NCBI GenBank assembly: GCA_020723405.1
Contig: DYIY01000001.1
Location: 62,001 to 126,000, forward strand
Direction of reading: 5' to 3'
DNA from: Thiobacillus denitrificans
GTDB lineage: Bacteria; Pseudomonadota; Gammaproteobacteria; Burkholderiales; Thiobacillaceae
Length of the DNA: 64,000 nt
The notes under the pieces were generated by a model. The model was not told where the DNA came from. It was given only the letters and a program-made list of their open reading frames with translations, and searched no databases. This document shows, piece after piece, positions 1-64,000 of the stretch. How positions within the stretch are numbered: position 1 is the first letter of the stretch; each line of letters opens with the position of its first letter. The position numbers and the translations under genes were made by a program.

Positions 1-546
1 GCGCAGGATGCACCCGCCGTACAGGGAAAGGGAAATCAGGCCGGTGGCCAGGGTGCTGAAGTACTTGTCCACCAGTTCGTCGTAGCTGAACGGTTTGCGC
101 ACGAAGGCGCTGGCAAACTGGGTGTGGTAGTCCCGGTAAAGCAGGACGATGACGGGACGGAAGCCGACCAGGCGCACCAGTTGCGGGAACCGATGGGCGG
201 CGCCGATCTTGGCGAAGTGGACGCGGCTGAAATAGCGCTTGGCCAGCGCCTTGGCCCATATCCGGTGGTAGCGCCGTTTCAGACGCATCCAGCGAGACAG
301 GAAGCTGTCCTCGTTGAGGTCGATGAAGCGGTTGTAATGGGCCGAAGCCCGGGCCGCAGTCCAGCTCTCGTAGGCGCCGGCGCGGGGATCCCAATCCTGC
401 TTCTCGGGTTCGCCGAAGTTGGCCCCGGCGGCCGCCAGGATGGCCGACAGCAGGGTGGAGCCGTCACGGCCGGTGCATACGATCAGGAAGCGCTCGTCGC
501 CCGGGTCCGCCCCGGACGGCCGCTCGTGGTCGGTTACGGCGCTCAC
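1..546 (-). CDS. sulfotransferase-family protein, 3' end cut by the window edge
   Basis: The reading frame opens with a GTG at 546 whose last two bases start the TGA of the upstream methyltransferase gene (GTGA overlap). It stays open for 182 codons to the left edge. Near residues 14-25 is FLIVCTGRDGSTLL, which looks like the 5'-phosphosulfate-binding loop (GRxGSTLL) of PAPS-dependent sulfotransferases. An R-D-Y segment (VIVLLYRDYHTQFAS) follows about 100 residues later, where such enzymes often have the second phosphate-binding motif. No signal peptide is seen. The setting, behind acetyl- and methyltransferases and a glycosyltransferase, suggests transfer of sulfate to a surface glycan, but the substrate is inferred. 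The missing C-terminus prevents a firm family call. Confidence 0.6.
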   Translation of the reverse strand, partial: MSAVTDHERPSGADPGDERFLIVCTGRDGSTLLSAILAAAGANFGEPEKQDWDPRAGAYESWTAARASAHYNRFIDLNEDSFLSRWMRLKRRYHRIWAKALAKRYFSRVHFAKIGAAHRFPQLVRLVGFRPVIVLLYRDYHTQFASAFVRKPFSYDELVDKYFSTLATGLISLSLYGGCILR

Positions 547-1196
547 GGCTTGCGATAGAGGTAGACGATGTGGCCATCGCCCATGGCCTTGTCGGCGACG
601 GCCAGGCCGAGCCGCTTGCCGACCTCTTCGAACCAGTCGGGGTAAAAGCGCATGCAGTCCACCGGGTGCCGGTGATAGATGAATCCGGGCATCACGGTGT
701 GGACCAGCAGATGGCCACCGGGCGCCAGCAGGCCCGCACAGTCCCTGAGGTGTTTGTAGGGGTCGATCAGATGTTCCAGGATCGCCTGGGAGACGATGCA
801 GTCGTAGCGGCCGGCGGCGAGGGCACCGGGGGGATCTTCCTCGAAATTCCAGCGATGGTCGGCGTCGTCGTGAAGTCCGGCCGTGGTCACCCGGCCCATG
901 TCCAGCCTGGCCAGGGCACTGAATCCCTCCTTGGCCGCCCGGGGTTCACCCGGAAGCAGCATGGACTGCAACGAGCCGGCCAGACGCCCCAGGAAATAGA
1001 CCAGTTCGCCGCGAATCACCCCGGATTCCTTGTGGGGAGTCTGGATCGTCAGGCGCCCCAGATCCAGGTCATCATGGAAGTCGCCGTAGATTCCTTTGAT
1101 CTGATCATCGGTCTTGGCGGCGATGAAGGTGCGCAGGGTCCTGGCTCCGATGCGCCTGCCGATGGCCGTGTTCACGTAACGCTTGATCTTTTTCAT
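543..1196 (-). CDS. class I SAM-dependent methyltransferase
   Basis: 217 aa. The C-terminal half carries the class I methyltransferase pattern: YDCIVSQAILEHLIDP (post-II acidic and helix region) followed by LLAPGGHLLVHTV (post-III strand), as in Methyltransf_11/25-type proteins. The glycine motif I is poorly conserved, and the first 90 residues have no recognised domain. A later stretch, YHRHPVDCMRFYPDWFEE, is typical of methyltransferases found in polysaccharide loci. It overlaps the sulfotransferase gene by 4 bp and lies 30 bp after the acetyltransferase gene, so it is probably part of the same minus-strand operon. The likely substrate is a sugar or lipid-linked glycan; this is inferred from context. 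Confidence 0.7.
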   Translation of the reverse strand: MKKIKRYVNTAIGRRIGARTLRTFIAAKTDDQIKGIYGDFHDDLDLGRLTIQTPHKESGVIRGELVYFLGRLAGSLQSMLLPGEPRAAKEGFSALARLDMGRVTTAGLHDDADHRWNFEEDPPGALAAGRYDCIVSQAILEHLIDPYKHLRDCAGLLAPGGHLLVHTVMPGFIYHRHPVDCMRFYPDWFEEVGKRLGLAVADKAMGDGHIVYLYRKP

Positions 1197-1226
1197 CTTC
1201 CGCCTTCAGGTAAGTCTCTGGGCAAC

Positions 1227-1832
1227 CTACAGGTCTCCCGATTCCGCACGCTCCAGGAATGCCGAGATGTCCTGGGACGACAACAACGGAATCGCTTTTT
1301 CAATGCGCTCGTCCGCCCAGGTCCACCAACGGGAGGCACAGAGGCGCTGGATCGTGGTCTCATCAAAGCGGTACCGAATCAGCCGGGCCGGGTTGCCGGC
1401 CACGATGGCGAAGGGAGGCACGTCCCGGGAAACCACCGCGCGGGCACCGATCACGGCCCCGTCGCCCACCGTTACGCCGGACAGGATCATGGCTTCCTGG
1501 CCGATCCAGACGTCATTGCCGATCACCACGTCACCCTTGCTGCGCGGGTGTCCCTGGATCGAAGCCGCCCCGCGCCAGAAATCGACGAAGGGGTAGGTCG
1601 TGACCCAGTCCGTGCGGTGCTCGCCGCCGAGAAATATCTGCACCCCGTCGGCGATGGAGCAGAACGCGCCGACCCGCAGGGTGGCGCTGCCCGGCCAGGC
1701 ATGGACCCGGGGCACGCCGTAGGTCCATTTGCCAAAGACGTACTGGGGATAGGCCAGGCTCGGATTGCGCCGTTCCAGGCGCCGGGCCAGCTTGTCCCTC
1801 ACCCACAGTTTGCGCAGCAGCCGGTTCAGCAT
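1227..1832 (-). CDS. CatB/XAT-type hexapeptide-repeat acetyltransferase
   Basis: 201 aa. Imperfect hexapeptide repeats ([13 protein letters not shown], then [20 protein letters not shown] and IGARAVVS) predict a left-handed beta-helix. [14 protein letters not shown] matches the catalytic-histidine loop of the xenobiotic/CatB acetyltransferase family. The segment [19 protein letters not shown] is the usual coil-to-C-terminal-helix transition. Enzymes of this fold transfer acetyl from acetyl-CoA, usually as trimers. CatB relatives acetylate chloramphenicol or streptogramins, but the position inside a glycosyl/methyl/sulfotransferase cluster argues for O-acetylation of a glycan. The start is the ATG at 1832; no alternative start has better support. 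Confidence 0.85.
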
Positions 1833-1875
1833 TCACGCGACCGTCCTGGCCTGCCCAGGGAAGCCGGGGCACGCT

Positions 1876-2577
1876 TCACTGCACGGGCACGTGCAGGACA
1901 CCGATCCCGAAACCGAGCTGCCCCGGGCTGGCGATGAATTCGTCCACCTGCTGGCCCGGCTTGAGGCGCTTCCAGAACTGGTACACCTGGTTGTCTTCCA
2001 GGGGCTGGCGCTCCACGATGTCATGGAAGGCGATGATGCCCCCCGGCCGCACGAATTCCCGGTAGTCCAGATAGTCGGACTCCACGCCGGCCACCGTGTG
2101 GTCGCCGTCGATGAACAGGAAATCCACCTGCTCCCCGTTGAGCTCGCGGGCCACCCGCGCCTTGAAATCAGCCGAGTGGGAGTCGCCGGTCAGCAGCTTG
2201 ACCGCGCACTTCGAGCCCGGCGGCGGCAGGGCCGTGAACAGTTCCTTCTGGGGCTCGCGGTGCAGCAGGTCGCAGGTGACCACCTTGTGGCTGGCCAGGC
2301 TGGACCAGATGAGCAGGGTTCCACCCCGGGCCGTGCCGATCTCCAGGATGTTGCGCGGCTTGAGGGCGGCCACGGCACTGGCCAGGGCCAGGATCTCCTG
2401 GCGGATCTGCAGGGTGTGGATGGTGAAATAGCCGTAGCGGCCGAATTTCATGGCCCAGTCCACCGTTTCCTCCAGCGAACGGGGCCGCTCGTGGTATTTG
2501 GCCAACCGGCGGAAGGCGAAATGGCGGTTGACGGGGATGCGCAGGGTGCGGCTGAGTTCTTTCAACTTCCTGGACAT
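1876..2577 (-). CDS. class I SAM-dependent methyltransferase (Methyltransf_24-like)
   Basis: 233 aa from the ATG at 2577 (MSRKLKELSRTL). A longer frame runs upstream to 2889 but would overlap the glycosyltransferase gene and has no protein-like character. Motif I is ILEIGTARGGTLLIW, followed by VVTCDLL, then VDFLFIDGDHTVAGVESD, the acidic pair and histidine seen in Methyltransf_24 and cephalosporin-hydroxylase-like families. PGGIIAFHDI closes the core. The substrate is unknown. It follows the glycosyltransferase by 88 bp on the same strand and is probably a glycan or sugar-nucleotide O-methyltransferase. Confidence 0.75.
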   Translation of the reverse strand: MSRKLKELSRTLRIPVNRHFAFRRLAKYHERPRSLEETVDWAMKFGRYGYFTIHTLQIRQEILALASAVAALKPRNILEIGTARGGTLLIWSSLASHKVVTCDLLHREPQKELFTALPPPGSKCAVKLLTGDSHSADFKARVARELNGEQVDFLFIDGDHTVAGVESDYLDYREFVRPGGIIAFHDIVERQPLEDNQVYQFWKRLKPGQQVDEFIASPGQLGFGIGVLHVPVQ

Positions 2578-2665
2578 GGCGGTGGATTCGCTCCAGTGAG
2601 GTTGTGTCCGGAGATTCGCGACGGGCAGGCCGGCGCCGCTCCAGAGCGTTAGGGTTGCCCACATT

Positions 2666-3805
2666 TTAACCCGTTGCTCGGACTCCGTCGCCTGACTCCG
2701 CCAATTCCCCATAGACGGACAGCGTGGCGTCCAGCATGCGGGCCAGGGTGAATGGTTGGCCATCCGGCACCGACAGGGCCTGGTCCATGCAGGCACACAC
2801 CCGGTTGGCCGCCTCTTCCCAGTCGCCGAGGGGGACTCCCCCCTGGGGAAAAATGCAATCAAGCTGCTCGCCGACGCCGCCATGGGCATAAGCCACCACG
2901 GGCACGCCCAGGCTCAAGGCCTCCAGGGATACGCGCCCGAAGGCCTCCGGCTCCCGGGAAAGGGACAGCACGACCCGGGAAATGGCCATGATTTCGCGCA
3001 GATCGTTGCGATGGCCGACGAAGGTGACCGCATCCGCCACCCCCAGACGGGTGGCAAGTTGCTGCAACTCGTCGAGGAAGCGCGTCTTGCGGCCCTTGGT
3101 CTCGCCCACCAGCAGGCCATGGACATCCGGCACCACGCTGCGTACCCGGGCGACCAGGTGGAGGAAATCCTCCTGTCCCTTCCAGCGCGTGATCCTGGCC
3201 GGCAAGGTGATGAGGCGCTTGCCGGTGAGCCCGGGGTAATCCCGGTGCCAGGATGCCAGCCATTCCTGGGACGGCCTGAAACCATGGGGGAAGTGCGCCG
3301 GATCAACCCCGCGATAGATGAGGCGGATCCGCGCATCGGACACTTCCGGATAATGCTGGTGCAGGTAGTCCACGATCAGGCGGGAGATGGCGATCACCCT
3401 TTCTCCCCGGGTCATGACCGAGCCGTAGCGATTGACCGAGTATGGCCCGTGCACGGTGGTGACCAGATGGGGACGGGCCCCCTCCGGCATCCCCTTCCAG
3501 GCCCAGTAGCCGACCCAGGCCGGCATTCTTGAACGGAGGTGGAGAATGTCCACCCCCTGGTCCGCCAGGTAGCGCCGCAACCGGCCCACGTAGCGCACCA
3601 GGGTGAGGGGTGATTTCCGTCCCACTTCCCAGGCCAGGTGTTCACTGCCTTCCCGCCGCAACTGATCCACCAGTCTGCCGCCTGCGGAGATGACGATGGA
3701 ACGGTGCCCGTGTTCCACCAGGTGCTTACCGACTTCCAGGGTGCCCCGTTCGACGCCACCCGACTCCAGCGCGGGAAGCATCTGGACCACGGTCAGTCGC
3801 CCCAT
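2666..3805 (-). CDS. GT4-family glycosyltransferase
   Basis: 379 aa from the ATG at 3805 (MGRLTVVQMLPALESGGVER). An ATG 33 bp further upstream is possible, but the chosen start gives the normal family N-terminus. The opening LPALESGGVERG is the GT-B donor/acceptor loop of GT4 enzymes. LPARITRWKGQEDFLHLV begins the second Rossmann domain. The nucleotide-sugar site is SREPEAFGRVSLEALSLGVPVVA, the E-x7-E motif of retaining GT4 enzymes. It overlaps the ELM1-like gene by 13 bp. It probably adds a sugar to lipopolysaccharide or another surface glycan in the cytoplasm; donor and acceptor are not determinable. Confidence 0.85.
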   Translation of the reverse strand: MGRLTVVQMLPALESGGVERGTLEVGKHLVEHGHRSIVISAGGRLVDQLRREGSEHLAWEVGRKSPLTLVRYVGRLRRYLADQGVDILHLRSRMPAWVGYWAWKGMPEGARPHLVTTVHGPYSVNRYGSVMTRGERVIAISRLIVDYLHQHYPEVSDARIRLIYRGVDPAHFPHGFRPSQEWLASWHRDYPGLTGKRLITLPARITRWKGQEDFLHLVARVRSVVPDVHGLLVGETKGRKTRFLDELQQLATRLGVADAVTFVGHRNDLREIMAISRVVLSLSREPEAFGRVSLEALSLGVPVVAYAHGGVGEQLDCIFPQGGVPLGDWEEAANRVCACMDQALSVPDGQPFTLARMLDATLSVYGELAESGDGVRATG

Positions 3806-4707
3806 GCAAACCACCTTTCCCGGATCAACGCCGCACAACGTCCCGCTTCATCCAGAACGACGTTTCGAGGCCCCGGCCGCCAGTCCGGACCGGGTGCCGC
3901 CGGGCTCCCGTCCCGCAAGCGCATCACCCCCGCCGCCACCCGGGATCCCTGCCGGGCCGGCAACGCCAGCAACCCCACCTGGCAACCGGCGCTGAGGGCC
4001 TCGTAGACCATGGACACGCTGTCCGGCGTGCACCAGGCCTCACCGGCTTCGGCCAACTGGTCCTCCACCCAGCCCGGGGGGGTGGCCTGGACAGGCATCC
4101 GCTCCAGGCCAGGCAAAGGGGGCAGGCCGGCGAGAAAATCAGACGGTGTACGTCTGGAAGTGGTGAGCCGCCAGGCCACGTCCTGTCTGACAGCGACCAG
4201 GCTGGCCACCTGGCGGGCCACGGCGGCCGAGTCCCACTCGTAGTGGGGCGATGGCCCACCGATCAGGATCAGGCCGCGATCCATCCGATGGCGTCCCAGG
4301 TCGGACAGGGGATTGAGGACCCCCCGGGTGGCCACGACGTTGGCCCGGGCCGGCGGGTTGTCATGTTCCGGGATGAGGCAAAGATCGAACAGGGAAAGGG
4401 GCAGGCTGGGTTTCATCAACACCACCGCCCGCCCGCCCCGGGCCCGGCGGGCGGCCAACAGGGCCAGGTGGGTGGCATGGCCGGCACCGACCAGCAGATG
4501 CGGGCCGGGCAGGTCCTTTCCCGGCGGAAAACGCCCGGCGAGCCACCAGCCGAACGCTTCCCATCGGGAACCGGCCCGGATGTTCCGGCAATCCACTTCC
4601 CCCTTGCGGGCCAGGGCCGCCACCAACCCGGCGGTCTGTTTCTCATGGCCGGGTTTGCCGTCCAAGAGGCGCCAGATGCACAGGGGTCGGGGGGGATTCG
4701 CGCTCAT
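3793..4707 (-). CDS. ELM1-like (mitochondrial-fission ELM1 family) protein, putative glycosyltransferase
   Basis: 304 aa from the ATG at 4707 (MSANPPRPLCIWRLLDGKPG). The N-terminal W-x-L-L-D-G-K-P-G-H-E-x-Q pattern is characteristic of the ELM1/DUF1022 family. Further family features are LLVGAGHATHLALLAARR, ARANVVATRGVLNPL and LILIGGPSPHYEWDSAAVARQV. Bacterial members are usually found in lipopolysaccharide or exopolysaccharide loci and are thought to be GT-B-type glycosyltransferases; the activity is not well established. It is the first gene of the minus-strand cluster and overlaps the GT4 gene, which supports a shared role in glycan assembly. Confidence 0.75.
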   Translation of the reverse strand: MSANPPRPLCIWRLLDGKPGHEKQTAGLVAALARKGEVDCRNIRAGSRWEAFGWWLAGRFPPGKDLPGPHLLVGAGHATHLALLAARRARGGRAVVLMKPSLPLSLFDLCLIPEHDNPPARANVVATRGVLNPLSDLGRHRMDRGLILIGGPSPHYEWDSAAVARQVASLVAVRQDVAWRLTTSRRTPSDFLAGLPPLPGLERMPVQATPPGWVEDQLAEAGEAWCTPDSVSMVYEALSAGCQVGLLALPARQGSRVAAGVMRLRDGSPAAPGPDWRPGPRNVVLDEAGRCAALIRERWFAWGD

Positions 4708-4854
4708 TTGCCGGGATCGTGCGGGAGGCCGCCAGTATAGCGGCGCCGAGGCCCGGTCCAGCAGCTTACTTGACGCGATTTTCGGCGATTTCTGGACTTG
4801 GAGGGCCAAATTGCGGCAAACTCGCGGCCATTCAAACAACCGGCAAGCTCACCC

Positions 4855-5367
4855 ATGGCTCGTTCCCGCAAGCCAAAAAGCCCGCCGAAATCCGCCCCGG
4901 CCCAGGCCGAGGCCGTTCCCGCTGACACCCGGCGCATCCTGGTTCTGCACGGCCCCAACCTGAACCTGCTGGGCACCCGCGAGCCCCAGCACTACGGCCG
5001 GCAGACCCTGGCGGAAATCGATGCCGCCCTGATCGAGCAGGGTGCCGCCGTGGGCGCCGAAGTGGCCTGCTACCAGAGCAACGCCGAACATGCCCTGGTG
5101 GAGCGCATCCACGCTGCCGCCGGGGAAAACGTGGGTTTCATCATCATCAACCCCGCCGCCTTCACGCACACCAGCGTGGCCCTTCGCGACGCCCTGGCGG
5201 GGGTGGCCATTCCTTTCATCGAGGTGCATCTGTCCAACGTCCACGCCCGGGAACCCTTCCGCCAGCATTCGTATTTTTCCGACAAGGCGGTCGGCGTGAT
5301 CTCCGGCCTGGGGGCCATGGGCTACCTGTTCGCCCTGGGCTATGCCCTTCACGCCTTGGAGGATTGA
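4855..5367 (+). CDS. aroQ: type II 3-dehydroquinate dehydratase
   Basis: 170 aa. Catalyses 3-dehydroquinate to 3-dehydroshikimate in the shikimate pathway. The core starts at about residue 27 with [21 protein letters not shown], containing the catalytic Arg and the essential Tyr of the flexible lid. [20 protein letters not shown] and [21 protein letters not shown] carry the Asn, His and Arg that close the site. The first 25 residues ([20 protein letters not shown]) are a basic Pro/Ala-rich leader not found in most AroQ proteins. The core could start shortly before ILVLHG, but no other start codon lies there. The gene is 4 bp upstream of accB, a common arrangement in beta- and gammaproteobacteria. 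Confidence 0.95.
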
Positions 5368-5371
5368 ATTC

Positions 5372-5827
<456 letters not shown>

Positions 5828-5830
5828 TTT

Positions 5831-5904
5831 GGTGAGGAGTGAGGAGAAAGGAGTGAGGGGCGTCCGTTCCTCACTCCTCACCCCTCACTCCTGACTCCTC
5901 ACTG
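5831..5904. repeat. intergenic inverted element of TCACTCC-type heptamers, copy 1
   Basis: Lies just after accB. The left arm is purine-rich (GGTGAGGAGTGAGGAG) and the right arm is its pyrimidine complement (CCTCACTCCTCACCCCTCAC). The arms are separated by a short centre around GGGGCGTCCGTTCC. Both arms are built from 7-base units related to TCACTCC/TCACCCC. The same unit forms the large array at 39301-39467. The RNA could fold into a long imperfect hairpin between accB and accC. Confidence 0.8.
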
Positions 5905-5913
5905 GATACAGAC

Positions 5914-6073
5914 ATGTTTGAAAAGATCCTCATCGCAAACCGCGGCGACCAGCCGCCGCCAGGCGGCGCAGCAGCGAAGCTAAATCGCATGACGGCCGAA
6001 GGCCGTAAGAGAGATTTCGCCGCGGAGGCCACCCATGTTTGAAAAAATCCTCATCGCAAACCGCGGCGAAATC
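5914..6073 (+). repeat. duplicated 5' end of accC with an inverted fragment and hairpins
   Basis: Positions 5914-5948 repeat the first 35 bases of accC (6035-6069) with one difference (a silent AAG/AAA). The first copy starts a 42-codon frame ([12 protein letters not shown], then unrelated sequence) that ends at TGA 6040-6042, overlapping the true accC start. The inserted stretch holds two hairpins, GCCGCC-GCCA-GGCGGC (5952-5967) and ACGGCC-GAA-GGCCGT (5992-6006). It also has a 13-base inverted copy (6013-6025) of accC bases 6061-6073. That inverted copy shares two G residues with the accC ribosome binding site GGAGG (6024-6028), so pairing could hide it. Confidence 0.85.
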
Positions 6074-7384
6074 GCTCTCCGCATCCAGCGGGCCTGTCGC
6101 GAGATGGGCATCAAGACCGTGGCCGTCTATTCCGAAGCCGACGCGGAAGCCAAGTACGTGCGCCTGGCCGACGAATCGGTGTGCATCGGCCCGCCCCCCT
6201 CGGGCCGCAGCTACCTGCACGTGCCGGCCATCATCGCCGCCGCCGAAGTGACCGACGCCGAGGCCATCCACCCCGGCTACGGATTTCTCTCGGAGAACGC
6301 CGATTTCGCCGAACGGGTGGAAAGCTCCGGTTTCGTGTTCATCGGCCCCCGCCCCGACACCATCCGCCTGATGGGCGACAAGGTGTCCGCCAAGGACGCC
6401 ATGAAGGCCTCCGGCGTGCCCTGCGTGCCCGGCTCCGAGGGGGCCCTGGGCGAAGATCCGGAGGAATGGATCCGCCTGGCCAAGGAAGTGGGCTATCCCA
6501 TCATCATCAAGGCCGCCGGCGGCGGCGGCGGACGGGGCATGCGGGTGGTGCACACCGAGGCGGCCCTCATCCAGGCCGTGCAGATGACCCAGGCCGAGGC
6601 CGCCGCGGCCTTCGGCAATCCCATGGTCTACATGGAGAAGTTCCTGGGCAACCCCCGCCACATCGAGATCCAGGTGCTGTCCGACGAGCACGGCAACGCC
6701 ATCCACCTGGGGGAGCGGGACTGTTCCATGCAGCGCCGCCACCAGAAGGTCATGGAGGAAGCCCCGGCGCCGGGCCTGGACCCCAAGCTGCGCAACAAGA
6801 TCGGCGAGCGCTGCGCCGAAGCCTGCCGCAAGATCGGCTACCGGGGCGCCGGCACCTTCGAGTTCCTGTTCGAGGACGGGGAGTTCTACTTCATCGAGAT
6901 GAACACCCGGGTCCAGGTGGAACACCCGGTCACCGAGCTGATCACCGGCGTGGACATCGTCCAGGAGAGCATCCGCATCGCCGCCGGCCTGGAACTGTCC
7001 AAGAAGCAGAAGGAGATCCAGTTCAAGGGCCACGCCCTGGAGTGCCGGATCAACGCCGAGGACCCCCGCACCTTCGTGCCTTCCCCCGGCCGCATCACCC
7101 TCTACCACGCCCCCGGCGGCCCGGGCGTGCGGGTGGACTCCCACGTCTACCAGAACTACTACGTGCCGCCCCACTACGACTCCATGATCGGCAAGCTGAT
7201 CACCTACGGGACCACCCGGGAGCAGGCCATCGCCCGCATGCGCATCGCCCTGTCGGAGATGATCGTGGAAGGCATCAAGACCAACATTCCCCTGCACCAG
7301 GATCTGCTGGTGGACCAGGCCGTGCTGGAAGGCGGCCAGAGCATCCACTACCTGGAGAAGAAGCTGGGACTCAACAAGCACTGA
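6035..7384 (+). CDS. accC: acetyl-CoA carboxylase, biotin carboxylase subunit
   Basis: 449 aa, normal full length. ATP-dependent carboxylation of AccB-bound biotin. The N-terminal domain begins [17 protein letters not shown]. The ATP-grasp domain carries the glycine-rich loop [14 protein letters not shown] and the catalytic [35 protein letters not shown] holds further conserved active-site residues. The start is the second ATGTTTGAAAA copy at 6035: it alone is in frame with the gene and has GGAGG six bases upstream. The earlier copy at 5914 is out of frame. It probably forms an operon with accB. Confidence 0.98.
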
Positions 7385-7392
7385 CCGACCTC

Positions 7393-7413
7393 CCCGCCCC
7401 CGTCGGGGGCGGG
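7393..7413. other. GC-rich perfect palindrome between accC and prmA
   Basis: Two 10-base arms, CCCGCCCCCG and its complement, meet around a single T just after the accC stop. As RNA this would make a strong hairpin. There is no run of U after it, so it is not a standard intrinsic terminator; it may act as an attenuator or mRNA stabiliser. Confidence 0.5.
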
Positions 7414-7447
7414 ATCGGGGAGAGGGAAAAGACCGCCTGCCAACGCC

Positions 7448-8326
7448 ATGCCCTGGATTTCCCTGAAGATTCCCGCCGACGGCGACGCCGCCGAGACCCT
7501 GGCCGATGCCCTCATGGAAGCCGGTGCCCTGTCCGTCTCCATCGAGGACCGGGACGCGGGCACCGCCGAGGAAGCCCCCCAGTTCGGCGAACCGGGCCTG
7601 GACGACCCCAGGGCCTGGCAACACAACTGGGTGGTGGCCCTGCTGGAAGCCGACACCGACGTGGCCGCCCTGCTGGCCCGTCTGGGCCTGCCCGGCGCGG
7701 GCGGCCATCGGGTCGAAGAAGTGCCCGAACAGGACTGGGTGCGCCTCACCCAGTCCCAGTTCGAGCCCATTCCCATCTCCGGCCGCCTGTGGATCGTGCC
7801 CTCCTGGCACGACGCCCCGGACCCCCAGGCCATCACCCTGGTGCTGGACCCGGGCCTGGCCTTCGGCACCGGCAGCCACCCCACCACCCGACTCTGCCTG
7901 AAGTGGCTGGAAGGCAACCTGGCCGGCGGCGAATCGGTTCTGGACTACGGCTGCGGCTCGGGCATCCTGGCCATCGCCGCGAAGAAACTGGGCGCCGGCA
8001 TCGTCCACGGCACCGACCTGGACCCCCAGGCCATCACCGCCTCCCGGGACAACGCCGGGCGCAACGCCACCGTCGCCGAGTTCTGCCTGCCCGACGCCCT
8101 GGCTCCGGGCCGTTACGACGTGGTGGTGGCCAACATCCTCACCAACCCCCTGAAGGCCCTCATGCCCCTGCTGGCCGGCCGGGTGAAACCGGGCGGGCGC
8201 ATCGCCCTGTCGGGCATCCTGGCGGAACAGGCGGGCGACATCCTGGACCTCTACGGCAGCGCCTTCGCCATGAGCCCCTGGGGCGAAGAAGAAGGCTGGG
8301 TCTGCCTGGCCGGTGTGAAGCGCTGA
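7448..8326 (+). CDS. prmA: ribosomal protein L11 methyltransferase
   Basis: 292 aa. Trimethylates lysines and the N-terminus of L11 using SAM. The N-terminal substrate-recognition domain starts [13 protein letters not shown]. The class I methyltransferase core holds [18 protein letters not shown] (PrmA signature), [20 protein letters not shown] (motif I) and [19 protein letters not shown] (the NxL-NPL catalytic loop). It sits between accC and a DUF3426 gene on the same strand, an arrangement common in betaproteobacteria. Confidence 0.96.
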
Positions 8327-8335
8327 GCCGACGCC

Positions 8336-9358
8336 ATGCACACCACCTGTCCCGAATGCCAGACCAGCTTCCGGGTCAGCCAGGAACAACTGGGGCTGCG
8401 CCGGGGCCTGGTGCGCTGCGGCAAGTGCAACGCCGTCTTCAACGCCTACGACGCCCTGCTGCCGGAACTGTCAGAGCCGCCCCCCCAGCCGCTCCAGCCT
8501 CAACGGGACGCCCTGTCCGACCCCCGCACCGGCTGGGAGGATGAGGGTCCGGCCCGACTGGACATCCAGGAAGCGGCGCCCCCGGTGCCGCAACCCGCAG
8601 CCCAGGAAGCCGGAGAATGGACCACCGTCGGGACCGGGGAACCGGCGCAGCCCCGGGCGCCGGAGGCGGAGCCCGCCCCGGCCGGGATGACCGCGAACGA
8701 CGGCGGCCCAAGCGCAGACCCGGATGCCACCGTCCCCCGGGAAGCCCAGCCGGACGGGGAGCAGACGCCCGGGCCGGAAGCGGGCAAGGAGCCCGCGCGC
8801 CCAGCCCCCGCCGACACCCCGGACGCCATCCTCCTGTCCGAACTGCCCAACCGCCGGCCGGCAGCGCCGGGCCTGCCCGGCTGGAAGAAGGCCTTGTACG
8901 GGCTGGCCAGCGTCCTGTTGCTGGTCCTGCTGGTCGGTCAAACCGCCTTGTTCCTGCGCGCCGAGCTGGCCGCCGCCTTCCCCGCCACCCGGCCGGCCCT
9001 GATCAGCCTGTGCGCCCCCCTGGGCTGTCAGGTGCCCCTGCCCCGGGAACTGGACCAGCGGGCCATCGCCTCCTCCAACCTGGAGCACGACCCGGAACAG
9101 AAGTCCCGGGTCCGCCTCACCTTCCTGCTGGCCAACCGCACCGGCCAGACCCAGACCTGGCCGGTGGTGGCCCTTACCCTCACCGACGTGCGGGAAACCC
9201 CGGTGGCCCAGAAGCTGTTCGGCCCGGAAACCTACCTGCCCAAGGACAGCAACATCCCCGCCGGCATGGCCGCCGATCAGGAACGGGAGGTGCGCCTGGA
9301 CCTGGACATCGGCAACCTGGCCGCCACCGGCTACGCCCTGAGCCTGGTCTATCCATAG
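8336..9358 (+). CDS. MJ0042 zinc-ribbon and DUF3426 membrane protein
   Basis: 340 aa. Residues 1-38 form a zinc ribbon with two CxxC knuckles (CPEC at 5-8, CGKC about 25 residues later), the MJ0042-type finger. A long Pro/Ala/Glu-rich linker of low complexity follows to about residue 175. One transmembrane helix (ALYGLASVLLLVLLVGQTAL) then precedes a C-terminal DUF3426 domain, which would be outside the cytoplasmic membrane. The gene begins 9 bp after prmA, and the prmA-DUF3426 pairing recurs in this class. Function is unknown; the design suggests a one-helix protein with a metal-binding cytoplasmic head. Confidence 0.85.
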   Translation: MHTTCPECQTSFRVSQEQLGLRRGLVRCGKCNAVFNAYDALLPELSEPPPQPLQPQRDALSDPRTGWEDEGPARLDIQEAAPPVPQPAAQEAGEWTTVGTGEPAQPRAPEAEPAPAGMTANDGGPSADPDATVPREAQPDGEQTPGPEAGKEPARPAPADTPDAILLSELPNRRPAAPGLPGWKKALYGLASVLLLVLLVGQTALFLRAELAAAFPATRPALISLCAPLGCQVPLPRELDQRAIASSNLEHDPEQKSRVRLTFLLANRTGQTQTWPVVALTLTDVRETPVAQKLFGPETYLPKDSNIPAGMAADQEREVRLDLDIGNLAATGYALSLVYP

Positions 9359-9408
9359 GGTTTGCCGGCGCCGGGACGGCTCCGGTATAGTCTGCCCCGC
9401 CATCGTTT

Positions 9409-9560
9409 CCGCGGGAGAGAGCCGGTCCAGCCGGCCGCCGAAGGCGCAACGCCACCCGCAACCGCTCAGGCAGAAGGACCGCGGAAATCGGGCAACGCTG
9501 GAGAGCGCCGCGCCGGACGCGGCCACCGATGGGGCAAATCTCTCAGGTAACCGGACAGCG
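9409..9560 (+). promoter_or_regulatory. tandem glycine riboswitch upstream of lipA-gcvT
   Basis: Two glycine aptamers are recognisable. Aptamer 1 runs from GCGGGAGAGAGCC through CCGCCGAAGGCGCAA to CTCAGGCAGAAGGAC (about 9411-9485). Aptamer 2 runs from CTGGAGAGCGCC through CACCGATGGGGCAAA to CTCTCAGGTAACCGGACAG (about 9498-9559). These are the conserved GGAGAG, CCGAAGG/CCGATGG, GCAA and CTCAGG blocks of the family. A hairpin GGAGGC-ACAAGA-GCCTCC (9569-9586) follows and may belong to the expression platform; it would bury a GGAGG. Known glycine riboswitches usually turn glycine cleavage genes on when glycine is high. Confidence 0.93.
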
Positions 9561-9641
9561 GGGTGAGTGGAGGCACAAGAGCCTCCGTCCGCTATACAAC
9601 CGGAGCCTTGCTTGCAGTCACACACCCCAAACGCCGCCCGC

Positions 9642-10511
9642 ATGCCCGTCTGGATCCGCCAGAACCTGGGCCGGGAACAGCACTTCCCCGGCACGGCCCG
9701 GGCGGTCCACGGCCACGACCTGCACACCGTCTGCGAGGAAGCCCGCTGCCCCAACCGGGGGGAATGCTGGAGCCGGGGCACCGCCACCTTCATGCTGCTG
9801 GGCGACACCTGCACCCGGGCCTGCGCCTTCTGCTCGGTGAAGACCGGCCGGCCCACCTGGAACGATGCCGACGAACCCCGGCGGGTGGCCCGCTCCTGTC
9901 TGGACCTGGGGCTCAACTTCGTCGTCCTCACCTCGGTGAACCGGGACGACCTGCCCGACGGCGGCGCAGGCTGCTTCGCCGACACCCTGGCCGAACTGCG
10001 CCGGCACAAGCCGGACATGGGCGTGGAATTCCTCACCCCCGACTTCCGCAATGTCCAGCAGCAGGCCGCCGGGCGGTTCGGCGCCACCCTGGCCGCCCTG
10101 CCCGACGCCTGCCGCAAGGACCTGATCTGGGGCCACAACGTGGAAACCGTGCCCCGGCTCTACAAGGATGCCCGCAAGGGGGCCAAGTACGAGCGCAGCC
10201 TGGACCTGCTCACCCTGGCCGCCCGCCAGCCGGGCATGGAAGCCAAGTCGTCCCTCATGCTGGGCCTGGGGGAGACCCGGGAAGAGGTGCTGGCCGTGCT
10301 GGCCGACCTGCGCCAGGCCGGTGTCCAGCGCCTGTCCCTGGGCCAGTACCTGCGCCCCACCCTGGACAACCTGCCGGTGGCCCGCTACGTGGCGCCGGAG
10401 GAATTCGCCGAGTATGAAACCGCCGCCCGGGAACTGGGATTTTCCTGGGTGAAGGCCGGCCCCCTGGTGCGCAGTTCCTACTACGCCGAGGAAGTCCAGG
10501 CCCGTCCCTGA
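9642..10511 (+). CDS. lipA: lipoyl synthase, in the glycine cleavage locus
   Basis: 289 aa. A radical-SAM enzyme that inserts two sulfurs into octanoylated carrier proteins such as GcvH. The auxiliary cluster ligands are C31, C36 and C42 (CEEARCPNRGEC). The radical-SAM cluster ligands are C57, C61 and C64 (CTRACAFC). The conserved C-terminal serine motif is RSSYYAEE. The start is ATG 9642: an in-frame GTG at 9567 lies against the riboswitch and would add non-conserved residues. It is slightly shorter at the N-terminus than typical LipA. Its place directly behind a glycine riboswitch and 28 bp before gcvT suggests lipoyl supply for the H protein. Confidence 0.93.
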   Translation: MPVWIRQNLGREQHFPGTARAVHGHDLHTVCEEARCPNRGECWSRGTATFMLLGDTCTRACAFCSVKTGRPTWNDADEPRRVARSCLDLGLNFVVLTSVNRDDLPDGGAGCFADTLAELRRHKPDMGVEFLTPDFRNVQQQAAGRFGATLAALPDACRKDLIWGHNVETVPRLYKDARKGAKYERSLDLLTLAARQPGMEAKSSLMLGLGETREEVLAVLADLRQAGVQRLSLGQYLRPTLDNLPVARYVAPEEFAEYETAARELGFSWVKAGPLVRSSYYAEEVQARP

Positions 10512-10539
10512 CCCCCCCACCTATCGGATCGCCCACCCC

Positions 10540-11619
10540 ATGCTCAAACAGACCCCCCTCAACCAGCGCCATCGCGACGCCAACGCCAAGCTGGTGGACT
10601 TCTCCGGCTGGGAGATGCCCATCCACTACGGCTCCCAGATCGAGGAACACCACACCGTGCGGCGGGACGCCGGCATGTTCGACGTGTCCCACATGCTGCC
10701 CGTGGACCTGAAGGGCGAAGGCGCCCGGGACTTCCTGCGCCGCCTGGTGGCCAACAACGTGGACAAGCTGCAAAGCACCGGCAAGGCCCTCTACACCTGC
10801 ATGCTCCACGAGGGCGGCGGCGTGGTGGACGACCTGATCGTCTACTTCCTCAACGAATCCTGGTTCCGTCTGGTGGTCAACGCCGGCTGTGCCGACAAGG
10901 ACCTGGCCTGGATGGAAACCCAGCGGGACGCCCTGGCCCCGGGCCTCAGCCTCACCCCCCGCCGGGACCTGTCCATGATCGCCATCCAGGGCCCCAGGGC
11001 CGCCGAGAAGCTCTGGCAGGCCATGCCCGGCACCCAGGAACTGGCCGGCCCCCTGAAGCCCTTCAACGCCGTGGTGGTGGGCGACATGTTCGTGGCCCGC
11101 ACCGGCTACACCGGTGAGGACGGCTTCGAGATCATGCTGCCCAACAAGGCCGCCCCCTATTTCTGGATGGCCCTGCTGGAAGCCGGCGTCAAACCCTGCG
11201 GCCTGGGCGCCCGGGACACCCTGCGCCTGGAAGCCGGCATGAACCTCTACGGCCAGGACATGGACGAGCGCACCACCCCCCTGGAATCGGGTCTGGCCTG
11301 GACCGTGGACCTGAAGTCGGAACGGGACTTCATCGGCAAGGACGCCCTGCTGCGCCTGCCCCGGGACAAGCAACTGGTGGGCCTCAAGCTCGTTGACCGG
11401 GGCGTGCTGCGCAACCACCAGGCCGTGTTCACCGCCGCCGGCCCCGGCGAGATCACCAGCGGCTCCTTCTCCCCCACCCTCAACGCCTCCATCGCCTTGG
11501 CCCGGGTCCCGGCCTCGGTCCAGCCGGGCGACACGGTGGAGGTGGAAATTCGCGACAAACGCCTGAAGGCGGTTGTGGTGAAATATCCCTTTGTACGCAA
11601 CGGCAAGGCATTAATCTGA
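10540..11619 (+). CDS. gcvT: aminomethyltransferase (glycine cleavage T protein)
   Basis: 359 aa. Transfers the aminomethyl carbon from lipoyl-GcvH to tetrahydrofolate, releasing ammonia. The start MLKQTPLNQRHRDANAKLVDFSGWEMPIHY-like N-terminus is typical. Other family features are AGMFDVSHM, the folate-contacting GYTGEDGFEIM, and LGARDTLRLEAGMNLYGQDM. The C-terminal barrel ends with VVKYPFVRNGKA. It follows lipA by 28 bp. gcvH comes next after a 141-bp gap occupied by a heptamer-armed repeat. Confidence 0.97.
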   Translation: MLKQTPLNQRHRDANAKLVDFSGWEMPIHYGSQIEEHHTVRRDAGMFDVSHMLPVDLKGEGARDFLRRLVANNVDKLQSTGKALYTCMLHEGGGVVDDLIVYFLNESWFRLVVNAGCADKDLAWMETQRDALAPGLSLTPRRDLSMIAIQGPRAAEKLWQAMPGTQELAGPLKPFNAVVVGDMFVARTGYTGEDGFEIMLPNKAAPYFWMALLEAGVKPCGLGARDTLRLEAGMNLYGQDMDERTTPLESGLAWTVDLKSERDFIGKDALLRLPRDKQLVGLKLVDRGVLRNHQAVFTAAGPGEITSGSFSPTLNASIALARVPASVQPGDTVEVEIRDKRLKAVVVKYPFVRNGKALI

Positions 11620-11738
11620 GTCGGTAGTCGGTAGTCGGTAGTTGGTAGTTGGTAGTCGGTAGCTTTTAGTTTCCGCGCCGAAGGCGCGCTGAAATTCAGC
11701 TACAGACTACCAACTACCAACTACCGACTCCGACTACC
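11620..11738. repeat. heptamer-armed inverted element, family A copy 1
   Basis: Fills the gcvT-gcvH gap. The left arm is six tandem heptamers (GTCGGTA x3, GTTGGTA x2, GTCGGTA). The core runs from TAGC to GCTA (about 43 bp) and contains the hairpin CGCGCC-GAA-GGCGCG. The right arm (CTACAGACTACCAACTACC and on) is the complementary heptamer series. The whole element could fold into one long stem with a GC-clamped tip. Confidence 0.92.
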
Positions 11739-11760
11739 TGCTTCCTCAACTGGAGAAACC

Positions 11761-12150
11761 ATGACCATCCCCGCCAACCTCAAATACGCCAAATCCCACG
11801 AATGGGCCCGCCTGGAAGACGACGGCACGGTCACCGTGGGCATCACCCATCACGCCCAGGACCTGCTGGGGGACATGGTCTTCGTGGAGAACCCCACCGT
11901 GGGTCGGCAACTCGCCGCCGGCGAGGAATGCGCCGTGGTGGAATCGGTGAAGGCCGCCTCCGACGTCTACGCCCCCATCGCCGGGGAAGTGGTGGCCGCC
12001 AACGCCGACGTGGAAGGCAGCCCGGAATCCATCAACCAGGACGCCTACGCCGCCTGGATGTTCAGGCTCAAGCCCGCCAACCCCGCCGACCTGGACGGCC
12101 TGATGGACGCCGCCGCCTACCAGGCCCATGTGGAATCGGAAGCACACTGA
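11761..12150 (+). CDS. gcvH: glycine cleavage system H protein
   Basis: 129 aa. The lipoyl carrier that shuttles the aminomethyl group between the P, T and L proteins. The start [18 protein letters not shown] is the usual N-terminus. The lipoylation motif [14 protein letters not shown] places the modified lysine at Lys64. [16 protein letters not shown] is the conserved C-terminal segment. GGAGAA lies 6 bases before the ATG at 11761. It is flanked on both sides by family A repeats. Confidence 0.98.
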
Positions 12151-12154
12151 GAGG

Positions 12155-12249
12155 AGTCGGTAGTCGGTGGTTGGTCGTCTGTAGCTGAATTTCAGCGCGC
12201 CTTCGGCGCGGAAACCTAAAGCTACCGACTACCGACTACTGACTACCGC
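12155..12249. repeat. heptamer-armed inverted element, family A copy 2 (core inverted)
   Basis: Fills the gcvH-gcvPA gap. The core TAGCTGAATTTCAGCGCGCC... is the near-exact reverse complement of the copy 1 core, with its hairpin read as GCGCC-TTC-GGCGC. Arms are about three heptamers each (GTCGGTA types on the left, CTACCGA types on the right). The opposite orientation of the core relative to copy 1, with the gene order unchanged, shows the element itself can sit either way round. Confidence 0.92.
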
Positions 12250-12257
12250 CTAAAGAG

Positions 12258-13646
12258 ATGCCCTTCATCCCCCATACCGAATCCGACGTGGCCGCCATGC
12301 TGGCCAGCATCGGCGCGCCCTCCCTGGACGCCCTGTTCGACGAGATCCCCCCAGACCTGAACTGCGGCGGTCTGGCCGGCATTCCCGAAGGCCTGTCGGA
12401 GATGGCGGTGACCCGCCTGACCCAGGAACGGGCGGCCCGGGACGGCTTCTACCTGAACTTCCTGGGGGCGGGGGCCTACGAACACCACATCCCGGCAGCG
12501 GTCTGGCAGATCGTCACCCGGGGGGAGTTCTACTCCGCCTACACCCCCTACCAGGCGGAGGCCAGCCAGGGCACCCTGCAACTGCTTTACGAATACCAGA
12601 CCATGATGGCCGGCCTCACCGGCCTGGACGTGTCCAACGCCTCCCTCTACGACGGCGCCTCGGCCCTGGCGGAAGCGGTGCTCATGGCGGTGCGGGCCAG
12701 CAAGGCGGGCATCCGCCGGGTGCTGGTGCCGGCCACGGTGCATCCCCGCTATCTGGCGGTGGCCCGCACCACGGTGAAGAACCAGGGCATCGAACTGGTG
12801 GGCGTGCCCTTCGATCCGGCCAGCGGGCTCACCGACCCGGCCGCCCTGGAGGCCCTGGGGGCCGAGCCGGCCGCCGCCCTGGTCATCCCCCAGCCCAACT
12901 TCTTTGGCCGCCTGGAAGCGGTGGACGCCCTCACCGACTGGGCCCACGCCCACGCCATGCTGGCCATCGCCTTGGTGAATCCCCTGTCCCTGGCCCTGCT
13001 CAAGCCGCCGGGCCAGTGGGGCAGCAAGGGCGCCGACATCTGCGTCGGCGACGGCCAGCCCCTGGGGGTGCCCCTGTCCTCCGGCGGCCCCTACTTCGGC
13101 TTCATGACCGCCCGCCAGGCCCTGGTGCGGCAGATGCCCGGCCGCATCGTGGGCCGCACCGTGGACCTGGACGGCCAGCCCGGCTTCGCCCTCACCCTCC
13201 AGGCCCGGGAGCAGCACATCCGCCGCTCCAAGGCCACCTCCAACATCTGCACCAACCAGGGCCTGCTGGTCACCGCCGCCACCCTCCACATGGCCCTGCT
13301 GGGCCCGGAGGGGCTGAAGAACGTGGCCCTGAGCAGCCACGCCAACACCCGGGCCCTGGTGGACAAGCTCACCGCCATCCCCGGCGTGGAGCGGGTGTTC
13401 CCCGGCCCCTTCTTCCACGAAGCGGTGATCCGGGTGAGCAGCCCGGTGCCAGAAGTGCTGCGGGCCCTGCGCGCCCAGGGCATCCTGGGGGGCTACGACC
13501 TGGGCCTGGACTACCCGGAACTGGCCGGCTGCATCCTGGTCTGTGCCACCGAGACCCGCACCGATGGCGACCTGGCCCAATACGCGCAACAATTGGAACG
13601 GATTCTCAGCCGGCGCCGGGAAGCCCCGCCCTGCGCCTACAAATGA
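12258..13646 (+). CDS. gcvPA: glycine dehydrogenase (decarboxylating) subunit 1
   Basis: 462 aa. The N-terminal half of the P protein, which with GcvPB forms an alpha2beta2 PLP enzyme that decarboxylates glycine onto lipoyl-GcvH. The start [15 protein letters not shown] is typical of GcvPA. Conserved blocks are [36 protein letters not shown] and [31 protein letters not shown] lies in the second half. The split P protein is the form usual in this class, unlike the single GcvP of enterobacteria. tpx follows 51 bp downstream, and gcvPB lies beyond that. Confidence 0.97.
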
Positions 13647-13697
13647 CCCCCGCACCAGCCGACCCCGGCCCGGCGCAACACCACAGGAGACACTGAC

Positions 13698-14210
13698 ATG
13701 GCAACCGTAACCCTTGGCGGCGAACCCATCTCCGTCGGCGGCAATTTCCCCCGACCCGGCGATTCTGCCCATTCCTTCATGCTGGTGGACAAGGACCTGA
13801 AGGACGTGTCCCTGTCCAGCTTCTGGGGCAAGCGCAAGATCCTCAACATCGTCCCCAGCCTGGACACCCCGGTGTGCCAGGCCTCTACCCGCAAGTTCAA
13901 CGAAATGGCCTCGGCCCTGCCCAACACCATCGTGCTGGTCATTTCCGCCGACCTGCCCTTCGCCCAGAACCGCTTCTGCGGCGCCGAGGGCCTGAAGAAC
14001 GTGCACACCCTGTCCACCCTGCGGGGCCGGGACTTCCACAAGGACTACGGCGTCATGATCATGGACCCGCCCCTGGCCGGCCTCACCGCCCGGGCCGTCA
14101 TCATCCTGGACGAGAACGACAAGGTGGTCCATTCGGAACTGGTGCCCGAGATCAAGCAGGAGCCCAACTACGATGCCGCTTTGGCGGCGGCGAAGGGCGA
14201 GCCGCTTTGA
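13698..14210 (+). CDS. tpx: thiol peroxidase (atypical 2-Cys peroxiredoxin)
   Basis: 170 aa. Reduces hydrogen peroxide and alkyl hydroperoxides with thioredoxin. [18 protein letters not shown] places the peroxidatic cysteine at Cys60, and [14 protein letters not shown] the resolving cysteine at Cys94, both at the standard Tpx positions. The protein is full length. The ribosome binding site AGGAGA is 7 bases before the ATG. The gene lies between the two subunits of the glycine dehydrogenase P protein, an unusual place for it. Confidence 0.96.
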
Positions 14211-14213
14211 AAC

Positions 14214-14334
14214 AGTCGGTAGGGGGTAGTCGGTAGTCTGTAGCTTTAAATTTCCGCGCCAGGGGCGCGCATGCCAAAAGCTACCGACTACCAACTACCA
14301 ACTACCAACTACCAACTACCGACCACCGACTACC
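14214..14334. repeat. heptamer-armed inverted element, family A copy 3 (variant core)
   Basis: Between tpx and gcvPB. The core is TAGCTTTAAATTTCCGCGCC followed by AGG-GGCGCGC and ends AAAAGCTA, so the hairpin loop has changed compared with the GAA loop of other copies. The right arm is long, about seven heptamers (CTACCGA and CTACCAA types). The left arm has about four. The right arm happens to be open in the gcvPB frame. Confidence 0.88.
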
Positions 14335-14351
14335 CTCTATCCGCCCAACAG

Positions 14352-15800
14352 ATGCTCATCTTCCAGCACGCCCGCCCCGGTCGCCGGGCCTACGCCCAGG
14401 CACCCCTCACCGCACCCGCTGCCGACGACCTGCCTGCCGAAGTTCTGCGCCAGGCGCCGCCGCCCTTGCCGGAGGTGTCGGAGCTGGACGTGGTGCGGCA
14501 TTACACAGGTTTGTCACAAAAGAACTTCAGCATCGACACCCAGTTCTATCCCCTGGGCTCCTGCACCATGAAGTACAACCCCCGGGCCTGCAATTCCCTG
14601 GCCCTGCTGCCCCAGTTCCTGGCCCGCCATCCCCTGGCCGACGCCGACACCGGGCAGGGCTTCCTCACCTGCCTCCACGAGCTCCAGGAGATGCTCAAGG
14701 AAGTCACCGGCATGGCCGCCGTGTCCATGGCGCCCATGGCCGGGGCCCACGGGGAGTTCGCCGGGGTGGCCATGATCCGCGCCTACCACGACGCCCGGGG
14801 GGACGCTGCCCGGCGGGAGATCATCGTCCCCGACGCGGCCCACGGCACCAACCCGGCCACGGCCACCATGTGCGGCTACACGGTGAAGGAGATTCCCACC
14901 GACCGCCAGGGCAACGTGGACCTGGAGGCCCTGAAGGCCGCCGTGGGGCCCCAGACCGCCGGCCTCATGCTGACCAACCCCTCCACCCTGGGGGTGTTCG
15001 AGAAGACCATCGTGGCCATCCAGAAGATCGTCCACGAGGCGGGGGGGCTCACCTATTACGACGGGGCCAACCTGAACGCCATCCTGGGCCGGGTGCGGCC
15101 CGGCGACATGGGTTTCGACGTGATCCACATGAACCTGCACAAGACCTTCTCCACCCCCCACGGCGGCGGCGGCCCCGGGGCCGGCCCGGTGGGCGTGTCG
15201 GAACGACTGCGCCCCTTCCTGCCGGTGCCCTACGTGGTGCAGGAACAGGATAGCTACCGGCTGGCCCGGATGGCCGACTGCCCCCAGAGCATCGGCCCCA
15301 TGAGCGCCTTCGGCGGCAACATGGGGGTTCTGCTGCGGGCCTGGGTCTATGCCCGCATGCTGGGCGGCAAGGGCATGGCCCGGGTGGCGGAATTCGCCGC
15401 CCTGAACGCCAACTATCTGGCGGCGGAATTGAAACGGGCCGGTTTCGACCTGGCCTTCCCGGAGCGCCGGGCCAGCCATGAGTTCATCGTCACCCTGAAG
15501 AAGCTCAAGGACGACACCGGCGTGTCGGCCATGGACTTCGCCAAGCGCCTGCTGGATTACGGCTTCCACGCCCCCACCACCTACTTCCCCATGCTGGTGC
15601 CCGAGTGCCTGCTCATCGAGCCCACGGAGACCGAAAGCAAGGAGACCCTGGACGCCTTCGTGGCGGCCATGGTGGCGGTGAAACGGGAAGCCGAGGGCCA
15701 GCCCGACCTGGTGAAATCCGCCCCCCACACCCTGCCCGCCCGCCGCCTGGACGACGTCAAGGCCGCCCGGGAGCTGGACCTGGTGTGGAAGGCCGCGTGA
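14352..15800 (+). CDS. gcvPB: glycine dehydrogenase (decarboxylating) subunit 2
   Basis: 482 aa. The PLP-bearing half of the P protein. The start is ATG 14352 ([18 protein letters not shown]); the frame is open 81 bp further upstream only because the repeat reads through as a Thr-Asp-Tyr/Leu-Pro-Thr-rich string. Conserved features are [28 protein letters not shown] and [17 protein letters not shown]. Lys264 in the last is the PLP Schiff-base lysine. The C-terminus [20 protein letters not shown] is typical. It is followed by dgkA with a 4-base overlap. Confidence 0.97.
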
Positions 15801-16189
15801 GCGAAGCCACAGGAACCCCGGAGGAAAGCCCCCACAAGGGGAAGACCGGCCTCAAGCGGGTCTGGAACGCCTTCTTCTACTCCCTGGACGGCTTTGCCGC
15901 CGCCTGGAAGCACGAGGACGCCTTCCGCCAGGAAGCCCTGCTGGCCATGCTCATGGTACCCCTGGCCTTCCTGCTTGCCGACGCGGCCCTGGAACGGGCT
16001 TTGATGATTGCCGTGGTGCTGCTGGTGCTCATCGTGGAACTCATCAATTCCGCCATCGAGGCCACGGTGGACCGCATCTCCCTGGAAAACCACCAGTTGG
16101 CCAAGCGGGCCAAGGATATCGGCAGCGCGGCGGTGCTGGTGTCACTCAGCAACGTGCTGGTGGTCTGGGGCCTGATCCTGTTCGGCTGA
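15797..16189 (+). CDS. dgkA: diacylglycerol kinase
   Basis: 130 aa from a GTG at 15797 that overlaps the gcvPB stop (GTGA). A small trimeric inner-membrane enzyme that phosphorylates diacylglycerol, recycling lipid from membrane-derived glycan synthesis. The amphipathic N-terminal region [28 protein letters not shown] matches the family (quoted here as ideas: short helix, then FRQE). Three transmembrane helices follow. The catalytic segment is [14 protein letters not shown] with [17 protein letters not shown]. Translational coupling to gcvPB is likely, but no functional link is evident. Confidence 0.94.
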
Positions 16190-16220
16190 GGGGCTACCCG
16201 GATCCGGGCCTGGCCCCTCA
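16187..16220. terminator. bidirectional terminator-like hairpin between convergent genes
   Basis: Outer arms TGAGGGGC (16187-16194) and GCCCCTCA (16213-16220) enclose a perfect 12-base palindrome CCCGGATCCGGG (16197-16208). It overlaps the ends of dgkA and the convergent 16218-16889 gene. There is no clear U-run, so termination is inferred from position and fold. Confidence 0.5.
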
Positions 16221-16889
16221 ATCACCGCCGCAGCCGCCGCCGCACCCCCCGCCATCGCCGTCTCCGCCACCGTCTCCGCCACCGTCCCCGCTGTCGGAAG
16301 CGCCCAGGTCCGCACCGCAATGGCTGCCGCCCTGGCTTGGATCGCCCGGTGACTTGCAGTCGGCGGTGTAGCGGAAACCGTCGGCGATACCCATTTTGCC
16401 GTCAATGGCGAACAGCAGAGGTAGCCGGCTGGGATGGCGGGGGTCGATGTTCTCCTCGCGGCAGGCATGCCACCAGACCCGGCGCAGGCCAACGTTGTTC
16501 CGCCGGTCCGCCCCCAGGACCACAGCCGGGGTATGGTGCAGGTAGCCACCGAAGGCTTCCTTGCAGAATGCCTGGTAGTGGCGGGTGTAGAGGATGAACT
16601 CGTGCCACAGGTCGTCGGCCAGTTGGGAAGGCATGGAGACGAAGCTTCGCCCCGCTTTCAGATAGGCCAGGAAGAACTGGCGCAAGGCCCGTTCAACCAG
16701 TTGTCGATCTTTCTCGCTCAATTGCGGCCGCCTGGCAGCCAGTTTGTCCAGCAGCCCGGGCGGCAGGGGCTGCTCCCGGATGTAGGCCTCACGCCGGGCC
16801 ACCCGCCACCTGGACCAGAACAAGAAACACAGGCCCAGGACGAATACGTTGAGGAGAAGCAGGGCGGGAGTCATGTCAGGTGGACCCAT
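16218..16889 (-). CDS. membrane-anchored protein with cysteine/glycine-rich tail
   Basis: 223 aa from ATG 16889; a second ATG at 16874 is equally possible, and neither has a strong ribosome binding site. Residues 7-25 form one transmembrane helix. The middle (about residues 45-150) is soluble, with the motif ADDLWHEFILYTRHYQAFC and a following YLHHTP. This is the WHE-F-x-H/Y pattern seen in glycine-rich-domain-like (GRDP) proteins. The last 40 residues are Ser, then Gly/Asp repeats (GDGGGDGGG type) ending in a GGGCGGGCGGD-like tail. The function is unknown. It lies 12 bp after the HDOD gene on the same strand. Confidence 0.7.
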   Translation of the reverse strand: MGPPDMTPALLLLNVFVLGLCFLFWSRWRVARREAYIREQPLPPGLLDKLAARRPQLSEKDRQLVERALRQFFLAYLKAGRSFVSMPSQLADDLWHEFILYTRHYQAFCKEAFGGYLHHTPAVVLGADRRNNVGLRRVWWHACREENIDPRHPSRLPLLFAIDGKMGIADGFRYTADCKSPGDPSQGGSHCGADLGASDSGDGGGDGGGDGDGGGCGGGCGGD

Positions 16890-16901
16890 TGGCTACCCGC
16901 A

Positions 16902-18362
16902 TCAGCCTCCCCGCGCCCAACCCTGGAGCAGGTCCCGCAGATGGGCCAGTTGCGCCAGCACGTCCTTGCCCAGTTTGGCGTCGTCGCCCTGTTGGCCGTA
17001 GAACAGGCCCAGGGGCTTGGCGTCGGCCATGGCCATGGGCAGCAGGAAGAAGGGGTGCAGGCTGTGGCTGCGGACCCAGTCGGGCAGGTGGGCGGCAATT
17101 TTCGCGTCCCGGGGATTGTCGATGTAGATGTCCACCTGTCGGGCCAGGGCGATCTGGGCCAGGTCAAAGTGGGCCAACCCGCCGCCGGGGCCGGCGGCCA
17201 GACTCAGGCCGGCCAGGCGGTTGGGCTCCCGGGCCACCCGGCTGGCCACCATGCGGTAGGCGCTGGCGTCACCCTGGCGGAGCAGGACGCCGGCCCGGCT
17301 CAATTCCAGGATGCGGAACGCCAGGTCCACCACCCGGTTGTCCATATCACCGCAACCCTCCGGACCGGCCAGTCCCTGGCGCAATTCGGCCAGTCCCTGC
17401 TCCAGCAGGCGCACCGGACTGGGCGGCGGCGTGGCCTTCCGCCCGCCGTCGGGAGCCCGGTCCTTGTCCAGCAGAATGCCGGCCAGCACGGGCTGGCTGC
17501 TGGCGCTGTCCACGGCCGCACGCACGGCCTCCCCCAGGGTTTCCGCCGGCAATCCCAGGCGGGGGGCGTATTCCTCGGCCAGGGCCTGGCTGGCCTCGGA
17601 ATCGGTCTCCCCCTCCCCCGTGGCCAGCAGGCTGGCGGAGCGGTCGGAGAAGCGGGTGAGGTCCATGAGCCAGGCATCCTCCTCCTCGCCGGGCATGGGT
17701 TCGTCGTGGGGCAGGGTGTGCACGATGCGGGACGGCAGGCGCCAGTGCCGGGCCACCTGGATGCCCAGTTGATCCGGGGTCATGCCCATGGCCTGACGGG
17801 CCGCCTGGTCCTCCTCCACCCCGGCGGCCACGGCCTCCTGCACCCGTTCCCATTCCTCGCTCAGATAGAAGGCGGACAACAGTCGTCCGGTGCGGTGCAG
17901 GAGGGAGCAGACCACGCCCACCTCGCCGTTGCGCACCGCGCCCCGGCCCACCACGGAGCCGGCCACGGATCCGGACAGCAGGCTGTGGCCCAGCTCCTTC
18001 TGGGCGTAGCGGGTGCCGCCCTGCATGCGCCCCATGGAACCGATGACCTTGACTCCCAGGGCCAGGTGGCCCACGGCCTCGTAGCCCAGGACGTTGACGG
18101 CGTGGGAGACGGTGGACACGGAGCGGCCGATGGGTGCGTACATGGCCGAATTGGCCAGACGCAGCACCTTCTGGGTCAGGGACACGTCTTCCAGCACGGC
18201 ATTGACCAGGGGCGCGGTGTCGTCTTCGCTCTTCTCCAGGGCATCGACGATGCGGGTCACGGAATGGTCCAGGGCGGGGAAGCCCCCGCCCTCGCTCATG
18301 CGCCGCAGGACTTTCTCGGCCAGAGCCTCGCCACCCTCGCCCGAGGCCGGAGGGGGGTTCAT
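16902..18362 (-). CDS. HDOD-domain signalling protein
   Basis: 486 aa from the ATG at 18362, which overlaps the TGA of the upstream GGDEF/EAL gene (ATGA). Residues about 15-215 form an HDOD domain: FPALDHSVTRIVDAL, DVSLTQKVLRLANSAMY and VSTVSHAVNVLGYEAVGHLAL are its recurring helices. HDOD lacks the catalytic metal residues of true HD domains and acts as a signalling scaffold. The C-terminal half (about 330-480) may be a GAF-like sensor (FRILELSRAGVLLRQGD, then VDIYIDNPRD). Coupling to a c-di-GMP enzyme gene suggests a shared signalling role. Confidence 0.82.
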   Translation of the reverse strand: MNPPPASGEGGEALAEKVLRRMSEGGGFPALDHSVTRIVDALEKSEDDTAPLVNAVLEDVSLTQKVLRLANSAMYAPIGRSVSTVSHAVNVLGYEAVGHLALGVKVIGSMGRMQGGTRYAQKELGHSLLSGSVAGSVVGRGAVRNGEVGVVCSLLHRTGRLLSAFYLSEEWERVQEAVAAGVEEDQAARQAMGMTPDQLGIQVARHWRLPSRIVHTLPHDEPMPGEEEDAWLMDLTRFSDRSASLLATGEGETDSEASQALAEEYAPRLGLPAETLGEAVRAAVDSASSQPVLAGILLDKDRAPDGGRKATPPPSPVRLLEQGLAELRQGLAGPEGCGDMDNRVVDLAFRILELSRAGVLLRQGDASAYRMVASRVAREPNRLAGLSLAAGPGGGLAHFDLAQIALARQVDIYIDNPRDAKIAAHLPDWVRSHSLHPFFLLPMAMADAKPLGLFYGQQGDDAKLGKDVLAQLAHLRDLLQGWARGG

Positions 18363-20068
18363 CGGACCGGATGCCACTCGCCGTTCTCCACTTTGCGGGT
18401 CAGTTCCTCGGCCGTCAGGGGACGGCCCAACAGATACCCCTGGATCATGTCACAGCCCCGCCGGGCCAGGTGGGCCAGTTGGGCTTCCGTTTCCACCCCC
18501 TCGGCCACCACGCTGAAGCCCAGGGCCCGGGCCAGGCCGAGCACGGCCTCCACGATGGCCTGGTCGTTGCCGTCGCTTTCCAGGTCGGCCACGAAGGAAC
18601 GGTCGATCTTCAGGGTGTTGAGGGGAAAACGCTTCAGATAGGCCAGGGAGGAATAACCGGTGCCGAAGTCGTCCACCGAAATGCCCGCCCCCAGATCCCG
18701 CAGCCTGTGCAACACCGCTTCCGTGGCGATCGGATCATGCATCAGGATGCCCTCGGTGATCTCCAGGCTCAGGCAGCCGGCCGGCAGACCGGATTCGGCC
18801 AGGGCCTGGGCCACCACATGGGCGACGTCGCCTTGATGGAACTGGACCGGCGAAAGATTCACCGAAGCCCGCAGCTTCACCCCCCAGGTCTGGTTCCAAT
18901 GGGCCACCTGGTGGCAACTGGCGCGCAGGGACCAGGCCCCCAGGAAACCGATGAGACCGTTGGCCTCGGCCAGGGGAATGAATTCCACCGGCGGCACGAA
19001 GCCTTCGCCGGGCCGGCGCCAGCGCATGAGGGCCTCCACCCCCACCAGCAGCCGGTCGGCAGCCCGCCAGATGGGTTGGTAGTGCATTTCGAACTCGCCG
19101 TTCTGGACGGCCGCATACATCTGCTCCTCCAGAGCCATGCGCCGGCTGGCCTGGCTGCCGGCACCGGGCCGGCAGAATTCCCAGCGGTTGCGGCCCTGGG
19201 CCTTGGCCTGGGACAGGGCGATGTCCGCACACTTGAACAGGGTGGGACCGTCGCCGCCATGTTCCGGATAGAGGGCGATGCCCACGCTGGCGGTCAGATG
19301 GGGCTGGCTGTCCCCCAGGGCGAAGGGCCGTTGCAGTGCAGCCTGGAGCTTGCGCACCACGCCCAGAACGGCTTCCCGGTCCCGGGTGCCGGCCAGCAAC
19401 ACGGTGAACTCGTCGCCCCCTGCCCGCAGCACCCGGTCGCCAGCCCGCACCTGGGCCACCAGCCGCTCCGCCGCCTGAACCAGCAGGCGGTCCCCGGCGG
19501 CATGGCCCAAAGCCTCGTTGACCTTCTGGAAGTCGTCCAGCCCCAGGTGCAGGAGGGCGAAGCCCTCCCCAGGCCGGGCGGCGGTGCGGATCAGATCGGC
19601 CAGGTCCCCCATGAGCCGGGCCCGGGTGGGAAGACCGGTCAGCGGGTCCACTTCCATCCCGCCACCTTCGCTCCGGGCCGGGGAGGGGTCCGCCAATTCC
19701 CAGGCGGCGAACAACACTTCCGGGCGCCCTCCCGGGCCGGCCAGGGGGAGGATGCGGCAGGTGGCCGGCAGGCAGGTCCCGTCGGCCCGGCACAACCCGG
19801 CCGCCAGTTTCTGCCGGGGCCGGCAGGCGGCCAGGGCCAGGGCCTCGGCCACCCCGTCCTGATCCTGGGGCGCCAGCAGGGCAGCCAGGCGGCTGCCCCG
19901 TGGCGCAGCGCCTTCCCCGAGCCCCAGCCAGGCCCGCCCGCCGGAGGACAGGAACAACAACTCCCCCCTGGGCGTCACCCGGGCCAGCAGATCCGCCAGG
20001 CGGTCGGCCAGGGGTTCGCCCGGTGGGAGGGCAAGGGCAGTAGAAACGGGGTCGACGGGTGTTGACAC
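18359..20068 (-). CDS. PAS-GGDEF-EAL c-di-GMP signalling protein
   Basis: 569 aa from a GTG at 20068 with AGGGAC upstream. Residues about 15-128 are a PAS-like sensor. The GGDEF domain (about 140-300) keeps an intact GGDEF at 217-221 (RAGGDEFTVLL). The EAL domain (about 315-560) keeps E345-A-L (GVEALMRW), VNLSPVQF, LEITEG, DDFGTGYSS and the catalytic K in LKIDRSF. Both diguanylate cyclase and phosphodiesterase activities are possible by residue content. There is no signal peptide or transmembrane helix, so it is cytoplasmic. It is the first gene of a two- or three-gene minus-strand operon with the HDOD gene. Confidence 0.93.
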   Translation of the reverse strand: MSTPVDPVSTALALPPGEPLADRLADLLARVTPRGELLFLSSGGRAWLGLGEGAAPRGSRLAALLAPQDQDGVAEALALAACRPRQKLAAGLCRADGTCLPATCRILPLAGPGGRPEVLFAAWELADPSPARSEGGGMEVDPLTGLPTRARLMGDLADLIRTAARPGEGFALLHLGLDDFQKVNEALGHAAGDRLLVQAAERLVAQVRAGDRVLRAGGDEFTVLLAGTRDREAVLGVVRKLQAALQRPFALGDSQPHLTASVGIALYPEHGGDGPTLFKCADIALSQAKAQGRNRWEFCRPGAGSQASRRMALEEQMYAAVQNGEFEMHYQPIWRAADRLLVGVEALMRWRRPGEGFVPPVEFIPLAEANGLIGFLGAWSLRASCHQVAHWNQTWGVKLRASVNLSPVQFHQGDVAHVVAQALAESGLPAGCLSLEITEGILMHDPIATEAVLHRLRDLGAGISVDDFGTGYSSLAYLKRFPLNTLKIDRSFVADLESDGNDQAIVEAVLGLARALGFSVVAEGVETEAQLAHLARRGCDMIQGYLLGRPLTAEELTRKVENGEWHPVR

Positions 20069-20319
20069 AAGAAGTCCCTGGTTTGTCTGATTCCCTTATC
20101 GGCTGTCTCGGGAATTCGCTTGATGAATTATCCGATCAATCTCCCCAATACATGGTTCCCGGGGATCACGGAACGCATGGTCGTGTGAGAATATTACCCG
20201 GCTTGTACGGCACGTTTTTCCCTCTCTGTAACCTATGTCACGGACAGCATCCGGGCAAGTCGCCAGCATGGGTTCGGATGTCCCCTGCGCCGCTCCCGGC
20301 GCTGTTTCAGGAGCCTGTC
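20069..20319. promoter_or_regulatory. divergent intergenic region
   Basis: 251 bp between the GGDEF/EAL gene (minus) and the PKD-protein gene (plus). It is noticeably richer in A+T than its surroundings, as expected for divergent promoters. I could not assign confident -35/-10 pairs. The plus-strand gene has a clear AGGAG (20310-20314 area) before its ATG at 20320. No gene or known riboswitch is recognised in the rest. Confidence 0.4.
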
Positions 20320-22131
20320 ATGAAAATGTTCCTCACCCCCCGATCCTGGCCCGCCGTCGGCGCCATGGCCCTTGGCCTTTTTGCCTCTTTCGCCCCCCCG
20401 TCCCAGGCCGCCGTGGACTGGGTGGCTCCTCCCGGTGGCGTGGCCATCGCCGTGGATGCTGCCGACAACGTCTTCACCGTCAACTACGTGTATGCCCTGG
20501 GGGCTGAAATGAGCCTCACCAAGCGGGACCGGGACGGCAACCTGCTGTGGACAGCCAGCCACGACCAGACCGACGCCACCAAGTGGGAACAAGCCAACTG
20601 GGTGGCCAGCGACGGCGGAGGCAACGCGCTGGTCTGCGGCACCCTCATGTCCGGCTATTCCAATCCGGTGAACGCCGCCAGCATCCTCATGAAGTTCAGC
20701 CCGGACGGCGCCCTGCTCTGGCGCCAGGTGTTCGAGTCGGGCTTCGATGGCTCCAGCGTCAGGAAATGCCTGGTGGACGGCGATGGCAACGCCTACGTGC
20801 TGGGCCTGGCCCAGGGGCCGGCCGGCCTGGTGTCGGCGGTGAAGAAATTCGCCCCGGACGGCGGCCGGATCTGGTCCTGGTTCGATGCCGCCGGCATCGG
20901 CGCTCCCTTGAACATCAAGTTCACCCCCGAGGGCAACCTGATCATCAGCGGCCGGGGTACCGTGGGCAGCATCAACGGCTATGCCAAGATCGATCCCCAG
21001 GGCAACCTGCTGTGGGCCCGGGCGGGCATCAGCAGCCTGACGGCCGGGGATGCGGCGGGCGACCGGAACGGCGAGAGTTATCTGGTCAACGGCGAGTACG
21101 TCGCCAGCAACGCCGGCACCCTGCTCACCAGGCTGGACGTGACCGGCGCCACCGTCTGGGAACGGGTCCATAAGGGCCTGAACGGATTCCGTGTGGAAGT
21201 GGGTGGCGACAACCGACCGGTGGTCAGCGGATTCCCCGCCGGCAGTGTGGGTGCCGCCTTCATCAAGACCGACGAAGCCGGGGATCTGCTCTGGGCCAAC
21301 CTGGACGCGGACGGCCCCCTGGGCCTGCTGCTCCACGCCCAGATGCTCATGGACGGCCAGGATGCCGCCTATCTGGCCGCCGGCACCCTGTTCGAAATGG
21401 CCGTGTGCAAGGTCAACGCCGATGGTTCCGCCGCCTGGACCCAGACCACCACCGGCGGCTATGCCAGCGGCATGGCCCTGGGCCACTTCGACAACCATCT
21501 GTTCGTGGTGGGCGGCATCAATGCCGCCCGGCTGAGCGATGCCGGCACGGCCAACCTGCCGCCCCAGGCGGCCCTGGCCGCCACCCCGCAAAGCGGCACG
21601 GCACCCCTGGTGGTGGCCTTCAGCGGCGCCGGCAGCCTGGACCCGGAAGGCGCTCCCCTGAGTTATGCCTGGGACTTCGGCGACGGGACCACCGGCAGCG
21701 GAATGGAGGTAAGCCACACCTACACCCTGGCGGGCAACTACACCGCCCACCTGACGGTAACCGATGCAGCCGGCGCCAGCGACGAAGCCAGCACCACCGT
21801 CACCGTGACCCAACCGGCCAATCTCACCCTGGTCAGCAGCGCCGTCACCCTGAGCGCCAGACTGCGCGGCACCACCCTCACCGCCACCGGTAACGTGGTG
21901 GTGAAGAACGGGCTGGGCCAGCCGGTCCAGGGGGCCGTGGTCACTGCCACCTGGAGCAAGCCCGGCGGCGTCACGCTGACCCAGACCGCCACCAGCAACC
22001 AGACCGGCACGGCCCGGTTCAGCACCAGCGGCCAGCGGGGCACCTACACCCTGACCGTCGGCGGCATCAGCAAGTCCGGCTACGCCTTCGACGGCAATCA
22101 GGGCGTGCTGTCGGCCAGCATCACGCGCTGA
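20320..22131 (+). CDS. exported PKD-domain protein with propeller-like repeats
   Basis: 603 aa from the ATG at 20320, which has AGGAG upstream; the open frame extends 261 bp further back without protein character. Residues 1-34 are a signal peptide (MKMFLTPRSWPAVGAMAL, ending around SQAA). Residues about 35-405 contain repeated DG-x-LLW and GNAYVLG-type segments, suggesting a beta-propeller of SBBP/NHL-like repeats. Residues about 413-496 are a PKD domain (YAWDFGDGTTGSG, then YTLAGNYTAHLTVTD). A last Ig-like domain spans about 500-603. It is probably a secreted or surface adhesin-like protein; ligand unknown. It is divergent from c-di-GMP genes, which often control such proteins. Confidence 0.8.
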   Translation: MKMFLTPRSWPAVGAMALGLFASFAPPSQAAVDWVAPPGGVAIAVDAADNVFTVNYVYALGAEMSLTKRDRDGNLLWTASHDQTDATKWEQANWVASDGGGNALVCGTLMSGYSNPVNAASILMKFSPDGALLWRQVFESGFDGSSVRKCLVDGDGNAYVLGLAQGPAGLVSAVKKFAPDGGRIWSWFDAAGIGAPLNIKFTPEGNLIISGRGTVGSINGYAKIDPQGNLLWARAGISSLTAGDAAGDRNGESYLVNGEYVASNAGTLLTRLDVTGATVWERVHKGLNGFRVEVGGDNRPVVSGFPAGSVGAAFIKTDEAGDLLWANLDADGPLGLLLHAQMLMDGQDAAYLAAGTLFEMAVCKVNADGSAAWTQTTTGGYASGMALGHFDNHLFVVGGINAARLSDAGTANLPPQAALAATPQSGTAPLVVAFSGAGSLDPEGAPLSYAWDFGDGTTGSGMEVSHTYTLAGNYTAHLTVTDAAGASDEASTTVTVTQPANLTLVSSAVTLSARLRGTTLTATGNVVVKNGLGQPVQGAVVTATWSKPGGVTLTQTATSNQTGTARFSTSGQRGTYTLTVGGISKSGYAFDGNQGVLSASITR

Positions 22132-22142
22132 TGAAGAAGGCC

Positions 22143-22162
22143 GGCGGGCGTCAAAGCCCGCC
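22143..22162. terminator. hairpin between convergent genes
   Basis: Arms GGCGGGC (22143-22149) and GCCCGCC (22156-22162) with a GTCAAA loop lie between the PKD gene and the convergent pyruvate-kinase-like gene, overlapping the latter's stop. There is no U-run, so the call rests on position and fold. Confidence 0.4.
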
Positions 22163-24016
22163 GCTCACCGCCAGCCGGCGCATCACCGGCCGGCGTTTGG
22201 CGTGGTGGCCGGCCATGCGGGCCAGGACGCCGCCCAGGAAACGGGTGGTCTCGATGATGTAGGGGCCCTTGTTGAGCATGACGCACTCGGCGCGCACGCC
22301 GAAGGCGGCGTCCGATACCTCGGCCCGGGAGGGCAGGCCCCGCTTGGCCATGCTCTCCAACACCTGGGTGGCCCAGATGACCGGCACGTGGGCGGCTTCG
22401 CACAGCCAGAGGATTTCTTCCTGGACTTCCGCCAGGCGTTCGAAGCCGATCTCCACGGCCAGATCGCCCCGGGCCACCATGACGCCCACCGGGGGATGGG
22501 CCAGGCTGGCCAGGAGGATGCGCGGCAGGTTGTCGAAACCCTGGCGGGTTTCGATCTTGAGCACGGTGCCCAGCCGTTCGGCACCCAGTTCGGCCAGGTG
22601 GCGATGCAGATCCAGCACGTCCTGGGGCCGGCGCACGAAGGACAGGCCCACCATGTCCACATGGGGGGCCAGCACCGCCAGATCGGCCAGGTCCTTGGCG
22701 GTGAGAGCGGGCACGTCCAGCTCGGTCTCCGGCAGGTTGATGCCCTTTTCCGGACGCAGACGGGCTCCCTGGGGCGGGGCCTGGGTGATCTCCAGGAGGA
22801 TGCGCCGGGGGCCCGCCGAGAGAATCACGCCACCGATGCGGCCATCGTCGAACCAGATGGGCTGGCCGGGCCGGGCGGCGTGGAACACGGCGTCCAGGGT
22901 GCAGGGGATGGAGGCGTGCTCCAGCAGATCCCCCGCGTCGTCGTGACGGGCCGGGCCGCCGGGCTGGTCCTCCGGGGTCAGCAGCAGACGGTCGCCCATG
23001 CGCAGTTGCAGGGGAGCCACCACCTCAGGCAGGGGGCCCACCACACCCTTGGCCAGTTGCACCACGTCCCGGTACAGCACACAGGCCGCCCCATCACGCA
23101 GATAGACGTGGTGCTGGGCCAGGGCCAGCCAGGATCGGCCGCGCCCCTCGGCCAGGGTCAGATCCCGCTGGCCGCCCCGGCTGTCCTCCAGGGCCAGGCT
23201 GTCGCCGGGACGGGCTTCGGCCAGCAGGGCCCCGGTCACGGGCAGCACGACGGCCACGCCTTCCGGGGCGGGCTCCGGGTTGTCCCGGGGGGTGATCCAG
23301 ATGCGGGCCGGTCTGGCCACCCGGCCCCAGAGATCCCGTTCCGGCTTGAACTCCAGCTTGCGCCCCAGGGGCCGTAGGGCGCCGGTGCGCAGTTTGGGTC
23401 CGGCCAGGTCGGCGTAGATGCGGCAGGGCCGTCCCGTGGCCCGTTGGGCGGCACGCAGGTTGTCGATCATGGCCAGCCAGTCGTCCGCTTCGTCGTGGGC
23501 GCAGTTGATGCGCATCACGTCCATGCCGGCCAGCAGCAGGTCCCGCAGCAGCTCCGGCTGGCTGGCCGCCACGGAGGGCAGGGTGACCATGATGCGCACG
23601 TCCCGGCCGCCGGGCTTGTCCCCCAGCAGTTCCCGGGCATGCCTGTCCAGCAGGCGGCCTCCGGCGCCGATGCTCACCGGCCCGGCCTTGCGCCGCCGGG
23701 GCTGGCGGCCCGCCAGGGCATGGAGGGCGGCCAGCACGGCGTCGAGACTGGCCAGGGTATGGGCTTCGCTGCGGGCCAGGCGGGACAGGCCCAGCAGGGC
23801 AAGCCGCCGCTGGACATGGCGCAGGTCAGCCTGACGCAGGGCCAGGTAATGGACCAGGTTGCGGGCGCTGGCCCGGCGGGTGGCGGGCAGGTCGCCGGTG
23901 AGTTCTGCTTCCAGTTGCAGGGCCCGGCGGCGCAGGCTTTCCAGGTTTTCGATCAGGGCCTCGGCGTCACGCAGCCGGGCCGGACTCAGGGGGGATTTGA
24001 CGCAGATGTCGGCCAT
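22151..24016 (-). CDS. pyruvate kinase-like protein with N-terminal extension
   Basis: 621 aa. Residues 1-135 are an Arg/Leu-rich helical extension absent from classical pyruvate kinases. The barrel starts around 139. Conserved parts include GMDVMRINCAHDEADDW, IYADLAGPKLRTG, the catalytic-lysine segment VLKIETRQGF, MVARGDLAVEIG and ATQVLESMAKRGLPSRAE. The usual SGETA after VML is replaced by NKGPY, and the C-terminal allosteric domain of about 120 residues is missing. It belongs to the divergent PK-like group found in some proteobacteria. Whether it makes pyruvate from phosphoenolpyruvate is uncertain. It is transcribed convergently with the PKD gene and lies 64 bp from fur. Confidence 0.78.
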   Translation of the reverse strand: MADICVKSPLSPARLRDAEALIENLESLRRRALQLEAELTGDLPATRRASARNLVHYLALRQADLRHVQRRLALLGLSRLARSEAHTLASLDAVLAALHALAGRQPRRRKAGPVSIGAGGRLLDRHARELLGDKPGGRDVRIMVTLPSVAASQPELLRDLLLAGMDVMRINCAHDEADDWLAMIDNLRAAQRATGRPCRIYADLAGPKLRTGALRPLGRKLEFKPERDLWGRVARPARIWITPRDNPEPAPEGVAVVLPVTGALLAEARPGDSLALEDSRGGQRDLTLAEGRGRSWLALAQHHVYLRDGAACVLYRDVVQLAKGVVGPLPEVVAPLQLRMGDRLLLTPEDQPGGPARHDDAGDLLEHASIPCTLDAVFHAARPGQPIWFDDGRIGGVILSAGPRRILLEITQAPPQGARLRPEKGINLPETELDVPALTAKDLADLAVLAPHVDMVGLSFVRRPQDVLDLHRHLAELGAERLGTVLKIETRQGFDNLPRILLASLAHPPVGVMVARGDLAVEIGFERLAEVQEEILWLCEAAHVPVIWATQVLESMAKRGLPSRAEVSDAAFGVRAECVMLNKGPYIIETTRFLGGVLARMAGHHAKRRPVMRRLAVSGGL

Positions 24017-24080
24017 GCCCGAAGCTTAGGCCGGAAATGTGACAACCGTGCTGCCCGGCCTTGCCCACCGGGGGCGGAGG

Positions 24081-24512
24081 TCAGGCCTTCCTGCGATTCG
24101 GGCAGTCGGGTTTGATGCACTCCACGTACAGATGGAGGGAATGTTCGGCCAGCCGGAAACCCCGCTCGGTGGCGATGGCATGCTGCCGGCGCTCGATTTC
24201 CGGGTCGTGGAACTCCTCCACCTTGCCGCATTGCAGGCAAAGCAGGTGGTCGTGGTGGGTGCCCCGGTTCATCTCGTAGACCGCCTTGTCATTGTCGAAA
24301 TGATGGCGGATGAGCAGCCCGGCGTGCTCGAACTGGGTGAGCACCCGATAGACCGTGGCCAGACCCACGTCCACGTTGTCGGCGAGGAGCAGGCGGTAGA
24401 CGTCCTCGGCCGTAAGGTGCTGGCGCTCGCTCTGCTCGAAGAGGTTGAGAATCTTGAGCCGGGGTCCGGTCACCTTCAGACCCATGGTCTTGAGTTGGTC
24501 GGTGTGGGTCAT
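24081..24512 (-). CDS. fur: ferric uptake regulator
   Basis: 143 aa. Fe2+-dependent DNA-binding repressor. The N-terminal winged helix includes LKVTGPRLKILNLFE and VGLATVYRVLTQFEHAGL. The metal-binding half has HHDHLLCLQCGKVEEFHD with the structural CxxC, and a second CxxxxC near the C-terminus (CIKPDC). Length and motifs are those of standard Fur. It is divergent from bamE, an arrangement conserved in beta- and gammaproteobacteria. Confidence 0.97.
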   Translation of the reverse strand: MTHTDQLKTMGLKVTGPRLKILNLFEQSERQHLTAEDVYRLLLADNVDVGLATVYRVLTQFEHAGLLIRHHFDNDKAVYEMNRGTHHDHLLCLQCGKVEEFHDPEIERRQHAIATERGFRLAEHSLHLYVECIKPDCPNRRKA

Positions 24513-24535
24513 CGCTATGTCGGGGGATGGCGTTG

Positions 24536-26254
<1,719 letters not shown>

Positions 26255-27442
26255 CCCGCCCTGGCTGGCCCTGCTGCTCGGCGCCCTCCTCCTGGCCGGC
26301 CCGGCCCGGGCCCAGGAATTGGGCGAAGGCTTGCAGGCCCATGGCTTCATCAGCCAGGTGGTGACCCACTCCAGCGACAACCAGGTGGGGGGCGACAGCG
26401 ACGACGGCCTGGGCTGGGGCCTGCGGGAAATGGGTGCCAACCTCTCCTGGCGTCCCACGCCGGACTGGCTGTTGTCGGGACAGGTGCTGGGGCGTTGGGC
26501 GGGCGAGACGGATGATGGCGGACTGCGTCTGGACTACGGCTTCATCGACCGGACCCTGGTGTCGGACGGCGTCAACCAGATGGGCCTGCGGGTGGGCAAG
26601 ATCAAGAATCCCTACGGCTTCTTCAACACCACCCGGGACGTGGCCCATACCCGGCCCGGCATCATCATGCCCCAGTCCATCTACCTGGACCGCATCCGCA
26701 ATTTCATCCTCAGCGCACCGGGGGCCGCCCTGCATGGCAATCTGGCCGCCAACGACATGGACATCTCCTGGTCCCTGGGGATGGTCCAGCCGGACACCAG
26801 CAGTGCCGATCTGGAAAGCCTGTTCCTGCTCTCGGACCGGGTGGGAAAGATGAAAGGCGACTGGACCTGGCTGGGCCAGGTCATGGCGGACTTCCAGGGG
26901 GGCCGCTGGCGGGCCGGACTGACGTTGGGGGACGTGCGCATGCACTATCAACCCGGCGGCGATCCTCTGCTGGCCTCCGGCGACAACCGATTGACGCCCA
27001 TCGTCCTGTCCCTGGAGCACAACGCGGAGAAATACAGCCTCACGGCGGAGTACACCCAGGCCCGGCACGAGAACGGCGGCTACGGCGCCAGTCCCCTGGC
27101 GGTGGGTCTGCAGAAACCCAACACCGTGGAAGGCTGGTACGTGCAGGCCACCTACCGTCCCTCCCTGGACTGGCGCTTCTACGTGCGCCGTGACGAGGTC
27201 TACCTGGACCGGAACGATCGCTACGGCAAGAAGAATCCTTCTCCCTTCTATCCCCCCTTCATCCTGTTCGCCAAGGATTGGACGGTGGGCGTTCGCCACG
27301 ACTGGAACGCCTGGGAGTTCTCCCTGGAGTATCACGACGTCAAGGGCACCCTGTGGTTGTCTCCGCTGGACACGGCGTTCGGCAACCAGACACAGGACTG
27401 GGACATGGTCCTGCTGCAAGCCGCCTGGCGGTTCTGAAGACC

Positions 27443-30247
27443 ATGGCCGGCGCCCCGGTGAAACATCCCTTTCTCAGCATCCGGCTGAAAGTCCTGCTGT
27501 TTGCCGGTCTGGCCATGGCGGTCATCACCGCCGTCTTCACCTGGCTGAGCCTGCGCCAGCTCGATGAACGCCAGCAGGTCACCCAGAGCCAGCACCAGAC
27601 TCGCTCCGTTGAACTGCTGGGCAGGCTGTTCCAGCAGCAGTCGGCGCGGCTGCAATCCCTGGGAACCCTGGTCTCGGATCTGCCCGGCGTGCGGCACGCC
27701 CTGGCGATATCCGATCCGGCCGCCCTGTCCAAGGTGTTCGACCCGTTCTGGTCGGACCTGAACCTGACCCATGGCCTGGACCGGGTGGCCTTCGTATCTC
27801 CGGACGGCACCATCCTGGGGGATTGGGGCATGGCCGATGCCGGAGGCTACGCCAAGCGCCTGTCCACCGAGGCCGGCAGCAAGGAAGCACCCAGCTTCTG
27901 GCTGGATTGCAAGCCCCGCTGCCTGTACATGACTGCCGTCCCCCTGGTGGAAAGGGGAACCTACGTGGGGACCGTGGTCCTGGCCACCGGACTCCAGGAT
28001 CTGGTGCTGGATTTCCGCCGCCTGTCCGGAGCCGAGCTGGGGGTGGTGGACACCAGCGACGTGGGGGCGCCGGTGGGCCGGCTCATTTCCGTGAGTGGTG
28101 GTGCGGCCTATGAGGATCTGCTCAATTCCCTGACCCTGGCCGAAACCCAGGCCGAACTCTTCCACGTGGACCGGCAGGACCGCAATTTCCGGCTGTTCCG
28201 CTTCGACTCCCCCACCCCGGGCAGCAACGAGGTGAAGTTCTACGCCATTGGCGACGTGACTGCGGAAAAGCAGGCCCTGGCCACTTCGGTCCGTTCCAGC
28301 CTGAGCCTGGGTGCCCTCTTCCTGGTTTTGGATCTGGGTCTGTTGTACATCCTGTTGCGCCCCACCATGAACCGCCTCCACCAGGCCATGAACGCCCTGC
28401 CCCTGCTGGGGATCGGCCACTACGAGGAAGCCCGGAACGCCTTCCAGGGGGAACGTTCGGTCAGCGGCTTCCGCGATGAGGTGGACAACCTCGCCGACCT
28501 CACCACCGCCCTGGCCAACACTCTGGAACACCTGCATGCCCAGTCAAGGGAACATACCGAATCCCTCCAGGCCCAGACCAGGCAACTGGAGCAGGAGCGG
28601 GACTTCGTCGCCGGCCTCCTGGACACCGCGCCGGTGCTCATCCTCACCTATGGCTCGGACGGCCGCATCCGCCTGGCCAACGTCCATGCAGTGCGCGCCA
28701 GCGGCCACGTGACCAGCGATCTGGTGGGCCGCTCCTTCCTGGAACTGTTCATGGCCGGATTCCAACGGGATGCCCATCGCAACCTGATGGAGCGCATCGT
28801 CATGGGCGACGTGTTCCACAGCGAGAGCAACTTCTTCCGGCCGGACGGCGTGGAGCGGGACGTGGTCTGGTTCCACTCCTGCCTGGAGGACCGGGAGGGC
28901 CAACGGGCCTATCTGTCGGTGGGCCTGGACGTCACCGACTACCGGCAGGTGGAACGCAGCCTCATGCTGCTGGCCGAGCATGACAGCGTCACCGGCCTGT
29001 ACAACCGCCGCGCCTTCAAGCGGGAACTGGACGCCCTGCTGGCCAACGGCCTGCAAGGCGCCCTGATCCTCTGCGACATCGACGAGTTCAAATCGGTGAA
29101 CGAGGCCGGCGGCCACGAAACCGGCGACCGGGTGCTGGTGGGCTTCGCCCGGCACATCGAGAGCCTGCATCCCAGGCCTGCCCTCACCGCCCGCCTGGGG
29201 GGCGATGATTTCGCCCTGGTCTTCCCCGGCATGGGCACGGCCGAAGCCATCGTGCTGGCACGGAGCCTGAACCAGGTGGCCAGCTACCCGGGGGAAGACG
29301 CCGAAGGCACCCTGCGGGGCCGCCTGTCCGCTAGCGTGGGCATCGTCCTGTTCGGCGGCGAAACCGGCGCCAGCGCCGACGGCCTGCTGGCCAACGGCGA
29401 GATCGCCCTGGCCCAGGCCCGGGCCAAGGGCCACGGCTCCTGGCACCTCTACTCCGGCGACGACCCCTACCGGGAAGTGGCCGGCCGCCGGGCCCACTGG
29501 CGGGCCGAGGTTGAAGCTGCCCTGGACGAGGGCCGCTTCGTCATGTTCTTCCAGCCCATCCAGCACATCGCCAGCGGTCACATCGGCCATTACGAGGCCC
29601 TGCTCCGCCTGCGCGCCCGGGATGGCAGCCTGGTGGCCCCGGGCATGTTCATCGACGTGGCGGAAAGCACCGGTCTCATCCGCCGCATCGACCGCTGGGT
29701 CATCGAAGCCGTGGTGGCCTTCGTCGCCGCCCAGGCCCAGGACGTGAAGGTGGCCCTCAACCTGTCCAGCCGCAGCTTCGACGACGACGTGGCTTTCGAG
29801 ACCATGAAATCCGCCCTGCAGATGCACGGCGTATCAGGTTCCCGCCTGCTGCTGGAAATCACCGAAACCGCCGCCTTGGCCAACTTCACCAGCGCCACCC
29901 GCATCATGGGCCAACTGCGCGGCCTGGGCTGTGCCTTCGGCCTGGACGACTTCGGCGTGGGCTACAGCTCCTTCCAATACCTGAAGGAACTGCCCGTCGA
30001 TTTCGTGAAGATCGACGGCTCCTTCATCAAGGGACTGCTCCTCAACCAGGACGATGTGGTCTTCGTGAAGGCCCTCAACGACGCCGTCCAGGGTTTCGGC
30101 AAGGCCACCATCGCCGAATTCGTGGAGGACGAGGCCACCCTGACCATCCTGCGCGAAATCGGCGTGGACTATGCCCAGGGTTACCTGGTCGGCCGGCCGG
30201 CGCCGGAAATCCTGGCCGAGGGCAACGCGGATCAGGGCGCCGACTGA
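27443..30247 (+). CDS. transmembrane sensor with PAS, GGDEF-like and EAL domains
   Basis: 934 aa from the ATG at 27443, 5 bp after the porin stop. Transmembrane helix 1 spans about residues 15-35 and helix 2 about 289-308. Between them is a periplasmic sensor of CHASE4/Cache-like size containing WLDCKPRCLYMTAVPLV. A HAMP-like linker and coiled coil follow, then PAS (about 395-505). The GGDEF motif is altered to GGDDF (586-590, RLGGDDFALVF). The EAL domain keeps E718-A-L (HYEALLRL), NLSSRSF, LEITE and KIDGSF, with DDFGVGYSS in place of DDFGTG. Phosphodiesterase activity is likely; cyclase activity is uncertain. It probably senses something delivered by the adjacent porin and binding protein. 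Confidence 0.85.
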   Translation: MAGAPVKHPFLSIRLKVLLFAGLAMAVITAVFTWLSLRQLDERQQVTQSQHQTRSVELLGRLFQQQSARLQSLGTLVSDLPGVRHALAISDPAALSKVFDPFWSDLNLTHGLDRVAFVSPDGTILGDWGMADAGGYAKRLSTEAGSKEAPSFWLDCKPRCLYMTAVPLVERGTYVGTVVLATGLQDLVLDFRRLSGAELGVVDTSDVGAPVGRLISVSGGAAYEDLLNSLTLAETQAELFHVDRQDRNFRLFRFDSPTPGSNEVKFYAIGDVTAEKQALATSVRSSLSLGALFLVLDLGLLYILLRPTMNRLHQAMNALPLLGIGHYEEARNAFQGERSVSGFRDEVDNLADLTTALANTLEHLHAQSREHTESLQAQTRQLEQERDFVAGLLDTAPVLILTYGSDGRIRLANVHAVRASGHVTSDLVGRSFLELFMAGFQRDAHRNLMERIVMGDVFHSESNFFRPDGVERDVVWFHSCLEDREGQRAYLSVGLDVTDYRQVERSLMLLAEHDSVTGLYNRRAFKRELDALLANGLQGALILCDIDEFKSVNEAGGHETGDRVLVGFARHIESLHPRPALTARLGGDDFALVFPGMGTAEAIVLARSLNQVASYPGEDAEGTLRGRLSASVGIVLFGGETGASADGLLANGEIALAQARAKGHGSWHLYSGDDPYREVAGRRAHWRAEVEAALDEGRFVMFFQPIQHIASGHIGHYEALLRLRARDGSLVAPGMFIDVAESTGLIRRIDRWVIEAVVAFVAAQAQDVKVALNLSSRSFDDDVAFETMKSALQMHGVSGSRLLLEITETAALANFTSATRIMGQLRGLGCAFGLDDFGVGYSSFQYLKELPVDFVKIDGSFIKGLLLNQDDVVFVKALNDAVQGFGKATIAEFVEDEATLTILREIGVDYAQGYLVGRPAPEILAEGNADQGAD

Positions 30248-32838
30248 CCGCTGCCGGCACCCAGGCCGAGGCGCTCCAGGGCGGCGGCCAGCCGGGCATC
30301 CAGGGCCGGATCGGCCGGAGCGGCAGTCGCCAGGCATTGCAGGAGCAGTCGCTCCGGCGTGGCATCCGCCGGGCCCTGGCCGGCGAAACGGTGCTGCAAC
30401 CGTTCCAGTTGGCGCGCCCTGCGGGCTTCGGCCCAGGTGGCCGGCGTAGGCAATTCCAGGGCGATTTCCAGATCCAGCAGCAGGGCCGCCCGGGTCCGCT
30501 GGCCGGCTTCCCAGGTATCCCGATCCAGTCGCCCGGCATCCGCCACCCGGCGGGCCAGAGCGGATTCCTGTTCCCCGGGCAGGGCCGGCAGGGCAGCCCA
30601 GGCCGCCTGGACCCGTTCCCGAACGGCGGGCAGGTTGGCCGGTTCGTTCACCGCGGCTGCCTCCAGTTCCCCGGCCAGGGCGGCCTTCCCCAGCAGGGCG
30701 GCCTGACGGGCCCGGCGCTGCCCGGCCTCCAAGACGGACAGTTTGCGGCGGGCCTGCGCCACCACCGCCTCGGCGCGGGAGGCCAGAGGATCATCCCCCT
30801 CGGGCCGGCCGCCTTCCCAAGCCTTGCGGAAACGGGCCAGATCCTGGGACAGGCCTTCCTCGGGACCACTTTCCAGGCGGGCGGCGAATTCATCCAGAAG
30901 AGCCAGGCGCGCGGCGATCTGCATCTGGCGGCGGGCGGCTTCCTCGGCCTTCACGGCGTCCAGGCGGCCGAACACCGCGTCGCAGGCGGCACGGAACGCC
31001 TGCCAGAGGGACTGTTCCTCGCCCCGCTTGAGGCGCACCGGGGCGGCAGCCTGTTTCCAGCGTTCCTGTAGCTGGCGTGCTTCCTTCATGGCCCGGCGCA
31101 GGTCGGCTTCGCCGGCCAGCGCCTGGGCGGCGGCAATGAGTTCCTGGCGGCGGACGGTTTCTGCACCGCGCAGGCCCTGCAGATGCCGGTCCAGGGCCTC
31201 GATCAGGAGATCGAAGCGCTTGCGCAGTTCCCGCTCGTCCTTGAAGCCCACCTTGGGTTCACCACGCCACTGCTGGATGAGTGCGGCCCGCCGGGCGTCC
31301 AGATCCTTGCCGTCGGCCTGGCTCCAGTCCAGGGCGGCCTGCTCCGCCTCCCAGCCATCCAGCCAGCCCTCCCGGACGGCGCGGGCCTGGGCCTGGCGCT
31401 CGGCGGCTTCGGCCTTGGCCTGGGCCACGGGCTGCCAGGCCTGTTCCAGGGCGGCGTCGAAGGCTTCCCATTGGGCCCGGGCGGCGCCGGCGTGGGCGTC
31501 CAGCCGTTTCCATTCGGCACGCAGATCACCGATGGACTTGGCCAGGGCGTTCACGTCGGGCTCAGCCGCGCCGGCCAGCAACGCCTGGGCGGCAGCCACC
31601 AACTGGTCCCGGGCCTGATTGCCGCCCCAGCGCGCCCAACCGCGCAGTTGTTCGTGCCGGGCGTGCAACTGGGCCTGGCGCTGGGCCAGGGCGGCAGGCA
31701 GGCGGACTTCCGCCGGACGGGCGGGCAGGGCCTTGGCGGCGGCATCCGCGTCGGCCAGGTGGCCGGCTTCGATGGCCTGTTCCAGGACATCCAGGGCCTG
31801 GCTGTAGGCTGCCTTGTCAAATTCCGGAGCGGGTTTGCGCTTCGGTTTCGCTGCGGCCTGGGCTTCCGGCACGGGCTCCGGTGGCGGCGGCAGCACCGGT
31901 TGCAGAGCCCGCCAGCGGGCCTCCAGTTCGTCCCGGGCCGGGCCGGGGCCGGGTTTGGCCAGATCCTGCCAGGCCTGGCGGGTGGCGGGGTCGCCACCCG
32001 CACCTTCCGGCAGAGCCGCCAGGAAGGCGGCGCAGGCGCCGGCTCGGGAACCGTCTTCGGCAAGACGGGCCAGACGGCCGGCGATGCCGGCCAGGTGTTC
32101 GTCCAGGGCCCGGGCAGCGGCCTGCTCCACCAACCAGGGCGCAAGATCGCTGCGCCGGGCGGTCAGGTCCGCCAGCCGGTCCTGCCAGCCGGCCAGCCGA
32201 TCCAGCCAGGGCCAGGTCGGCCCGGCGCATTCGCCGGCCAGCGCGGCGGCGGTTTCCAGATGGACCTGGAGGTCCCGGCGTGCCTCGGTTTCCCCGCGCA
32301 CCTGGGCAAAGGCCTGGTCCAGCAGAGCCTGGGCCCGGGTACCCGATTCGCCAGCGCCGGGCAGGGCGGCCAGCAATTCCTTGATCTCCATGAGCCGTGA
32401 CAGGGGCAGGGGCGCCTGGCCCAGCAGGGTGCGCAACTCCCCGGCCAGTTCACTGGCCCGGGCGGTGCAGTCGGCGGCCTGGCGACGCTGGCGGAGCAGG
32501 TCGGCGCAATGGCGGTGGACCCGCTTGTCCTTGCCCCGGCTGGCCTGGGCCACCCGCTCCAGCAGGGTATCGTCGTGCAACCGCCGGGCGGCTTCGTGGC
32601 GCACTTCACCCAGACGGGCCTCGCAGGCCACCCGGGCCAGGGCGGTTTCATCCTTCAGTTCGGCCAGCCAGGCCAGGGCGCGGCTCTGGTCAGTGGCCCG
32701 GCAAAGGGCGTCGGCCCAGGCATCCGGGGACTCGCCGGCCCCGGGGACCGGTTCGACAGCGGGGACGAGGACGGGGGCTGGCGGGACGGGCGTCGGCCTG
32801 TTTTCGTTGCGACGCAACAAATTATTCAACCACTTCAT
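30232..32838 (-). CDS. DUF349-domain protein
   Basis: 868 aa from the ATG at 32838 (MKWLNNLLRRNENRP); the frame is open 126 bp further upstream but without family-like residues. The chain is Ala/Leu/Arg/Glu-rich and almost entirely helical. It has repeated W-x-x-F and L-x-x-x-W-K segments (WQAFRAACDAVFGRLDAVK, LRAEWKRLDAHAGAARAQW, LQERWKQAA) characteristic of DUF349 repeats. The N-terminal part resembles HEAT-like helices (ARVACEARLGEVRHEAARRL). Function is unknown. It is convergent with the sensor gene, overlapping it by 16 bp, and divergent from rpsF. Confidence 0.8.
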   Translation of the reverse strand: MKWLNNLLRRNENRPTPVPPAPVLVPAVEPVPGAGESPDAWADALCRATDQSRALAWLAELKDETALARVACEARLGEVRHEAARRLHDDTLLERVAQASRGKDKRVHRHCADLLRQRRQAADCTARASELAGELRTLLGQAPLPLSRLMEIKELLAALPGAGESGTRAQALLDQAFAQVRGETEARRDLQVHLETAAALAGECAGPTWPWLDRLAGWQDRLADLTARRSDLAPWLVEQAAARALDEHLAGIAGRLARLAEDGSRAGACAAFLAALPEGAGGDPATRQAWQDLAKPGPGPARDELEARWRALQPVLPPPPEPVPEAQAAAKPKRKPAPEFDKAAYSQALDVLEQAIEAGHLADADAAAKALPARPAEVRLPAALAQRQAQLHARHEQLRGWARWGGNQARDQLVAAAQALLAGAAEPDVNALAKSIGDLRAEWKRLDAHAGAARAQWEAFDAALEQAWQPVAQAKAEAAERQAQARAVREGWLDGWEAEQAALDWSQADGKDLDARRAALIQQWRGEPKVGFKDERELRKRFDLLIEALDRHLQGLRGAETVRRQELIAAAQALAGEADLRRAMKEARQLQERWKQAAAPVRLKRGEEQSLWQAFRAACDAVFGRLDAVKAEEAARRQMQIAARLALLDEFAARLESGPEEGLSQDLARFRKAWEGGRPEGDDPLASRAEAVVAQARRKLSVLEAGQRRARQAALLGKAALAGELEAAAVNEPANLPAVRERVQAAWAALPALPGEQESALARRVADAGRLDRDTWEAGQRTRAALLLDLEIALELPTPATWAEARRARQLERLQHRFAGQGPADATPERLLLQCLATAAPADPALDARLAAALERLGLGAGSGQSAP

Positions 32839-32951
32839 GGGGTTCGGGCCCCGTCGGGGCCGGCGCAGGACAAAGTGGCGCATCGTAGCGCGTCCCCCCC
32901 GCCAGGGGAAATCGGCCGCGACGCAGCCTCTTGCCCCCAATGGCTTTTTGC

Positions 32952-32980
32952 TTGCCATGTGCATGATTCGTCAATAGAAT
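32952..32980 (+). promoter_or_regulatory. sigma70-type promoter of the rpsF operon
   Basis: TTGCCA (32952-32957), 17-base spacer, TAGAAT (32975-32980). Spacing is ideal. Transcription would begin near 32987, giving a leader of about 90 nt before rpsF. Confidence 0.7.
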
Positions 32981-33029
32981 CCCGCTTTTCCCCGAACCGG
33001 CCCTCCCGGCTGGTCCGACTTCCCGCCTT

Positions 33030-33056
33030 GCCACACCCCGGACGCACGGGGGTGGC
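33030..33056 (+). promoter_or_regulatory. leader hairpin upstream of rpsF, possible S6:S18 autoregulatory element
   Basis: GCCAC-A-CCCCG (33030-33040) pairs with CGGGGGTGGC (33047-33056) around a GACGCA loop, leaving one bulged A. Ribosomal S6:S18 complexes are known to bind a leader hairpin in rpsF operons of many bacteria. This one has the right position, but the conserved loop bases were not checked. Confidence 0.4.
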
Positions 33057-33077
33057 CTCAGCCCAAAAGGAGTTTCG

Positions 33078-33455
33078 ATGCGTCACTACGAGATCGTTTT
33101 CATCGTGCATCCCGACCAGAGCGAGCAGGTGCCCGCCATGGTGGAGCGCTACAAGTCCCTGATCGCTTCCAAGAACGGTCGCATCCATCGTCTGGAAGAC
33201 TGGGGCCGCCTGCAACTGGCCTACACCATCCAGAAGATGCACAAGGCCCACTACGTCCTCATGAACATCGAGGTGGACCAGGAGACTCTGGACGAGCTGG
33301 AGCATGGCTTCCGCTTCAACGATGCCATCCTGCGTCATCTGACCCTGGTGCGCGACGAGGCCGTCACCGCCCCCTCGCCCATGATGAAGGGCGAGAAGGC
33401 GCGCAACCTGCTGCTGGCCCAGCCGGCCGGTGAAGCCGCCGCGGAAGCCGCCTGA
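33078..33455 (+). CDS. rpsF: 30S ribosomal protein S6
   Basis: 125 aa. [19 protein letters not shown] and [16 protein letters not shown] are the S6 signature. [19 protein letters not shown] and [10 protein letters not shown] complete the fold. The C-terminus is extended with an Ala/Glu-rich tail. AAGGAG lies 7 bases before the ATG. It is the first gene of the rpsF-priB-rpsR-rplI operon, and its stop overlaps the proposed priB start. Confidence 0.98.
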
Positions 33456-33751
33456 ACCAGTTCGAGTTGAGCGGCGTCCTGGCCTCAGCCTCGGGACCGC
33501 GCCACACCCCGTCGGGCCTGCCCACCCTCCGCTTCCTGGTGAAGCACACCTCCAGCCAGGAGGAAGCGGGACGCAGCCGGAACGTGGAAGTGGAGACGGA
33601 ACTGGTGGCCTTCGGGCCGGTGGCCCGGGACCTGGCCCTGGTGGCCCCCGGAACCGCCCTGAGACTCGCCGGCTTCGTGGACCGCAGGAGCGCCCGTGAC
33701 CCGCGCCTCGAACTGCATGTGACCGAATTTGGAATCCTGGCTCCGGCCTGA
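33452..33751 (+). CDS. priB: primosomal replication protein N (PriB), proposed CTG start
   Basis: 99 aa if started at the CTG at 33452, which overlaps the rpsF TGA (CTGA) and has GGAAG four bases upstream. This restores the family N-terminus N-x-x-x-L-S-G ([12 protein letters not shown]). The only other nearby start, TTG at 33467, would remove the first beta strand. An OB-fold single-stranded DNA-binding protein: [21 protein letters not shown] and [12 protein letters not shown] align with PriB strands. It helps restart replication with PriA and DnaT. The gene between rpsF and rpsR is diagnostic. Confidence 0.88.
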
Positions 33752-33781
33752 CCGGAACCGCATCGAAACTAGGAGTAGAAA

Positions 33782-34054
33782 ATGGCTTTCATCAAACGCA
33801 AGCCCCGTCCCAAGAACCCCAACGGCGCGGCCCTGTTCCGCCGCCGCAAGTTCTGCCGCTTCACCGCCGAAAAGGTCAAGGAAGTGGACTACAAGGACAT
33901 CGAAGTCCTGAAGGACTTCGTCAACGAGCAGGGCAAGATCATCCCCGCCCGCATCACCGGCACCAAGGCCAAGTATCAGCGCCAGCTGTCCGTCGCCATC
34001 GAGCGCGCCCGCTTCCTGGCCCTGCTGCCCTACACCGACAAGCACAACGTCTGA
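33782..34054 (+). CDS. rpsR: 30S ribosomal protein S18
   Basis: 90 aa. [20 protein letters not shown] and the C-terminal [19 protein letters not shown] are typical of S18. It has normal length with a short N-terminal basic extension ([15 protein letters not shown]). AGGAG precedes the ATG. It forms a heterodimer with S6 in the 30S platform. Confidence 0.98.
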
Positions 34055-34068
34055 GCAGGAGCGCGAAC

Positions 34069-34518
34069 ATGGAAATCATCCTGATGGACAAAGTCGTCAA
34101 CCTGGGCAACCTGGGTGACGTGGTGAAGGTCAAGGACGGCTACGCCCGCAACTTCCTGATCCCCCAAGGCATGGCCAAGCGTGCCACCAAGAGCAACATC
34201 GCCGCCTTCGAAGAGCGCAAGGCCGAACTGGAAAAGCAGGCTGCCGAAAAGCTGGCTGCCGCCCAGGCCCGGGCCGAGAAGCTCAACGGCATCACCGTCA
34301 CCGTGGCCCAGAAGGCCGGCGTGGACGGCCGCCTGTTCGGCTCCGTGACCAACGTGGACATCGCCGCCGCCCTCACCGCCCAGGGCCTGGAAGTGGCCAA
34401 GGCTGAAGTGCGTCTGCCGGAAGGCCCGTTCAAGGTGGTGGGCGAGTTCCCCATCACCCTGGCCCTGCATTCCGACGTGACCTGCGACATCACCGTCGCC
34501 GTGGTCCCCGAAGCCTGA
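34069..34518 (+). CDS. rplI: 50S ribosomal protein L9
   Basis: 149 aa. The N-terminal domain has [19 protein letters not shown] and [20 protein letters not shown], the L9 signature. A long helix (about 40-75) leads to the C-terminal domain with [16 protein letters not shown]. It is the last gene of the rpsF operon, followed by a clear terminator. Confidence 0.98.
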
Positions 34519-34536
34519 GCCGGCATCCTCCCCGCC

Positions 34537-34562
34537 AAAAGGGCCGCGCAAGCGGCCTTTTT
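34537..34562 (+). terminator. intrinsic terminator of the rpsF operon
   Basis: An A-run (34537-34540), stem GGCCGC (34542-34547)/GCGGCC (34552-34557) with GCAA loop, then TTTTT (34558-34562). This is a textbook Rho-independent terminator just after rplI. Confidence 0.9.
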
Positions 34563-34624
34563 GCTTTGCGGCCCGCCGCCGGCCCGGGCGATTTACAATG
34601 GCGGGCCCCTCTCCCCAGCCCCCC

Positions 34625-36022
34625 ATGAACCCCGATTTCGACCCCGAACTCAGCGCCCTGAAACTGCCCCCCCATTCCGTGGAGGCGGAACAATCGGTGC
34701 TGGGCGGCCTCATGCTGGAAAACAGCGCCTGGGAGCGGGTGGCCGACCTCATCAACGAACACGACTTCTACCGGGCCGACCACCGGGCCATCTGGAAGCA
34801 GATCGTCCGCCTCATCGACGAGAACAAGCCCGCCGACGTGGTGACCGTGGCCGAGGCCCTGGAGTCCCATGGCCTGCTGGACGATTCCGGCGGCCTGGCC
34901 TACCTGGCCGCCCTGGCCCAGAACACCCCCTCCGCCGCCAACATCCGCCGCTATGCCGAGATCGTCCGGGAGCGCTCGGTGCTGCGCAAGCTCGTGGAAG
35001 TGGGCGCCCTCATCAGCGACTCGGCCCTCTCCCCCGCCGGCCGCACCGCCGCCCAGATCCTGGACGAGGCGGAAGCCAGGGTGTTCGAGATCAAGGAGGC
35101 CGGCGCCAGAACCACCCAGGGCTTCCAGTCGGTACAGCCCCTGCTGCTGGAAGTGGTGACCCGCATCGACGAGCTCTACAACCGGGACAACCCCAGCGAG
35201 GTCACCGGCGTGCCCACCGGCTTCGCCGACCTGGACAGCAAGACCTCGGGCCTGCAACCCGGGGATCTGGTCATCGTGGCCGGCCGCCCCTCCATGGGCA
35301 AGACCGCCTTCAGCATCAACATCGCCGAGAACGTGGCCCTGGACACCAACCTGTCGGTGGCCGTGTTCAGTATGGAAATGGGTGCCGCCCAACTGGTCAT
35401 GCGCATGCTGGGTTCCGTGGGCCGCCTGGACCAGCACAAGCTGCGCACCGGGCGCATCGACGAGGACGACTGGCCGCGCCTGACCCACGCCCTGGGCCGG
35501 CTCAACGAGACCCCCTTCTTCATCGACGAATCGCCGGGCCTCACCGCCATGGAAGTGCGCGCCCGGGCCCGCCGCCTGGCCCGCCAGTGCCAGGGTGAAC
35601 GGCCCCTGGGCCTGATCGTCATCGACTACCTGCAGCTCATGTCCGGCAGCAGCAGCGGCAGCAGCGAGAACCGGGCCACGGAGATCTCCGAGATCTCCCG
35701 CTCCCTGAAAAGCCTGGCCAAGGAACTCCACGTGCCGGTCATCGCCCTGTCCCAGTTGAACCGCTCCCTGGAGCAGCGGCCCAACAAGCGGCCGGTGATG
35801 TCGGACCTTCGTGAATCGGGCGCCATCGAACAGGACGCGGACGTGATCCTGTTCATCTACCGGGACGAGGTCTACAACCCGGACAGTCCGGACAAGGGCA
35901 CCGCCGAGATCATCATCGGCAAGCAGCGCAACGGCCCCATCGGTACCGTGCGGCTCACCTTCCTGGGCCAGTTCACCCGCTTCGAGAACTTCGCGGGCGG
36001 CAGCGGGGACTATGGGGAATAA
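34625..36022 (+). CDS. dnaB: replicative DNA helicase
   Basis: 465 aa from ATG 34625; an in-frame ATG at 34598 overlaps a TACAAT box likely to be the -10 element, so the later start is preferred. The N-terminal DnaB domain has LPPHSVEAEQSVLGGLML and DFYRADHRAIW. The RecA-like domain has Walker A AGRPSMGKTAFS, FSMEMGAAQLVMRML, Walker B LIVIDYLQLMSG and the arginine-finger region LRESGAIEQDADVILFIYRD. This hexameric helicase opens the replication fork. Confidence 0.96.
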   Translation: MNPDFDPELSALKLPPHSVEAEQSVLGGLMLENSAWERVADLINEHDFYRADHRAIWKQIVRLIDENKPADVVTVAEALESHGLLDDSGGLAYLAALAQNTPSAANIRRYAEIVRERSVLRKLVEVGALISDSALSPAGRTAAQILDEAEARVFEIKEAGARTTQGFQSVQPLLLEVVTRIDELYNRDNPSEVTGVPTGFADLDSKTSGLQPGDLVIVAGRPSMGKTAFSINIAENVALDTNLSVAVFSMEMGAAQLVMRMLGSVGRLDQHKLRTGRIDEDDWPRLTHALGRLNETPFFIDESPGLTAMEVRARARRLARQCQGERPLGLIVIDYLQLMSGSSSGSSENRATEISEISRSLKSLAKELHVPVIALSQLNRSLEQRPNKRPVMSDLRESGAIEQDADVILFIYRDEVYNPDSPDKGTAEIIIGKQRNGPIGTVRLTFLGQFTRFENFAGGSGDYGE

Positions 36023-36034
36023 GGGATTACCGGC

Positions 36035-37105
36035 ATGTCCCGTCCGCTGATCGCCCGCATCGACACGGCGGCCCTGGCCCACAACCTGGCCGTGGCCCGG
36101 CGGGCTGCGCCCGGCGCCCGGATCCTGGCGGTGGTCAAGGCCAACGGCTACGGCCACGGCCTGGCCCGGGTGGCCCGGGCCCTGCGCGGGGCCGACGGCT
36201 TCGCGGTGCTGAGCATGGACGAGGCGGCCCTGTTGCGGGCCGAGGGCTACACCCACCCCATCGTCCTGCTGGAAGGCTTCTTCCACCCGGACGAGCTGGC
36301 CGACATCGCCCGGCTGCGCCTGCGCCCGGTGATCCACCGGCCGGACCAGGCGGAAATCCTGGCCCGGGCCCGGCTGGAGCACAAGGTTGACGTGTTCCTC
36401 AAGATCGACACCGGCATGCGCCGCCTGGGCCTGGAACCCCAGCGGCTCAAGGACACCCTGGCGGTGCTGCGCGGCTCACCCCAGGTGGGCGGCATCACCC
36501 TCATGACCCATTTCGCCCGGGCCGACGAGCCGGCCCACGGGGTGGCCGCCCCCCTGGCCCTGTTCCGGGACACCGTGGCCGGCCTGGGCCTGCCCGTCAG
36601 CCTGGCCAACTCGGCGGCCCTGCTGGCCTATCCGGAAAGCCACGGCGACTGGGTGCGGCCGGGCATCATGCTCTACGGCGCCTCCCCCTTCGCCGACCGG
36701 GACGGCCTGGACCTGGGCCTGTTGCCCGCCATGCATCTGGAAAGCCGGCTCATCGCCACCCGCCTGCTGCGCAAGGGTGAAGGGGTGGGCTACGGCGCCG
36801 CCTTCGTGGCCGAACGGGACACCAAGATCGGCGTGGTGGCTTGCGGCTACGCCGACGGCTATCCCCGCCACGCGCCCACGGGCACCCCCCTGCTGGTGGA
36901 CGGCCGGGAAACCCGCACCCTGGGCCGGGTGTCCATGGACATGCTGTTCGCCGACCTGGGTCCCCTGCCCGGAGCCCACGTGGGCAGCCCGGTGACCCTG
37001 TGGGGCCCCGGCCTGCCGGCCGAACGGGTGGCCGCCGCCGCCGGCACCATCGCCTACGAACTGTTCACCGCCCTGGCCCCCCGGGTCCCCGTCGAAGAAA
37101 CCTGA
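36035..37105 (+). CDS. alr: alanine racemase
   Basis: 356 aa. A PLP enzyme converting L- to D-alanine for peptidoglycan. [11 protein letters not shown] holds the Schiff-base Lys35, and [10 protein letters not shown] the second catalytic base Tyr253. [10 protein letters not shown] and the C-terminal [12 protein letters not shown] are also conserved. It lies 12 bp after dnaB, the common dnaB-alr order. A truncated heptamer repeat separates it from trpC. Confidence 0.97.
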
Positions 37106-37113
37106 CCCGCAAA

Positions 37114-37163
37114 CCGCCAGCCACCGACCACCGCTACCGACCACCGACTACCCCCTACCGACT
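37114..37163. repeat. half copy of the family A heptamer element
   Basis: Only a pyrimidine-type arm (CCACCGACCACCGCTACCGA and on) lies between alr and trpC. No core hairpin and no opposite arm are present. It could be a remnant of a full element or a seed for one. Confidence 0.75.
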
Positions 37164-37169
37164 CAAATC

Positions 37170-37976
37170 ATGTCCGACATCCTGGAAAAAATCCTGGCCA
37201 CCAAGCGGGAGGAGATCGCCGCCGCCCGCAAGTCCGAACCCCTGGAAGCCGTGCGGGAAGCCGCCGAATGGATGCCCCCCGCCCGGGACTTCGTGGGTGC
37301 CATCGAGCAACGCATCCGGGCCGGACAGGCCGGCGTCATCGCCGAGATCAAGAAGGCCAGCCCCAGCAAGGGGGTGATCCGCCCGGACTTCCGCCCCGCC
37401 GAGATCGCCGCCAGTTACGCCGCCGGAGGCGCCGCCTGCCTGTCGGTGCTCACCGACCGGGACTACTTCCAGGGCAGCCCGGAGTATCTCCAGGCGGCCC
37501 GGGACGCCTGCGACCTGCCGGTGCTGCGCAAGGACTTCATCATCGACCCCTACCAGGTCTACGAAGCCCGGGCCATGGGCGCCGACTGCATCCTGCTCAT
37601 CGTGGCCGCCCTGGAAGCGGCGGCCATGGTCGACCTGGAAGCCCTGGCCCGGGAACTGGGCATGGCGGTGCTGGTGGAAAGCCACGACGCCGACGAACTG
37701 GAAAGCGCCCTCACCCTGCGCACCCCCCTCATGGGCATCAACAACCGCAACCTGCGCACCTTCGAGACCCGCCTGGCCACCACCCTGGACCTGCTGCCGC
37801 GCATCCGCTCCGACGCCACGCCGCGCATCCCGGTCACCGAAAGCGGCATCCTGGGCCCGGCCGACGTGGCCCTCATGCAGGCCAACCAGGTGAACGCCTT
37901 CCTGGTGGGCGAGGCCTTCATGCGGGCCCCGGACCCGGGCGCGGAACTCGCCCGCCTGTTCGCCGGTCCCCGCTAG
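37170..37976 (+). CDS. trpC: indole-3-glycerol phosphate synthase
   Basis: 268 aa. Closes the indole ring in tryptophan synthesis. [16 protein letters not shown] is the typical N-terminus. [14 protein letters not shown] holds the catalytic lysine and the substrate loop. [46 protein letters not shown] and VTESGI follow in order. No trpD or trpE is nearby within the window. Confidence 0.97.
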
Positions 37977-38005
37977 CGATCCCGTCAGGAAAGACCCCAG
38001 CCCCC

Positions 38006-39298
38006 ATGCACAAACGCACCTGGATCCTCGCTGCCGCCGTCGTCCTCCTGGCCGGCGGCGGTCTCCTGGCCTGGCACCCCTGGCAGGCCCGGGAGACCGG
38101 CCCCCAATATCGCCTGGCCAAGCTTGAGCGGGGCCCCCTGTCCGCCGCCGTCACCGCCAGCGGCAGTCTGTCGGCCCTGGTCACCGTCCAGGTGGGCTCC
38201 CAGGTGTCGGGCCAGATCCAGGACATCCGGGTGGATTTCAACAGCGAGGTGAAGGCCGGCCAGGTCATCGCCCGTCTGGACCCGGCCACCTTCGAGTCCC
38301 GGGTCAACCAGGCGGAAGCCGACCTGAAGGCCGCCGAGAGCGCCACGGAAGTCTCACGGGGCAGCCTGGTGGTGCGCCAGGCGGAAGCCGGCAAGGCGAA
38401 GATCGCCCTGGACGACAGCCTGCGCAACCTGGAGCGCAAGCGGGCCCTGGTGCAGCAGGCCTTCATTTCCGCCGCCGAACTGGACACCGCCCAGGCCGGC
38501 GTGGACACCGCCCGGGAACAGGTGCGCCTGGCCCAGGCCGACGTGGCCGTGGCCCAGGCCCAGGTGGCCAGCGCCCAGGCCCAGGTGGCCCAGCGCCAGG
38601 CCGCCCTGCGCCAGGCCCGGCTGGAACTGGAGCGGACGGTGATCCGCTCGCCGGTGGACGGGGTGGTCATCAGCCGCAACGTGGACGTGGGCCAGACCGT
38701 GGCCGCCTCCCTGCAGGCCCCGGTGCTGTTCACCATCGCCCGGGACCTGCGCCGGATGGAAGTGAACGTGGCCGTGGACGAAGCCGACGTGGGCCGGGTC
38801 GGCGCCGGCCAGAAGCTGCGCTTCAGCGTGGACGCCTTCCCCGGCGAACGCTTCCAGGGCCAGGTCACCCAGATCCGCAAGGCGCCCCAGACCAGCAACA
38901 ACGTGGTCACCTACAGCGTCATGGCCCGGGTGGACAACCCGGAACTGAAACTCCTGCCGGGCATGACCGCCAGCGCCCGCATCCTCACCGAGGAGCGTCA
39001 GGACGTCCTCAAGCTGCCCAACGAAGCCCTGCGCTTCCGCCCCGTCCAGGCCGACGGCACCCCCGTCAAGCTGGAAGTGCGCAACCGGGAGGAAGGCCCG
39101 GGCATCCCCGGCCGCATCTGGGTCCTCAAGGAAGGCAAACCCGAGCCGGTCAACGTGCGCCTGGGCGTGAGCGACGGCAAGGCCACGGAAATGCTCAGGG
39201 GCGAGCTGACAGCCGGCCAGGAAATCATCCTGGGCGTGGAGGAAAGCAGCCTCAACAAGGCCGCCAAGCCCGCCAGGCCCTTCGGCGGAGGGATGTAA
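38006..39298 (+). CDS. MacA-like periplasmic adaptor of an ABC exporter
   Basis: 430 aa. An N-terminal membrane anchor (about residues 5-24) is followed by lipoyl half-domains (TVQVGSQVSGQIQDIRVDFN and later RSPVDGVVISRNVDVGQTV). Between them is a long Ala/Gln-rich alpha-hairpin (repeated AQAQVA units). The beta-barrel and membrane-proximal domain are typical of the HlyD/MacA family. It would link an inner-membrane ABC transporter to an outer-membrane channel. The next two genes encode a MacB-type ATPase and permease, but no TolC homologue is present here. Confidence 0.9.
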   Translation: MHKRTWILAAAVVLLAGGGLLAWHPWQARETGPQYRLAKLERGPLSAAVTASGSLSALVTVQVGSQVSGQIQDIRVDFNSEVKAGQVIARLDPATFESRVNQAEADLKAAESATEVSRGSLVVRQAEAGKAKIALDDSLRNLERKRALVQQAFISAAELDTAQAGVDTAREQVRLAQADVAVAQAQVASAQAQVAQRQAALRQARLELERTVIRSPVDGVVISRNVDVGQTVAASLQAPVLFTIARDLRRMEVNVAVDEADVGRVGAGQKLRFSVDAFPGERFQGQVTQIRKAPQTSNNVVTYSVMARVDNPELKLLPGMTASARILTEERQDVLKLPNEALRFRPVQADGTPVKLEVRNREEGPGIPGRIWVLKEGKPEPVNVRLGVSDGKATEMLRGELTAGQEIILGVEESSLNKAAKPARPFGGGM

Positions 39299-39300
39299 AG

Positions 39301-39467
39301 GCGGTGAGGAGTAAAGGCGGTGAGGGGTGAGGAGTAAATCCCCCATCCGCCCCCTCCTCACTCCTCACTCCTCACTCCTCACTCCTCACTCCTCACCCCT
39401 CACCCCTCACCCCTCACCCCTCACCCCTCACCCCTCACCCCTCACTCCTCACTCCTCACTCCTCACC
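39301..39467. repeat. heptamer array element, TCACTCC family copy 2, with 16 tandem units
   Basis: The purine arm 39301-39335 (GGTGAGGAGTAAAGGCGGTG and on) is followed by 16 uninterrupted 7-base units from 39354 to 39465: six CTCCTCA, seven CCCCTCA, three CTCCTCA. The array ends 6 bases before the ATG of the ATPase gene and replaces any visible ribosome binding site. Seven-base units can expand or contract by slippage. In the mRNA the unit resembles the anti-Shine-Dalgarno sequence. Confidence 0.95.
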
Positions 39468-39471
39468 AACC

Positions 39472-40194
39472 ATGCCGCTCATCCAGACCACCGACCTGGC
39501 CCGCAGCTACCGCATCGGCGACATCACCGTGCCGGCCTTGCGGGGGGTGAGCCTGGCCATCGAACGGGGGGAATTCGTGGCGGTGATGGGGCCGTCGGGC
39601 TCGGGCAAGTCCACTTTCATGAACCTGCTGGGCTGCCTGGACGTGCCCAGCTCCGGGAGCTACAAGCTGGACGGCGAGGAGATCGCCGGCCTGGACCCGG
39701 ACCGCCAGGCCCGCATCCGCAACCAGCGGATCGGCTTCGTCTTCCAGAATTTCAACCTGCTGCCCCGGGCCTCGGCTTTGGAAAACGTGGAACTGCCCCT
39801 GCTCTACGCCCGGGTGCCCGCCGGCGAGCGCCATCACCGGGCCCGGGAGAAACTGGCCAAGGTGGGCCTGGCGGATCGGGGCCACCACCGGCCCATGCAG
39901 TTGTCAGGTGGCCAGCAGCAGCGGGTGGCCGTGGCCCGGGCCCTGGTCAACGACCCGCCCCTGATCCTGGCCGACGAACCCACCGGCGCACTGGACACCC
40001 GCACCAGCCTGGAGCTCATGGCCCTGTTCCAGGAACTGAACGGCGCCGGCATCACCCTGGTGCTGGTGACCCACGAGCCGGACATCGCCGCCTTCGCCAA
40101 GCGGGTGCTGCTGTTCCGCGACGGCAAACTGGTGGAGGACCGGCGGGTGGCGCAGCCCCACCGGGCGGCGGACATGCTGGGACAGGCGGCATGA
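39472..40194 (+). CDS. MacB-type ABC transporter ATP-binding protein
   Basis: 240 aa. Walker [17 protein letters not shown]-loop VFQNFNLLP, signature [15 protein letters not shown], Walker [13 protein letters not shown] and the switch His in LVTHEPD are all present. This is the LolD/MacB ATPase subfamily, here as a separate subunit and not fused to the permease. The start ATG 39472 follows the heptamer array directly with no clear Shine-Dalgarno. The stop overlaps the permease start (ATGA). Confidence 0.95.
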
Positions 40195-41423
40195 ACCTGG
40201 CGGATACCGGCCGTTCGGCCCTGCGCAGCCTGCGGGCCAACAAGATGCGCAGCGCCCTCACCGCCCTGGGCATCATCATCGGCGTGGCGGCGGTGATCAC
40301 CATGCTGGCGGTGGGCGAAGGGGCCCGCCTGAAGGTGGCGGAGCAACTGAAAAGCCTGGGCTCCAACCTGATGATCGTGCTGCCCGGCACGGTGACCAGC
40401 AGCGGCGTGCGGCTGTCCACCGGCAGCCGCAACACCCTCACCGAGAACGATGCCGCCGCCATCCGCGACGAGCTGGGGGGGGTGGTGGCCTCGGCCCCGG
40501 CCCTGCGCGGCACGGGCCAGGTGGTGAACGGCAACCTGAACTGGTCCACGGTGATCATGGGCGTCTCCCCGGACTACCTGGCGGCCCGGGAATGGGCCGT
40601 GGCCCGGGGCCGGGCCATCGACGAGAACGACTTCCGCTCCTCGGCCAAGGTGGCCCTGGTGGGCCAGACCGTGGCCCAGATGCTGTTCGGCGGCACCGAC
40701 CCCACGGGCCAGACCATCCGGGTCAAGTACGTGCCCTTCACCATCGTCGGCCTGCTGGAGGCCAAGGGCCAGAGCTACACGGGCCAGGACCAGGACGACG
40801 TGGTGCTGATCCCCCTGGGCACGGCCCGGGGCCGCATCCTGGGCCAGGCCCAGGGCCGGCTGCGCAGCGTGGGCCACATCAGCGTGAAGATGGCGGACGG
40901 CAGCGACATGAAGCAGGCGGAATCCCAGGTGCGGGAACTGTTGCGCCAACGCCACCGCCTGCAACCGGACCAGGACGACGACTTCAACATCCGCAACCTG
41001 TCGGAAGTGGTGGAAGCGGAGCAGGCGGCTTCCCAGGTGCTGTCCTCCCTGCTGGCGGCGGTGGCCTCCGTCTCCCTGCTGGTGGGGGGCATCGGCATCA
41101 TGAACATCATGCTGGTGTCGGTCACCGAGCGGACCCGGGAGATCGGCATCCGCCTGGCAGTCGGTGCCCGGCAGCGGGACATCCTCACCCAGTTCCTCAC
41201 CGAGGCGGTGATCCTCTCCCTGGTGGGGGCCCTGGCGGGCATCGCCCTGGGGGTGGGGGGCACCTGGGCCCTGGAACGGTTCGCCGGTTGGGAAGTGGTG
41301 CTGCAAAGCCACGCCATCCTCCTGTCAGTGGCGTCGGCCAGCATAGTCGGCGTATTCTTCGGCTGGTATCCGGCGCGCAAGGCATCCCGCCTGGCGCCCA
41401 TCGAAGCCCTGCGTTACGAGTAG
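40191..41423 (+). CDS. MacB/FtsX-type ABC transporter permease
   Basis: 410 aa from the ATG at 40191. The N-terminal transmembrane helix (about 20-42, [20 protein letters not shown]) precedes a large periplasmic MacB_PCD domain (about 45-270). Three C-terminal helices form the FtsX domain ([20 protein letters not shown] and [18 protein letters not shown] are its signatures). Works with the preceding ATPase and the MacA-like adaptor to export an unknown substrate by a mechanotransmission mechanism. Confidence 0.94.
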
Positions 41424-41429
41424 TCTTTC

Positions 41430-42149
41430 ATGCTTTCATCCTCACGGACCCGCGCCATCGCCGCTGCCTGTCTCCTCGGCCTGGGCTCATCCTCGGCCGC
41501 CTGGCCCCAGGCCGGCCAGAACGGCACGCCCCCGCCGGCTGCCATGGTCCCGCCCCCCCCGCCCAGCCTGTCGGATCTGGGCAAGTCCCTGCGCGGCTAT
41601 TTCACCGACGAGGAACTGGACATCCTCTTCCAGTACATGCGCGACTCCTTCATCGCCACCTTCAAGGGGGAGGAGGTGACCCTGCCGGCGGATCTGGCCT
41701 TCAAGCTGGAAATCCTCCTGGCGCGCATGAAGAAGGAGGGGGGGCATTATATGGACAACCTGATCCAGCGCCTGGAAAAGGATTTGCAGCGGACCCTGAA
41801 GGAAAAGCTCACGCCGCCGGACACCTCGGTGTCACCCTACTCCCCCCCTGCCCTCCTTCCCCCGGTCCCGGCCCAGCCCCCGCTCCCGGTCCAACCGGCC
41901 CCAGATCCCCAGCCTGGCGCCCGCTATCTGCCGACAGGCTTTCCCCAGCCCGCCTTCCAGATGCCGGCCACCTACAACCCGCCAGGCTGGCTGCCAATCA
42001 CCGGCTCCGCCGTGGTGAGCTACACGCCACCCGCCCTCCAGCCCCTGTCCTTCCAGCAGCAGAGCCCGGCCCCCCAGGGCCTGAAACTGCCGGCCCTGCC
42101 CTTCCTGCCCTTCCTGTTCCAGCCAGCCGGGTTGACTCCCGACCCCTGA
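41430..42149 (+). CDS. exported proline-rich protein of unknown function
   Basis: 239 aa, 6 bp after the permease gene. Residues 1-24 are a signal peptide (RAIAAACLLGLGSSSAAW). A Pro-rich stretch (about 34-46) leads to a helical domain (about 47-130: LGKSLRGYFTDEELDILFQY, then KLEILLARMKKEGGHYMDNL). The last 110 residues are Pro/Gln/Leu-rich and probably disordered. I recognise no family. Tight spacing suggests it is made with the exporter; it could be a substrate or accessory. It is convergent with the DAHL gene. Confidence 0.65.
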   Translation: MLSSSRTRAIAAACLLGLGSSSAAWPQAGQNGTPPPAAMVPPPPPSLSDLGKSLRGYFTDEELDILFQYMRDSFIATFKGEEVTLPADLAFKLEILLARMKKEGGHYMDNLIQRLEKDLQRTLKEKLTPPDTSVSPYSPPALLPPVPAQPPLPVQPAPDPQPGARYLPTGFPQPAFQMPATYNPPGWLPITGSAVVSYTPPALQPLSFQQQSPAPQGLKLPALPFLPFLFQPAGLTPDP

Positions 42150-42158
42150 TACCGGGGT

Positions 42159-44735
42159 TCAGGTAGCCTGGCTGGTTCCGGCCGCCAGCCAGTTCAAGCT
42201 GGACAGGGCATGATGGGCCGCCTCGAATTCCCCGGCGGCCATGGGTTTGGCGAACAGGAAGCCCTGGGCGATGAAGCCCTGGTCGCCGGCCAGTTGGCTC
42301 AAGGTCTTGAACTGCAAGTCCGTCTCCACCCCTTCTGCCACCACTTCCAGGCGCAGGCTCCGGGCCAGGCTCAAGACCGCCTGGGCCACGGCGGTGTCGT
42401 CCGCCTCCCGGCCCAGGCCGTTGACGAAGGACTTGTCGATCTTCAGCACGTCCACCTGGAAGCGTTTGAGGTAGGCCAGGGAGGAATAGCCGGTGCCAAA
42501 GTCGTCGATGGCCAGCCGGCAGCCCAGGCCTTTGAGGGCCTGGAGCACGGCCTGGCCCCGGGCCACGTCCTCCATGACCACCGATTCGGTGATCTCCAGT
42601 TCCAGAGCGGAGCCCGGCAGGCCCCAGCGGTGCAGGGCATAGGCCACCTTGTCGAGGAGGCCGTCGTCGCGGAACTGGGCGGCGGACAGGTTCACCGCCA
42701 CCCGCAGGCCGGGGTCCAGGCTCTGGCGCCATTGGGCCGCCTGCCGGCAGGCCTCGCTCAAGGCGAAATCGCCCAGTTCGGTGATGAGGCCACATTTTTC
42801 CGCCACCGGGATGAAGCGCGCGGGAGGCACCGAGCCCAGATCCGGCGAAGTCCAGCGCATCAGGGCTTCCAGGGCCACCACCCCTTCCCCCGGGGCGATC
42901 TGGGGCTGGTAGTGGAGGGCCAGTTCACCGGCCGCCAGGGCATGGCGCAATCCGGCTTCGATGCGCAGGCTTTCGGCCACCCCGGCGGCCATGTCGCCGG
43001 TGAAGAATTGGTAGTTGTTGCGGCCCCGCTCCTTGGCCCGGTACATGGCCACGTCGGCGTTCTTCAACAGTTCTTCGGGGGTCTCCCCATCGTTGGGGTA
43101 GAAGGTGATGCCCAGGCTCGCGCTGCTGGTCACGTCGTAGCCCATGACCCGGGCAGGCCGGGACAGGGCGCCGATGATCAGTTGGGCGATGCGGGCCATC
43201 TCCTGGGGACCCCGGGCGTCCATCAGGACCAGGGCGAATTCGTCCCCCCCCAGGCGGGCCACGGTATCGGATTCGCGCACGCAGGCCTGGAGCCGCTCGG
43301 CCATGGCCACCAGCAATTCGTCCCCGGCGGCGTGGCCCAGGGTGTCGTTGACGGTCTTGAAATTGTCCAGGTCGGCAAAGATCAGGGCCAGGTGCTCCTT
43401 TTCCCGCCGGCTCTGGGCCAGGGCCTGGCGCAGCCGGTCATGGAACAGCACCCGGTTGGGCAGACCGGTCAAGGTGTCGTAGTAGGCCAGGTTGGCCAGC
43501 CGTTCCCGGGTCTGCACCAGTTCCGAGATGTCCGAGGCGATGCCCACGTACAACTCTTCCTCCCCCTGGCCGGAACCGGCGTCGGACCTAGCATGGACGG
43601 CATCGATGTTGGTCCATTGCACGTAGTGCTCGCCGCTTTTGCGGCGATTCCACAACTCGCCCTGCCAGCGGCCGGTGCTGACCAGGCTGTCCCACAGGGC
43701 CTGGTAGAAGGCGGGCTCCTGGCGGCCGGATTTGAGCAATCGGGGGTTCTGGCCCAGCAATTCCGCCTCGCTGTACCCGGTCATCCGGCAGTAGGCCGGG
43801 TTTGCCCGCAGGATCAGGCCCTGCCGGTCGGTGACCACGATGCCCTGCTGACTGTTCTCGAACACCGTGCCGGCCAGGGCCAGATCCTTGGCCCGCTGGC
43901 GCAGGCTGTCCAGGTAGCGCACCAGGAGCAGGGCCAGGGCCAGGATCAGGATCAGCACCCCCAGCAGCAGACCGGCCCGGTAATGGCCGGCCCGGGTCTG
44001 GGCAGCGATGAGCATCTGGTAATTGGCCGCCATGAGCCGGGACAGGGCCTCCAATCCGCCCCCGTTGGCCAGGCTGCGCAGGTCGTCCTCCAGGGCCGGA
44101 CTGTTCTGGTGGATGATCTCGCTGTGCCGGCTGAGGCGGCCGAATTCCAGCCGCTGGGACTGGGGCAGCAGGGCTGCCAGGGGGCGCAGAAGATCCAGGA
44201 CCGCTTCCACCGTCCGGCCCGCCTCCCGGCTTTCCCCCAGAGCCTGGAGGAACAGGGCGTTGTTGAGGGCCATGAGCTCGTGATGCAGGGCCTGGCCTTC
44301 CGGGGTGAGGGGCAAGGCGCGCATGAAGGCCTGGGCATCGGTCTGGAAATAGCGCAGGGAATTGCGCACCAGCGCGTTGCGCAACTTGAAGTCCTCCCAG
44401 CGCATCTCCCTGCCCTTGACCGCCAACTGGTACTGGGCCAGGGGAGGCACCAGATCCGGCAGCCCGGCCACGCCACCGGCCACACTGGCCTGCTGGGCGC
44501 GGATGCTGTCCAGCCAGGCGTTGGCCTCGTCGTAGTTGCCGGTCACGCCGTGGCGCAGACGGATGACCAGTTCCCGGAACCGGCTTTCAGCGGCTTGCAG
44601 GCTCTCCAGCCGGGCCCGCAGGGTTTCCTGGCGATCCAGGTTGCCGAGCACGGCGGGCAGCAGCAGGGCCACCCCCACCAGGGCAGCCACGACGGCCAGA
44701 AGCACCGCAGTGCGGGAGCGCCTCTGCCGGATCAT
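42159..44735 (-). CDS. DAHL-PAS-GGDEF-EAL transmembrane signalling protein
   Basis: 858 aa. Helix 1 (about 12-30) and helix 2 (about 250-270) bracket an all-helical periplasmic domain with RHGVTGNYDEANAW and LRNALVRNSLRYF, matching the DAHL (double all-helical ligand-binding) type. PAS (about 290-410) has VTDRQGLILRANPAYCRMTG. GGDEF is intact at 496-500 (RLGGDEFALVLM). EAL is intact with E623-A-L (ALEALMRW), NLSAAQF, LEITES, DDFGTGYSS and LKIDKSF. It starts with an ATGA overlap at the end of the di-haem peroxidase gene, so the two are co-translated. Confidence 0.9.
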   Translation of the reverse strand: MIRQRRSRTAVLLAVVAALVGVALLLPAVLGNLDRQETLRARLESLQAAESRFRELVIRLRHGVTGNYDEANAWLDSIRAQQASVAGGVAGLPDLVPPLAQYQLAVKGREMRWEDFKLRNALVRNSLRYFQTDAQAFMRALPLTPEGQALHHELMALNNALFLQALGESREAGRTVEAVLDLLRPLAALLPQSQRLEFGRLSRHSEIIHQNSPALEDDLRSLANGGGLEALSRLMAANYQMLIAAQTRAGHYRAGLLLGVLILILALALLLVRYLDSLRQRAKDLALAGTVFENSQQGIVVTDRQGLILRANPAYCRMTGYSEAELLGQNPRLLKSGRQEPAFYQALWDSLVSTGRWQGELWNRRKSGEHYVQWTNIDAVHARSDAGSGQGEEELYVGIASDISELVQTRERLANLAYYDTLTGLPNRVLFHDRLRQALAQSRREKEHLALIFADLDNFKTVNDTLGHAAGDELLVAMAERLQACVRESDTVARLGGDEFALVLMDARGPQEMARIAQLIIGALSRPARVMGYDVTSSASLGITFYPNDGETPEELLKNADVAMYRAKERGRNNYQFFTGDMAAGVAESLRIEAGLRHALAAGELALHYQPQIAPGEGVVALEALMRWTSPDLGSVPPARFIPVAEKCGLITELGDFALSEACRQAAQWRQSLDPGLRVAVNLSAAQFRDDGLLDKVAYALHRWGLPGSALELEITESVVMEDVARGQAVLQALKGLGCRLAIDDFGTGYSSLAYLKRFQVDVLKIDKSFVNGLGREADDTAVAQAVLSLARSLRLEVVAEGVETDLQFKTLSQLAGDQGFIAQGFLFAKPMAAGEFEAAHHALSSLNWLAAGTSQAT

Positions 44736-45748
44736 GGCGCGATCAGGGGCAGACGGCCGTTCTGGGCGCGCAGGAATGCCACCAGCGCCCAGCGCTCTTC
44801 CTCGGCCAGGCGGACACCCAACTGGTTGCGGGCCATCACGTCCACCGCCTTGTCCAGGGTGGCGATGCTGCCATCGTGGAAATAAGGGGCGGTGCGCGCC
44901 ACGTTGCGCAGGGTGGGCACCTTGAAGACGTGCCGGTCTTCTTCCCGGCCGGTGACGTTGAAACGGCCCAGGTCGCTCTTCTGCAGGGCGCCGCCCCGCT
45001 CGGCGAAATAGTTGCCCATGACCCCCAGGGTGGCGTACATGTTGCCGCCCATGTTCACCCCCTGGTGACAGGCCACGCAGCCCAGGTTGCGGAACAGGTC
45101 CCAGCCGCGCAGGGCATCCGCTGCCAGGGCATTCGCGTCCCCCCGAAGATAGCGGTCGAAGGGGGAATCGGGGGTGATGAGGCTGCGCTCGAACTCGGCG
45201 ATGGCCCGCTGGATGTGGGCCGGCTGGATGCCGTCAGGCCACAGGGCGGAAAATTCGGCCACGTAGCCAGCATCGCCCCGCAGCTTGGCCATGACCTGGG
45301 CCCAGTCGGTGGCCATCTCGATGGGATTGTGCACGGGGCCCTCGGCCTGCTCTTCCAGGGTGGCGGCCCGGCCATCCCAGAACTGGCGGAAGCTGAAGGC
45401 ACTGTTGAATACCGTGGGACTGTTCAGGGTGCCCATCTGGCCATCCACGCCCATGGCCGTTTCCCGGGCGTCGCCGCCGGCCAGTTCCAAATCGTGGCAG
45501 GAGGCGCAGGCCACCGTATCGTCCCGGGACAGGCGCTTGTCGTGGAACAGGCGGCGGCCCAGCGCTACCAGACGGGGGTCCAGATCCAGCGCGCCGGGGA
45601 TGGGGGTGATGGGCTGGTCGCTGGCCGGTGGGAACAGGGGGGGCGGAAAGGTGGCCGGAGGGGGCGCCGTGGGCCAGACATGGATGGCCACCGCCAAGCC
45701 CAGAACGGTCACCAACCCTCCCAGCAGCAGACCCCGCGTACCGATCAT
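44732..45748 (-). CDS. di-haem cytochrome c peroxidase (CcpA/MauG family)
   Basis: 338 aa from the ATG at 45748, which has GAGG six bases upstream; an ATG 12 bp earlier (45760) lacks a ribosome binding site. An N-terminal hydrophobic segment (LLLGGLVTVLGLAVAIHVW) is a signal or anchor. Two CxxCH haem sites are present: CASCH in the N-terminal domain and CVACH in the C-terminal domain. LGRRLFHDKRLSRD, NSPTVFNSAF and VPTLRNVARTAPYFHDG are family signatures. It reduces hydrogen peroxide in the periplasm with electrons from small cytochromes, or acts on a protein substrate like MauG. It overlaps a c-di-GMP sensor gene. Confidence 0.93.
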   Translation of the reverse strand: MIGTRGLLLGGLVTVLGLAVAIHVWPTAPPPATFPPPLFPPASDQPITPIPGALDLDPRLVALGRRLFHDKRLSRDDTVACASCHDLELAGGDARETAMGVDGQMGTLNSPTVFNSAFSFRQFWDGRAATLEEQAEGPVHNPIEMATDWAQVMAKLRGDAGYVAEFSALWPDGIQPAHIQRAIAEFERSLITPDSPFDRYLRGDANALAADALRGWDLFRNLGCVACHQGVNMGGNMYATLGVMGNYFAERGGALQKSDLGRFNVTGREEDRHVFKVPTLRNVARTAPYFHDGSIATLDKAVDVMARNQLGVRLAEEERWALVAFLRAQNGRLPLIAP

Positions 45749-45858
45749 TCCGAACCTCATGGAGGTGACTATCGGTCAAGCCCATGGTTAACTTTAGGCG
45801 CTCCCCCGATAACCTTGTCCCTCTCCAGGGATTGGGGCCCCTCCGGCCCCCCGTGGAA

Positions 45859-46353
45859 TCAGGGACTGGCCGTCTCCAGGTCGAAGGCGATGGCCTTGAG
45901 CCCCTCCCGGGCGCAGGCCTCGTCCTGTTCGCCGGTGGCCGCCCCCGACACCCCCACGGCGCCGACGATGTTGCCCGCCGCCTCGATGGGAATGCCGCCG
46001 GCAGAGAACACCAGGCCGTCCACCTTGCCCACGGCGAAGGGCTTGGTGAAGCGGTTCTCCATGGTGGACAGGGGGGCGTTGAAGTTCACCGCCGTGAAGG
46101 CCTTCTGCTTGCTGATCTCGATGGTGATCCTGGGTGCCAGGGTGTCGCGCAGGAAGACCATGGGGTCGCCGCTGCGGTCCACCACGGTGACGCCGATCTG
46201 GATGCCTTCCTTGCGGCAGGCGGCGATGGTGGCCTGGGCCAGCTTTTCCGAGGCCTCCAGGGTCAGGCGGGGAATCTTGATGACGGCGGGGATGTCGGCG
46301 TGGGCGGCGAAGGATGCGGCCAGCAGGGCCGGCAGGACGATCAGGCGTTTCAT
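45859..46353 (-). CDS. GlcG/HbpS-like exported protein
   Basis: 164 aa from the ATG at 46353 with GAGGAG six to seven bases before it. Residues 1-19 are a signal peptide (MKRLIVLPALLAASFAAHA). The mature domain has LTLEASEKLAQATIAACRKE, VTVVDRSGDPMVFLRDTLA, SKQKAFTAVNF and GGIPIEAAGNIVGAVGVSG, the GlcG/HbpS fold. Some relatives bind haem or cobalamin; ligand here unknown. It lies 46 bp downstream of the ATPase D gene on the same strand but with its own good ribosome binding site. Confidence 0.88.
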   Translation of the reverse strand: MKRLIVLPALLAASFAAHADIPAVIKIPRLTLEASEKLAQATIAACRKEGIQIGVTVVDRSGDPMVFLRDTLAPRITIEISKQKAFTAVNFNAPLSTMENRFTKPFAVGKVDGLVFSAGGIPIEAAGNIVGAVGVSGAATGEQDEACAREGLKAIAFDLETASP

Positions 46354-46399
46354 GGTCTCTCCTCGTGGGTGGCTGGGCACGCCCCCCCGGGCGGAGAGG

Positions 46400-47026
46400 C
46401 TATGCGGCTTCGGCGGCCCGGGCGCGCAACACCTTGATCTGGAACAGGGTGTTGCGCTCATCCTCCTCCAGGGCGGCGCGGATATGATGCACCGTGGCCT
46501 GGTAGCGGGGAATGATGTTGTACTTCAGCGCGTTCACCCGTTTCTGGGTCTTGCGGCTGGCCGCCAGGAGACGCCACAGGGCGTTCTCCGCCTCGCCGAG
46601 ACGGGCCAGGGTCACGGTAAGTTCCCGCAGACGCAGCCGGGCCTCGTCGAAGCTCACGTCGGTCCACATGAGCCCCACCGGTTGCAGGGGCAGGGGGGAG
46701 GCGGACACGCTGGGATATTCCACGCCCACGCTGGAACGGGCCACCACCCGCAGGGCCACCGCGGGGTTGAGGCCCACCGAGGCCTGGCGCAGCATCTGCC
46801 CGCCCATGCGCATCTGCACGATGCCCAGCCAGTGGTAGGCCTCGGCCAGTTCCCGGGCGGTCTGGGCCCGCAGTTCCCGGTACTGGGCCAGGCGCTCGTA
46901 GACCAGCCGGGTCAGCAGGTCCCGTTTCTTCTCCAGCATGGCCCGGCCCTGCTCGAGGAACTTCACCTGGCGCCCGACTTGCAGCAGGGCGCTTTTCGTG
47001 GGGGGGACGGAGAGGCGTTTTTTCAT
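46400..47026 (-). CDS. ntpD: A/V-type ATPase subunit D
   Basis: 208 aa. The coiled-coil central-stalk subunit inside the A3B3 head. The start MKKRLSVPPTKSALLQVGRQ is typical. The C-terminal SRKTQKRVNALKYNIIPRYQ is the hallmark of subunit D. The heptad-rich helices run at both ends. It is the last gene of the ATPase operon; a family A repeat separates it from subunit B. Confidence 0.95.
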   Translation of the reverse strand: MKKRLSVPPTKSALLQVGRQVKFLEQGRAMLEKKRDLLTRLVYERLAQYRELRAQTARELAEAYHWLGIVQMRMGGQMLRQASVGLNPAVALRVVARSSVGVEYPSVSASPLPLQPVGLMWTDVSFDEARLRLRELTVTLARLGEAENALWRLLAASRKTQKRVNALKYNIIPRYQATVHHIRAALEEDERNTLFQIKVLRARAAEAA

Positions 47027-47030
47027 TGCT

Positions 47031-47127
47031 GAGTCGGTAGTCGGTAGAGGGTAGTTGGTAGCATGAAATTACCGCGCCGAAGGCGCGCCGATTTCAAGCT
47101 ACAGACTACCGACTACACACTACCAAC
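47031..47127. repeat. heptamer-armed inverted element, family A copy 4
   Basis: Between the D and B subunit genes. The core TAGCATGAAATTACCGCGCC-GAA-GGCGCG... ends TTTCAAGCTA. Arms of about four heptamers lie on each side (GTCGGTA, GTTGGTA; CTACAGA, CTACCGA). The right end overlaps the last codons of the B subunit gene (stop at 47113-47115), so the element supplies the B subunit C-terminus. Confidence 0.9.
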
Positions 47128-48504
47128 TCCTCCTTTGTGATACTTCGCCAGTTCCTCTTCGCTGACCCGGATGAGGGCTTCGGGGGGCAGCATGGAAAGC
47201 AGGTCCCAGGCGATGTTGAGGGTTTCGAACACGCTGCGGTCCTCGTCTTCTCCCTGGCCGATGAAGCGCCGTTCGAAGGCTTCGGCGAAACGCAGGTAGC
47301 GGCGGTCGGCGTCGGACAGTTCCTCGGCGCCGATGATGGCGGCCAGGCCGCGCACTTCCAGGGCCTTGGCGTAGCTGGCGAAGAGCTGGCTGGCCACGTG
47401 GGGGTGGTCTTCCCGGGTGAAGTTCTTGCCGATGCCGTCCTTCATGAGGCGGGACAGGGAGGGCAGCACGGACACCGGCGGATAGACCCCCTGGTTGGAC
47501 AGTTCCCGGCCCAGCACGATCTGGCCTTCGGTGATGTAGCCCGTCAGGTCGGGGATGGGGTGGGTGATGTCGTCGGAGGGCATGGACAGCACCGGGATCA
47601 GGGTGATGGAACCGCGCCGGTTCTTGATCCGCCCGGCCCGTTCGTAGATCTCCGCCAGGTCGGAGTAGAGGTAGCCCGGATAGCCTTTGCGGGCCGGCAC
47701 GTCGCCGCGCAGCACGGCCACTTCCCGCAGGGCCTCGGCGTAGGCGGTCATGTCGGTCATCACCACCAGCACGTGGTAATCCAGGTCGAAGGCCAGGTAT
47801 TCGGCGGCAGTCAGGGCCGCCCGGGGGGTGAGCAGGCGTTCGATGACCGGCTCGTCGGCCAGGTTGAGGAACATCACCACCTTGTTGAGCACCCCCGATT
47901 CCTCGAAGCTCTCCTGGAAGAAGCGGGCGTCGGCGTGGGAGGCGCCGAAGGCGGCGAACACCACCACGAATTCCGAGGACTCCTCACCGAGAAGCTTGGC
48001 CTGGCGGACGATCTGGGCCGCCACCCGGTTGTGGGGCAGGCCGCCGCCGGAAAACACCGGCAGCTTCTGGCCCCGGGTCAGGGAGTTCATGCCGTCGATG
48101 GCGGAGATGCCGGTCTGGATGAATTCCCGGGGGTAGGCCCGGGCTGCCGGGTTGAGGGGCTCGCCGTTCACGTCCCGCCGGTCGGCGGAGATGATGGGGG
48201 GCCGGCCGTCCCGGGCCAGGCCGGCGCCGTTGAACACCCGGCCCAGGATGTCCCGGGACACGGGCAGGCGGAAAGGCTCGTCCAGGAAGCGCACCCAGGT
48301 GCGCTCCAGGTCCAGCTCGTCGGTGCCCTCGAAGACTTCCACCAGCACGGCATCGTCGGCGGAACGGATCACCAGGCCGTTGCGCAGGTTGCCGGCGTGG
48401 TCCTTGATCTGCACCCGGGAACCCGCCGCCACGCCGGGCACCCCGGCCATGACGATGAGCCCCCCCTGGGCGGAGGTGGCGGTGCGGAACTCGATGTTTT
48501 TCAT
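47113..48504 (-). CDS. ntpB: A/V-type ATPase subunit B
   Basis: 463 aa. Non-catalytic nucleotide-binding subunit alternating with A in the head. GNPTVE-type beta-barrel and GISAIDGMNSLTRGQKLPVFS are conserved, with the P-loop degenerate (GGGLPHNRVAAQI) as expected for B. AEYLAFDLDYHVLVVMTDMT and IPVLSMPSDDITHPIPDLTGYI are strong signatures. The last residues lie in the arm of a family A repeat. Confidence 0.97.
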   Translation of the reverse strand: MKNIEFRTATSAQGGLIVMAGVPGVAAGSRVQIKDHAGNLRNGLVIRSADDAVLVEVFEGTDELDLERTWVRFLDEPFRLPVSRDILGRVFNGAGLARDGRPPIISADRRDVNGEPLNPAARAYPREFIQTGISAIDGMNSLTRGQKLPVFSGGGLPHNRVAAQIVRQAKLLGEESSEFVVVFAAFGASHADARFFQESFEESGVLNKVVMFLNLADEPVIERLLTPRAALTAAEYLAFDLDYHVLVVMTDMTAYAEALREVAVLRGDVPARKGYPGYLYSDLAEIYERAGRIKNRRGSITLIPVLSMPSDDITHPIPDLTGYITEGQIVLGRELSNQGVYPPVSVLPSLSRLMKDGIGKNFTREDHPHVASQLFASYAKALEVRGLAAIIGAEELSDADRRYLRFAEAFERRFIGQGEDEDRSVFETLNIAWDLLSMLPPEALIRVSEEELAKYHKGGVGSV

Positions 48505-48519
48505 GGTGCTACCTTGTCG

Positions 48520-50298
48520 TCACGCGGCGGGACCGGACTGGGCGTAGTCCAGGGCGATCTGCTCGAACTCGGCGGGGATGCGGGCGATCTTGTCCTTCAG
48601 GGCCGCCAGGTCCTCGGACTTGTGCTGGCTCTTCCAGCGCCGGGCCTGGGCCAGCAGGGGCATCTGGATCAGGCGGCGGGCGGAGGCCCCCAGCTTCACC
48701 AGTTTCATGCCCTGGCGGTGGATCTCCAGCAGGGCGGCCAGGAGGGCGTACTGCTTTTCCGGGGAGGCGAAGCTGTCGGTGTCATCGGTGGCCGCCTGCT
48801 GCAACAGGCCTTCCTTGATGAGACCGGCGGATTCCAGGGTCCAGCGCTGTTCGCTGGACAGGGCTTCCACCCCCACCAGGTTGACGATGCGCTGCAATTC
48901 CTCGGATTCGGCCAACAGGTCCAGGGCCTCGGCCCGGGCGGTTTCCCAGCCCGGGTCCACGTTCTCGGCCCACCATTTGGCGGCGGAGGGCACGTAGCCG
49001 GAGAAGCTTTCCAGCCAGTCCACCGCCGGGTAGTGGCGGGCGTCGGCCAGTTCCTTGGATAAAGCCCAGAAGGTCTGGATGATTTCCTTGGTGTGGCTGG
49101 TGACCGGTTCGGAGAAGTCGCCGCCGGGGGGGGACACGGCGCCGATGAGGGTGACGGAGCCGTGGTCGCCGGACAGGGTTTCCACCCGCCCGGCCCGCTC
49201 GTAGAAGGCGGCAAGGCGGGAACCCAGGTAGGCGGGGTAGCCTTCCTCCACGGGCATCTGGCCCAGGCGGCCGGCCACTTCCCGCAGGGCTTCGGCCCAG
49301 CGGCTGGTGGAGTCGGCCACCATCACCACGTCGTAGCCCTGGTCGCGGAAGTATTCGGCCAGGGTGATGCCCACGTAGATGGAGGCTTCCCGGGCCACCA
49401 CCGGCATGTTGGAGGTGTTGGCCACCAGCAGGGTGCGTTCCATGAGGGGCCGGCCGGTGTGGGGATCCTTCAGTTCCGGCATGAATTCCAGCACGTCGGT
49501 CAGCTCGTTGCCCCGCTCGCCGCAACCCACGTAGATGACGATCTCGGCGTTGCACCAGCGGGCGATCTGCTGCTGGAGCATGGTCTTGCCGGCACCGAAG
49601 GGACCGGGGATGGCCGCCTTGCCGCCCTTCAGCAGGGGGTAGAAGGTGTCCAGGATGCGTTGTCCGGTGATGAGGGGCTTCACCGCGTGGTCCCGGTGCT
49701 TGAAGGGACGGGGGGTGCGCACCGGCCAGCGGTGGAACAGGTGGAGCTTTTCGATGCGCCCGTCGTGGCGCTTCACCCGGCCGATCACCTCGTCCACGGT
49801 GTAGTCCCCTTCCGGGGCCAGTTCCAGGAGTTCGCCGTGCACGAGGGGCGGGGTGAGGATGCGGTGCAGGATGGATTCGGTCTCCTGGACCGTGCCCAGC
49901 ACGTCGCCGCCGGCCAGGGGGGTCTCGGCCCGGCGGTGGGGGTCGGGCACGAAGTGCCAGCGTTTGTCCCGGGGCAGGGAAGGTACAGCGACACCCCGGG
50001 CGATGCGATCGCCGCTTTGTTCCCAGACCGCATTCAGAGGCCGCTGCACGCCGTCGAAGATGGCGTTGAGCAGCCCCGGGCCCAGCTCCACGGACAGGGG
50101 CCAGCCCAGTCCTTCCGCCACTTCGCCGGGCTTGAGGCCCGCCGTGTCTTCGTAGAGTTGCGCCAGGGCGGTTTCGCCGTCCCGGCCGATGACTTCGCCC
50201 ACCAGCCCGATGCGACCCACCCGCACCTGTTCGCCGATCACCGTTTCCGGCAATTCCAGCTTGACCAGGGGACCGTTGACTTCAAGGATTTTGCCCAT
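48520..50298 (-). CDS. ntpA: A/V-type ATPase catalytic subunit A
   Basis: 592 aa. The P-loop is GPFGAGKTMLQQQIARW. The non-homologous region typical of A subunits lies at about 120-200. YVGCGERGNELTDVLEFMPE, NTSNMPVVAREASIYVGITLAEY and TLIGAVSPPGGDFSEPVTSH are signatures. Site of ATP synthesis or hydrolysis. The gene is 15 bp before B; a family A repeat lies upstream, between E and A. Confidence 0.97.
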   Translation of the reverse strand: MGKILEVNGPLVKLELPETVIGEQVRVGRIGLVGEVIGRDGETALAQLYEDTAGLKPGEVAEGLGWPLSVELGPGLLNAIFDGVQRPLNAVWEQSGDRIARGVAVPSLPRDKRWHFVPDPHRRAETPLAGGDVLGTVQETESILHRILTPPLVHGELLELAPEGDYTVDEVIGRVKRHDGRIEKLHLFHRWPVRTPRPFKHRDHAVKPLITGQRILDTFYPLLKGGKAAIPGPFGAGKTMLQQQIARWCNAEIVIYVGCGERGNELTDVLEFMPELKDPHTGRPLMERTLLVANTSNMPVVAREASIYVGITLAEYFRDQGYDVVMVADSTSRWAEALREVAGRLGQMPVEEGYPAYLGSRLAAFYERAGRVETLSGDHGSVTLIGAVSPPGGDFSEPVTSHTKEIIQTFWALSKELADARHYPAVDWLESFSGYVPSAAKWWAENVDPGWETARAEALDLLAESEELQRIVNLVGVEALSSEQRWTLESAGLIKEGLLQQAATDDTDSFASPEKQYALLAALLEIHRQGMKLVKLGASARRLIQMPLLAQARRWKSQHKSEDLAALKDKIARIPAEFEQIALDYAQSGPAA

Positions 50299-50313
50299 GT
50301 TTTCCTCTTTGAG

Positions 50314-50412
50314 CGGGTAGTCGGTGGTCGGTAGCTGGTAGCTTTGATTAGCGCGCCGAAGGCGCGGAAACTCAAGCTACAGACTACCGACCACCGACTA
50401 CCGACTACCGAC
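50314..50412. repeat. heptamer-armed inverted element, family A copy 5
   Basis: Between the E and A subunit genes. The core TAGCTTTGATTAGCGCGCC-GAA-GGCGCG... ends CTCAAGCTA. Arms are GGTAGTC/GGTGGTC units on the left and about five CTACCGA/CCACCGA units on the right. The flank GCTACAGAC next to the core is the same as in copies 1 and 4. Confidence 0.9.
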
Positions 50413-50421
50413 TTCATTTCA

Positions 50422-51069
50422 TCATCTCGCCAACACGCTCAGATCCGGGGCGCTGGCGAACAGGCGTTCCATGGCCACCCGGGCCAGTTCATCGGCCAGG
50501 CGGGCCTGGCGGGCTTCGAAGGTCTGGTCCAGTTGGGCCCGGTTGTCGGCCAGGCGCACCCGGAAGCCGCCGTCGCTGCGTCCGCCGTGGAAGGCCAGTT
50601 CCACCTTGCGGCCCGGGGCCACCCGGCTGGTCATCGCTGACCAGGACAGGGTGAGCCGGGCCTGGTCCTCGGGTCGGGCTTCCACCACCAGATCGCCGTC
50701 GGGCAGGGCCTGGACGGCAGCGGCCAGCCAGCTTTCCAGGATTTCCATATAGCGCGGGTCGTCGTCCACCAGTTCCTGGAAGGCCAGTTGCACCCCGGAC
50801 AGGGTGGCCTCGGTGAGGGCCCAGCGCAGCCGATCCAGTTCGGCGGCCAGGCGGGTTTCCGCCGCCTGGGTGTGGCGGCGCACCAGGCGCTCGGCCTCGG
50901 CCTTGGCGGCCAGCACTTCCCGCTCCTCGGCCAGCTGCAACCGCTCGGCCGACTCGGTGAGGATGCGCGCCTTGGCCGCCTCGGCGTTCTGCCGCTGCTC
51001 CCGGGCCAGGGATTCGGCCTGGCGGATCAGGGCCTGTTCCAGTTGGGTGACTTGGGTTTCCGCTTCCAT
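50422..51069 (-). CDS. ntpE: A/V-type ATPase subunit E (peripheral stalk)
   Basis: 215 aa. A long N-terminal Ala/Glu/Arg-rich coiled coil (about 1-105) is followed by a globular C-terminal domain with YMEILESWLAAAVQALPDGD and a typical E-subunit ending. GGAG lies upstream of the ATG. With the G/H subunit it forms the stator stalk. Confidence 0.85.
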   Translation of the reverse strand: MEAETQVTQLEQALIRQAESLAREQRQNAEAAKARILTESAERLQLAEEREVLAAKAEAERLVRRHTQAAETRLAAELDRLRWALTEATLSGVQLAFQELVDDDPRYMEILESWLAAAVQALPDGDLVVEARPEDQARLTLSWSAMTSRVAPGRKVELAFHGGRSDGGFRVRLADNRAQLDQTFEARQARLADELARVAMERLFASAPDLSVLAR

Positions 51070-51100
51070 GTTTTCTCCAGTGCGCTATGCCGGTGCGACG

Positions 51101-51445
51101 CTACTTCAGGGCCTCGGGCCCCAGCACCGCCCGCACCACTTCGTCCACCGCCGGGGCGTAGTCCTGGGGGGCGGACAAGGGGGGCAGCTCGGTGACCACG
51201 ATGCGCCCGCCCTCGTTGCGCAGGCGGTTCAGCCAGGGGCCGCCGGCGTGGGCCAGGCCCGACTCCAGCAGCACCAGGGCCTCGCTGCCGTCCTTCACCA
51301 GCCCGGCCAGGACCTGCTCCAGGGTGTCCGGGTCGGCGTCCGGGTGGACCTCGGCCCCGATCAGGCTGAAGCCTTCCACCAGCCCGGCGCTGCCCAGCAC
51401 CACCAGGCGCCCGGCCGTCGGAACCTTGTCGCTGTCGGCCTTCAC
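51101..51445 (-). CDS. ntpG: A/V-type ATPase subunit F
   Basis: 114 aa from a GTG at 51445 with GGAGG upstream. LVVLGSAGLVEGFSLIGAEV and EALVLLESGLA and IVVTELPPL give the Rossmann-like F subunit fold. It binds subunit D in the central rotor. Located between K and E genes, as in many archaeal-type operons. Assignment relies on length, position and fold pattern. Confidence 0.82.
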   Translation of the reverse strand: MKADSDKVPTAGRLVVLGSAGLVEGFSLIGAEVHPDADPDTLEQVLAGLVKDGSEALVLLESGLAHAGGPWLNRLRNEGGRIVVTELPPLSAPQDYAPAVDEVVRAVLGPEALK

Positions 51446-51455
51446 GCCGCCTCCG

Positions 51456-51899
51456 TCACAGCTTGCCCAGCAGCAGGATGGACATGACCAGGCCGTAGAT
51501 GGCGATACCTTCCGCCAGGCCCATGTAGATCAGGGTGCGGCCGAACATCTCCGGCTTCTCGGCGATGACCGCCAGGGCCGCCGCGCCCACCGGACCCAGA
51601 GCGATGCCGGCGCCGATGGCCGCCAGGCCCGTGGGCAGGCCGATGCCGATGAGGGCCAGGCCCACCGCCATGGAGATGCCCTCGCCACCGCCACTGGCCG
51701 CCGCTTCCTGGGCCATGACGTCCTGTACGCCCAGGTAGAGAAAACCGGCCACGGCCAGGCCGAAGACCAGGAAATTGCCCAGCACCCCACCCTTGAGCCA
51801 GCCCGGCGATGGCAGCCGCCGGGGCTTCATCTCCAGCCAGACACCCGCCGCGATGGTGGCGGCTACGGACAGTCCCATCAGTGCGATCAACCAGCTCAT
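51456..51899 (-). CDS. ntpK: A/V-type ATPase membrane rotor subunit K (c-ring proteolipid)
   Basis: 147 aa from the ATG at 51899 (AGGAG six bases upstream); an earlier in-frame ATG at 51914 is less well placed. The C-terminal 75 residues are one proteolipid hairpin. Its second helix is GLAEGIAIYGLVMSILLL, with the ion-binding Glu. Unlike simple 8-kDa proteolipids, two more hydrophobic segments precede it (about 4-22 and 42-60), joined by a basic loop. The sequence AQEAAASGGG after the second may mark a signal-peptide cleavage site. No clear Na+ ligand set (Gln/Thr near the Glu) was seen, so protons are the likelier ion. Confidence 0.88.
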   Translation of the reverse strand: MSWLIALMGLSVAATIAAGVWLEMKPRRLPSPGWLKGGVLGNFLVFGLAVAGFLYLGVQDVMAQEAAASGGGEGISMAVGLALIGIGLPTGLAAIGAGIALGPVGAAALAVIAEKPEMFGRTLIYMGLAEGIAIYGLVMSILLLGKL

Positions 51900-51954
51900 T
51901 TTTTCTCCTTTCAATCGAACCGCAACCAGCCAGGCGTGCCCACACGCCCCGCCG

Positions 51955-53838
51955 CTAACTCCGCACCAGTTTCAACGGCACGAACTCGGTGCCGTCGCCG
52001 CTGAAGAAGCGGGAAAATCCTTCGTAGTACATGAGGCGCAGGGCCTGGATGGCGACGATGCCCCCTTCCAGGACGATGATCACCACGTTGCCCAGCACTA
52101 CGGTGGTCCAGTGGCCGAAAGCGCCCATGCCGTTGGCCAGGGTGAACACGGCCAGGGCCAGGGCCACGTGGTTCAGGCTGAAGGCCGCCACCCGCATGAA
52201 GGACAGGGTGTTGGCGAACAGATTGATGCCCGTCTCCAGGGTTTCGATGCTGGTCACCAGGACCCGTTCGCCCAGGCCGGCCCGGGTTTCCACCCACTTG
52301 TACACGGCCACCGCGGCCAGCCCCAGGCCGGCCAGGATCCAGGATGGGGCGGCCAGGTCGGCGCCGCCGGCCAGGCTCACCACGCCCCCCACGGCGCCCA
52401 GATAGAAGACCAGGCCGGCCACGCCGGTGGAGTCGAACAGGGCTTCGTGGGCGTGGCCCGCCGTGAACTTGTTGCGGGCGTTGACCAGCAGGGTGAGGAC
52501 GATGAAGCCCACGCCGAAGGACACCGCCAGGGTCAGCATCTGGGTGGGGTGGTGCAGGGGGGACATCCACAGGGGGGGAAGCACGTCCTCGTAACCGAAG
52601 AGGCTGCCGTAGAGCAGGCCGAACAGCATGGACACCGCACCGGCCGCGATGCCGATCCAGGCCATGGCGCCCAGTTTGCGCAGCAAGCCGAGGGACAGCA
52701 GCAGGATCACGGCGCCGTGGCCGATGTCGCCGAACATGGCGCCGAAAAGAAGCAGATAGGTGAGGGCGAAGGGCAGGGTGGGGTCGAACTCCCCGTAGCG
52801 GGGCACCCCGTAGCTCTTCACCAGGGGCACGAAGGGCTTGAGCCAGGTCGGGTAGCGGACCAGGGAGGGCACCTGGGCGGCCTCGTGGGCGGCGGGCTCT
52901 TCCACGTCCAGCCAATAGCGCCCGTGGAAGCGGGCTTCCAGGGCCGCTTTCAGTTCATCGAGACGGCGGCGGGGAATCCAGCCGGCCAGGCCGGCCAGGC
53001 CGCCCTTGCCACGCACGCCGGTGCTGGCCGCCTCGGCCAGGGGCCGGCCCAGGGCCACCCGCAGGCGGGCCTCTTCCAGGCCGGAGCGGTACTTGCCGCG
53101 CAGGTCGTCCATGACCTTGCACTCGGCCACGTTCAGTTCTTCCACGTACTTGCGTTCCTGCTGCAACCAGGCCCGGGCGGCCTGGGGATGGGTACGCAGT
53201 TCCTCGGGCACGGGCAGTTCCCGCCAGCCGGCCTGGGACAGGACGCCGCGGATTTCCTCCTGGCGGTCCCGGGGGCCGGCGATGACCGCGTAGGCCTGGT
53301 CGCCGATGTGGTCGAAGGTGGAGAGCAGGGCGCCGGTCATGGTGAGGGCCTCGGTGACCCGCTTGACGCTGCCGGCCGGCAGACTGCCGATGTTCACGGC
53401 CAGGAGACCGTCGGGGCGCAGCAACTGGGCCAGATCCACGTTGAGCCGCTCCAGCTTGGTGAGGGTTTCCTCCAGGGCGTCCAGATGGCGCACTTCCTCC
53501 TGGATGCGCGACTGGCCCTCGTGGACTGCCAGGCAACTGCTCCACACGCCCTTGAGCCAGCCGTTCAATTCCTCCAGGTCGGCCAGGGTGGGGGCGGCCG
53601 CCCCGTCGGGAATGTCCAGTTCCGCCAGGCCGCCGCAGTGCTCCACCAGCTTGGAGACCCGGGACTCGGCCAGTTGCCAGGCTTCCCGGTAGGTTTCGGC
53701 GGGGGTTTCGTCGAGGGCCTCGGGCACGCCGGGGGCGGGGCTGAAGATGCCGAAGCGGGCCAGTTCCAGGGCGGCGTCGGGGGCCTCGGTGGCGAGCATG
53801 AGCAGGCGGATGCGCAGCAGGGGTTCGGCGCGGAACAT
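51955..53838 (-). CDS. ntpI: A/V-type ATPase subunit I (stator a-subunit)
   Basis: 627 aa from the ATG at 53838, which overlaps the C subunit stop (TGATG). The cytoplasmic N-terminal half (about 1-330) contains coiled coils. The C-terminal half has about seven or eight transmembrane helices starting at FALTYLLLFGAMFGDIGHGA, the family signature. FANTLSFMRVAAFSLNHVAL contains the arginine expected for ion transfer. The longer open frame upstream overlaps the C gene in another frame and is not real. Confidence 0.93.
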   Translation of the reverse strand: MFRAEPLLRIRLLMLATEAPDAALELARFGIFSPAPGVPEALDETPAETYREAWQLAESRVSKLVEHCGGLAELDIPDGAAAPTLADLEELNGWLKGVWSSCLAVHEGQSRIQEEVRHLDALEETLTKLERLNVDLAQLLRPDGLLAVNIGSLPAGSVKRVTEALTMTGALLSTFDHIGDQAYAVIAGPRDRQEEIRGVLSQAGWRELPVPEELRTHPQAARAWLQQERKYVEELNVAECKVMDDLRGKYRSGLEEARLRVALGRPLAEAASTGVRGKGGLAGLAGWIPRRRLDELKAALEARFHGRYWLDVEEPAAHEAAQVPSLVRYPTWLKPFVPLVKSYGVPRYGEFDPTLPFALTYLLLFGAMFGDIGHGAVILLLSLGLLRKLGAMAWIGIAAGAVSMLFGLLYGSLFGYEDVLPPLWMSPLHHPTQMLTLAVSFGVGFIVLTLLVNARNKFTAGHAHEALFDSTGVAGLVFYLGAVGGVVSLAGGADLAAPSWILAGLGLAAVAVYKWVETRAGLGERVLVTSIETLETGINLFANTLSFMRVAAFSLNHVALALAVFTLANGMGAFGHWTTVVLGNVVIIVLEGGIVAIQALRLMYYEGFSRFFSGDGTEFVPLKLVRS

Positions 53839-54866
53839 CAGGCGAGGCCCTCCTGGACGGGGAACATGGCCAGGCGGATGTCGGCCGGGGCCAGATCCAG
53901 ATGCCGGCCGCGCAGGATGGCGCGCACCGAGCGCAGATCCCGCTCCCGCAGGATCAGGTAGGCGAAGGCCCGGGCGATGGCCGGTGCGCCGGAATGCAGG
54001 ACCTTGGCGGCGGTCTCGGCGGCGGCGGACTCCATGCGCGAGAACACGGCGGGGATGCCGGAAAACTCCCCCAGCACCCGCTGCCATTGCTCGGGCAGGG
54101 CGGCCAGGACGGCCTCCGGACTGCCCAGGGCGGCCAGTTCCCGCAACCGGGATGAGGGCAGGCTGTAGTGGGAGGCCACCAGCAGGAAATAGACCTGGGC
54201 GGGGGGCAGGTTGTAGTTGAAGCGGTAGCGCAGCATCCACACCAGGTTGATGCGGTCGATGAGGCTGCCCATGAGGCGGCGGAAGGCGGCGCCGGCTTCG
54301 TTTTCCAGGGGCTGGGCCCGGTGGGCCAGGCCTTCGTAGTAGCCCCGGTCCAGGGCCGCGTCCAGGATGAAGGGGTCGTGGCTTTCCTCGAAGGCCCGCC
54401 GGGCCTGGCGGACGATGCCCGCATAGGGGCCGGCTTCCAGGCGGCGCAACAGTTCCCCCACGTCCTCTGCATGGGACAGATCCTGCACGTCCAGGCGGCC
54501 GAAGGCACCCATGGGGGTGAGCCGGGCCAGCAGGGCGGCGGGCCGCTCGCCGGTCATCTTGCCGCGCAACAGGGTCTTCACGTTGCTGACCTCGAAGCGC
54601 TCGGTCCAGTAGATGAGGAAATTGCGCGCCGCGCCGGACAGGGGGCGGATCAGTACCCGGGTCTCGTCCAGCACCTGGGCGATGATGCGCTGTTCCAGGG
54701 AACGGTGATCCAGGTTGTCGAAGCCGGCGGCCAGTTGCGGCAGGCCCCGGTTGCCCAGGGCTTCGGCCATCTCCCCATGGGGCGTGGCCAGCACGGCGTT
54801 GAAGTCCGCGTTGCGCCAGAGGCGGCCGGAGAACAGGCTGACGCGGGTGTTCAGATAGGCTGACAC
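53838..54866 (-). CDS. ntpC: A/V-type ATPase subunit C
   Basis: 342 aa. All-helical funnel-shaped subunit linking rotor stalk to c-ring. MSAYLNTRVSLFSGRLW, NFLIYWTERFEVSNVKTLLRGKM (shown here in part) and INLVWMLRYRFNYNLPPAQV are typical. ARAFAYLILRERDLRSVRAI closes the fold. It overlaps the I gene by a base and follows the G/H gene by 34 bp. Confidence 0.9.
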   Translation of the reverse strand: MSAYLNTRVSLFSGRLWRNADFNAVLATPHGEMAEALGNRGLPQLAAGFDNLDHRSLEQRIIAQVLDETRVLIRPLSGAARNFLIYWTERFEVSNVKTLLRGKMTGERPAALLARLTPMGAFGRLDVQDLSHAEDVGELLRRLEAGPYAGIVRQARRAFEESHDPFILDAALDRGYYEGLAHRAQPLENEAGAAFRRLMGSLIDRINLVWMLRYRFNYNLPPAQVYFLLVASHYSLPSSRLRELAALGSPEAVLAALPEQWQRVLGEFSGIPAVFSRMESAAAETAAKVLHSGAPAIARAFAYLILRERDLRSVRAILRGRHLDLAPADIRLAMFPVQEGLA

Positions 54867-54900
54867 GGCGTGTGGGCGTCGAAAGATGGGGGGGCGATCC

Positions 54901-55218
54901 TCAGTGGGCGGGATCCAGGAGCAGGTTGAGGGCCGCGTCCACGGCCTCCTGCTCGTGGCGGGAGGCCATGTCGCGCAGGCCTCGCTGCCGTTCCTCGTAT
55001 TTGCGGGCCAGTTCGGCCACCGCCTGGTCGGCCCGGCTGGCAGCCTCCTTCATGAAGGGGGCGCGCAACTCGGCACGGCCGGCCTCGAAGCGGGTCTCCG
55101 CTTCCCGGGATGCGGCCAGGGCGTCGTCCAGCAGGCGCTGCCGTTCGGCGCTGGCGGCCTCGATGATGCCCTGGGCCCGGGCTTCAGCTTCCAGCAGGCG
55201 TTTGAGCGGGTCATCCAT
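54901..55218 (-). CDS. ntpF: A/V-type ATPase G/H-like stalk subunit
   Basis: 105 aa from the ATG at 55218 (MDDPLKRLLEAEARAQGI) with GGGGA upstream; an in-frame ATG at 55248 lacks a ribosome binding site. Nearly all coiled coil, rich in Ala, Glu and Arg (DDALAASREAETRFEAG, AELARKYEERQRGLRD). This matches the small peripheral-stalk partner of subunit E. It is the first ATPase gene and lies only 19 bp after the small Cys-rich gene that ends the hydrogenase operon. Confidence 0.8.
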   Translation of the reverse strand: MDDPLKRLLEAEARAQGIIEAASAERQRLLDDALAASREAETRFEAGRAELRAPFMKEAASRADQAVAELARKYEERQRGLRDMASRHEQEAVDAALNLLLDPAH

Positions 55219-55237
55219 TTGTTCTTTCCCCTTGTCC

Positions 55238-55501
55238 TCAAGGCGCATTGTTCACGGATAACGGCTGATCCGGGCGGACCCCGTACTTGCGCCGTCGGGC
55301 CCGGCCCCAGGGGCACCCACCGCCGGTGAGGGCCAATTCGGCCTTCTGCACTGCTCTGGCCCAGCCCACGCCCTGTCGGGCCCGGGTGCACACGGGGCAA
55401 CCATACTCGCAATACTCGGGATCATCCAGGTGGAAGATGGGCATCTTCCACCCGCCCCAGGCATAGGTCCTGCCCATTGCTTCAGTTCGTTCTTCACGCA
55501 T
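55238..55501 (-). CDS. small Cys-rich protein at the end of the hydrogenase operon
   Basis: 87 aa. AAGGAGG sits six bases before the ATG at 55501, a very strong ribosome binding site, so the gene is likely real. Cysteines occur as EYCEYGCPVCTRAR (Cys-x3-Cys-x2-Cys) and GGCPWGRARRRKYG, enough to hold a zinc ion or an iron-sulfur cluster. There is a basic C-terminal half and no signal peptide. I recognise no family. It lies 43 bp after hynL and 19 bp before the ATPase operon, which suggests a link to hydrogenase maturation or electron transfer. Confidence 0.75.
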   Translation of the reverse strand: MREERTEAMGRTYAWGGWKMPIFHLDDPEYCEYGCPVCTRARQGVGWARAVQKAELALTGGGCPWGRARRRKYGVRPDQPLSVNNAP

Positions 55502-55544
55502 GTCACACCTCCTTATCCCCCCCCTCCGGGGAGGAAGGGGCGTC

Positions 55545-57329
55545 TCACTTCACCTTCACCTGCACCAGTTCGTCGCCCTCCGGATCGGTCACGTGCACGG
55601 CGCAGGCGATGCACGGGTCGAAGCTGTGGATGGTGCGCAGGATCTCGATGGGCTGCTTGGGATCGTGCATGACGTGGTTGTGCTGCAAGGCCGCCTCATA
55701 GGGCCCGGACTGGCCCTGCACGTCCCGGGGGCCGGCGTTCCAGGTGCTGGGCACGATGGCCTGGTAGTTGGCGATGCGCCCGTCTTCGATGACGATCCAG
55801 TGGGACAGGCCGCCCCGGGGCGCTTCCATGAGGCCCACCCCGTGCAGGGACTTGGGCCAACTGGAGGGATCCCAGTACTGGTCGTTGAAGGTGCGCAGGT
55901 CGCCAGCCTTGATGTTGGCCATGAGCTTGTCGAACATGCCCTGCATGGCATCGGCGATGACCTTGCTTTCCAGTCCCCGGGCAGCGGTGCGGCCCAAGGT
56001 GGAGAACAGGGCGGTGACCGGCACGTCCAGGGTCTTCAGGGTGTAGTCCACCAGTTCCTTCATCTGCTTGTTGCCGCTGGCGTACATGATGAGGGCCCGG
56101 GCCAGGGGCCCCACTTCCATGGGCTTGCCCTTCCAGCGCGGCGACTTGAGCCAGGAATACTTCTGGTCCACGTCCAGGTGCTCGTAGGGGGGCTTGGGAC
56201 CGGTGTAGTTCAGTTCGGTCTCGCCCTTCCAGGGGTGCAGGCCCTTGTCGTCACCCTCCTGGTACTTGTACCAGGCGTGGTTCACGAATTCCTGGATCTC
56301 GTTGTCGTCGTCCAGGTTGATGGGGTGGATCCTGCTGATGTCGCCATCCAGGATGACCCCCCGGGGAATCAGGTAGGAGTCGGGGGTCCACATGTCCTTC
56401 TCGGGCAGATCGCCGAAGGACAGATAGTTGCCGCCGGAACTGCCCATGGCGCCCCAGTCCTTGTAGAAGGAGGCGATGGCCAGCAGGTCGGGAATGTAGA
56501 CCTGGTCCACGAAGTCCTTCATCTGCTTGATGACGTTCTGCACGGTCTGCAGGCCCACCATGTTCACCGCGGTGGCGTCCTGGCCGCCCCGATACATGGG
56601 CCCATGGCCCGCACCGCCGCCGGTGTGCACGGAGATGGCCGCCGGGGTGCCGCCCACCACGAAGTTGGGGTGGGGGTTCTTGCCGCCGAAGATGGCATGA
56701 AGCTTCACCACGTCCCGCTGCCAGGCCAGGGCTTCCAGGTAGTGGGCCACGGCCATGAGGTTGGCTTCCGGGGGCAGCTTGTAGGCCGGGTGGCCCCAGT
56801 AAGCGTTGGAAAAGATGCCCAACTGGCCCTGTTCCACGAAGGTCTTCACCCGCTTCTGCACGTCGGCGAAGTAACCTGGAGAGGACTTGGGATAGCTGCT
56901 GATGCTCTGGGCCAGGGCCGAAGTGGCCTTGGGATCGGCCTTCAGGGCGGACACCACGTCCACCCAGTCCAGGGCGTGCAGGTGGTAGAAGTGCATGACG
57001 TGGTCATGGACGTACTGGGCGGCGATCATCAGGTTGCGGATGATCTCCGCGTTGGCCGGGATGGTGTAGCTGGGGATGGCCCGGTGGATGGCGTCCTCCA
57101 CGGAGCGGATGGAGGCCATGCCGTGGACCAGGGTGCAGACCCCGCAGATGCGCTGGGCGAAGGCCCAGGCGTCCCGGGGGTCCCGGCCGCGCAGGATGAT
57201 CTCGATGCCGCGCACCATGGTGCCGGCGGAGGAGGCCCGGGTGATCTTGCCGGTTTCGTCCGTTTCCGCCTCGATGCGCAAGTGGCCTTCGATGCGGGTG
57301 ATGGGATCGACGACGATGCGTGCAGACAT
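55545..57329 (-). CDS. hynL: [NiFe]-hydrogenase large subunit (HynL type)
   Basis: 594 aa. Holds the NiFe(CN)2CO site. The N-terminal ligand motif is RICGVC (C62, C65), and the C-terminal motif is DPCIACAVH (571-579). The last 15 residues (VTDPEGDELVQVKVK) after His579 are the tail removed by a maturation protease such as HupD. ITRIEGHLRIE is the usual start. AAGGAAG lies before the ATG. Its place after isp2 and an unknown gene, not next to hynS, is typical of Isp-type (group 1e-like) operons. Confidence 0.97.
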   Translation of the reverse strand: MSARIVVDPITRIEGHLRIEAETDETGKITRASSAGTMVRGIEIILRGRDPRDAWAFAQRICGVCTLVHGMASIRSVEDAIHRAIPSYTIPANAEIIRNLMIAAQYVHDHVMHFYHLHALDWVDVVSALKADPKATSALAQSISSYPKSSPGYFADVQKRVKTFVEQGQLGIFSNAYWGHPAYKLPPEANLMAVAHYLEALAWQRDVVKLHAIFGGKNPHPNFVVGGTPAAISVHTGGGAGHGPMYRGGQDATAVNMVGLQTVQNVIKQMKDFVDQVYIPDLLAIASFYKDWGAMGSSGGNYLSFGDLPEKDMWTPDSYLIPRGVILDGDISRIHPINLDDDNEIQEFVNHAWYKYQEGDDKGLHPWKGETELNYTGPKPPYEHLDVDQKYSWLKSPRWKGKPMEVGPLARALIMYASGNKQMKELVDYTLKTLDVPVTALFSTLGRTAARGLESKVIADAMQGMFDKLMANIKAGDLRTFNDQYWDPSSWPKSLHGVGLMEAPRGGLSHWIVIEDGRIANYQAIVPSTWNAGPRDVQGQSGPYEAALQHNHVMHDPKQPIEILRTIHSFDPCIACAVHVTDPEGDELVQVKVK

Positions 57330-57349
57330 GTCCGTTCTTCCTTATGGAT

Positions 57350-57796
57350 TCATTGATTCATGAAGGCATCGAGGACGCGGTACTGCTCCTCGGCCTCCCG
57401 GTTTTCGGTGCCGGCGCCGGTGGCGACGGTTTCACAGGTGCGGGCCATGCGGGCCTGCATGGCCGCGTCCCAGGCCAGGTTCTCGCCTTCCCCAGCCGGC
57501 CGGACGCAGGCCACCGCGGCCTTGGCCACGAAGTGGCCGGCCTGGGCGCCCCAGTCGGTTTCCTTGCCGCACTGGGTGAAGCTCTCCACCCGGGCGCTGT
57601 TGGCCGCCTGGGACACCACGGTGAGCTCCGCTTCGCTGATGTCGGCCCGGGCGGCCACCTCCAGGGCGGCTTTCACCCGCACGTCGCTGGACAGGCCGAA
57701 GACCCGCTGCACGAAGGCGGCGGCCACCTGGCGCTGCTTGGCCACGGACAGCCCGGCCAGGGCAGCCTTGAATTCCTTGTCGTTGCCGATTGCCAT
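57350..57796 (-). CDS. unknown protein in the Isp-type hydrogenase operon
   Basis: 148 aa. Starts 3 bp after isp2 and ends 20 bp before hynL; AAAGGAG in the isp2 tail is its ribosome binding site. The sequence is Ala-rich and helical with no signal peptide or transmembrane segment (VAKQRQVAAAFVQRVFGL, RADISEAELTVVSQAANS). It has three cysteines spread out (FTQCGKE, VACVRP, RTCETV), so a metal site is possible but not evident. I recognise no domain. Its position between electron-transfer and catalytic subunits suggests an assembly factor or a soluble partner. Confidence 0.8.
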   Translation of the reverse strand: MAIGNDKEFKAALAGLSVAKQRQVAAAFVQRVFGLSSDVRVKAALEVAARADISEAELTVVSQAANSARVESFTQCGKETDWGAQAGHFVAKAAVACVRPAGEGENLAWDAAMQARMARTCETVATGAGTENREAEEQYRVLDAFMNQ

Positions 57797-57799
57797 GGC

Positions 57800-59065
57800 T
57801 CAGGCTCCTTTCTCGGGAATGTGCTCGGCGATCATCTCGGTGAGGCCGACCACGGGGATGTCCATCTGGTAATGCTCCAGGCCTTCTTCCAGCACGATGC
57901 GGCAGTTGGCGCAGGCCGTGACCAGGCGGTCCGGTTTCACCGCGTCCAGTTGGGATTTCTTCTTCTTGAAGGCCTCGATGCGCAGTTCCTCGCCCTCTTC
58001 GATGGCCGAGGCACCGCCGCCGCCGCCGCAACACCAGTTGATGAAGCCGGGATCGGGCATCTCGACGAAGTTCTTCGCCACCATCTTCATGAGGTTGCGC
58101 TGGGGCTGGATCACACCGCCCCGGCGGGCCAGTTGGCAGGGATCGTGGAAGGTGAGCTTGTCGGTCTCGAAGCCTTCGGTCTTGAGCAGGCCCTGCTCCT
58201 GGAACTCGCCCAGCACCTCGATGATGTGTTTCACCTGGAAGGTGAAGGGCCGGCCGATGAGGTTGGCCCCTTCCCAGCGCAGGGCGGTGTAGGCGTGGCC
58301 GCATTCCGGGCTGATGACGGTCTTGACCTTGAGCTTCTCGGCGCCGTCGACGATGCGCGAAACGATCACCCGGGCCAGGTCCGAGTTGCCGATCTGCATG
58401 CCGGCGTTGGTGGCCTCGAAGGCGGTGGAGCAGAGGGTCCAGGTCTTGCCGGCCTGCTGCATGATCTTGGCGATGGCCCCCAGATACTCGGGGAAGTTGA
58501 TGATCTCCATGGAGGAGAGCATGACCATGTACTCGGCGCCTTCCGCATCCAGGGGGATGGGAATGCCGTAGTCTTCTTCCACGTGCTTCATCTGGGCCTT
58601 CACCGCCGGCAGTTTCACGCCCATGGGGCTGCCGATGGTGACGGTGCGGTTCACCGCACCCTTGATGCCGTCCGGGGCGTTGCCCGAGGCCGACATGCCT
58701 TCCCGCAGCTTGCGCACCATGTAGACGATGTCGTTGCCCACCGGGCAGACCACCGAACAGCGGCCGCACAGGGTGCAGGAGTTGTAGACCAGTTCCTGCC
58801 ATTCGCCCAGTTCCGCGTCGGTGACGGGCTTGGACAGGCCGGCCAGCTTCTTCAGCCGGCCCAGCAGGGTGTATTCCTGCTCGTAGACCCGGCGCAGGGG
58901 CTCCAGCTTGTGGATGGGGGTGTACTTGGGATCGCCGGTTTCCGTGTAGAACAGGCAGGCCTCGGCACACAGGCCGCAGTGCACGCAACTGTTGAAGTAG
59001 CTGGCGATGGGGGCGTCGATGACTTCCTTGAGGACCCGGACGCCTTTTTCGAGTGTGGCGCTCAT
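57800..59065 (-). CDS. isp2: Isp2: HdrD-like iron-sulfur protein of the hydrogenase
   Basis: 421 aa. Two [4Fe-4S] sites are seen: CVHCGLCAEAC (27-37) and CTLCGRCSVVC (97-107), each completed by a fourth cysteine with Pro. The C-terminal half has CCG domains. The second is intact (NWCCGGGGGAS and ACANCR). The first is reduced to CSTAFEATN with SPECGHAY, so it may not bind a cluster in the usual way. It resembles heterodisulfide reductase subunit D/GlpC proteins. It overlaps isp1 by 4 bp and carries electrons between Isp1 haem and HynS. Confidence 0.93.
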   Translation of the reverse strand: MSATLEKGVRVLKEVIDAPIASYFNSCVHCGLCAEACLFYTETGDPKYTPIHKLEPLRRVYEQEYTLLGRLKKLAGLSKPVTDAELGEWQELVYNSCTLCGRCSVVCPVGNDIVYMVRKLREGMSASGNAPDGIKGAVNRTVTIGSPMGVKLPAVKAQMKHVEEDYGIPIPLDAEGAEYMVMLSSMEIINFPEYLGAIAKIMQQAGKTWTLCSTAFEATNAGMQIGNSDLARVIVSRIVDGAEKLKVKTVISPECGHAYTALRWEGANLIGRPFTFQVKHIIEVLGEFQEQGLLKTEGFETDKLTFHDPCQLARRGGVIQPQRNLMKMVAKNFVEMPDPGFINWCCGGGGGASAIEEGEELRIEAFKKKKSQLDAVKPDRLVTACANCRIVLEEGLEHYQMDIPVVGLTEMIAEHIPEKGA

Positions 59066-59733
59066 ACCGCAACTCCTTTGTGACCGTTGACCGCACCGTT
59101 GTAGTAGCGCGAACCCCAGACCGTGAAGGCATGGAACAGTTTGGTGAAAGGCAGGACCACCAGCAGGATTTCCACGGAGAGGATGTGCAGGGCGAGCATG
59201 GTGGTATAGGGCAGCAGCAGGTGCTGCACGGCCATCCAGCCGGTGAGCACGGGCAGGAAGGTCACTGTCCAGGTGAACCAGTCCTCGAAGGTGGACAGGT
59301 AGCGTTTCACCGGCTTGTTGATGCGGTCCGCCAGGACCACCACCATGGCGGCGATGGTGATGACCGCCACCAGGTCCACGAACTGGGACGGCAGGCCGGG
59401 CCAGGACAGGCCCACCACGCTCTCGATGAACTTGATGTGGGGCGCGAACAGGAACACCACGACGGCCAGGCCGATGTGGAAGACGTAGCCACCGATGTAG
59501 CTCACCGGGGACTTCTTCACCATGCCCATGTCCTTGGGCGGCATGGAGCGGCGGAACACGGTGTGCCAGCCGGAGGCGCCGGGCACGTTCCGGGGCGCGG
59601 AGAGATCCTTCTTGCGGCCCAGGCTGTAGATCTCGATGAGGCGCCAGATGACGCCCAAGAGAAAGATGCCCACGGCGATGTTGAGTCCGGTTCCACGAAC
59701 CCAGGTCAGGAATTGCATTTCATTCATGGTCAT
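59062..59733 (-). CDS. isp1: Isp1: membrane b-type cytochrome of the hydrogenase
   Basis: 223 aa. Five hydrophobic helices are visible (for example VGIFLLGVIWRLIEIY, HIGLAVVVFLFAPHIKF, DLVAVITIAAMVVVLA, TFLPVLTGWMAVQHLLLPY and HILSVEILLVVLPFTKLFH). Histidines in several helices suit one or two b haems. This is the NarI/DsrM/HdrE-like family that passes electrons to or from the quinone pool. It overlaps hynS and isp2 by 4 bp each (ATGA). Confidence 0.92.
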   Translation of the reverse strand: MTMNEMQFLTWVRGTGLNIAVGIFLLGVIWRLIEIYSLGRKKDLSAPRNVPGASGWHTVFRRSMPPKDMGMVKKSPVSYIGGYVFHIGLAVVVFLFAPHIKFIESVVGLSWPGLPSQFVDLVAVITIAAMVVVLADRINKPVKRYLSTFEDWFTWTVTFLPVLTGWMAVQHLLLPYTTMLALHILSVEILLVVLPFTKLFHAFTVWGSRYYNGAVNGHKGVAV

Positions 59734-60821
59734 TTCTCCAGATCAGCCAGGGTGGTGGTCTCATGGCCGCCCTTGGCGCCGCTCTTCTTGGCCCGGTTGG
59801 CGAAGCTCACCGCCACGCCCGCCGCCGCGCCAACCGCGACCGCCCCGGCGACCACCTTCAGAGGGTCCGCAGGCATCGACAGGGCCTTGTAGAAGCCACC
59901 GCCGTCCCAGAAATCCGGCTCCGAGCAACCCAGGCAGCCGTGACCGGATTCCACGGGCCAGGAGGTGCCGCCGTTCCACTTCACCGTGGCACAGGCGTTG
60001 TAGGTGACCGGGCCCTTGCAGCCCAGTTCGAACAGGCACCAGCCCTTGCGCGCCCCTTCGTCGTCGAAGGTCTTGGCGAACTTGCCCTGGTCGTAGAAGG
60101 GCCGCCGGTAGCAACGGTCGTGGATGGTCTCGCCGTAGAAGGCCTTGGGCCGGCCCAGCTTGTCCATTTCGGGCAGGCTGCCGAAGGTGAGGAAGTGGGC
60201 CAGCACGCCGGTCATGACCACCGGAATGGGCGGGCAACCGGGGATGTTGATGATGGGCTTGTCCTTGATCACGTCGGACACGGACACCGCCCCGGTGGGA
60301 TTGGGATTGGCCTTGGGGATGCCGCCGTAGGCGGCGCAGGAACCCATGGCGACGATGGCCGCCGCCCCCTTGGCCACTTCCTTCAGGGCCTCCAGGTTGG
60401 ACTTGCCGGCGATGCAGGAGTAGGCCCCGTCCAGCCCCAGGGGTACCGAGCCATCGACGATGAGCAGGTACTTGCCCTCGTTCTCCTTCATGGCGTTGTG
60501 CAGGGCTTCCTCGGCCTGATGACCGGCAGCGGCCATGAGGGTCTCCTGATAATCCAGGGACACCATGTCGAAGATCATGCCCTCGATGGAGGGGGAGTGG
60601 GAGCGGGTGATGGATTCCGTGCAGCCCGTGCATTCCTGGAAGGGCAGCCAGATCACCGAGGGCCGCTTGGCGGCCGCAGGCGCCGCCGCCATGGCTTCGG
60701 CCATGGCCCGCCCCGCCGAGGGGGGCAGCGCCATCATGGACGCCAGGGTGGCACAGTACTTGAGGAAGGAGCGGCGGGAAACCCCGTACCGCGCGAGGGT
60801 GTCGATCAAAGGACCTTGCAT
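59730..60821 (-). CDS. hynS: [NiFe]-hydrogenase small subunit (HynS type)
   Basis: 363 aa. A Tat signal SRRSFLK (15-21) exports the folded heterodimer. The proximal cluster is EC64TGC67TES with GSCAAYGG and GCPP. It lacks the two extra cysteines of O2-tolerant enzymes (which have CTCC and a further Cys), so a standard 4Fe-4S proximal cluster is expected. The medial and distal ligands are in DRCYRRPF, GWCLFELGCKGP and GHGCLGCSEPDFWD. A C-terminal helix (about 325-345) anchors it to the membrane. AGGAGG lies before the ATG. Confidence 0.97.
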   Translation of the reverse strand: MQGPLIDTLARYGVSRRSFLKYCATLASMMALPPSAGRAMAEAMAAAPAAAKRPSVIWLPFQECTGCTESITRSHSPSIEGMIFDMVSLDYQETLMAAAGHQAEEALHNAMKENEGKYLLIVDGSVPLGLDGAYSCIAGKSNLEALKEVAKGAAAIVAMGSCAAYGGIPKANPNPTGAVSVSDVIKDKPIINIPGCPPIPVVMTGVLAHFLTFGSLPEMDKLGRPKAFYGETIHDRCYRRPFYDQGKFAKTFDDEGARKGWCLFELGCKGPVTYNACATVKWNGGTSWPVESGHGCLGCSEPDFWDGGGFYKALSMPADPLKVVAGAVAVGAAAGVAVSFANRAKKSGAKGGHETTTLADLEK

Positions 60822-60898
60822 GATGCTTCGCCTCCTGGCTGCAAATCACGTTCCGGTAAGGGTCCGCCCGGTTCTTGGTGCAATGCGGCGGGCCTGTT

Positions 60899-61306
60899 TC
60901 AGCATAGATCAGAAATCAGTAATTCAAGATGTTCTAATCCACTTTGAACATCGTCCGGGTGGGCTTTCACGAGCTCCGGCACGAAGGCCGTCTCGATGAA
61001 TTCCGACACCACGGCTCCCTTCTCGTTGTGATGGGTCACCCACCAGACGCCCTGGCAACCCGTTTCTTCCAAAGTTGACTGTCCTTCCGCCTCCAGCGCC
61101 ACGCGAATCTCGCCATTGCCCAGACGCTCCCGCAGCCACGCCCGGTCGGCGGGGGTGAGGGGCAGGGCCTGGAGGTCGATGGCGGCAGTCTCACCGCAAT
61201 CCAGCAGGCGGCGCAGGTGTTCGGCGATCTCGCGCAGCAGTATCGGCGCGTTGCCGGTAAGACTTGAGGCGACCCCTTGGATGACGGGGATGTCAGCGAG
61301 GGACAT
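60899..61306 (-). CDS. hupH: HupH/HyaF-like hydrogenase expression protein
   Basis: 135 aa from the ATG at 61306, which overlaps the hupD end by 14 bp. It matches the C-terminal HupH region: LTPADRAWLRERLGNGEIRV, then a G-x-W-W-V-T-H-H segment and VSEFIETAFVPELVK. HupH proteins are shorter or longer in different species; this one has only the C-terminal conserved domain. They help assemble uptake hydrogenase, perhaps in small-subunit cluster insertion. hynS follows 77 bp downstream. Confidence 0.88.
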   Translation of the reverse strand: MSLADIPVIQGVASSLTGNAPILLREIAEHLRRLLDCGETAAIDLQALPLTPADRAWLRERLGNGEIRVALEAEGQSTLEETGCQGVWWVTHHNEKGAVVSEFIETAFVPELVKAHPDDVQSGLEHLELLISDLC

Positions 61307-61769
61307 GGTTCCAGTCCTGGATGAGTTGGCGGATGGCGGTACAGGCCGGGCCGATGGCCGCAGCCACTTCCGGGGTGGGCAGCTCGCCCCAGTCCACCAG
61401 CCGAGGCTGGATGGCCAGCATGGCCCGCCGCTCCGGCCAGTGTCCGGCCAGCAGGGCGATGGCGCGCAGGTCGGTGAGGCCCACCTCGTGCACCGAGGAT
61501 TTGCGGTTGCCCAGCAGGAAGGCGTCCATGGCCTCCCCTTCGAGGAGTTGCCAACTGCCCGGCGGGGCGTTGAGTTGGGCGGCGTCCACCACGATGAGGG
61601 CGTCTGCCTCTTCGATGGGACCGGCCAGGGTGAAGGAGAGGGTTCCGCCATCCAGATATTCGACGTTGTCGAGGGGCGGTTGCTGGCCAGCGAGGGCGTG
61701 GATCACGTGGATGCCAACCCCTTCGTCGCTGAGCAGGGTATTGCCGATACCGAGCACTAGAGTTCTCAT
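61293..61769 (-). CDS. hupD: hydrogenase maturation protease (HupD/HyaD family)
   Basis: 158 aa. Cleaves the C-terminal tail of the large subunit after nickel insertion. GIGNTLLSDEGVG contains Glu16, VVDAAQL Asp62 and SVHEVGL His94, the three nickel-binding residues of this protease family. First gene of the minus-strand hydrogenase block. It lies opposite hypC across a 151-bp A+T-rich gap. Confidence 0.95.
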   Translation of the reverse strand: MRTLVLGIGNTLLSDEGVGIHVIHALAGQQPPLDNVEYLDGGTLSFTLAGPIEEADALIVVDAAQLNAPPGSWQLLEGEAMDAFLLGNRKSSVHEVGLTDLRAIALLAGHWPERRAMLAIQPRLVDWGELPTPEVAAAIGPACTAIRQLIQDWNHVPR

Positions 61770-61920
61770 ATGGCCTCAGGTTAGTTTGCAGTCGCAGCAA
61801 AAACAACCCGGAAATTTGCTCAAGATGTTGATATTGCTCAATATTTCTGCAACATTTCGGATAGTTTCATCTGCATTCAAGGACTTATGCTCTGTATTGG
61901 ATTTTTTAATCGGTGATTTC
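61770..61920. promoter_or_regulatory. A+T-rich divergent promoter region between hupD and hypC
   Basis: 151 bp whose base composition is clearly A+T-richer than the rest of the window. It contains the inverted repeat ATATTG-CT-CAATAT, a candidate regulator site. No standard sigma54 box (GG and GC 10 bases apart) was found. Divergent control of the hydrogenase genes and hypC is likely from the layout. Confidence 0.55.
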
Positions 61921-62154
61921 ATGTGCCTAGCCATTCCCATGCGCATCACGGCGGTCGAGGGCTTTTCCGCCCGTTGCGAAGCCCGCGGCATCCAGCGGGA
62001 CATCTCCCTCTTCATGCTCCAGGATGAACCGCCCGCTGTGGGCGACTACGTCATGGTCAGTCTGGGCCAGGCCGTGCGGGTGGTGAGCGAGGAGGACGCC
62101 CGCCTGTCCTGGGAGCTTTACGACCAGATTCTGGCGGAGACCCCCAATGCTTGA
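61921..62154 (+). CDS. hypC: hydrogenase assembly chaperone HypC
   Basis: 77 aa from the ATG at 61921. MCLAIPMRI gives the essential N-terminal Cys2 of the HypC/HybG family, which brings Fe(CN)2CO to the large subunit. GDYVMVSLGQAV is the second signature. GGTGA precedes the start. Its end overlaps the MscS-type gene by 8 bp. Other hyp genes are not in the window. Confidence 0.95.
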   Translation: MCLAIPMRITAVEGFSARCEARGIQRDISLFMLQDEPPAVGDYVMVSLGQAVRVVSEEDARLSWELYDQILAETPNA

Positions 62155-62989
62155 GCCGGCTGCCCTGGTGGGGGAACAGATCGCCACCCTGGATCAGGTG
62201 CGGGTCACCCTCATCGACCAGGCCATTCATTTCGGCCCCAAGCTGGTGGTGGCCCTGGTGATCCTGGTGGCGGGCTTCTTCGTGGGCCGCTGGCTGGGCC
62301 GCCTGGCGGATCGGGGGCTGGAGCAACTGGCCATCGAGGATCCCATGCGCCAGTTGCTGGTCCGGCTGGTGCGCCTGTTCGTGCTGGGGCTGTTCCTCAT
62401 CCTGGCCCTGCAGAACCTGGGCGTGGAACTGCTGCCCCTCATCGCCGGCCTGGGGGTGGCGGGCGCCGGCATCGCCCTGGCCATGCAGGGGGTGCTGAGC
62501 AACCTGGCGGCGGGCCTCACCATCATCTTCACCCGCCCCTTCCGCATCGGCGAATACATTGCCATCGTGGGGGAGGAGGGCACGGTCCAGGAGATCAGCC
62601 TGTTCAACACCATCCTGGGCCATGCGGATTGCTCCCGGGTGGTGATACCCAACCGGCGCATCGTCGGGGAGATCCTGCACAACCATGGCGACATCCGCCA
62701 ACTGGATCTGGCCGTGGGTGTGGCCTACGACACGGATCTGGAGGCCGCCCTGGCCACCCTGCGCGGCGTCCTGACCGCCAATCCCCGGGTGTTGCGGACA
62801 CCGGAAGCCGTGTTGAACGTCGCCACCCTGGCCGATTCCAGCGTCACGATCGCCATGAAACCCTGGGTGAAGGTGGTGGATTACCAGGCTGCCGGCGGGG
62901 AATTGAACCAGGCCATGCTGGCCGCCCTGCGTGCCCAGGGGATCGCCATCCCCTTCCCCCAGCGGGAAATCCGCCTGCTGGGGCCTTGA
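62147..62989 (+). CDS. MscS-family mechanosensitive channel
   Basis: 280 aa. Three transmembrane helices lie in the first 130 residues. The third is the pore helix with GLGVAGAGIALAMQGVLSNL and AAGLTIIFTRPFRIGEYI, the MscS signature. The beta domain has GTVQEISLFNTILG and VVIPNRRIVGEIL. Size and architecture match E. coli MscS. It starts 8 bp inside hypC, but a functional tie to hydrogenase is not obvious. Confidence 0.93.
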   Translation: MLEPAALVGEQIATLDQVRVTLIDQAIHFGPKLVVALVILVAGFFVGRWLGRLADRGLEQLAIEDPMRQLLVRLVRLFVLGLFLILALQNLGVELLPLIAGLGVAGAGIALAMQGVLSNLAAGLTIIFTRPFRIGEYIAIVGEEGTVQEISLFNTILGHADCSRVVIPNRRIVGEILHNHGDIRQLDLAVGVAYDTDLEAALATLRGVLTANPRVLRTPEAVLNVATLADSSVTIAMKPWVKVVDYQAAGGELNQAMLAALRAQGIAIPFPQREIRLLGP

Positions 62990-62996
62990 ACACGGC

Positions 62997-63284
62997 TCAG
63001 ACGGCCCGGCTTTCCTCCTGCTGGGCGGTCGGGTCGAACTCGGCCCGCACCGCTTCCAGGGCATCCTTCAGGCTTTCCTCCGACAGGTTGTTCAGGCTTT
63101 CCGCCAGCACTTCGGCGGCATCGATGGTGTCCTGGTCCTGGGGCAGGGCGTCGGAGTCCAGGTTGGCTACCAGCACGGCGGCCGCGCCCACCACCTGCAG
63201 GAGTTTCTGCCGCTCGGCCATGAGCATTTCGATCTCATCGCGCAGAAGGCGGACTTCCTGGTCGTTCAAGGCATGGACGGTCAT
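62997..63284 (-). CDS. small acidic coiled-coil protein, unknown
   Basis: 95 aa from the ATG at 63284 with GGAG seven bases upstream; a longer frame starts 51 bp earlier without support. The N-terminal half (LNDQEVRLLRDEIEMLMAER) is a probable coiled coil; the rest is acidic and helical. I recognise no family. It is convergent with the MscS gene (7 bp apart) and divergent from the partial HD-GYP gene. Confidence 0.6.
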   Translation of the reverse strand: MTVHALNDQEVRLLRDEIEMLMAERQKLLQVVGAAAVLVANLDSDALPQDQDTIDAAEVLAESLNNLSEESLKDALEAVRAEFDPTAQQEESRAV

Positions 63285-63352
63285 GATGGGGCTCCTGCGT
63301 GCTGGAGCGGTGGATAATACTCCCGTCACCCCCATCCGCTGAACACCGCCGC

Positions 63353-64000
63353 GTGCTGCGCCCCGCCCATCTCGACCTCTCCCTCATCGGCCAGCCCCTG
63401 CCCTGGGATCTGTTCACCGAATCCGGCGTGCTGGTGGCCGGCCAGGGCCTGGTCATCGCCGATGAGAACCACTTCCTGCGCCTGGCGGGCCGCGCCCTCT
63501 TCGTGAAGAGCGAACCTGGCCCCAACCTGGGGGGCTTGCCGGAACGCCTGACGGAATTGGTCGCCCAGGCCGACGCCCTGCTCTCTGCCCCGCCCGAAGC
63601 CTTGGACGTGGTGGCCCTGGATCACACGGCCCGGGACCTGTCCGCCCTCTGGCAGGTGGATGCCGACGCCTGCCTGGGTTTCACCCGCCGGGCCGGCCGG
63701 GTCCGTCCCGCCGTGACCCATAGCGTGCAGGTCCTGTTCGTCAGCCTGCTGCTGGCCGACCAACTGGAAATCGGCGCTGCCGAACGGGACAGCCTGGCCG
63801 GTGCCGCCCTTTCCATGAACCTGGGGGACCTGGAACTCCACGACCGGCTGGCGGAACCGCACCCCAGCCTCACCGCCGAGGATCGCCGCCGCTTGCGGGA
63901 ACCCCCCCGCCGTGCCGCCGAACTGCTGGCGGCGGCCGGTCTGGCCGACCCGGTCTGGCTGGCCTGCGTACTCCAGCACCACGAGAGCATGGATGGCAGC
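63353..64000 (+). CDS. degenerate HD-GYP-like protein, 3' end cut by the window edge
   Basis: 216 codons from a GTG at 63353 to the edge. The first 110 residues may be the PilZ-like or DUF3391-like lead domain of HD-GYP proteins (LPWDLFTESGVLVAGQG). From about residue 120 the HD-GYP helices appear (RPAVTHSVQVLFVSLLLADQ, then LQHHESMDGS, where the DGxGYP motif begins). The usual HD dyad (AALLHDIGK) is replaced by AALSMNLGDLELHD, so c-di-GMP hydrolysis is unlikely. The rest lies beyond 64000. Confidence 0.7.
   Translation, partial: MLRPAHLDLSLIGQPLPWDLFTESGVLVAGQGLVIADENHFLRLAGRALFVKSEPGPNLGGLPERLTELVAQADALLSAPPEALDVVALDHTARDLSALWQVDADACLGFTRRAGRVRPAVTHSVQVLFVSLLLADQLEIGAAERDSLAGAALSMNLGDLELHDRLAEPHPSLTAEDRRRLREPPRRAAELLAAAGLADPVWLACVLQHHESMDGS

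Follow-up and report, generated by a model that had tools for sequence, protein, structure and literature searches.

A 64,000-nucleotide stretch of the Thiobacillus denitrificans genome (contig DYIY01000001.1, positions 62,001 to 126,000; called the window here) carries short intergenic palindromes whose arms are rows of heptamers. The locus raises the question of what kind of element these are, and whether they travel between sites or are rewritten where they stand. The first-pass annotation listed five full copies and one half copy, and took them to be a mobile or recombining structural repeat distinct from REP/BIME elements.

Architecture and placement of the elements

All six copies are found where they had been placed, each with heptamer arms (Table 1). 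Inspection confirms the core ends TAGC and GCTA and the central hairpin CGCGCC-nnn-GGCGCG, where a mismatched pair, C·C or G·G, sits at the foot of the stem in 34 of the 36 full elements extracted by sequence from the genome. The loop of copy 3, previously singled out as altered, is not special, as 18 different loop trinucleotides occur among the 36 copies. The core of copy 2 is indeed inverted, although not as the lone case, since that of copy 5 is inverted too. The inventory was also incomplete: two window elements with arms of a GTGAGGA family had been missed, and several distinct heptamer families coexist within the genome.

Table 1. Heptamer-armed elements of the window and the occupants of the corresponding slots in two relatives, G020 and G015
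Element	Position	Strand	Context and core	Slot in relatives
Second family	5831..5905	.	Co-directional spacer; GTGAGGA arms	G020: GGGTAAA/GGGGGAA-armed hairpin
Copy 1	11620..11738	.	Between gcvT and gcvH; core 11663-11699, orientation A (C·C strand)	G020 and G015: GGGAAAC-armed element
Copy 2	12155..12249	.	gcvH/gcvPA spacer; core inverted (orientation B)	G020: orthologous core; G015: GGACTGA-armed element
Copy 3	14214..14334	.	Redoxin gene (13698-14210) upstream; next, co-directional gene called 14352-15800, putative gcvPB by position only	
Half copy	37114..37163	.	Between alanine racemase gene and trpC; right-arm units alone, coreless	G020: coreless CTACCCG array
Second family	~39299..39468	.	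After gene called 38006-39298; left arm GTGAGGA, right arm long, CTCCTCA/CCCCTCA	G020: GGGAAAC-armed hairpin
Copy 4	47031..47127	.	Between V/A-type ATPase subunit genes (D; alpha/beta-type)	G020: site shared, same core orientation
Copy 5	50314..50412	.	Flanked by V/A-type ATPase genes (alpha/beta-type; E); inverted core, orientation B	G020: short hairpin, nothing more

The elements are about 80-130 bp long. GTAG anchors flank the core on both sides in 36/36 extracted elements, a figure that is partly by construction because a nearby GTAG and CTAC belonged to the extraction criteria. Arm length varies, and in 23 of the 82 arms of this genome the terminal unit is followed by GTCG or GCGG. Runs of three GGTAGTC units, with up to four mismatches allowed, occur at 32 window positions and at none in five Markov-randomised windows. 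Folded as single-stranded DNA, the five full copies have z values between -6.7 and -14.0 against dinucleotide shuffles. An Rfam scan of the window returned nothing on the elements; just two glycine riboswitch aptamers exceeded the gathering score.

The covariance-model search that the annotation had proposed gives 90 matches in the genome, both strands counted, and shows the family to be genome-wide, the core not being confined to the window sites. There are about 45 such elements, namely the 36 full ones, the half copy, and eight loci accepted from the covariance model without individual inspection of their cores. The alignment comprises 35 of the 36, L055:1584 having been excluded for an odd core end.

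The placement is operon-like. With genes called by our own codon model, 44 of the 45 placed elements lie in co-directional spacers, one in a divergent and none in a convergent spacer, whereas 16 of the 22 window spacers longer than 60 bp are co-directional (Fisher p 0.004). Being situated between a stop codon and the next co-directional start, the elements are expected in polycistronic mRNA, where they would be transcribed as hairpins. Eight of the 16 co-directional window spacers contain a heptamer-armed element, and the elements may therefore affect the relative expression of operon genes.

Shared slots, inverted cores and altered arms

The genome of the window (G000) is a draft, 99.34% complete, and was compared with a species of the same genus (G020) and with G015. 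GcvH identity had suggested G015 as the outgroup, but that place belongs to G000: G015 and G020 form the close pair, being 90.7-97.2% identical across about 3 kb and 89.5% across a single 410-bp stretch.

Of 31 G020 elements examined, 24 coincide with a G000 site. Among the remainder, L213, L215, two in L221, L254 and L263 have no G000 stretch to compare, and the G000 site matching L217 lacks GTAG. In the other direction, 24 of 45 G000 sites have a G020 counterpart, counted among sites available for comparison; because the proportion is just this, gain or loss of elements over longer times may be substantial. Presence/absence differences of the kind expected of a MITE or other transposon derivative are seen: at L055:1519 a G000 element faces an empty G020 slot, and the reverse is seen for other families, for example at L222:748 and L244:4044.

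Orthologous G000 and G020 cores are more alike than non-orthologous ones (similarity 0.721 versus 0.662, a value reached in none of 20,000 permutations), indicating that the cores descend in place. This comparison used 22 of 23 pairs, L264/L060 being skipped because no standard hairpin was found in G020. The orientation of the core is nevertheless not maintained: ten of the 22 pairs are flipped, 11 are not and one is ambiguous. The flipped subset still behaves as orthologous (0.707 versus 0.658; 3 of 5,000 permutations), and the strength of the individual assignments varies, the ortholog ranking first among 22 in four cases and 3, 3, 3, 7, 11 and 20 in the others. The core of copy 1 is an inverted near-copy of that of copy 2, 522 bp away, with a similarity of 0.96; the copy 2 core and its G020 ortholog have a similarity of 0.85, measured in a slightly different window. 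Inverted copying from copy 2 to copy 1 is thus a clear local copy event.

The heptamers have changed as well. GTAG-TC units account for 68 of 143 arm units in G000 and for 6 of 155 in G020 (p 7e-20), so that the arms differ together across many sites. Elsewhere the slot has been retained and the family replaced: at L290 and L300 the arms are of the GTAG type in G000 and G020 and of the GGACTGA type in G015, and the family in a slot differs at a flank divergence of about 8%. The count of swapped slots omits weak lag-7 stretches seemingly inside genes (L044:2163 and window 36098) and the G000 site L050:2424, which lies beyond the end of the G020 contig; L280 had no motif.

The same plan recurs more widely. 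In 80 relatives, a 7-bp periodicity is seen in 35 of 97 spacers adjacent to gcvH; any lag except 7 and 14 is found in 0 to 2, and the arms are built from many different, unrelated heptamers on an identical plan. This set was drawn from 81 loci, of which 5 have no gcvT-gcvH spacer and 12 no gcvH-gcvPA spacer, with spacers below 60 bp excluded; the slot comparison at gcv excludes G013, and some spacers there are missing or long.

These observations bear out the description as a recombining structural repeat, by virtue of the ten cores inverted in place, and its distinctness from REP/BIME elements is further backed by the unrelated heptamers of the relatives. The claim of mobility stands in part: there are one local copy event and several slot replacements, but most G020 elements are at shared sites. 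Nor do all orthologous loci carry the same element with the same arm length, the observation by which the annotation would have discarded mobility.

Possible agents of rewriting

Our main reading, to which we give a probability of about one half, is that each hairpin keeps its place between cistrons and has its contents rewritten through recombination or template switching among copies. Replication would stall at the palindrome, and the short heptamer homology would then serve for template switching or for ectopic gene conversion. Such a step could invert the core in place or swap arm units for the version prevailing at other sites; now and then an element would be copied into another slot or replaced by another heptamer family. 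There is a precedent in the available sections of PMC8604942 for a spacer inverted by template switching between the arms of an inverted repeat.

Against this reading, template switching within a single element should also make its two arms alike, yet they resemble each other no better than arms taken from different elements. Left and right arms match in 830 of 1152 comparisons where 815 are expected (902 of 5,000 permutations were as good), and a unit test of their covariation gave p 0.104 in G000 and 0.75 in G020. The innermost arm pair is mismatched in 27 of 36 elements and is G·T in 3 of 36; something therefore preserves mispairing, which also counts against the main reading. In addition, no conversion donor tract was traced, and the 7-bp length of the unit is left unexplained.

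More tentatively, the elements may represent a class of intercistronic palindromes defined by the 7-bp unit and not by sequence, whose operon slots are long kept while trans-templated or recombinational rewriting changes the heptamers together, randomises core orientation and swaps families. If true, this would mean that non-coding repeats scattered over a genome evolve in concert with no known transposase involved.

It is also conceivable, though improbable, that the arms are arrays of binding sites under selection, in which a trans-acting protein or RNA recognises the heptamers and the arms follow its changed specificity. Units that differ concertedly between species at sites that stay, and the nearly invariable placement between co-directional genes, would fit such a reading. 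So would the unit consensus of G000, which depends on the distance of the unit from the core (chi-square p 2e-8), and a weak alternation of two units along the arms (p 0.03). However, the position effect is absent in G020 (p 0.33), no binder of the heptamers was identified, and the coexisting families, together with the slot differences at low flank divergence, would require several binders. The position effect in G000 also narrows the notion that arm units form a free genome-wide pool.

Plain simple-sequence repeats, growing and shrinking by local polymerase slippage with an incidental palindromic form, are an unlikely and already weakened explanation. It would account for arms of 1 to 9 units in G000 and for long arrays such as window 39355-39467 and L302 of G015; slippage has been proposed for heptanucleotides, which an earlier survey, cited in the available part of PMC4679880, gives as the most frequent type of long repeat in most genomes. 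Yet a unit resembles its neighbour no more than it resembles units of other elements (0.32 versus 0.321 in G000, 0.16 versus 0.20 in G020), the same word is kept, inverted, in both arms, and the identical change appears at many distant sites.

Mobilisation as REP or MITE-like non-autonomous elements by a RAYT-type Y1 (HUH) transposase recognising GTAG beside a hairpin is very unlikely. The heptamers contain GTAG, a tag that one REP superfamily carries where its stem-loop ends (PMC3733652, available text), the stem mismatch is conserved, and two PF01797 genes are present in the element-rich genome G015 (24 two-strand matches). The search for such a partner, suggested in the annotation, nevertheless gave no PF01797 match in the G000 draft and none in G020 and G010, which together with G000 make up three of the four element-rich genomes; the domain does occur in 17 of the 23 genomes of the genus, 16 of these having four or fewer element matches. 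Many elements of relatives, moreover, lack GTAG. A RAYT was accordingly dismissed as the probable agent.

Bidirectional intrinsic terminators or attenuators are scarcely credible: the hairpins are strong by folding and of 45 heptamer spacers 41 have the G-rich strand on the 5' side of the centre, versus 15 of 42 controls (10 of the 97 spacers, falling between two thresholds, being placed in neither group), but neither a T-run terminator nor a promoter was found in 11600-14400, which covers copies 1 to 3, and the elements lie inside the gcv and ATPase gene runs and never in convergent spacers.

Relation to known heptamer and palindromic repeats

Heptamer repeats are also found in cyanobacteria, where small dispersed repeats are embedded in tandem heptamers. 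In the literature examined, bacterial heptamer repeats are noted as common without a tested account of their origin or role. Here related species have comparable copies at common sites and a third genome gives polarity, so that slippage, gene conversion, transposition and selection can be distinguished, and the present elements may reveal how distant short repeats of one bacterial genome come to change in concert. No description of a heptamer-armed hairpin class was recognised among open-licence papers. The repeat strings were met only in insect work, unrelated by title and abstract, and the available parts of PMC4666352 and PMC12306157 say nothing about heptamers.

REP/BIME elements and the GTAG palindromes associated with RAYT, as presented in the available sections of PMC3733652, are likewise small, extragenic, multicopy palindromes with GTAG at the end of the stem-loop, and some REP families have unpaired bases. 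REP units have a single GTAG end each and form HH or TT dimers of singletons, whereas here GTAG is repeated at 7-bp intervals along the tandem arms that flank the core; in addition, no RAYT was found in the genome, many equivalents in relatives lack GTAG, and the placement is almost exclusively between co-directional genes. The TAACTGA repeats of Beggiatoaceae are short intergenic heptamer arrays near start codons, but are direct (169 sets versus one inverted case), with no core hairpin described in the available text of PMC4679880. The GGGACCG repeat of Geobacter metallireducens is multicopy, with four tandem heptamers in 49 places, but also occurs inside genes, and the sections available of PMC2700814 do not describe inverted arms around a core.

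The Xanthomonas GGGAATC repeats (PMC4692102, available sections) are intergenic arrays of heterogeneous heptamers, with 70 and 75 cases of two nearby convergent arrays that are potential stem-loops; convergent tandem heptamers in intergenic DNA are present here as well. G-quadruplexes are stressed for that repeat, whereas GGTAGTC has no GGG run within or across units. Runs of three G occur in some heptamer families of the relatives. A core hairpin with a conserved mismatch, inversion of the core in place, joint alteration of units at sites held in common and the swapping of families in one slot are features of the present elements that the same sections of PMC4692102 do not report.

The elements in the window and across the genome

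All six copies reported by the first-pass annotation, five full and one half, are present in the window, and so are its GGTAGTC repeats: three consecutive units are matched with up to four mismatches at 32 window positions, and nowhere in five Markov-randomised windows. As single strands, the full copies have folding z-scores of -6.7 to -14.0 relative to dinucleotide shuffles. The inverted core ascribed to copy 2 is real and is also found in copy 5.

The genome carrying the window (G000) is a 4.15-Mb draft in 42 contigs. The 14-mer GGTAGTCGGTAGTC occurs in it 99 times with at most one mismatch; the backwards control does not occur. Thirty-six full elements were extracted and eight more loci were taken later. 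A covariance model, a step proposed at first pass, was built from 35 of the 36 and gave at least 90 two-strand matches among the best 150 candidates scored per genome. Because the element is palindromic, these correspond to about 45 places. Besides this GTAG family, the genome has GTGAGGA, GAGAGTC and CCCCATT heptamer families.

The CGCGCC/GGCGCG stem is exact in 33 of the 36 extracted elements, and the loop between its halves occurs in 18 versions. Beneath the stem, 34 of them carry a C·C or G·G pair (Fisher p 4e-8). At the innermost arm pair, 27 elements have a mismatch, three a G·T and six a Watson-Crick pair, the two sides being non-independent (Fisher p 6e-5). No linkage is visible in these 36 between the polarity of the core and that of the inner mismatch.

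Coordinates of elements, swapped slots and neighbouring features (window positions unless a locus is named)
Feature	Position	Remark
Copy 1 (c1)	11620-11738	
Copy 2 (c2)	12155-12249	
Copy 3	14214-14334	
Copy 4	47031-47127	
Copy 5	50314-50412	
Half copy	37114-37163	alanine racemase gene/trpC spacer
GTGAGGA-armed element	5831-5905	different family
GTGAGGA-armed element	about 39299-39468	different family
Swapped slot	5831	GTGAGGA (G000), GGGTAAA (G020)
Swapped slot	c1	GTAG (G000), GGGAAAC (G020)
Swapped slot	near 39300	GTGAGGA (G000), GGGAAAC (G020)
Sole element in a divergent-gene spacer	L063 1430-1607 (G000)	repeated GGTAGCTTCTTATAGCGG blocks on left side, then normal element
Long CTCGCTA/CTCACTA array	L279 1476-1666 (G020)	adjoins GGACTGA units
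Two tandem glycine riboswitch aptamers	9402-9568	Rfam RF00504, 72.9 and 52.3 bits; upstream of gcv genes
Redoxin-like gene	13698-14210	after gcvPA in the gcv run, ahead of next co-directional gene
V/A-type ATPase genes	46400-51069	subunit D, two alpha/beta-type, E

Core orientation and arm units at shared slots

G020, a genome of the same genus, has at least 64 two-strand matches to the core family among the best 150 candidates scored, or about 32 places. When the regions around 31 of its elements were set against G000, 24 (hand count) fell on a GTAG site. Of these, 23 form full pairs; the remaining one is the half copy before trpC, where neither genome has a core. One other lies at a G000 site without GTAG, and six have no G000 stretch for comparison. 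Seen from G000, 24 of 45 sites are paired; for the rest, the G020 counterpart is absent, of another family or outside the fetched G020 regions.

Among 22 usable pairs the core similarity was found to be 0.721 for orthologous and 0.662 for non-orthologous combinations (0 of 20,000 permutations). At a similarity cut-off of 0.06, ten cores are inverted in place relative to their orthologs, 11 are not and one is unclear. The flipped cores alone score 0.707 against a null of 0.658 (3 of 5,000 permutations), individual cores ranking their ortholog anywhere from 1 to 20 of 22.

The arms of the same pairs have changed in concert. GTAG is followed mainly by the dinucleotides CT, CG or CC in G020 and mainly by TC in G000, TC units making up 6 of 155 and 68 of 143, respectively (p 7e-20). 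The unit consensus varies with distance from the core in G000 (41 elements, p 2e-8) and shows no such dependence in G020 (25 elements, p 0.33). Orthologous units retain a small memory of each other (0.144 identical, 0.093 expected, p 0.016). Neighbouring units in one arm resemble each other no more than units from different elements do, which speaks against local slippage being the main process. Comparing the two arms of a single element gives no closer match than comparing arms from different elements, and this is evidence against simple correction within an element.

It is known that template switching at inverted repeats can invert spacers and make arms alike (PMC8604942; PMC8794818). The in-place core inversion fits such a process, in which switching at the inverted repeats of the element would turn the core over. 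Since the arms are alike genome-wide and not within an element, exchange between elements must be added, and would spread arm likeness across the genome. No transposase candidate for the elements was found: the Y1 family (PF01797) was searched and not found in G000, G020 and a third genome, G010. Of 23 genomes in the genus, 17 have it, including G015.

Families occupying the slots

Six slots, one of them truncated where the G000 stretch ends, hold different heptamer families in G000 and G020. Among nine G000-occupied slots without the same family in G020, six are filled by another family and three have little or nothing in them (hand count). Against a rough background of 52 co-directional pairs with 8 occupied, six of nine gives p 7e-4, on small numbers and in regions chosen for GTAG elements.

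The G015 and G020 flanks share 90.7-97.2% identity over about 3 kb; against G000, both show mostly 76-88%, with three stretches at 91-92%. Two slots (gcvH-gcvPA and L300) hold GTAG in G000 and G020 and GGACTGA in G015; with G015 giving the polarity, GTAG would most simply have been replaced in the G015 line. The GGACTGA heptamer is matched 35 times in G015, five times in G020 and once in G000. AGTAGCG and AGGACTG units occur together in some G015 elements, so that gradual in-place conversion between families is indistinguishable from replacement. At L279, the unit GAGTAGC looks intermediate between the GGTAGCG and AGGACTG types.

The c1 core has a similarity of 0.96 to the inverted c2 core, 522 bp away, and the c2 core one of 0.85, over a slightly different window, to its G020 ortholog. 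The c1 slot holds GGGAAAC in G015 as in G020. The reading adopted is that c1 was copied from c2 in the G000 line.

Gene context, relatives and precedent

For gene calling a codon model was trained on the window, and 45 elements (36 full, eight added and the half copy) were placed: 44 between co-directional genes, one between divergent and none between convergent genes. Their spacers are mostly 86-152 bp long (range 64-337), and the element fills most of the spacer. Only 16 of 22 window spacers above 60 bp are co-directional (Fisher p 0.004 against 44 of 45), and eight of these 16 contain a heptamer element of any family. Genes flanking window elements include gcvT, gcvH, gcvPA, redoxin, alanine racemase, trpC and V/A-type ATPase subunits. 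No T-run terminators were found around copies 1-3; together with the co-directional placement, this suggests that the elements should be transcribed inside operons. Two elements sit between the V/A-type ATPase genes, in a host that looks betaproteobacterial.

Relatives were sampled as 80 named genomic loci reached via GcvH, many labelled Thiobacillus, Sulfuricella, Hydrogenophilales or Nitrosomonadales. With the window they provide 97 gcvT-gcvH and gcvH-gcvPA spacers of at least 60 bp from 81 loci. A 7-bp self-match of at least 16/21 occurs in 35 of them, which are not independent, the loci being related. Lag 14 gives 22 spacers, lag 9 two, lags 5 and 10 one each, and the remaining lags from 4 to 15 none, as do shuffled sequences. 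Scanned end to end, with their genes, at 17/21, the 80 loci gave 42 clusters at lag 7, 25 at lag 14, 14 at lag 21, ten at lag 6, nine at lag 9, seven at lag 18, three at lag 12 and 0 to 2 elsewhere; lags 4-22 gave none in one 50-kb stretch of E. coli K-12.

The heptamers vary among relatives (GGGAAAC, GGACTGA, GTGAGGA, GGATTCA/GGGGTCA, GGGGCTA, GGGGCAA, GGCAAGT and others). By eye, a single long hairpin is the usual fold of the 45 spacers with a lag-7 match of at least 15; L131 and L173 are among the exceptions. Of the 45, 41 have a G-rich left and C-rich right half, as do 15 of 42 control spacers; one and seven, respectively, have the opposite layout. A smaller group of spacers has a 9-bp period, so that 7 bp is dominant, not exclusive. 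Spacers of L118, L123, L139 and L142 have this period, with ACGAAGGAC- and CAGAGGACA-like units. The gcvH-gcvPA spacers of G006 and G011 (L199, L195) have no heptamer element but another kind of inverted repeat, its arms resembling GGGTGGATAAGCGATAGCG.

A GTGCGGC/GCCGCGC-like core is common to at least one spacer in L124, L126, L129, L134, L135 and L170, which are Thiobacillus-type loci and loci near to them, and the arms around it differ among loci (GGATTCA/GGGGTCA or GGGGCTA). This suggests a second family in which the core was kept and the arms changed.

In the open-licence papers searched, no account was found of the core, its in-place inversion, the concerted unit change or the slot swapping. 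Inverted heptamer arrays themselves are known, having been published for Xanthomonas (PMC4692102).
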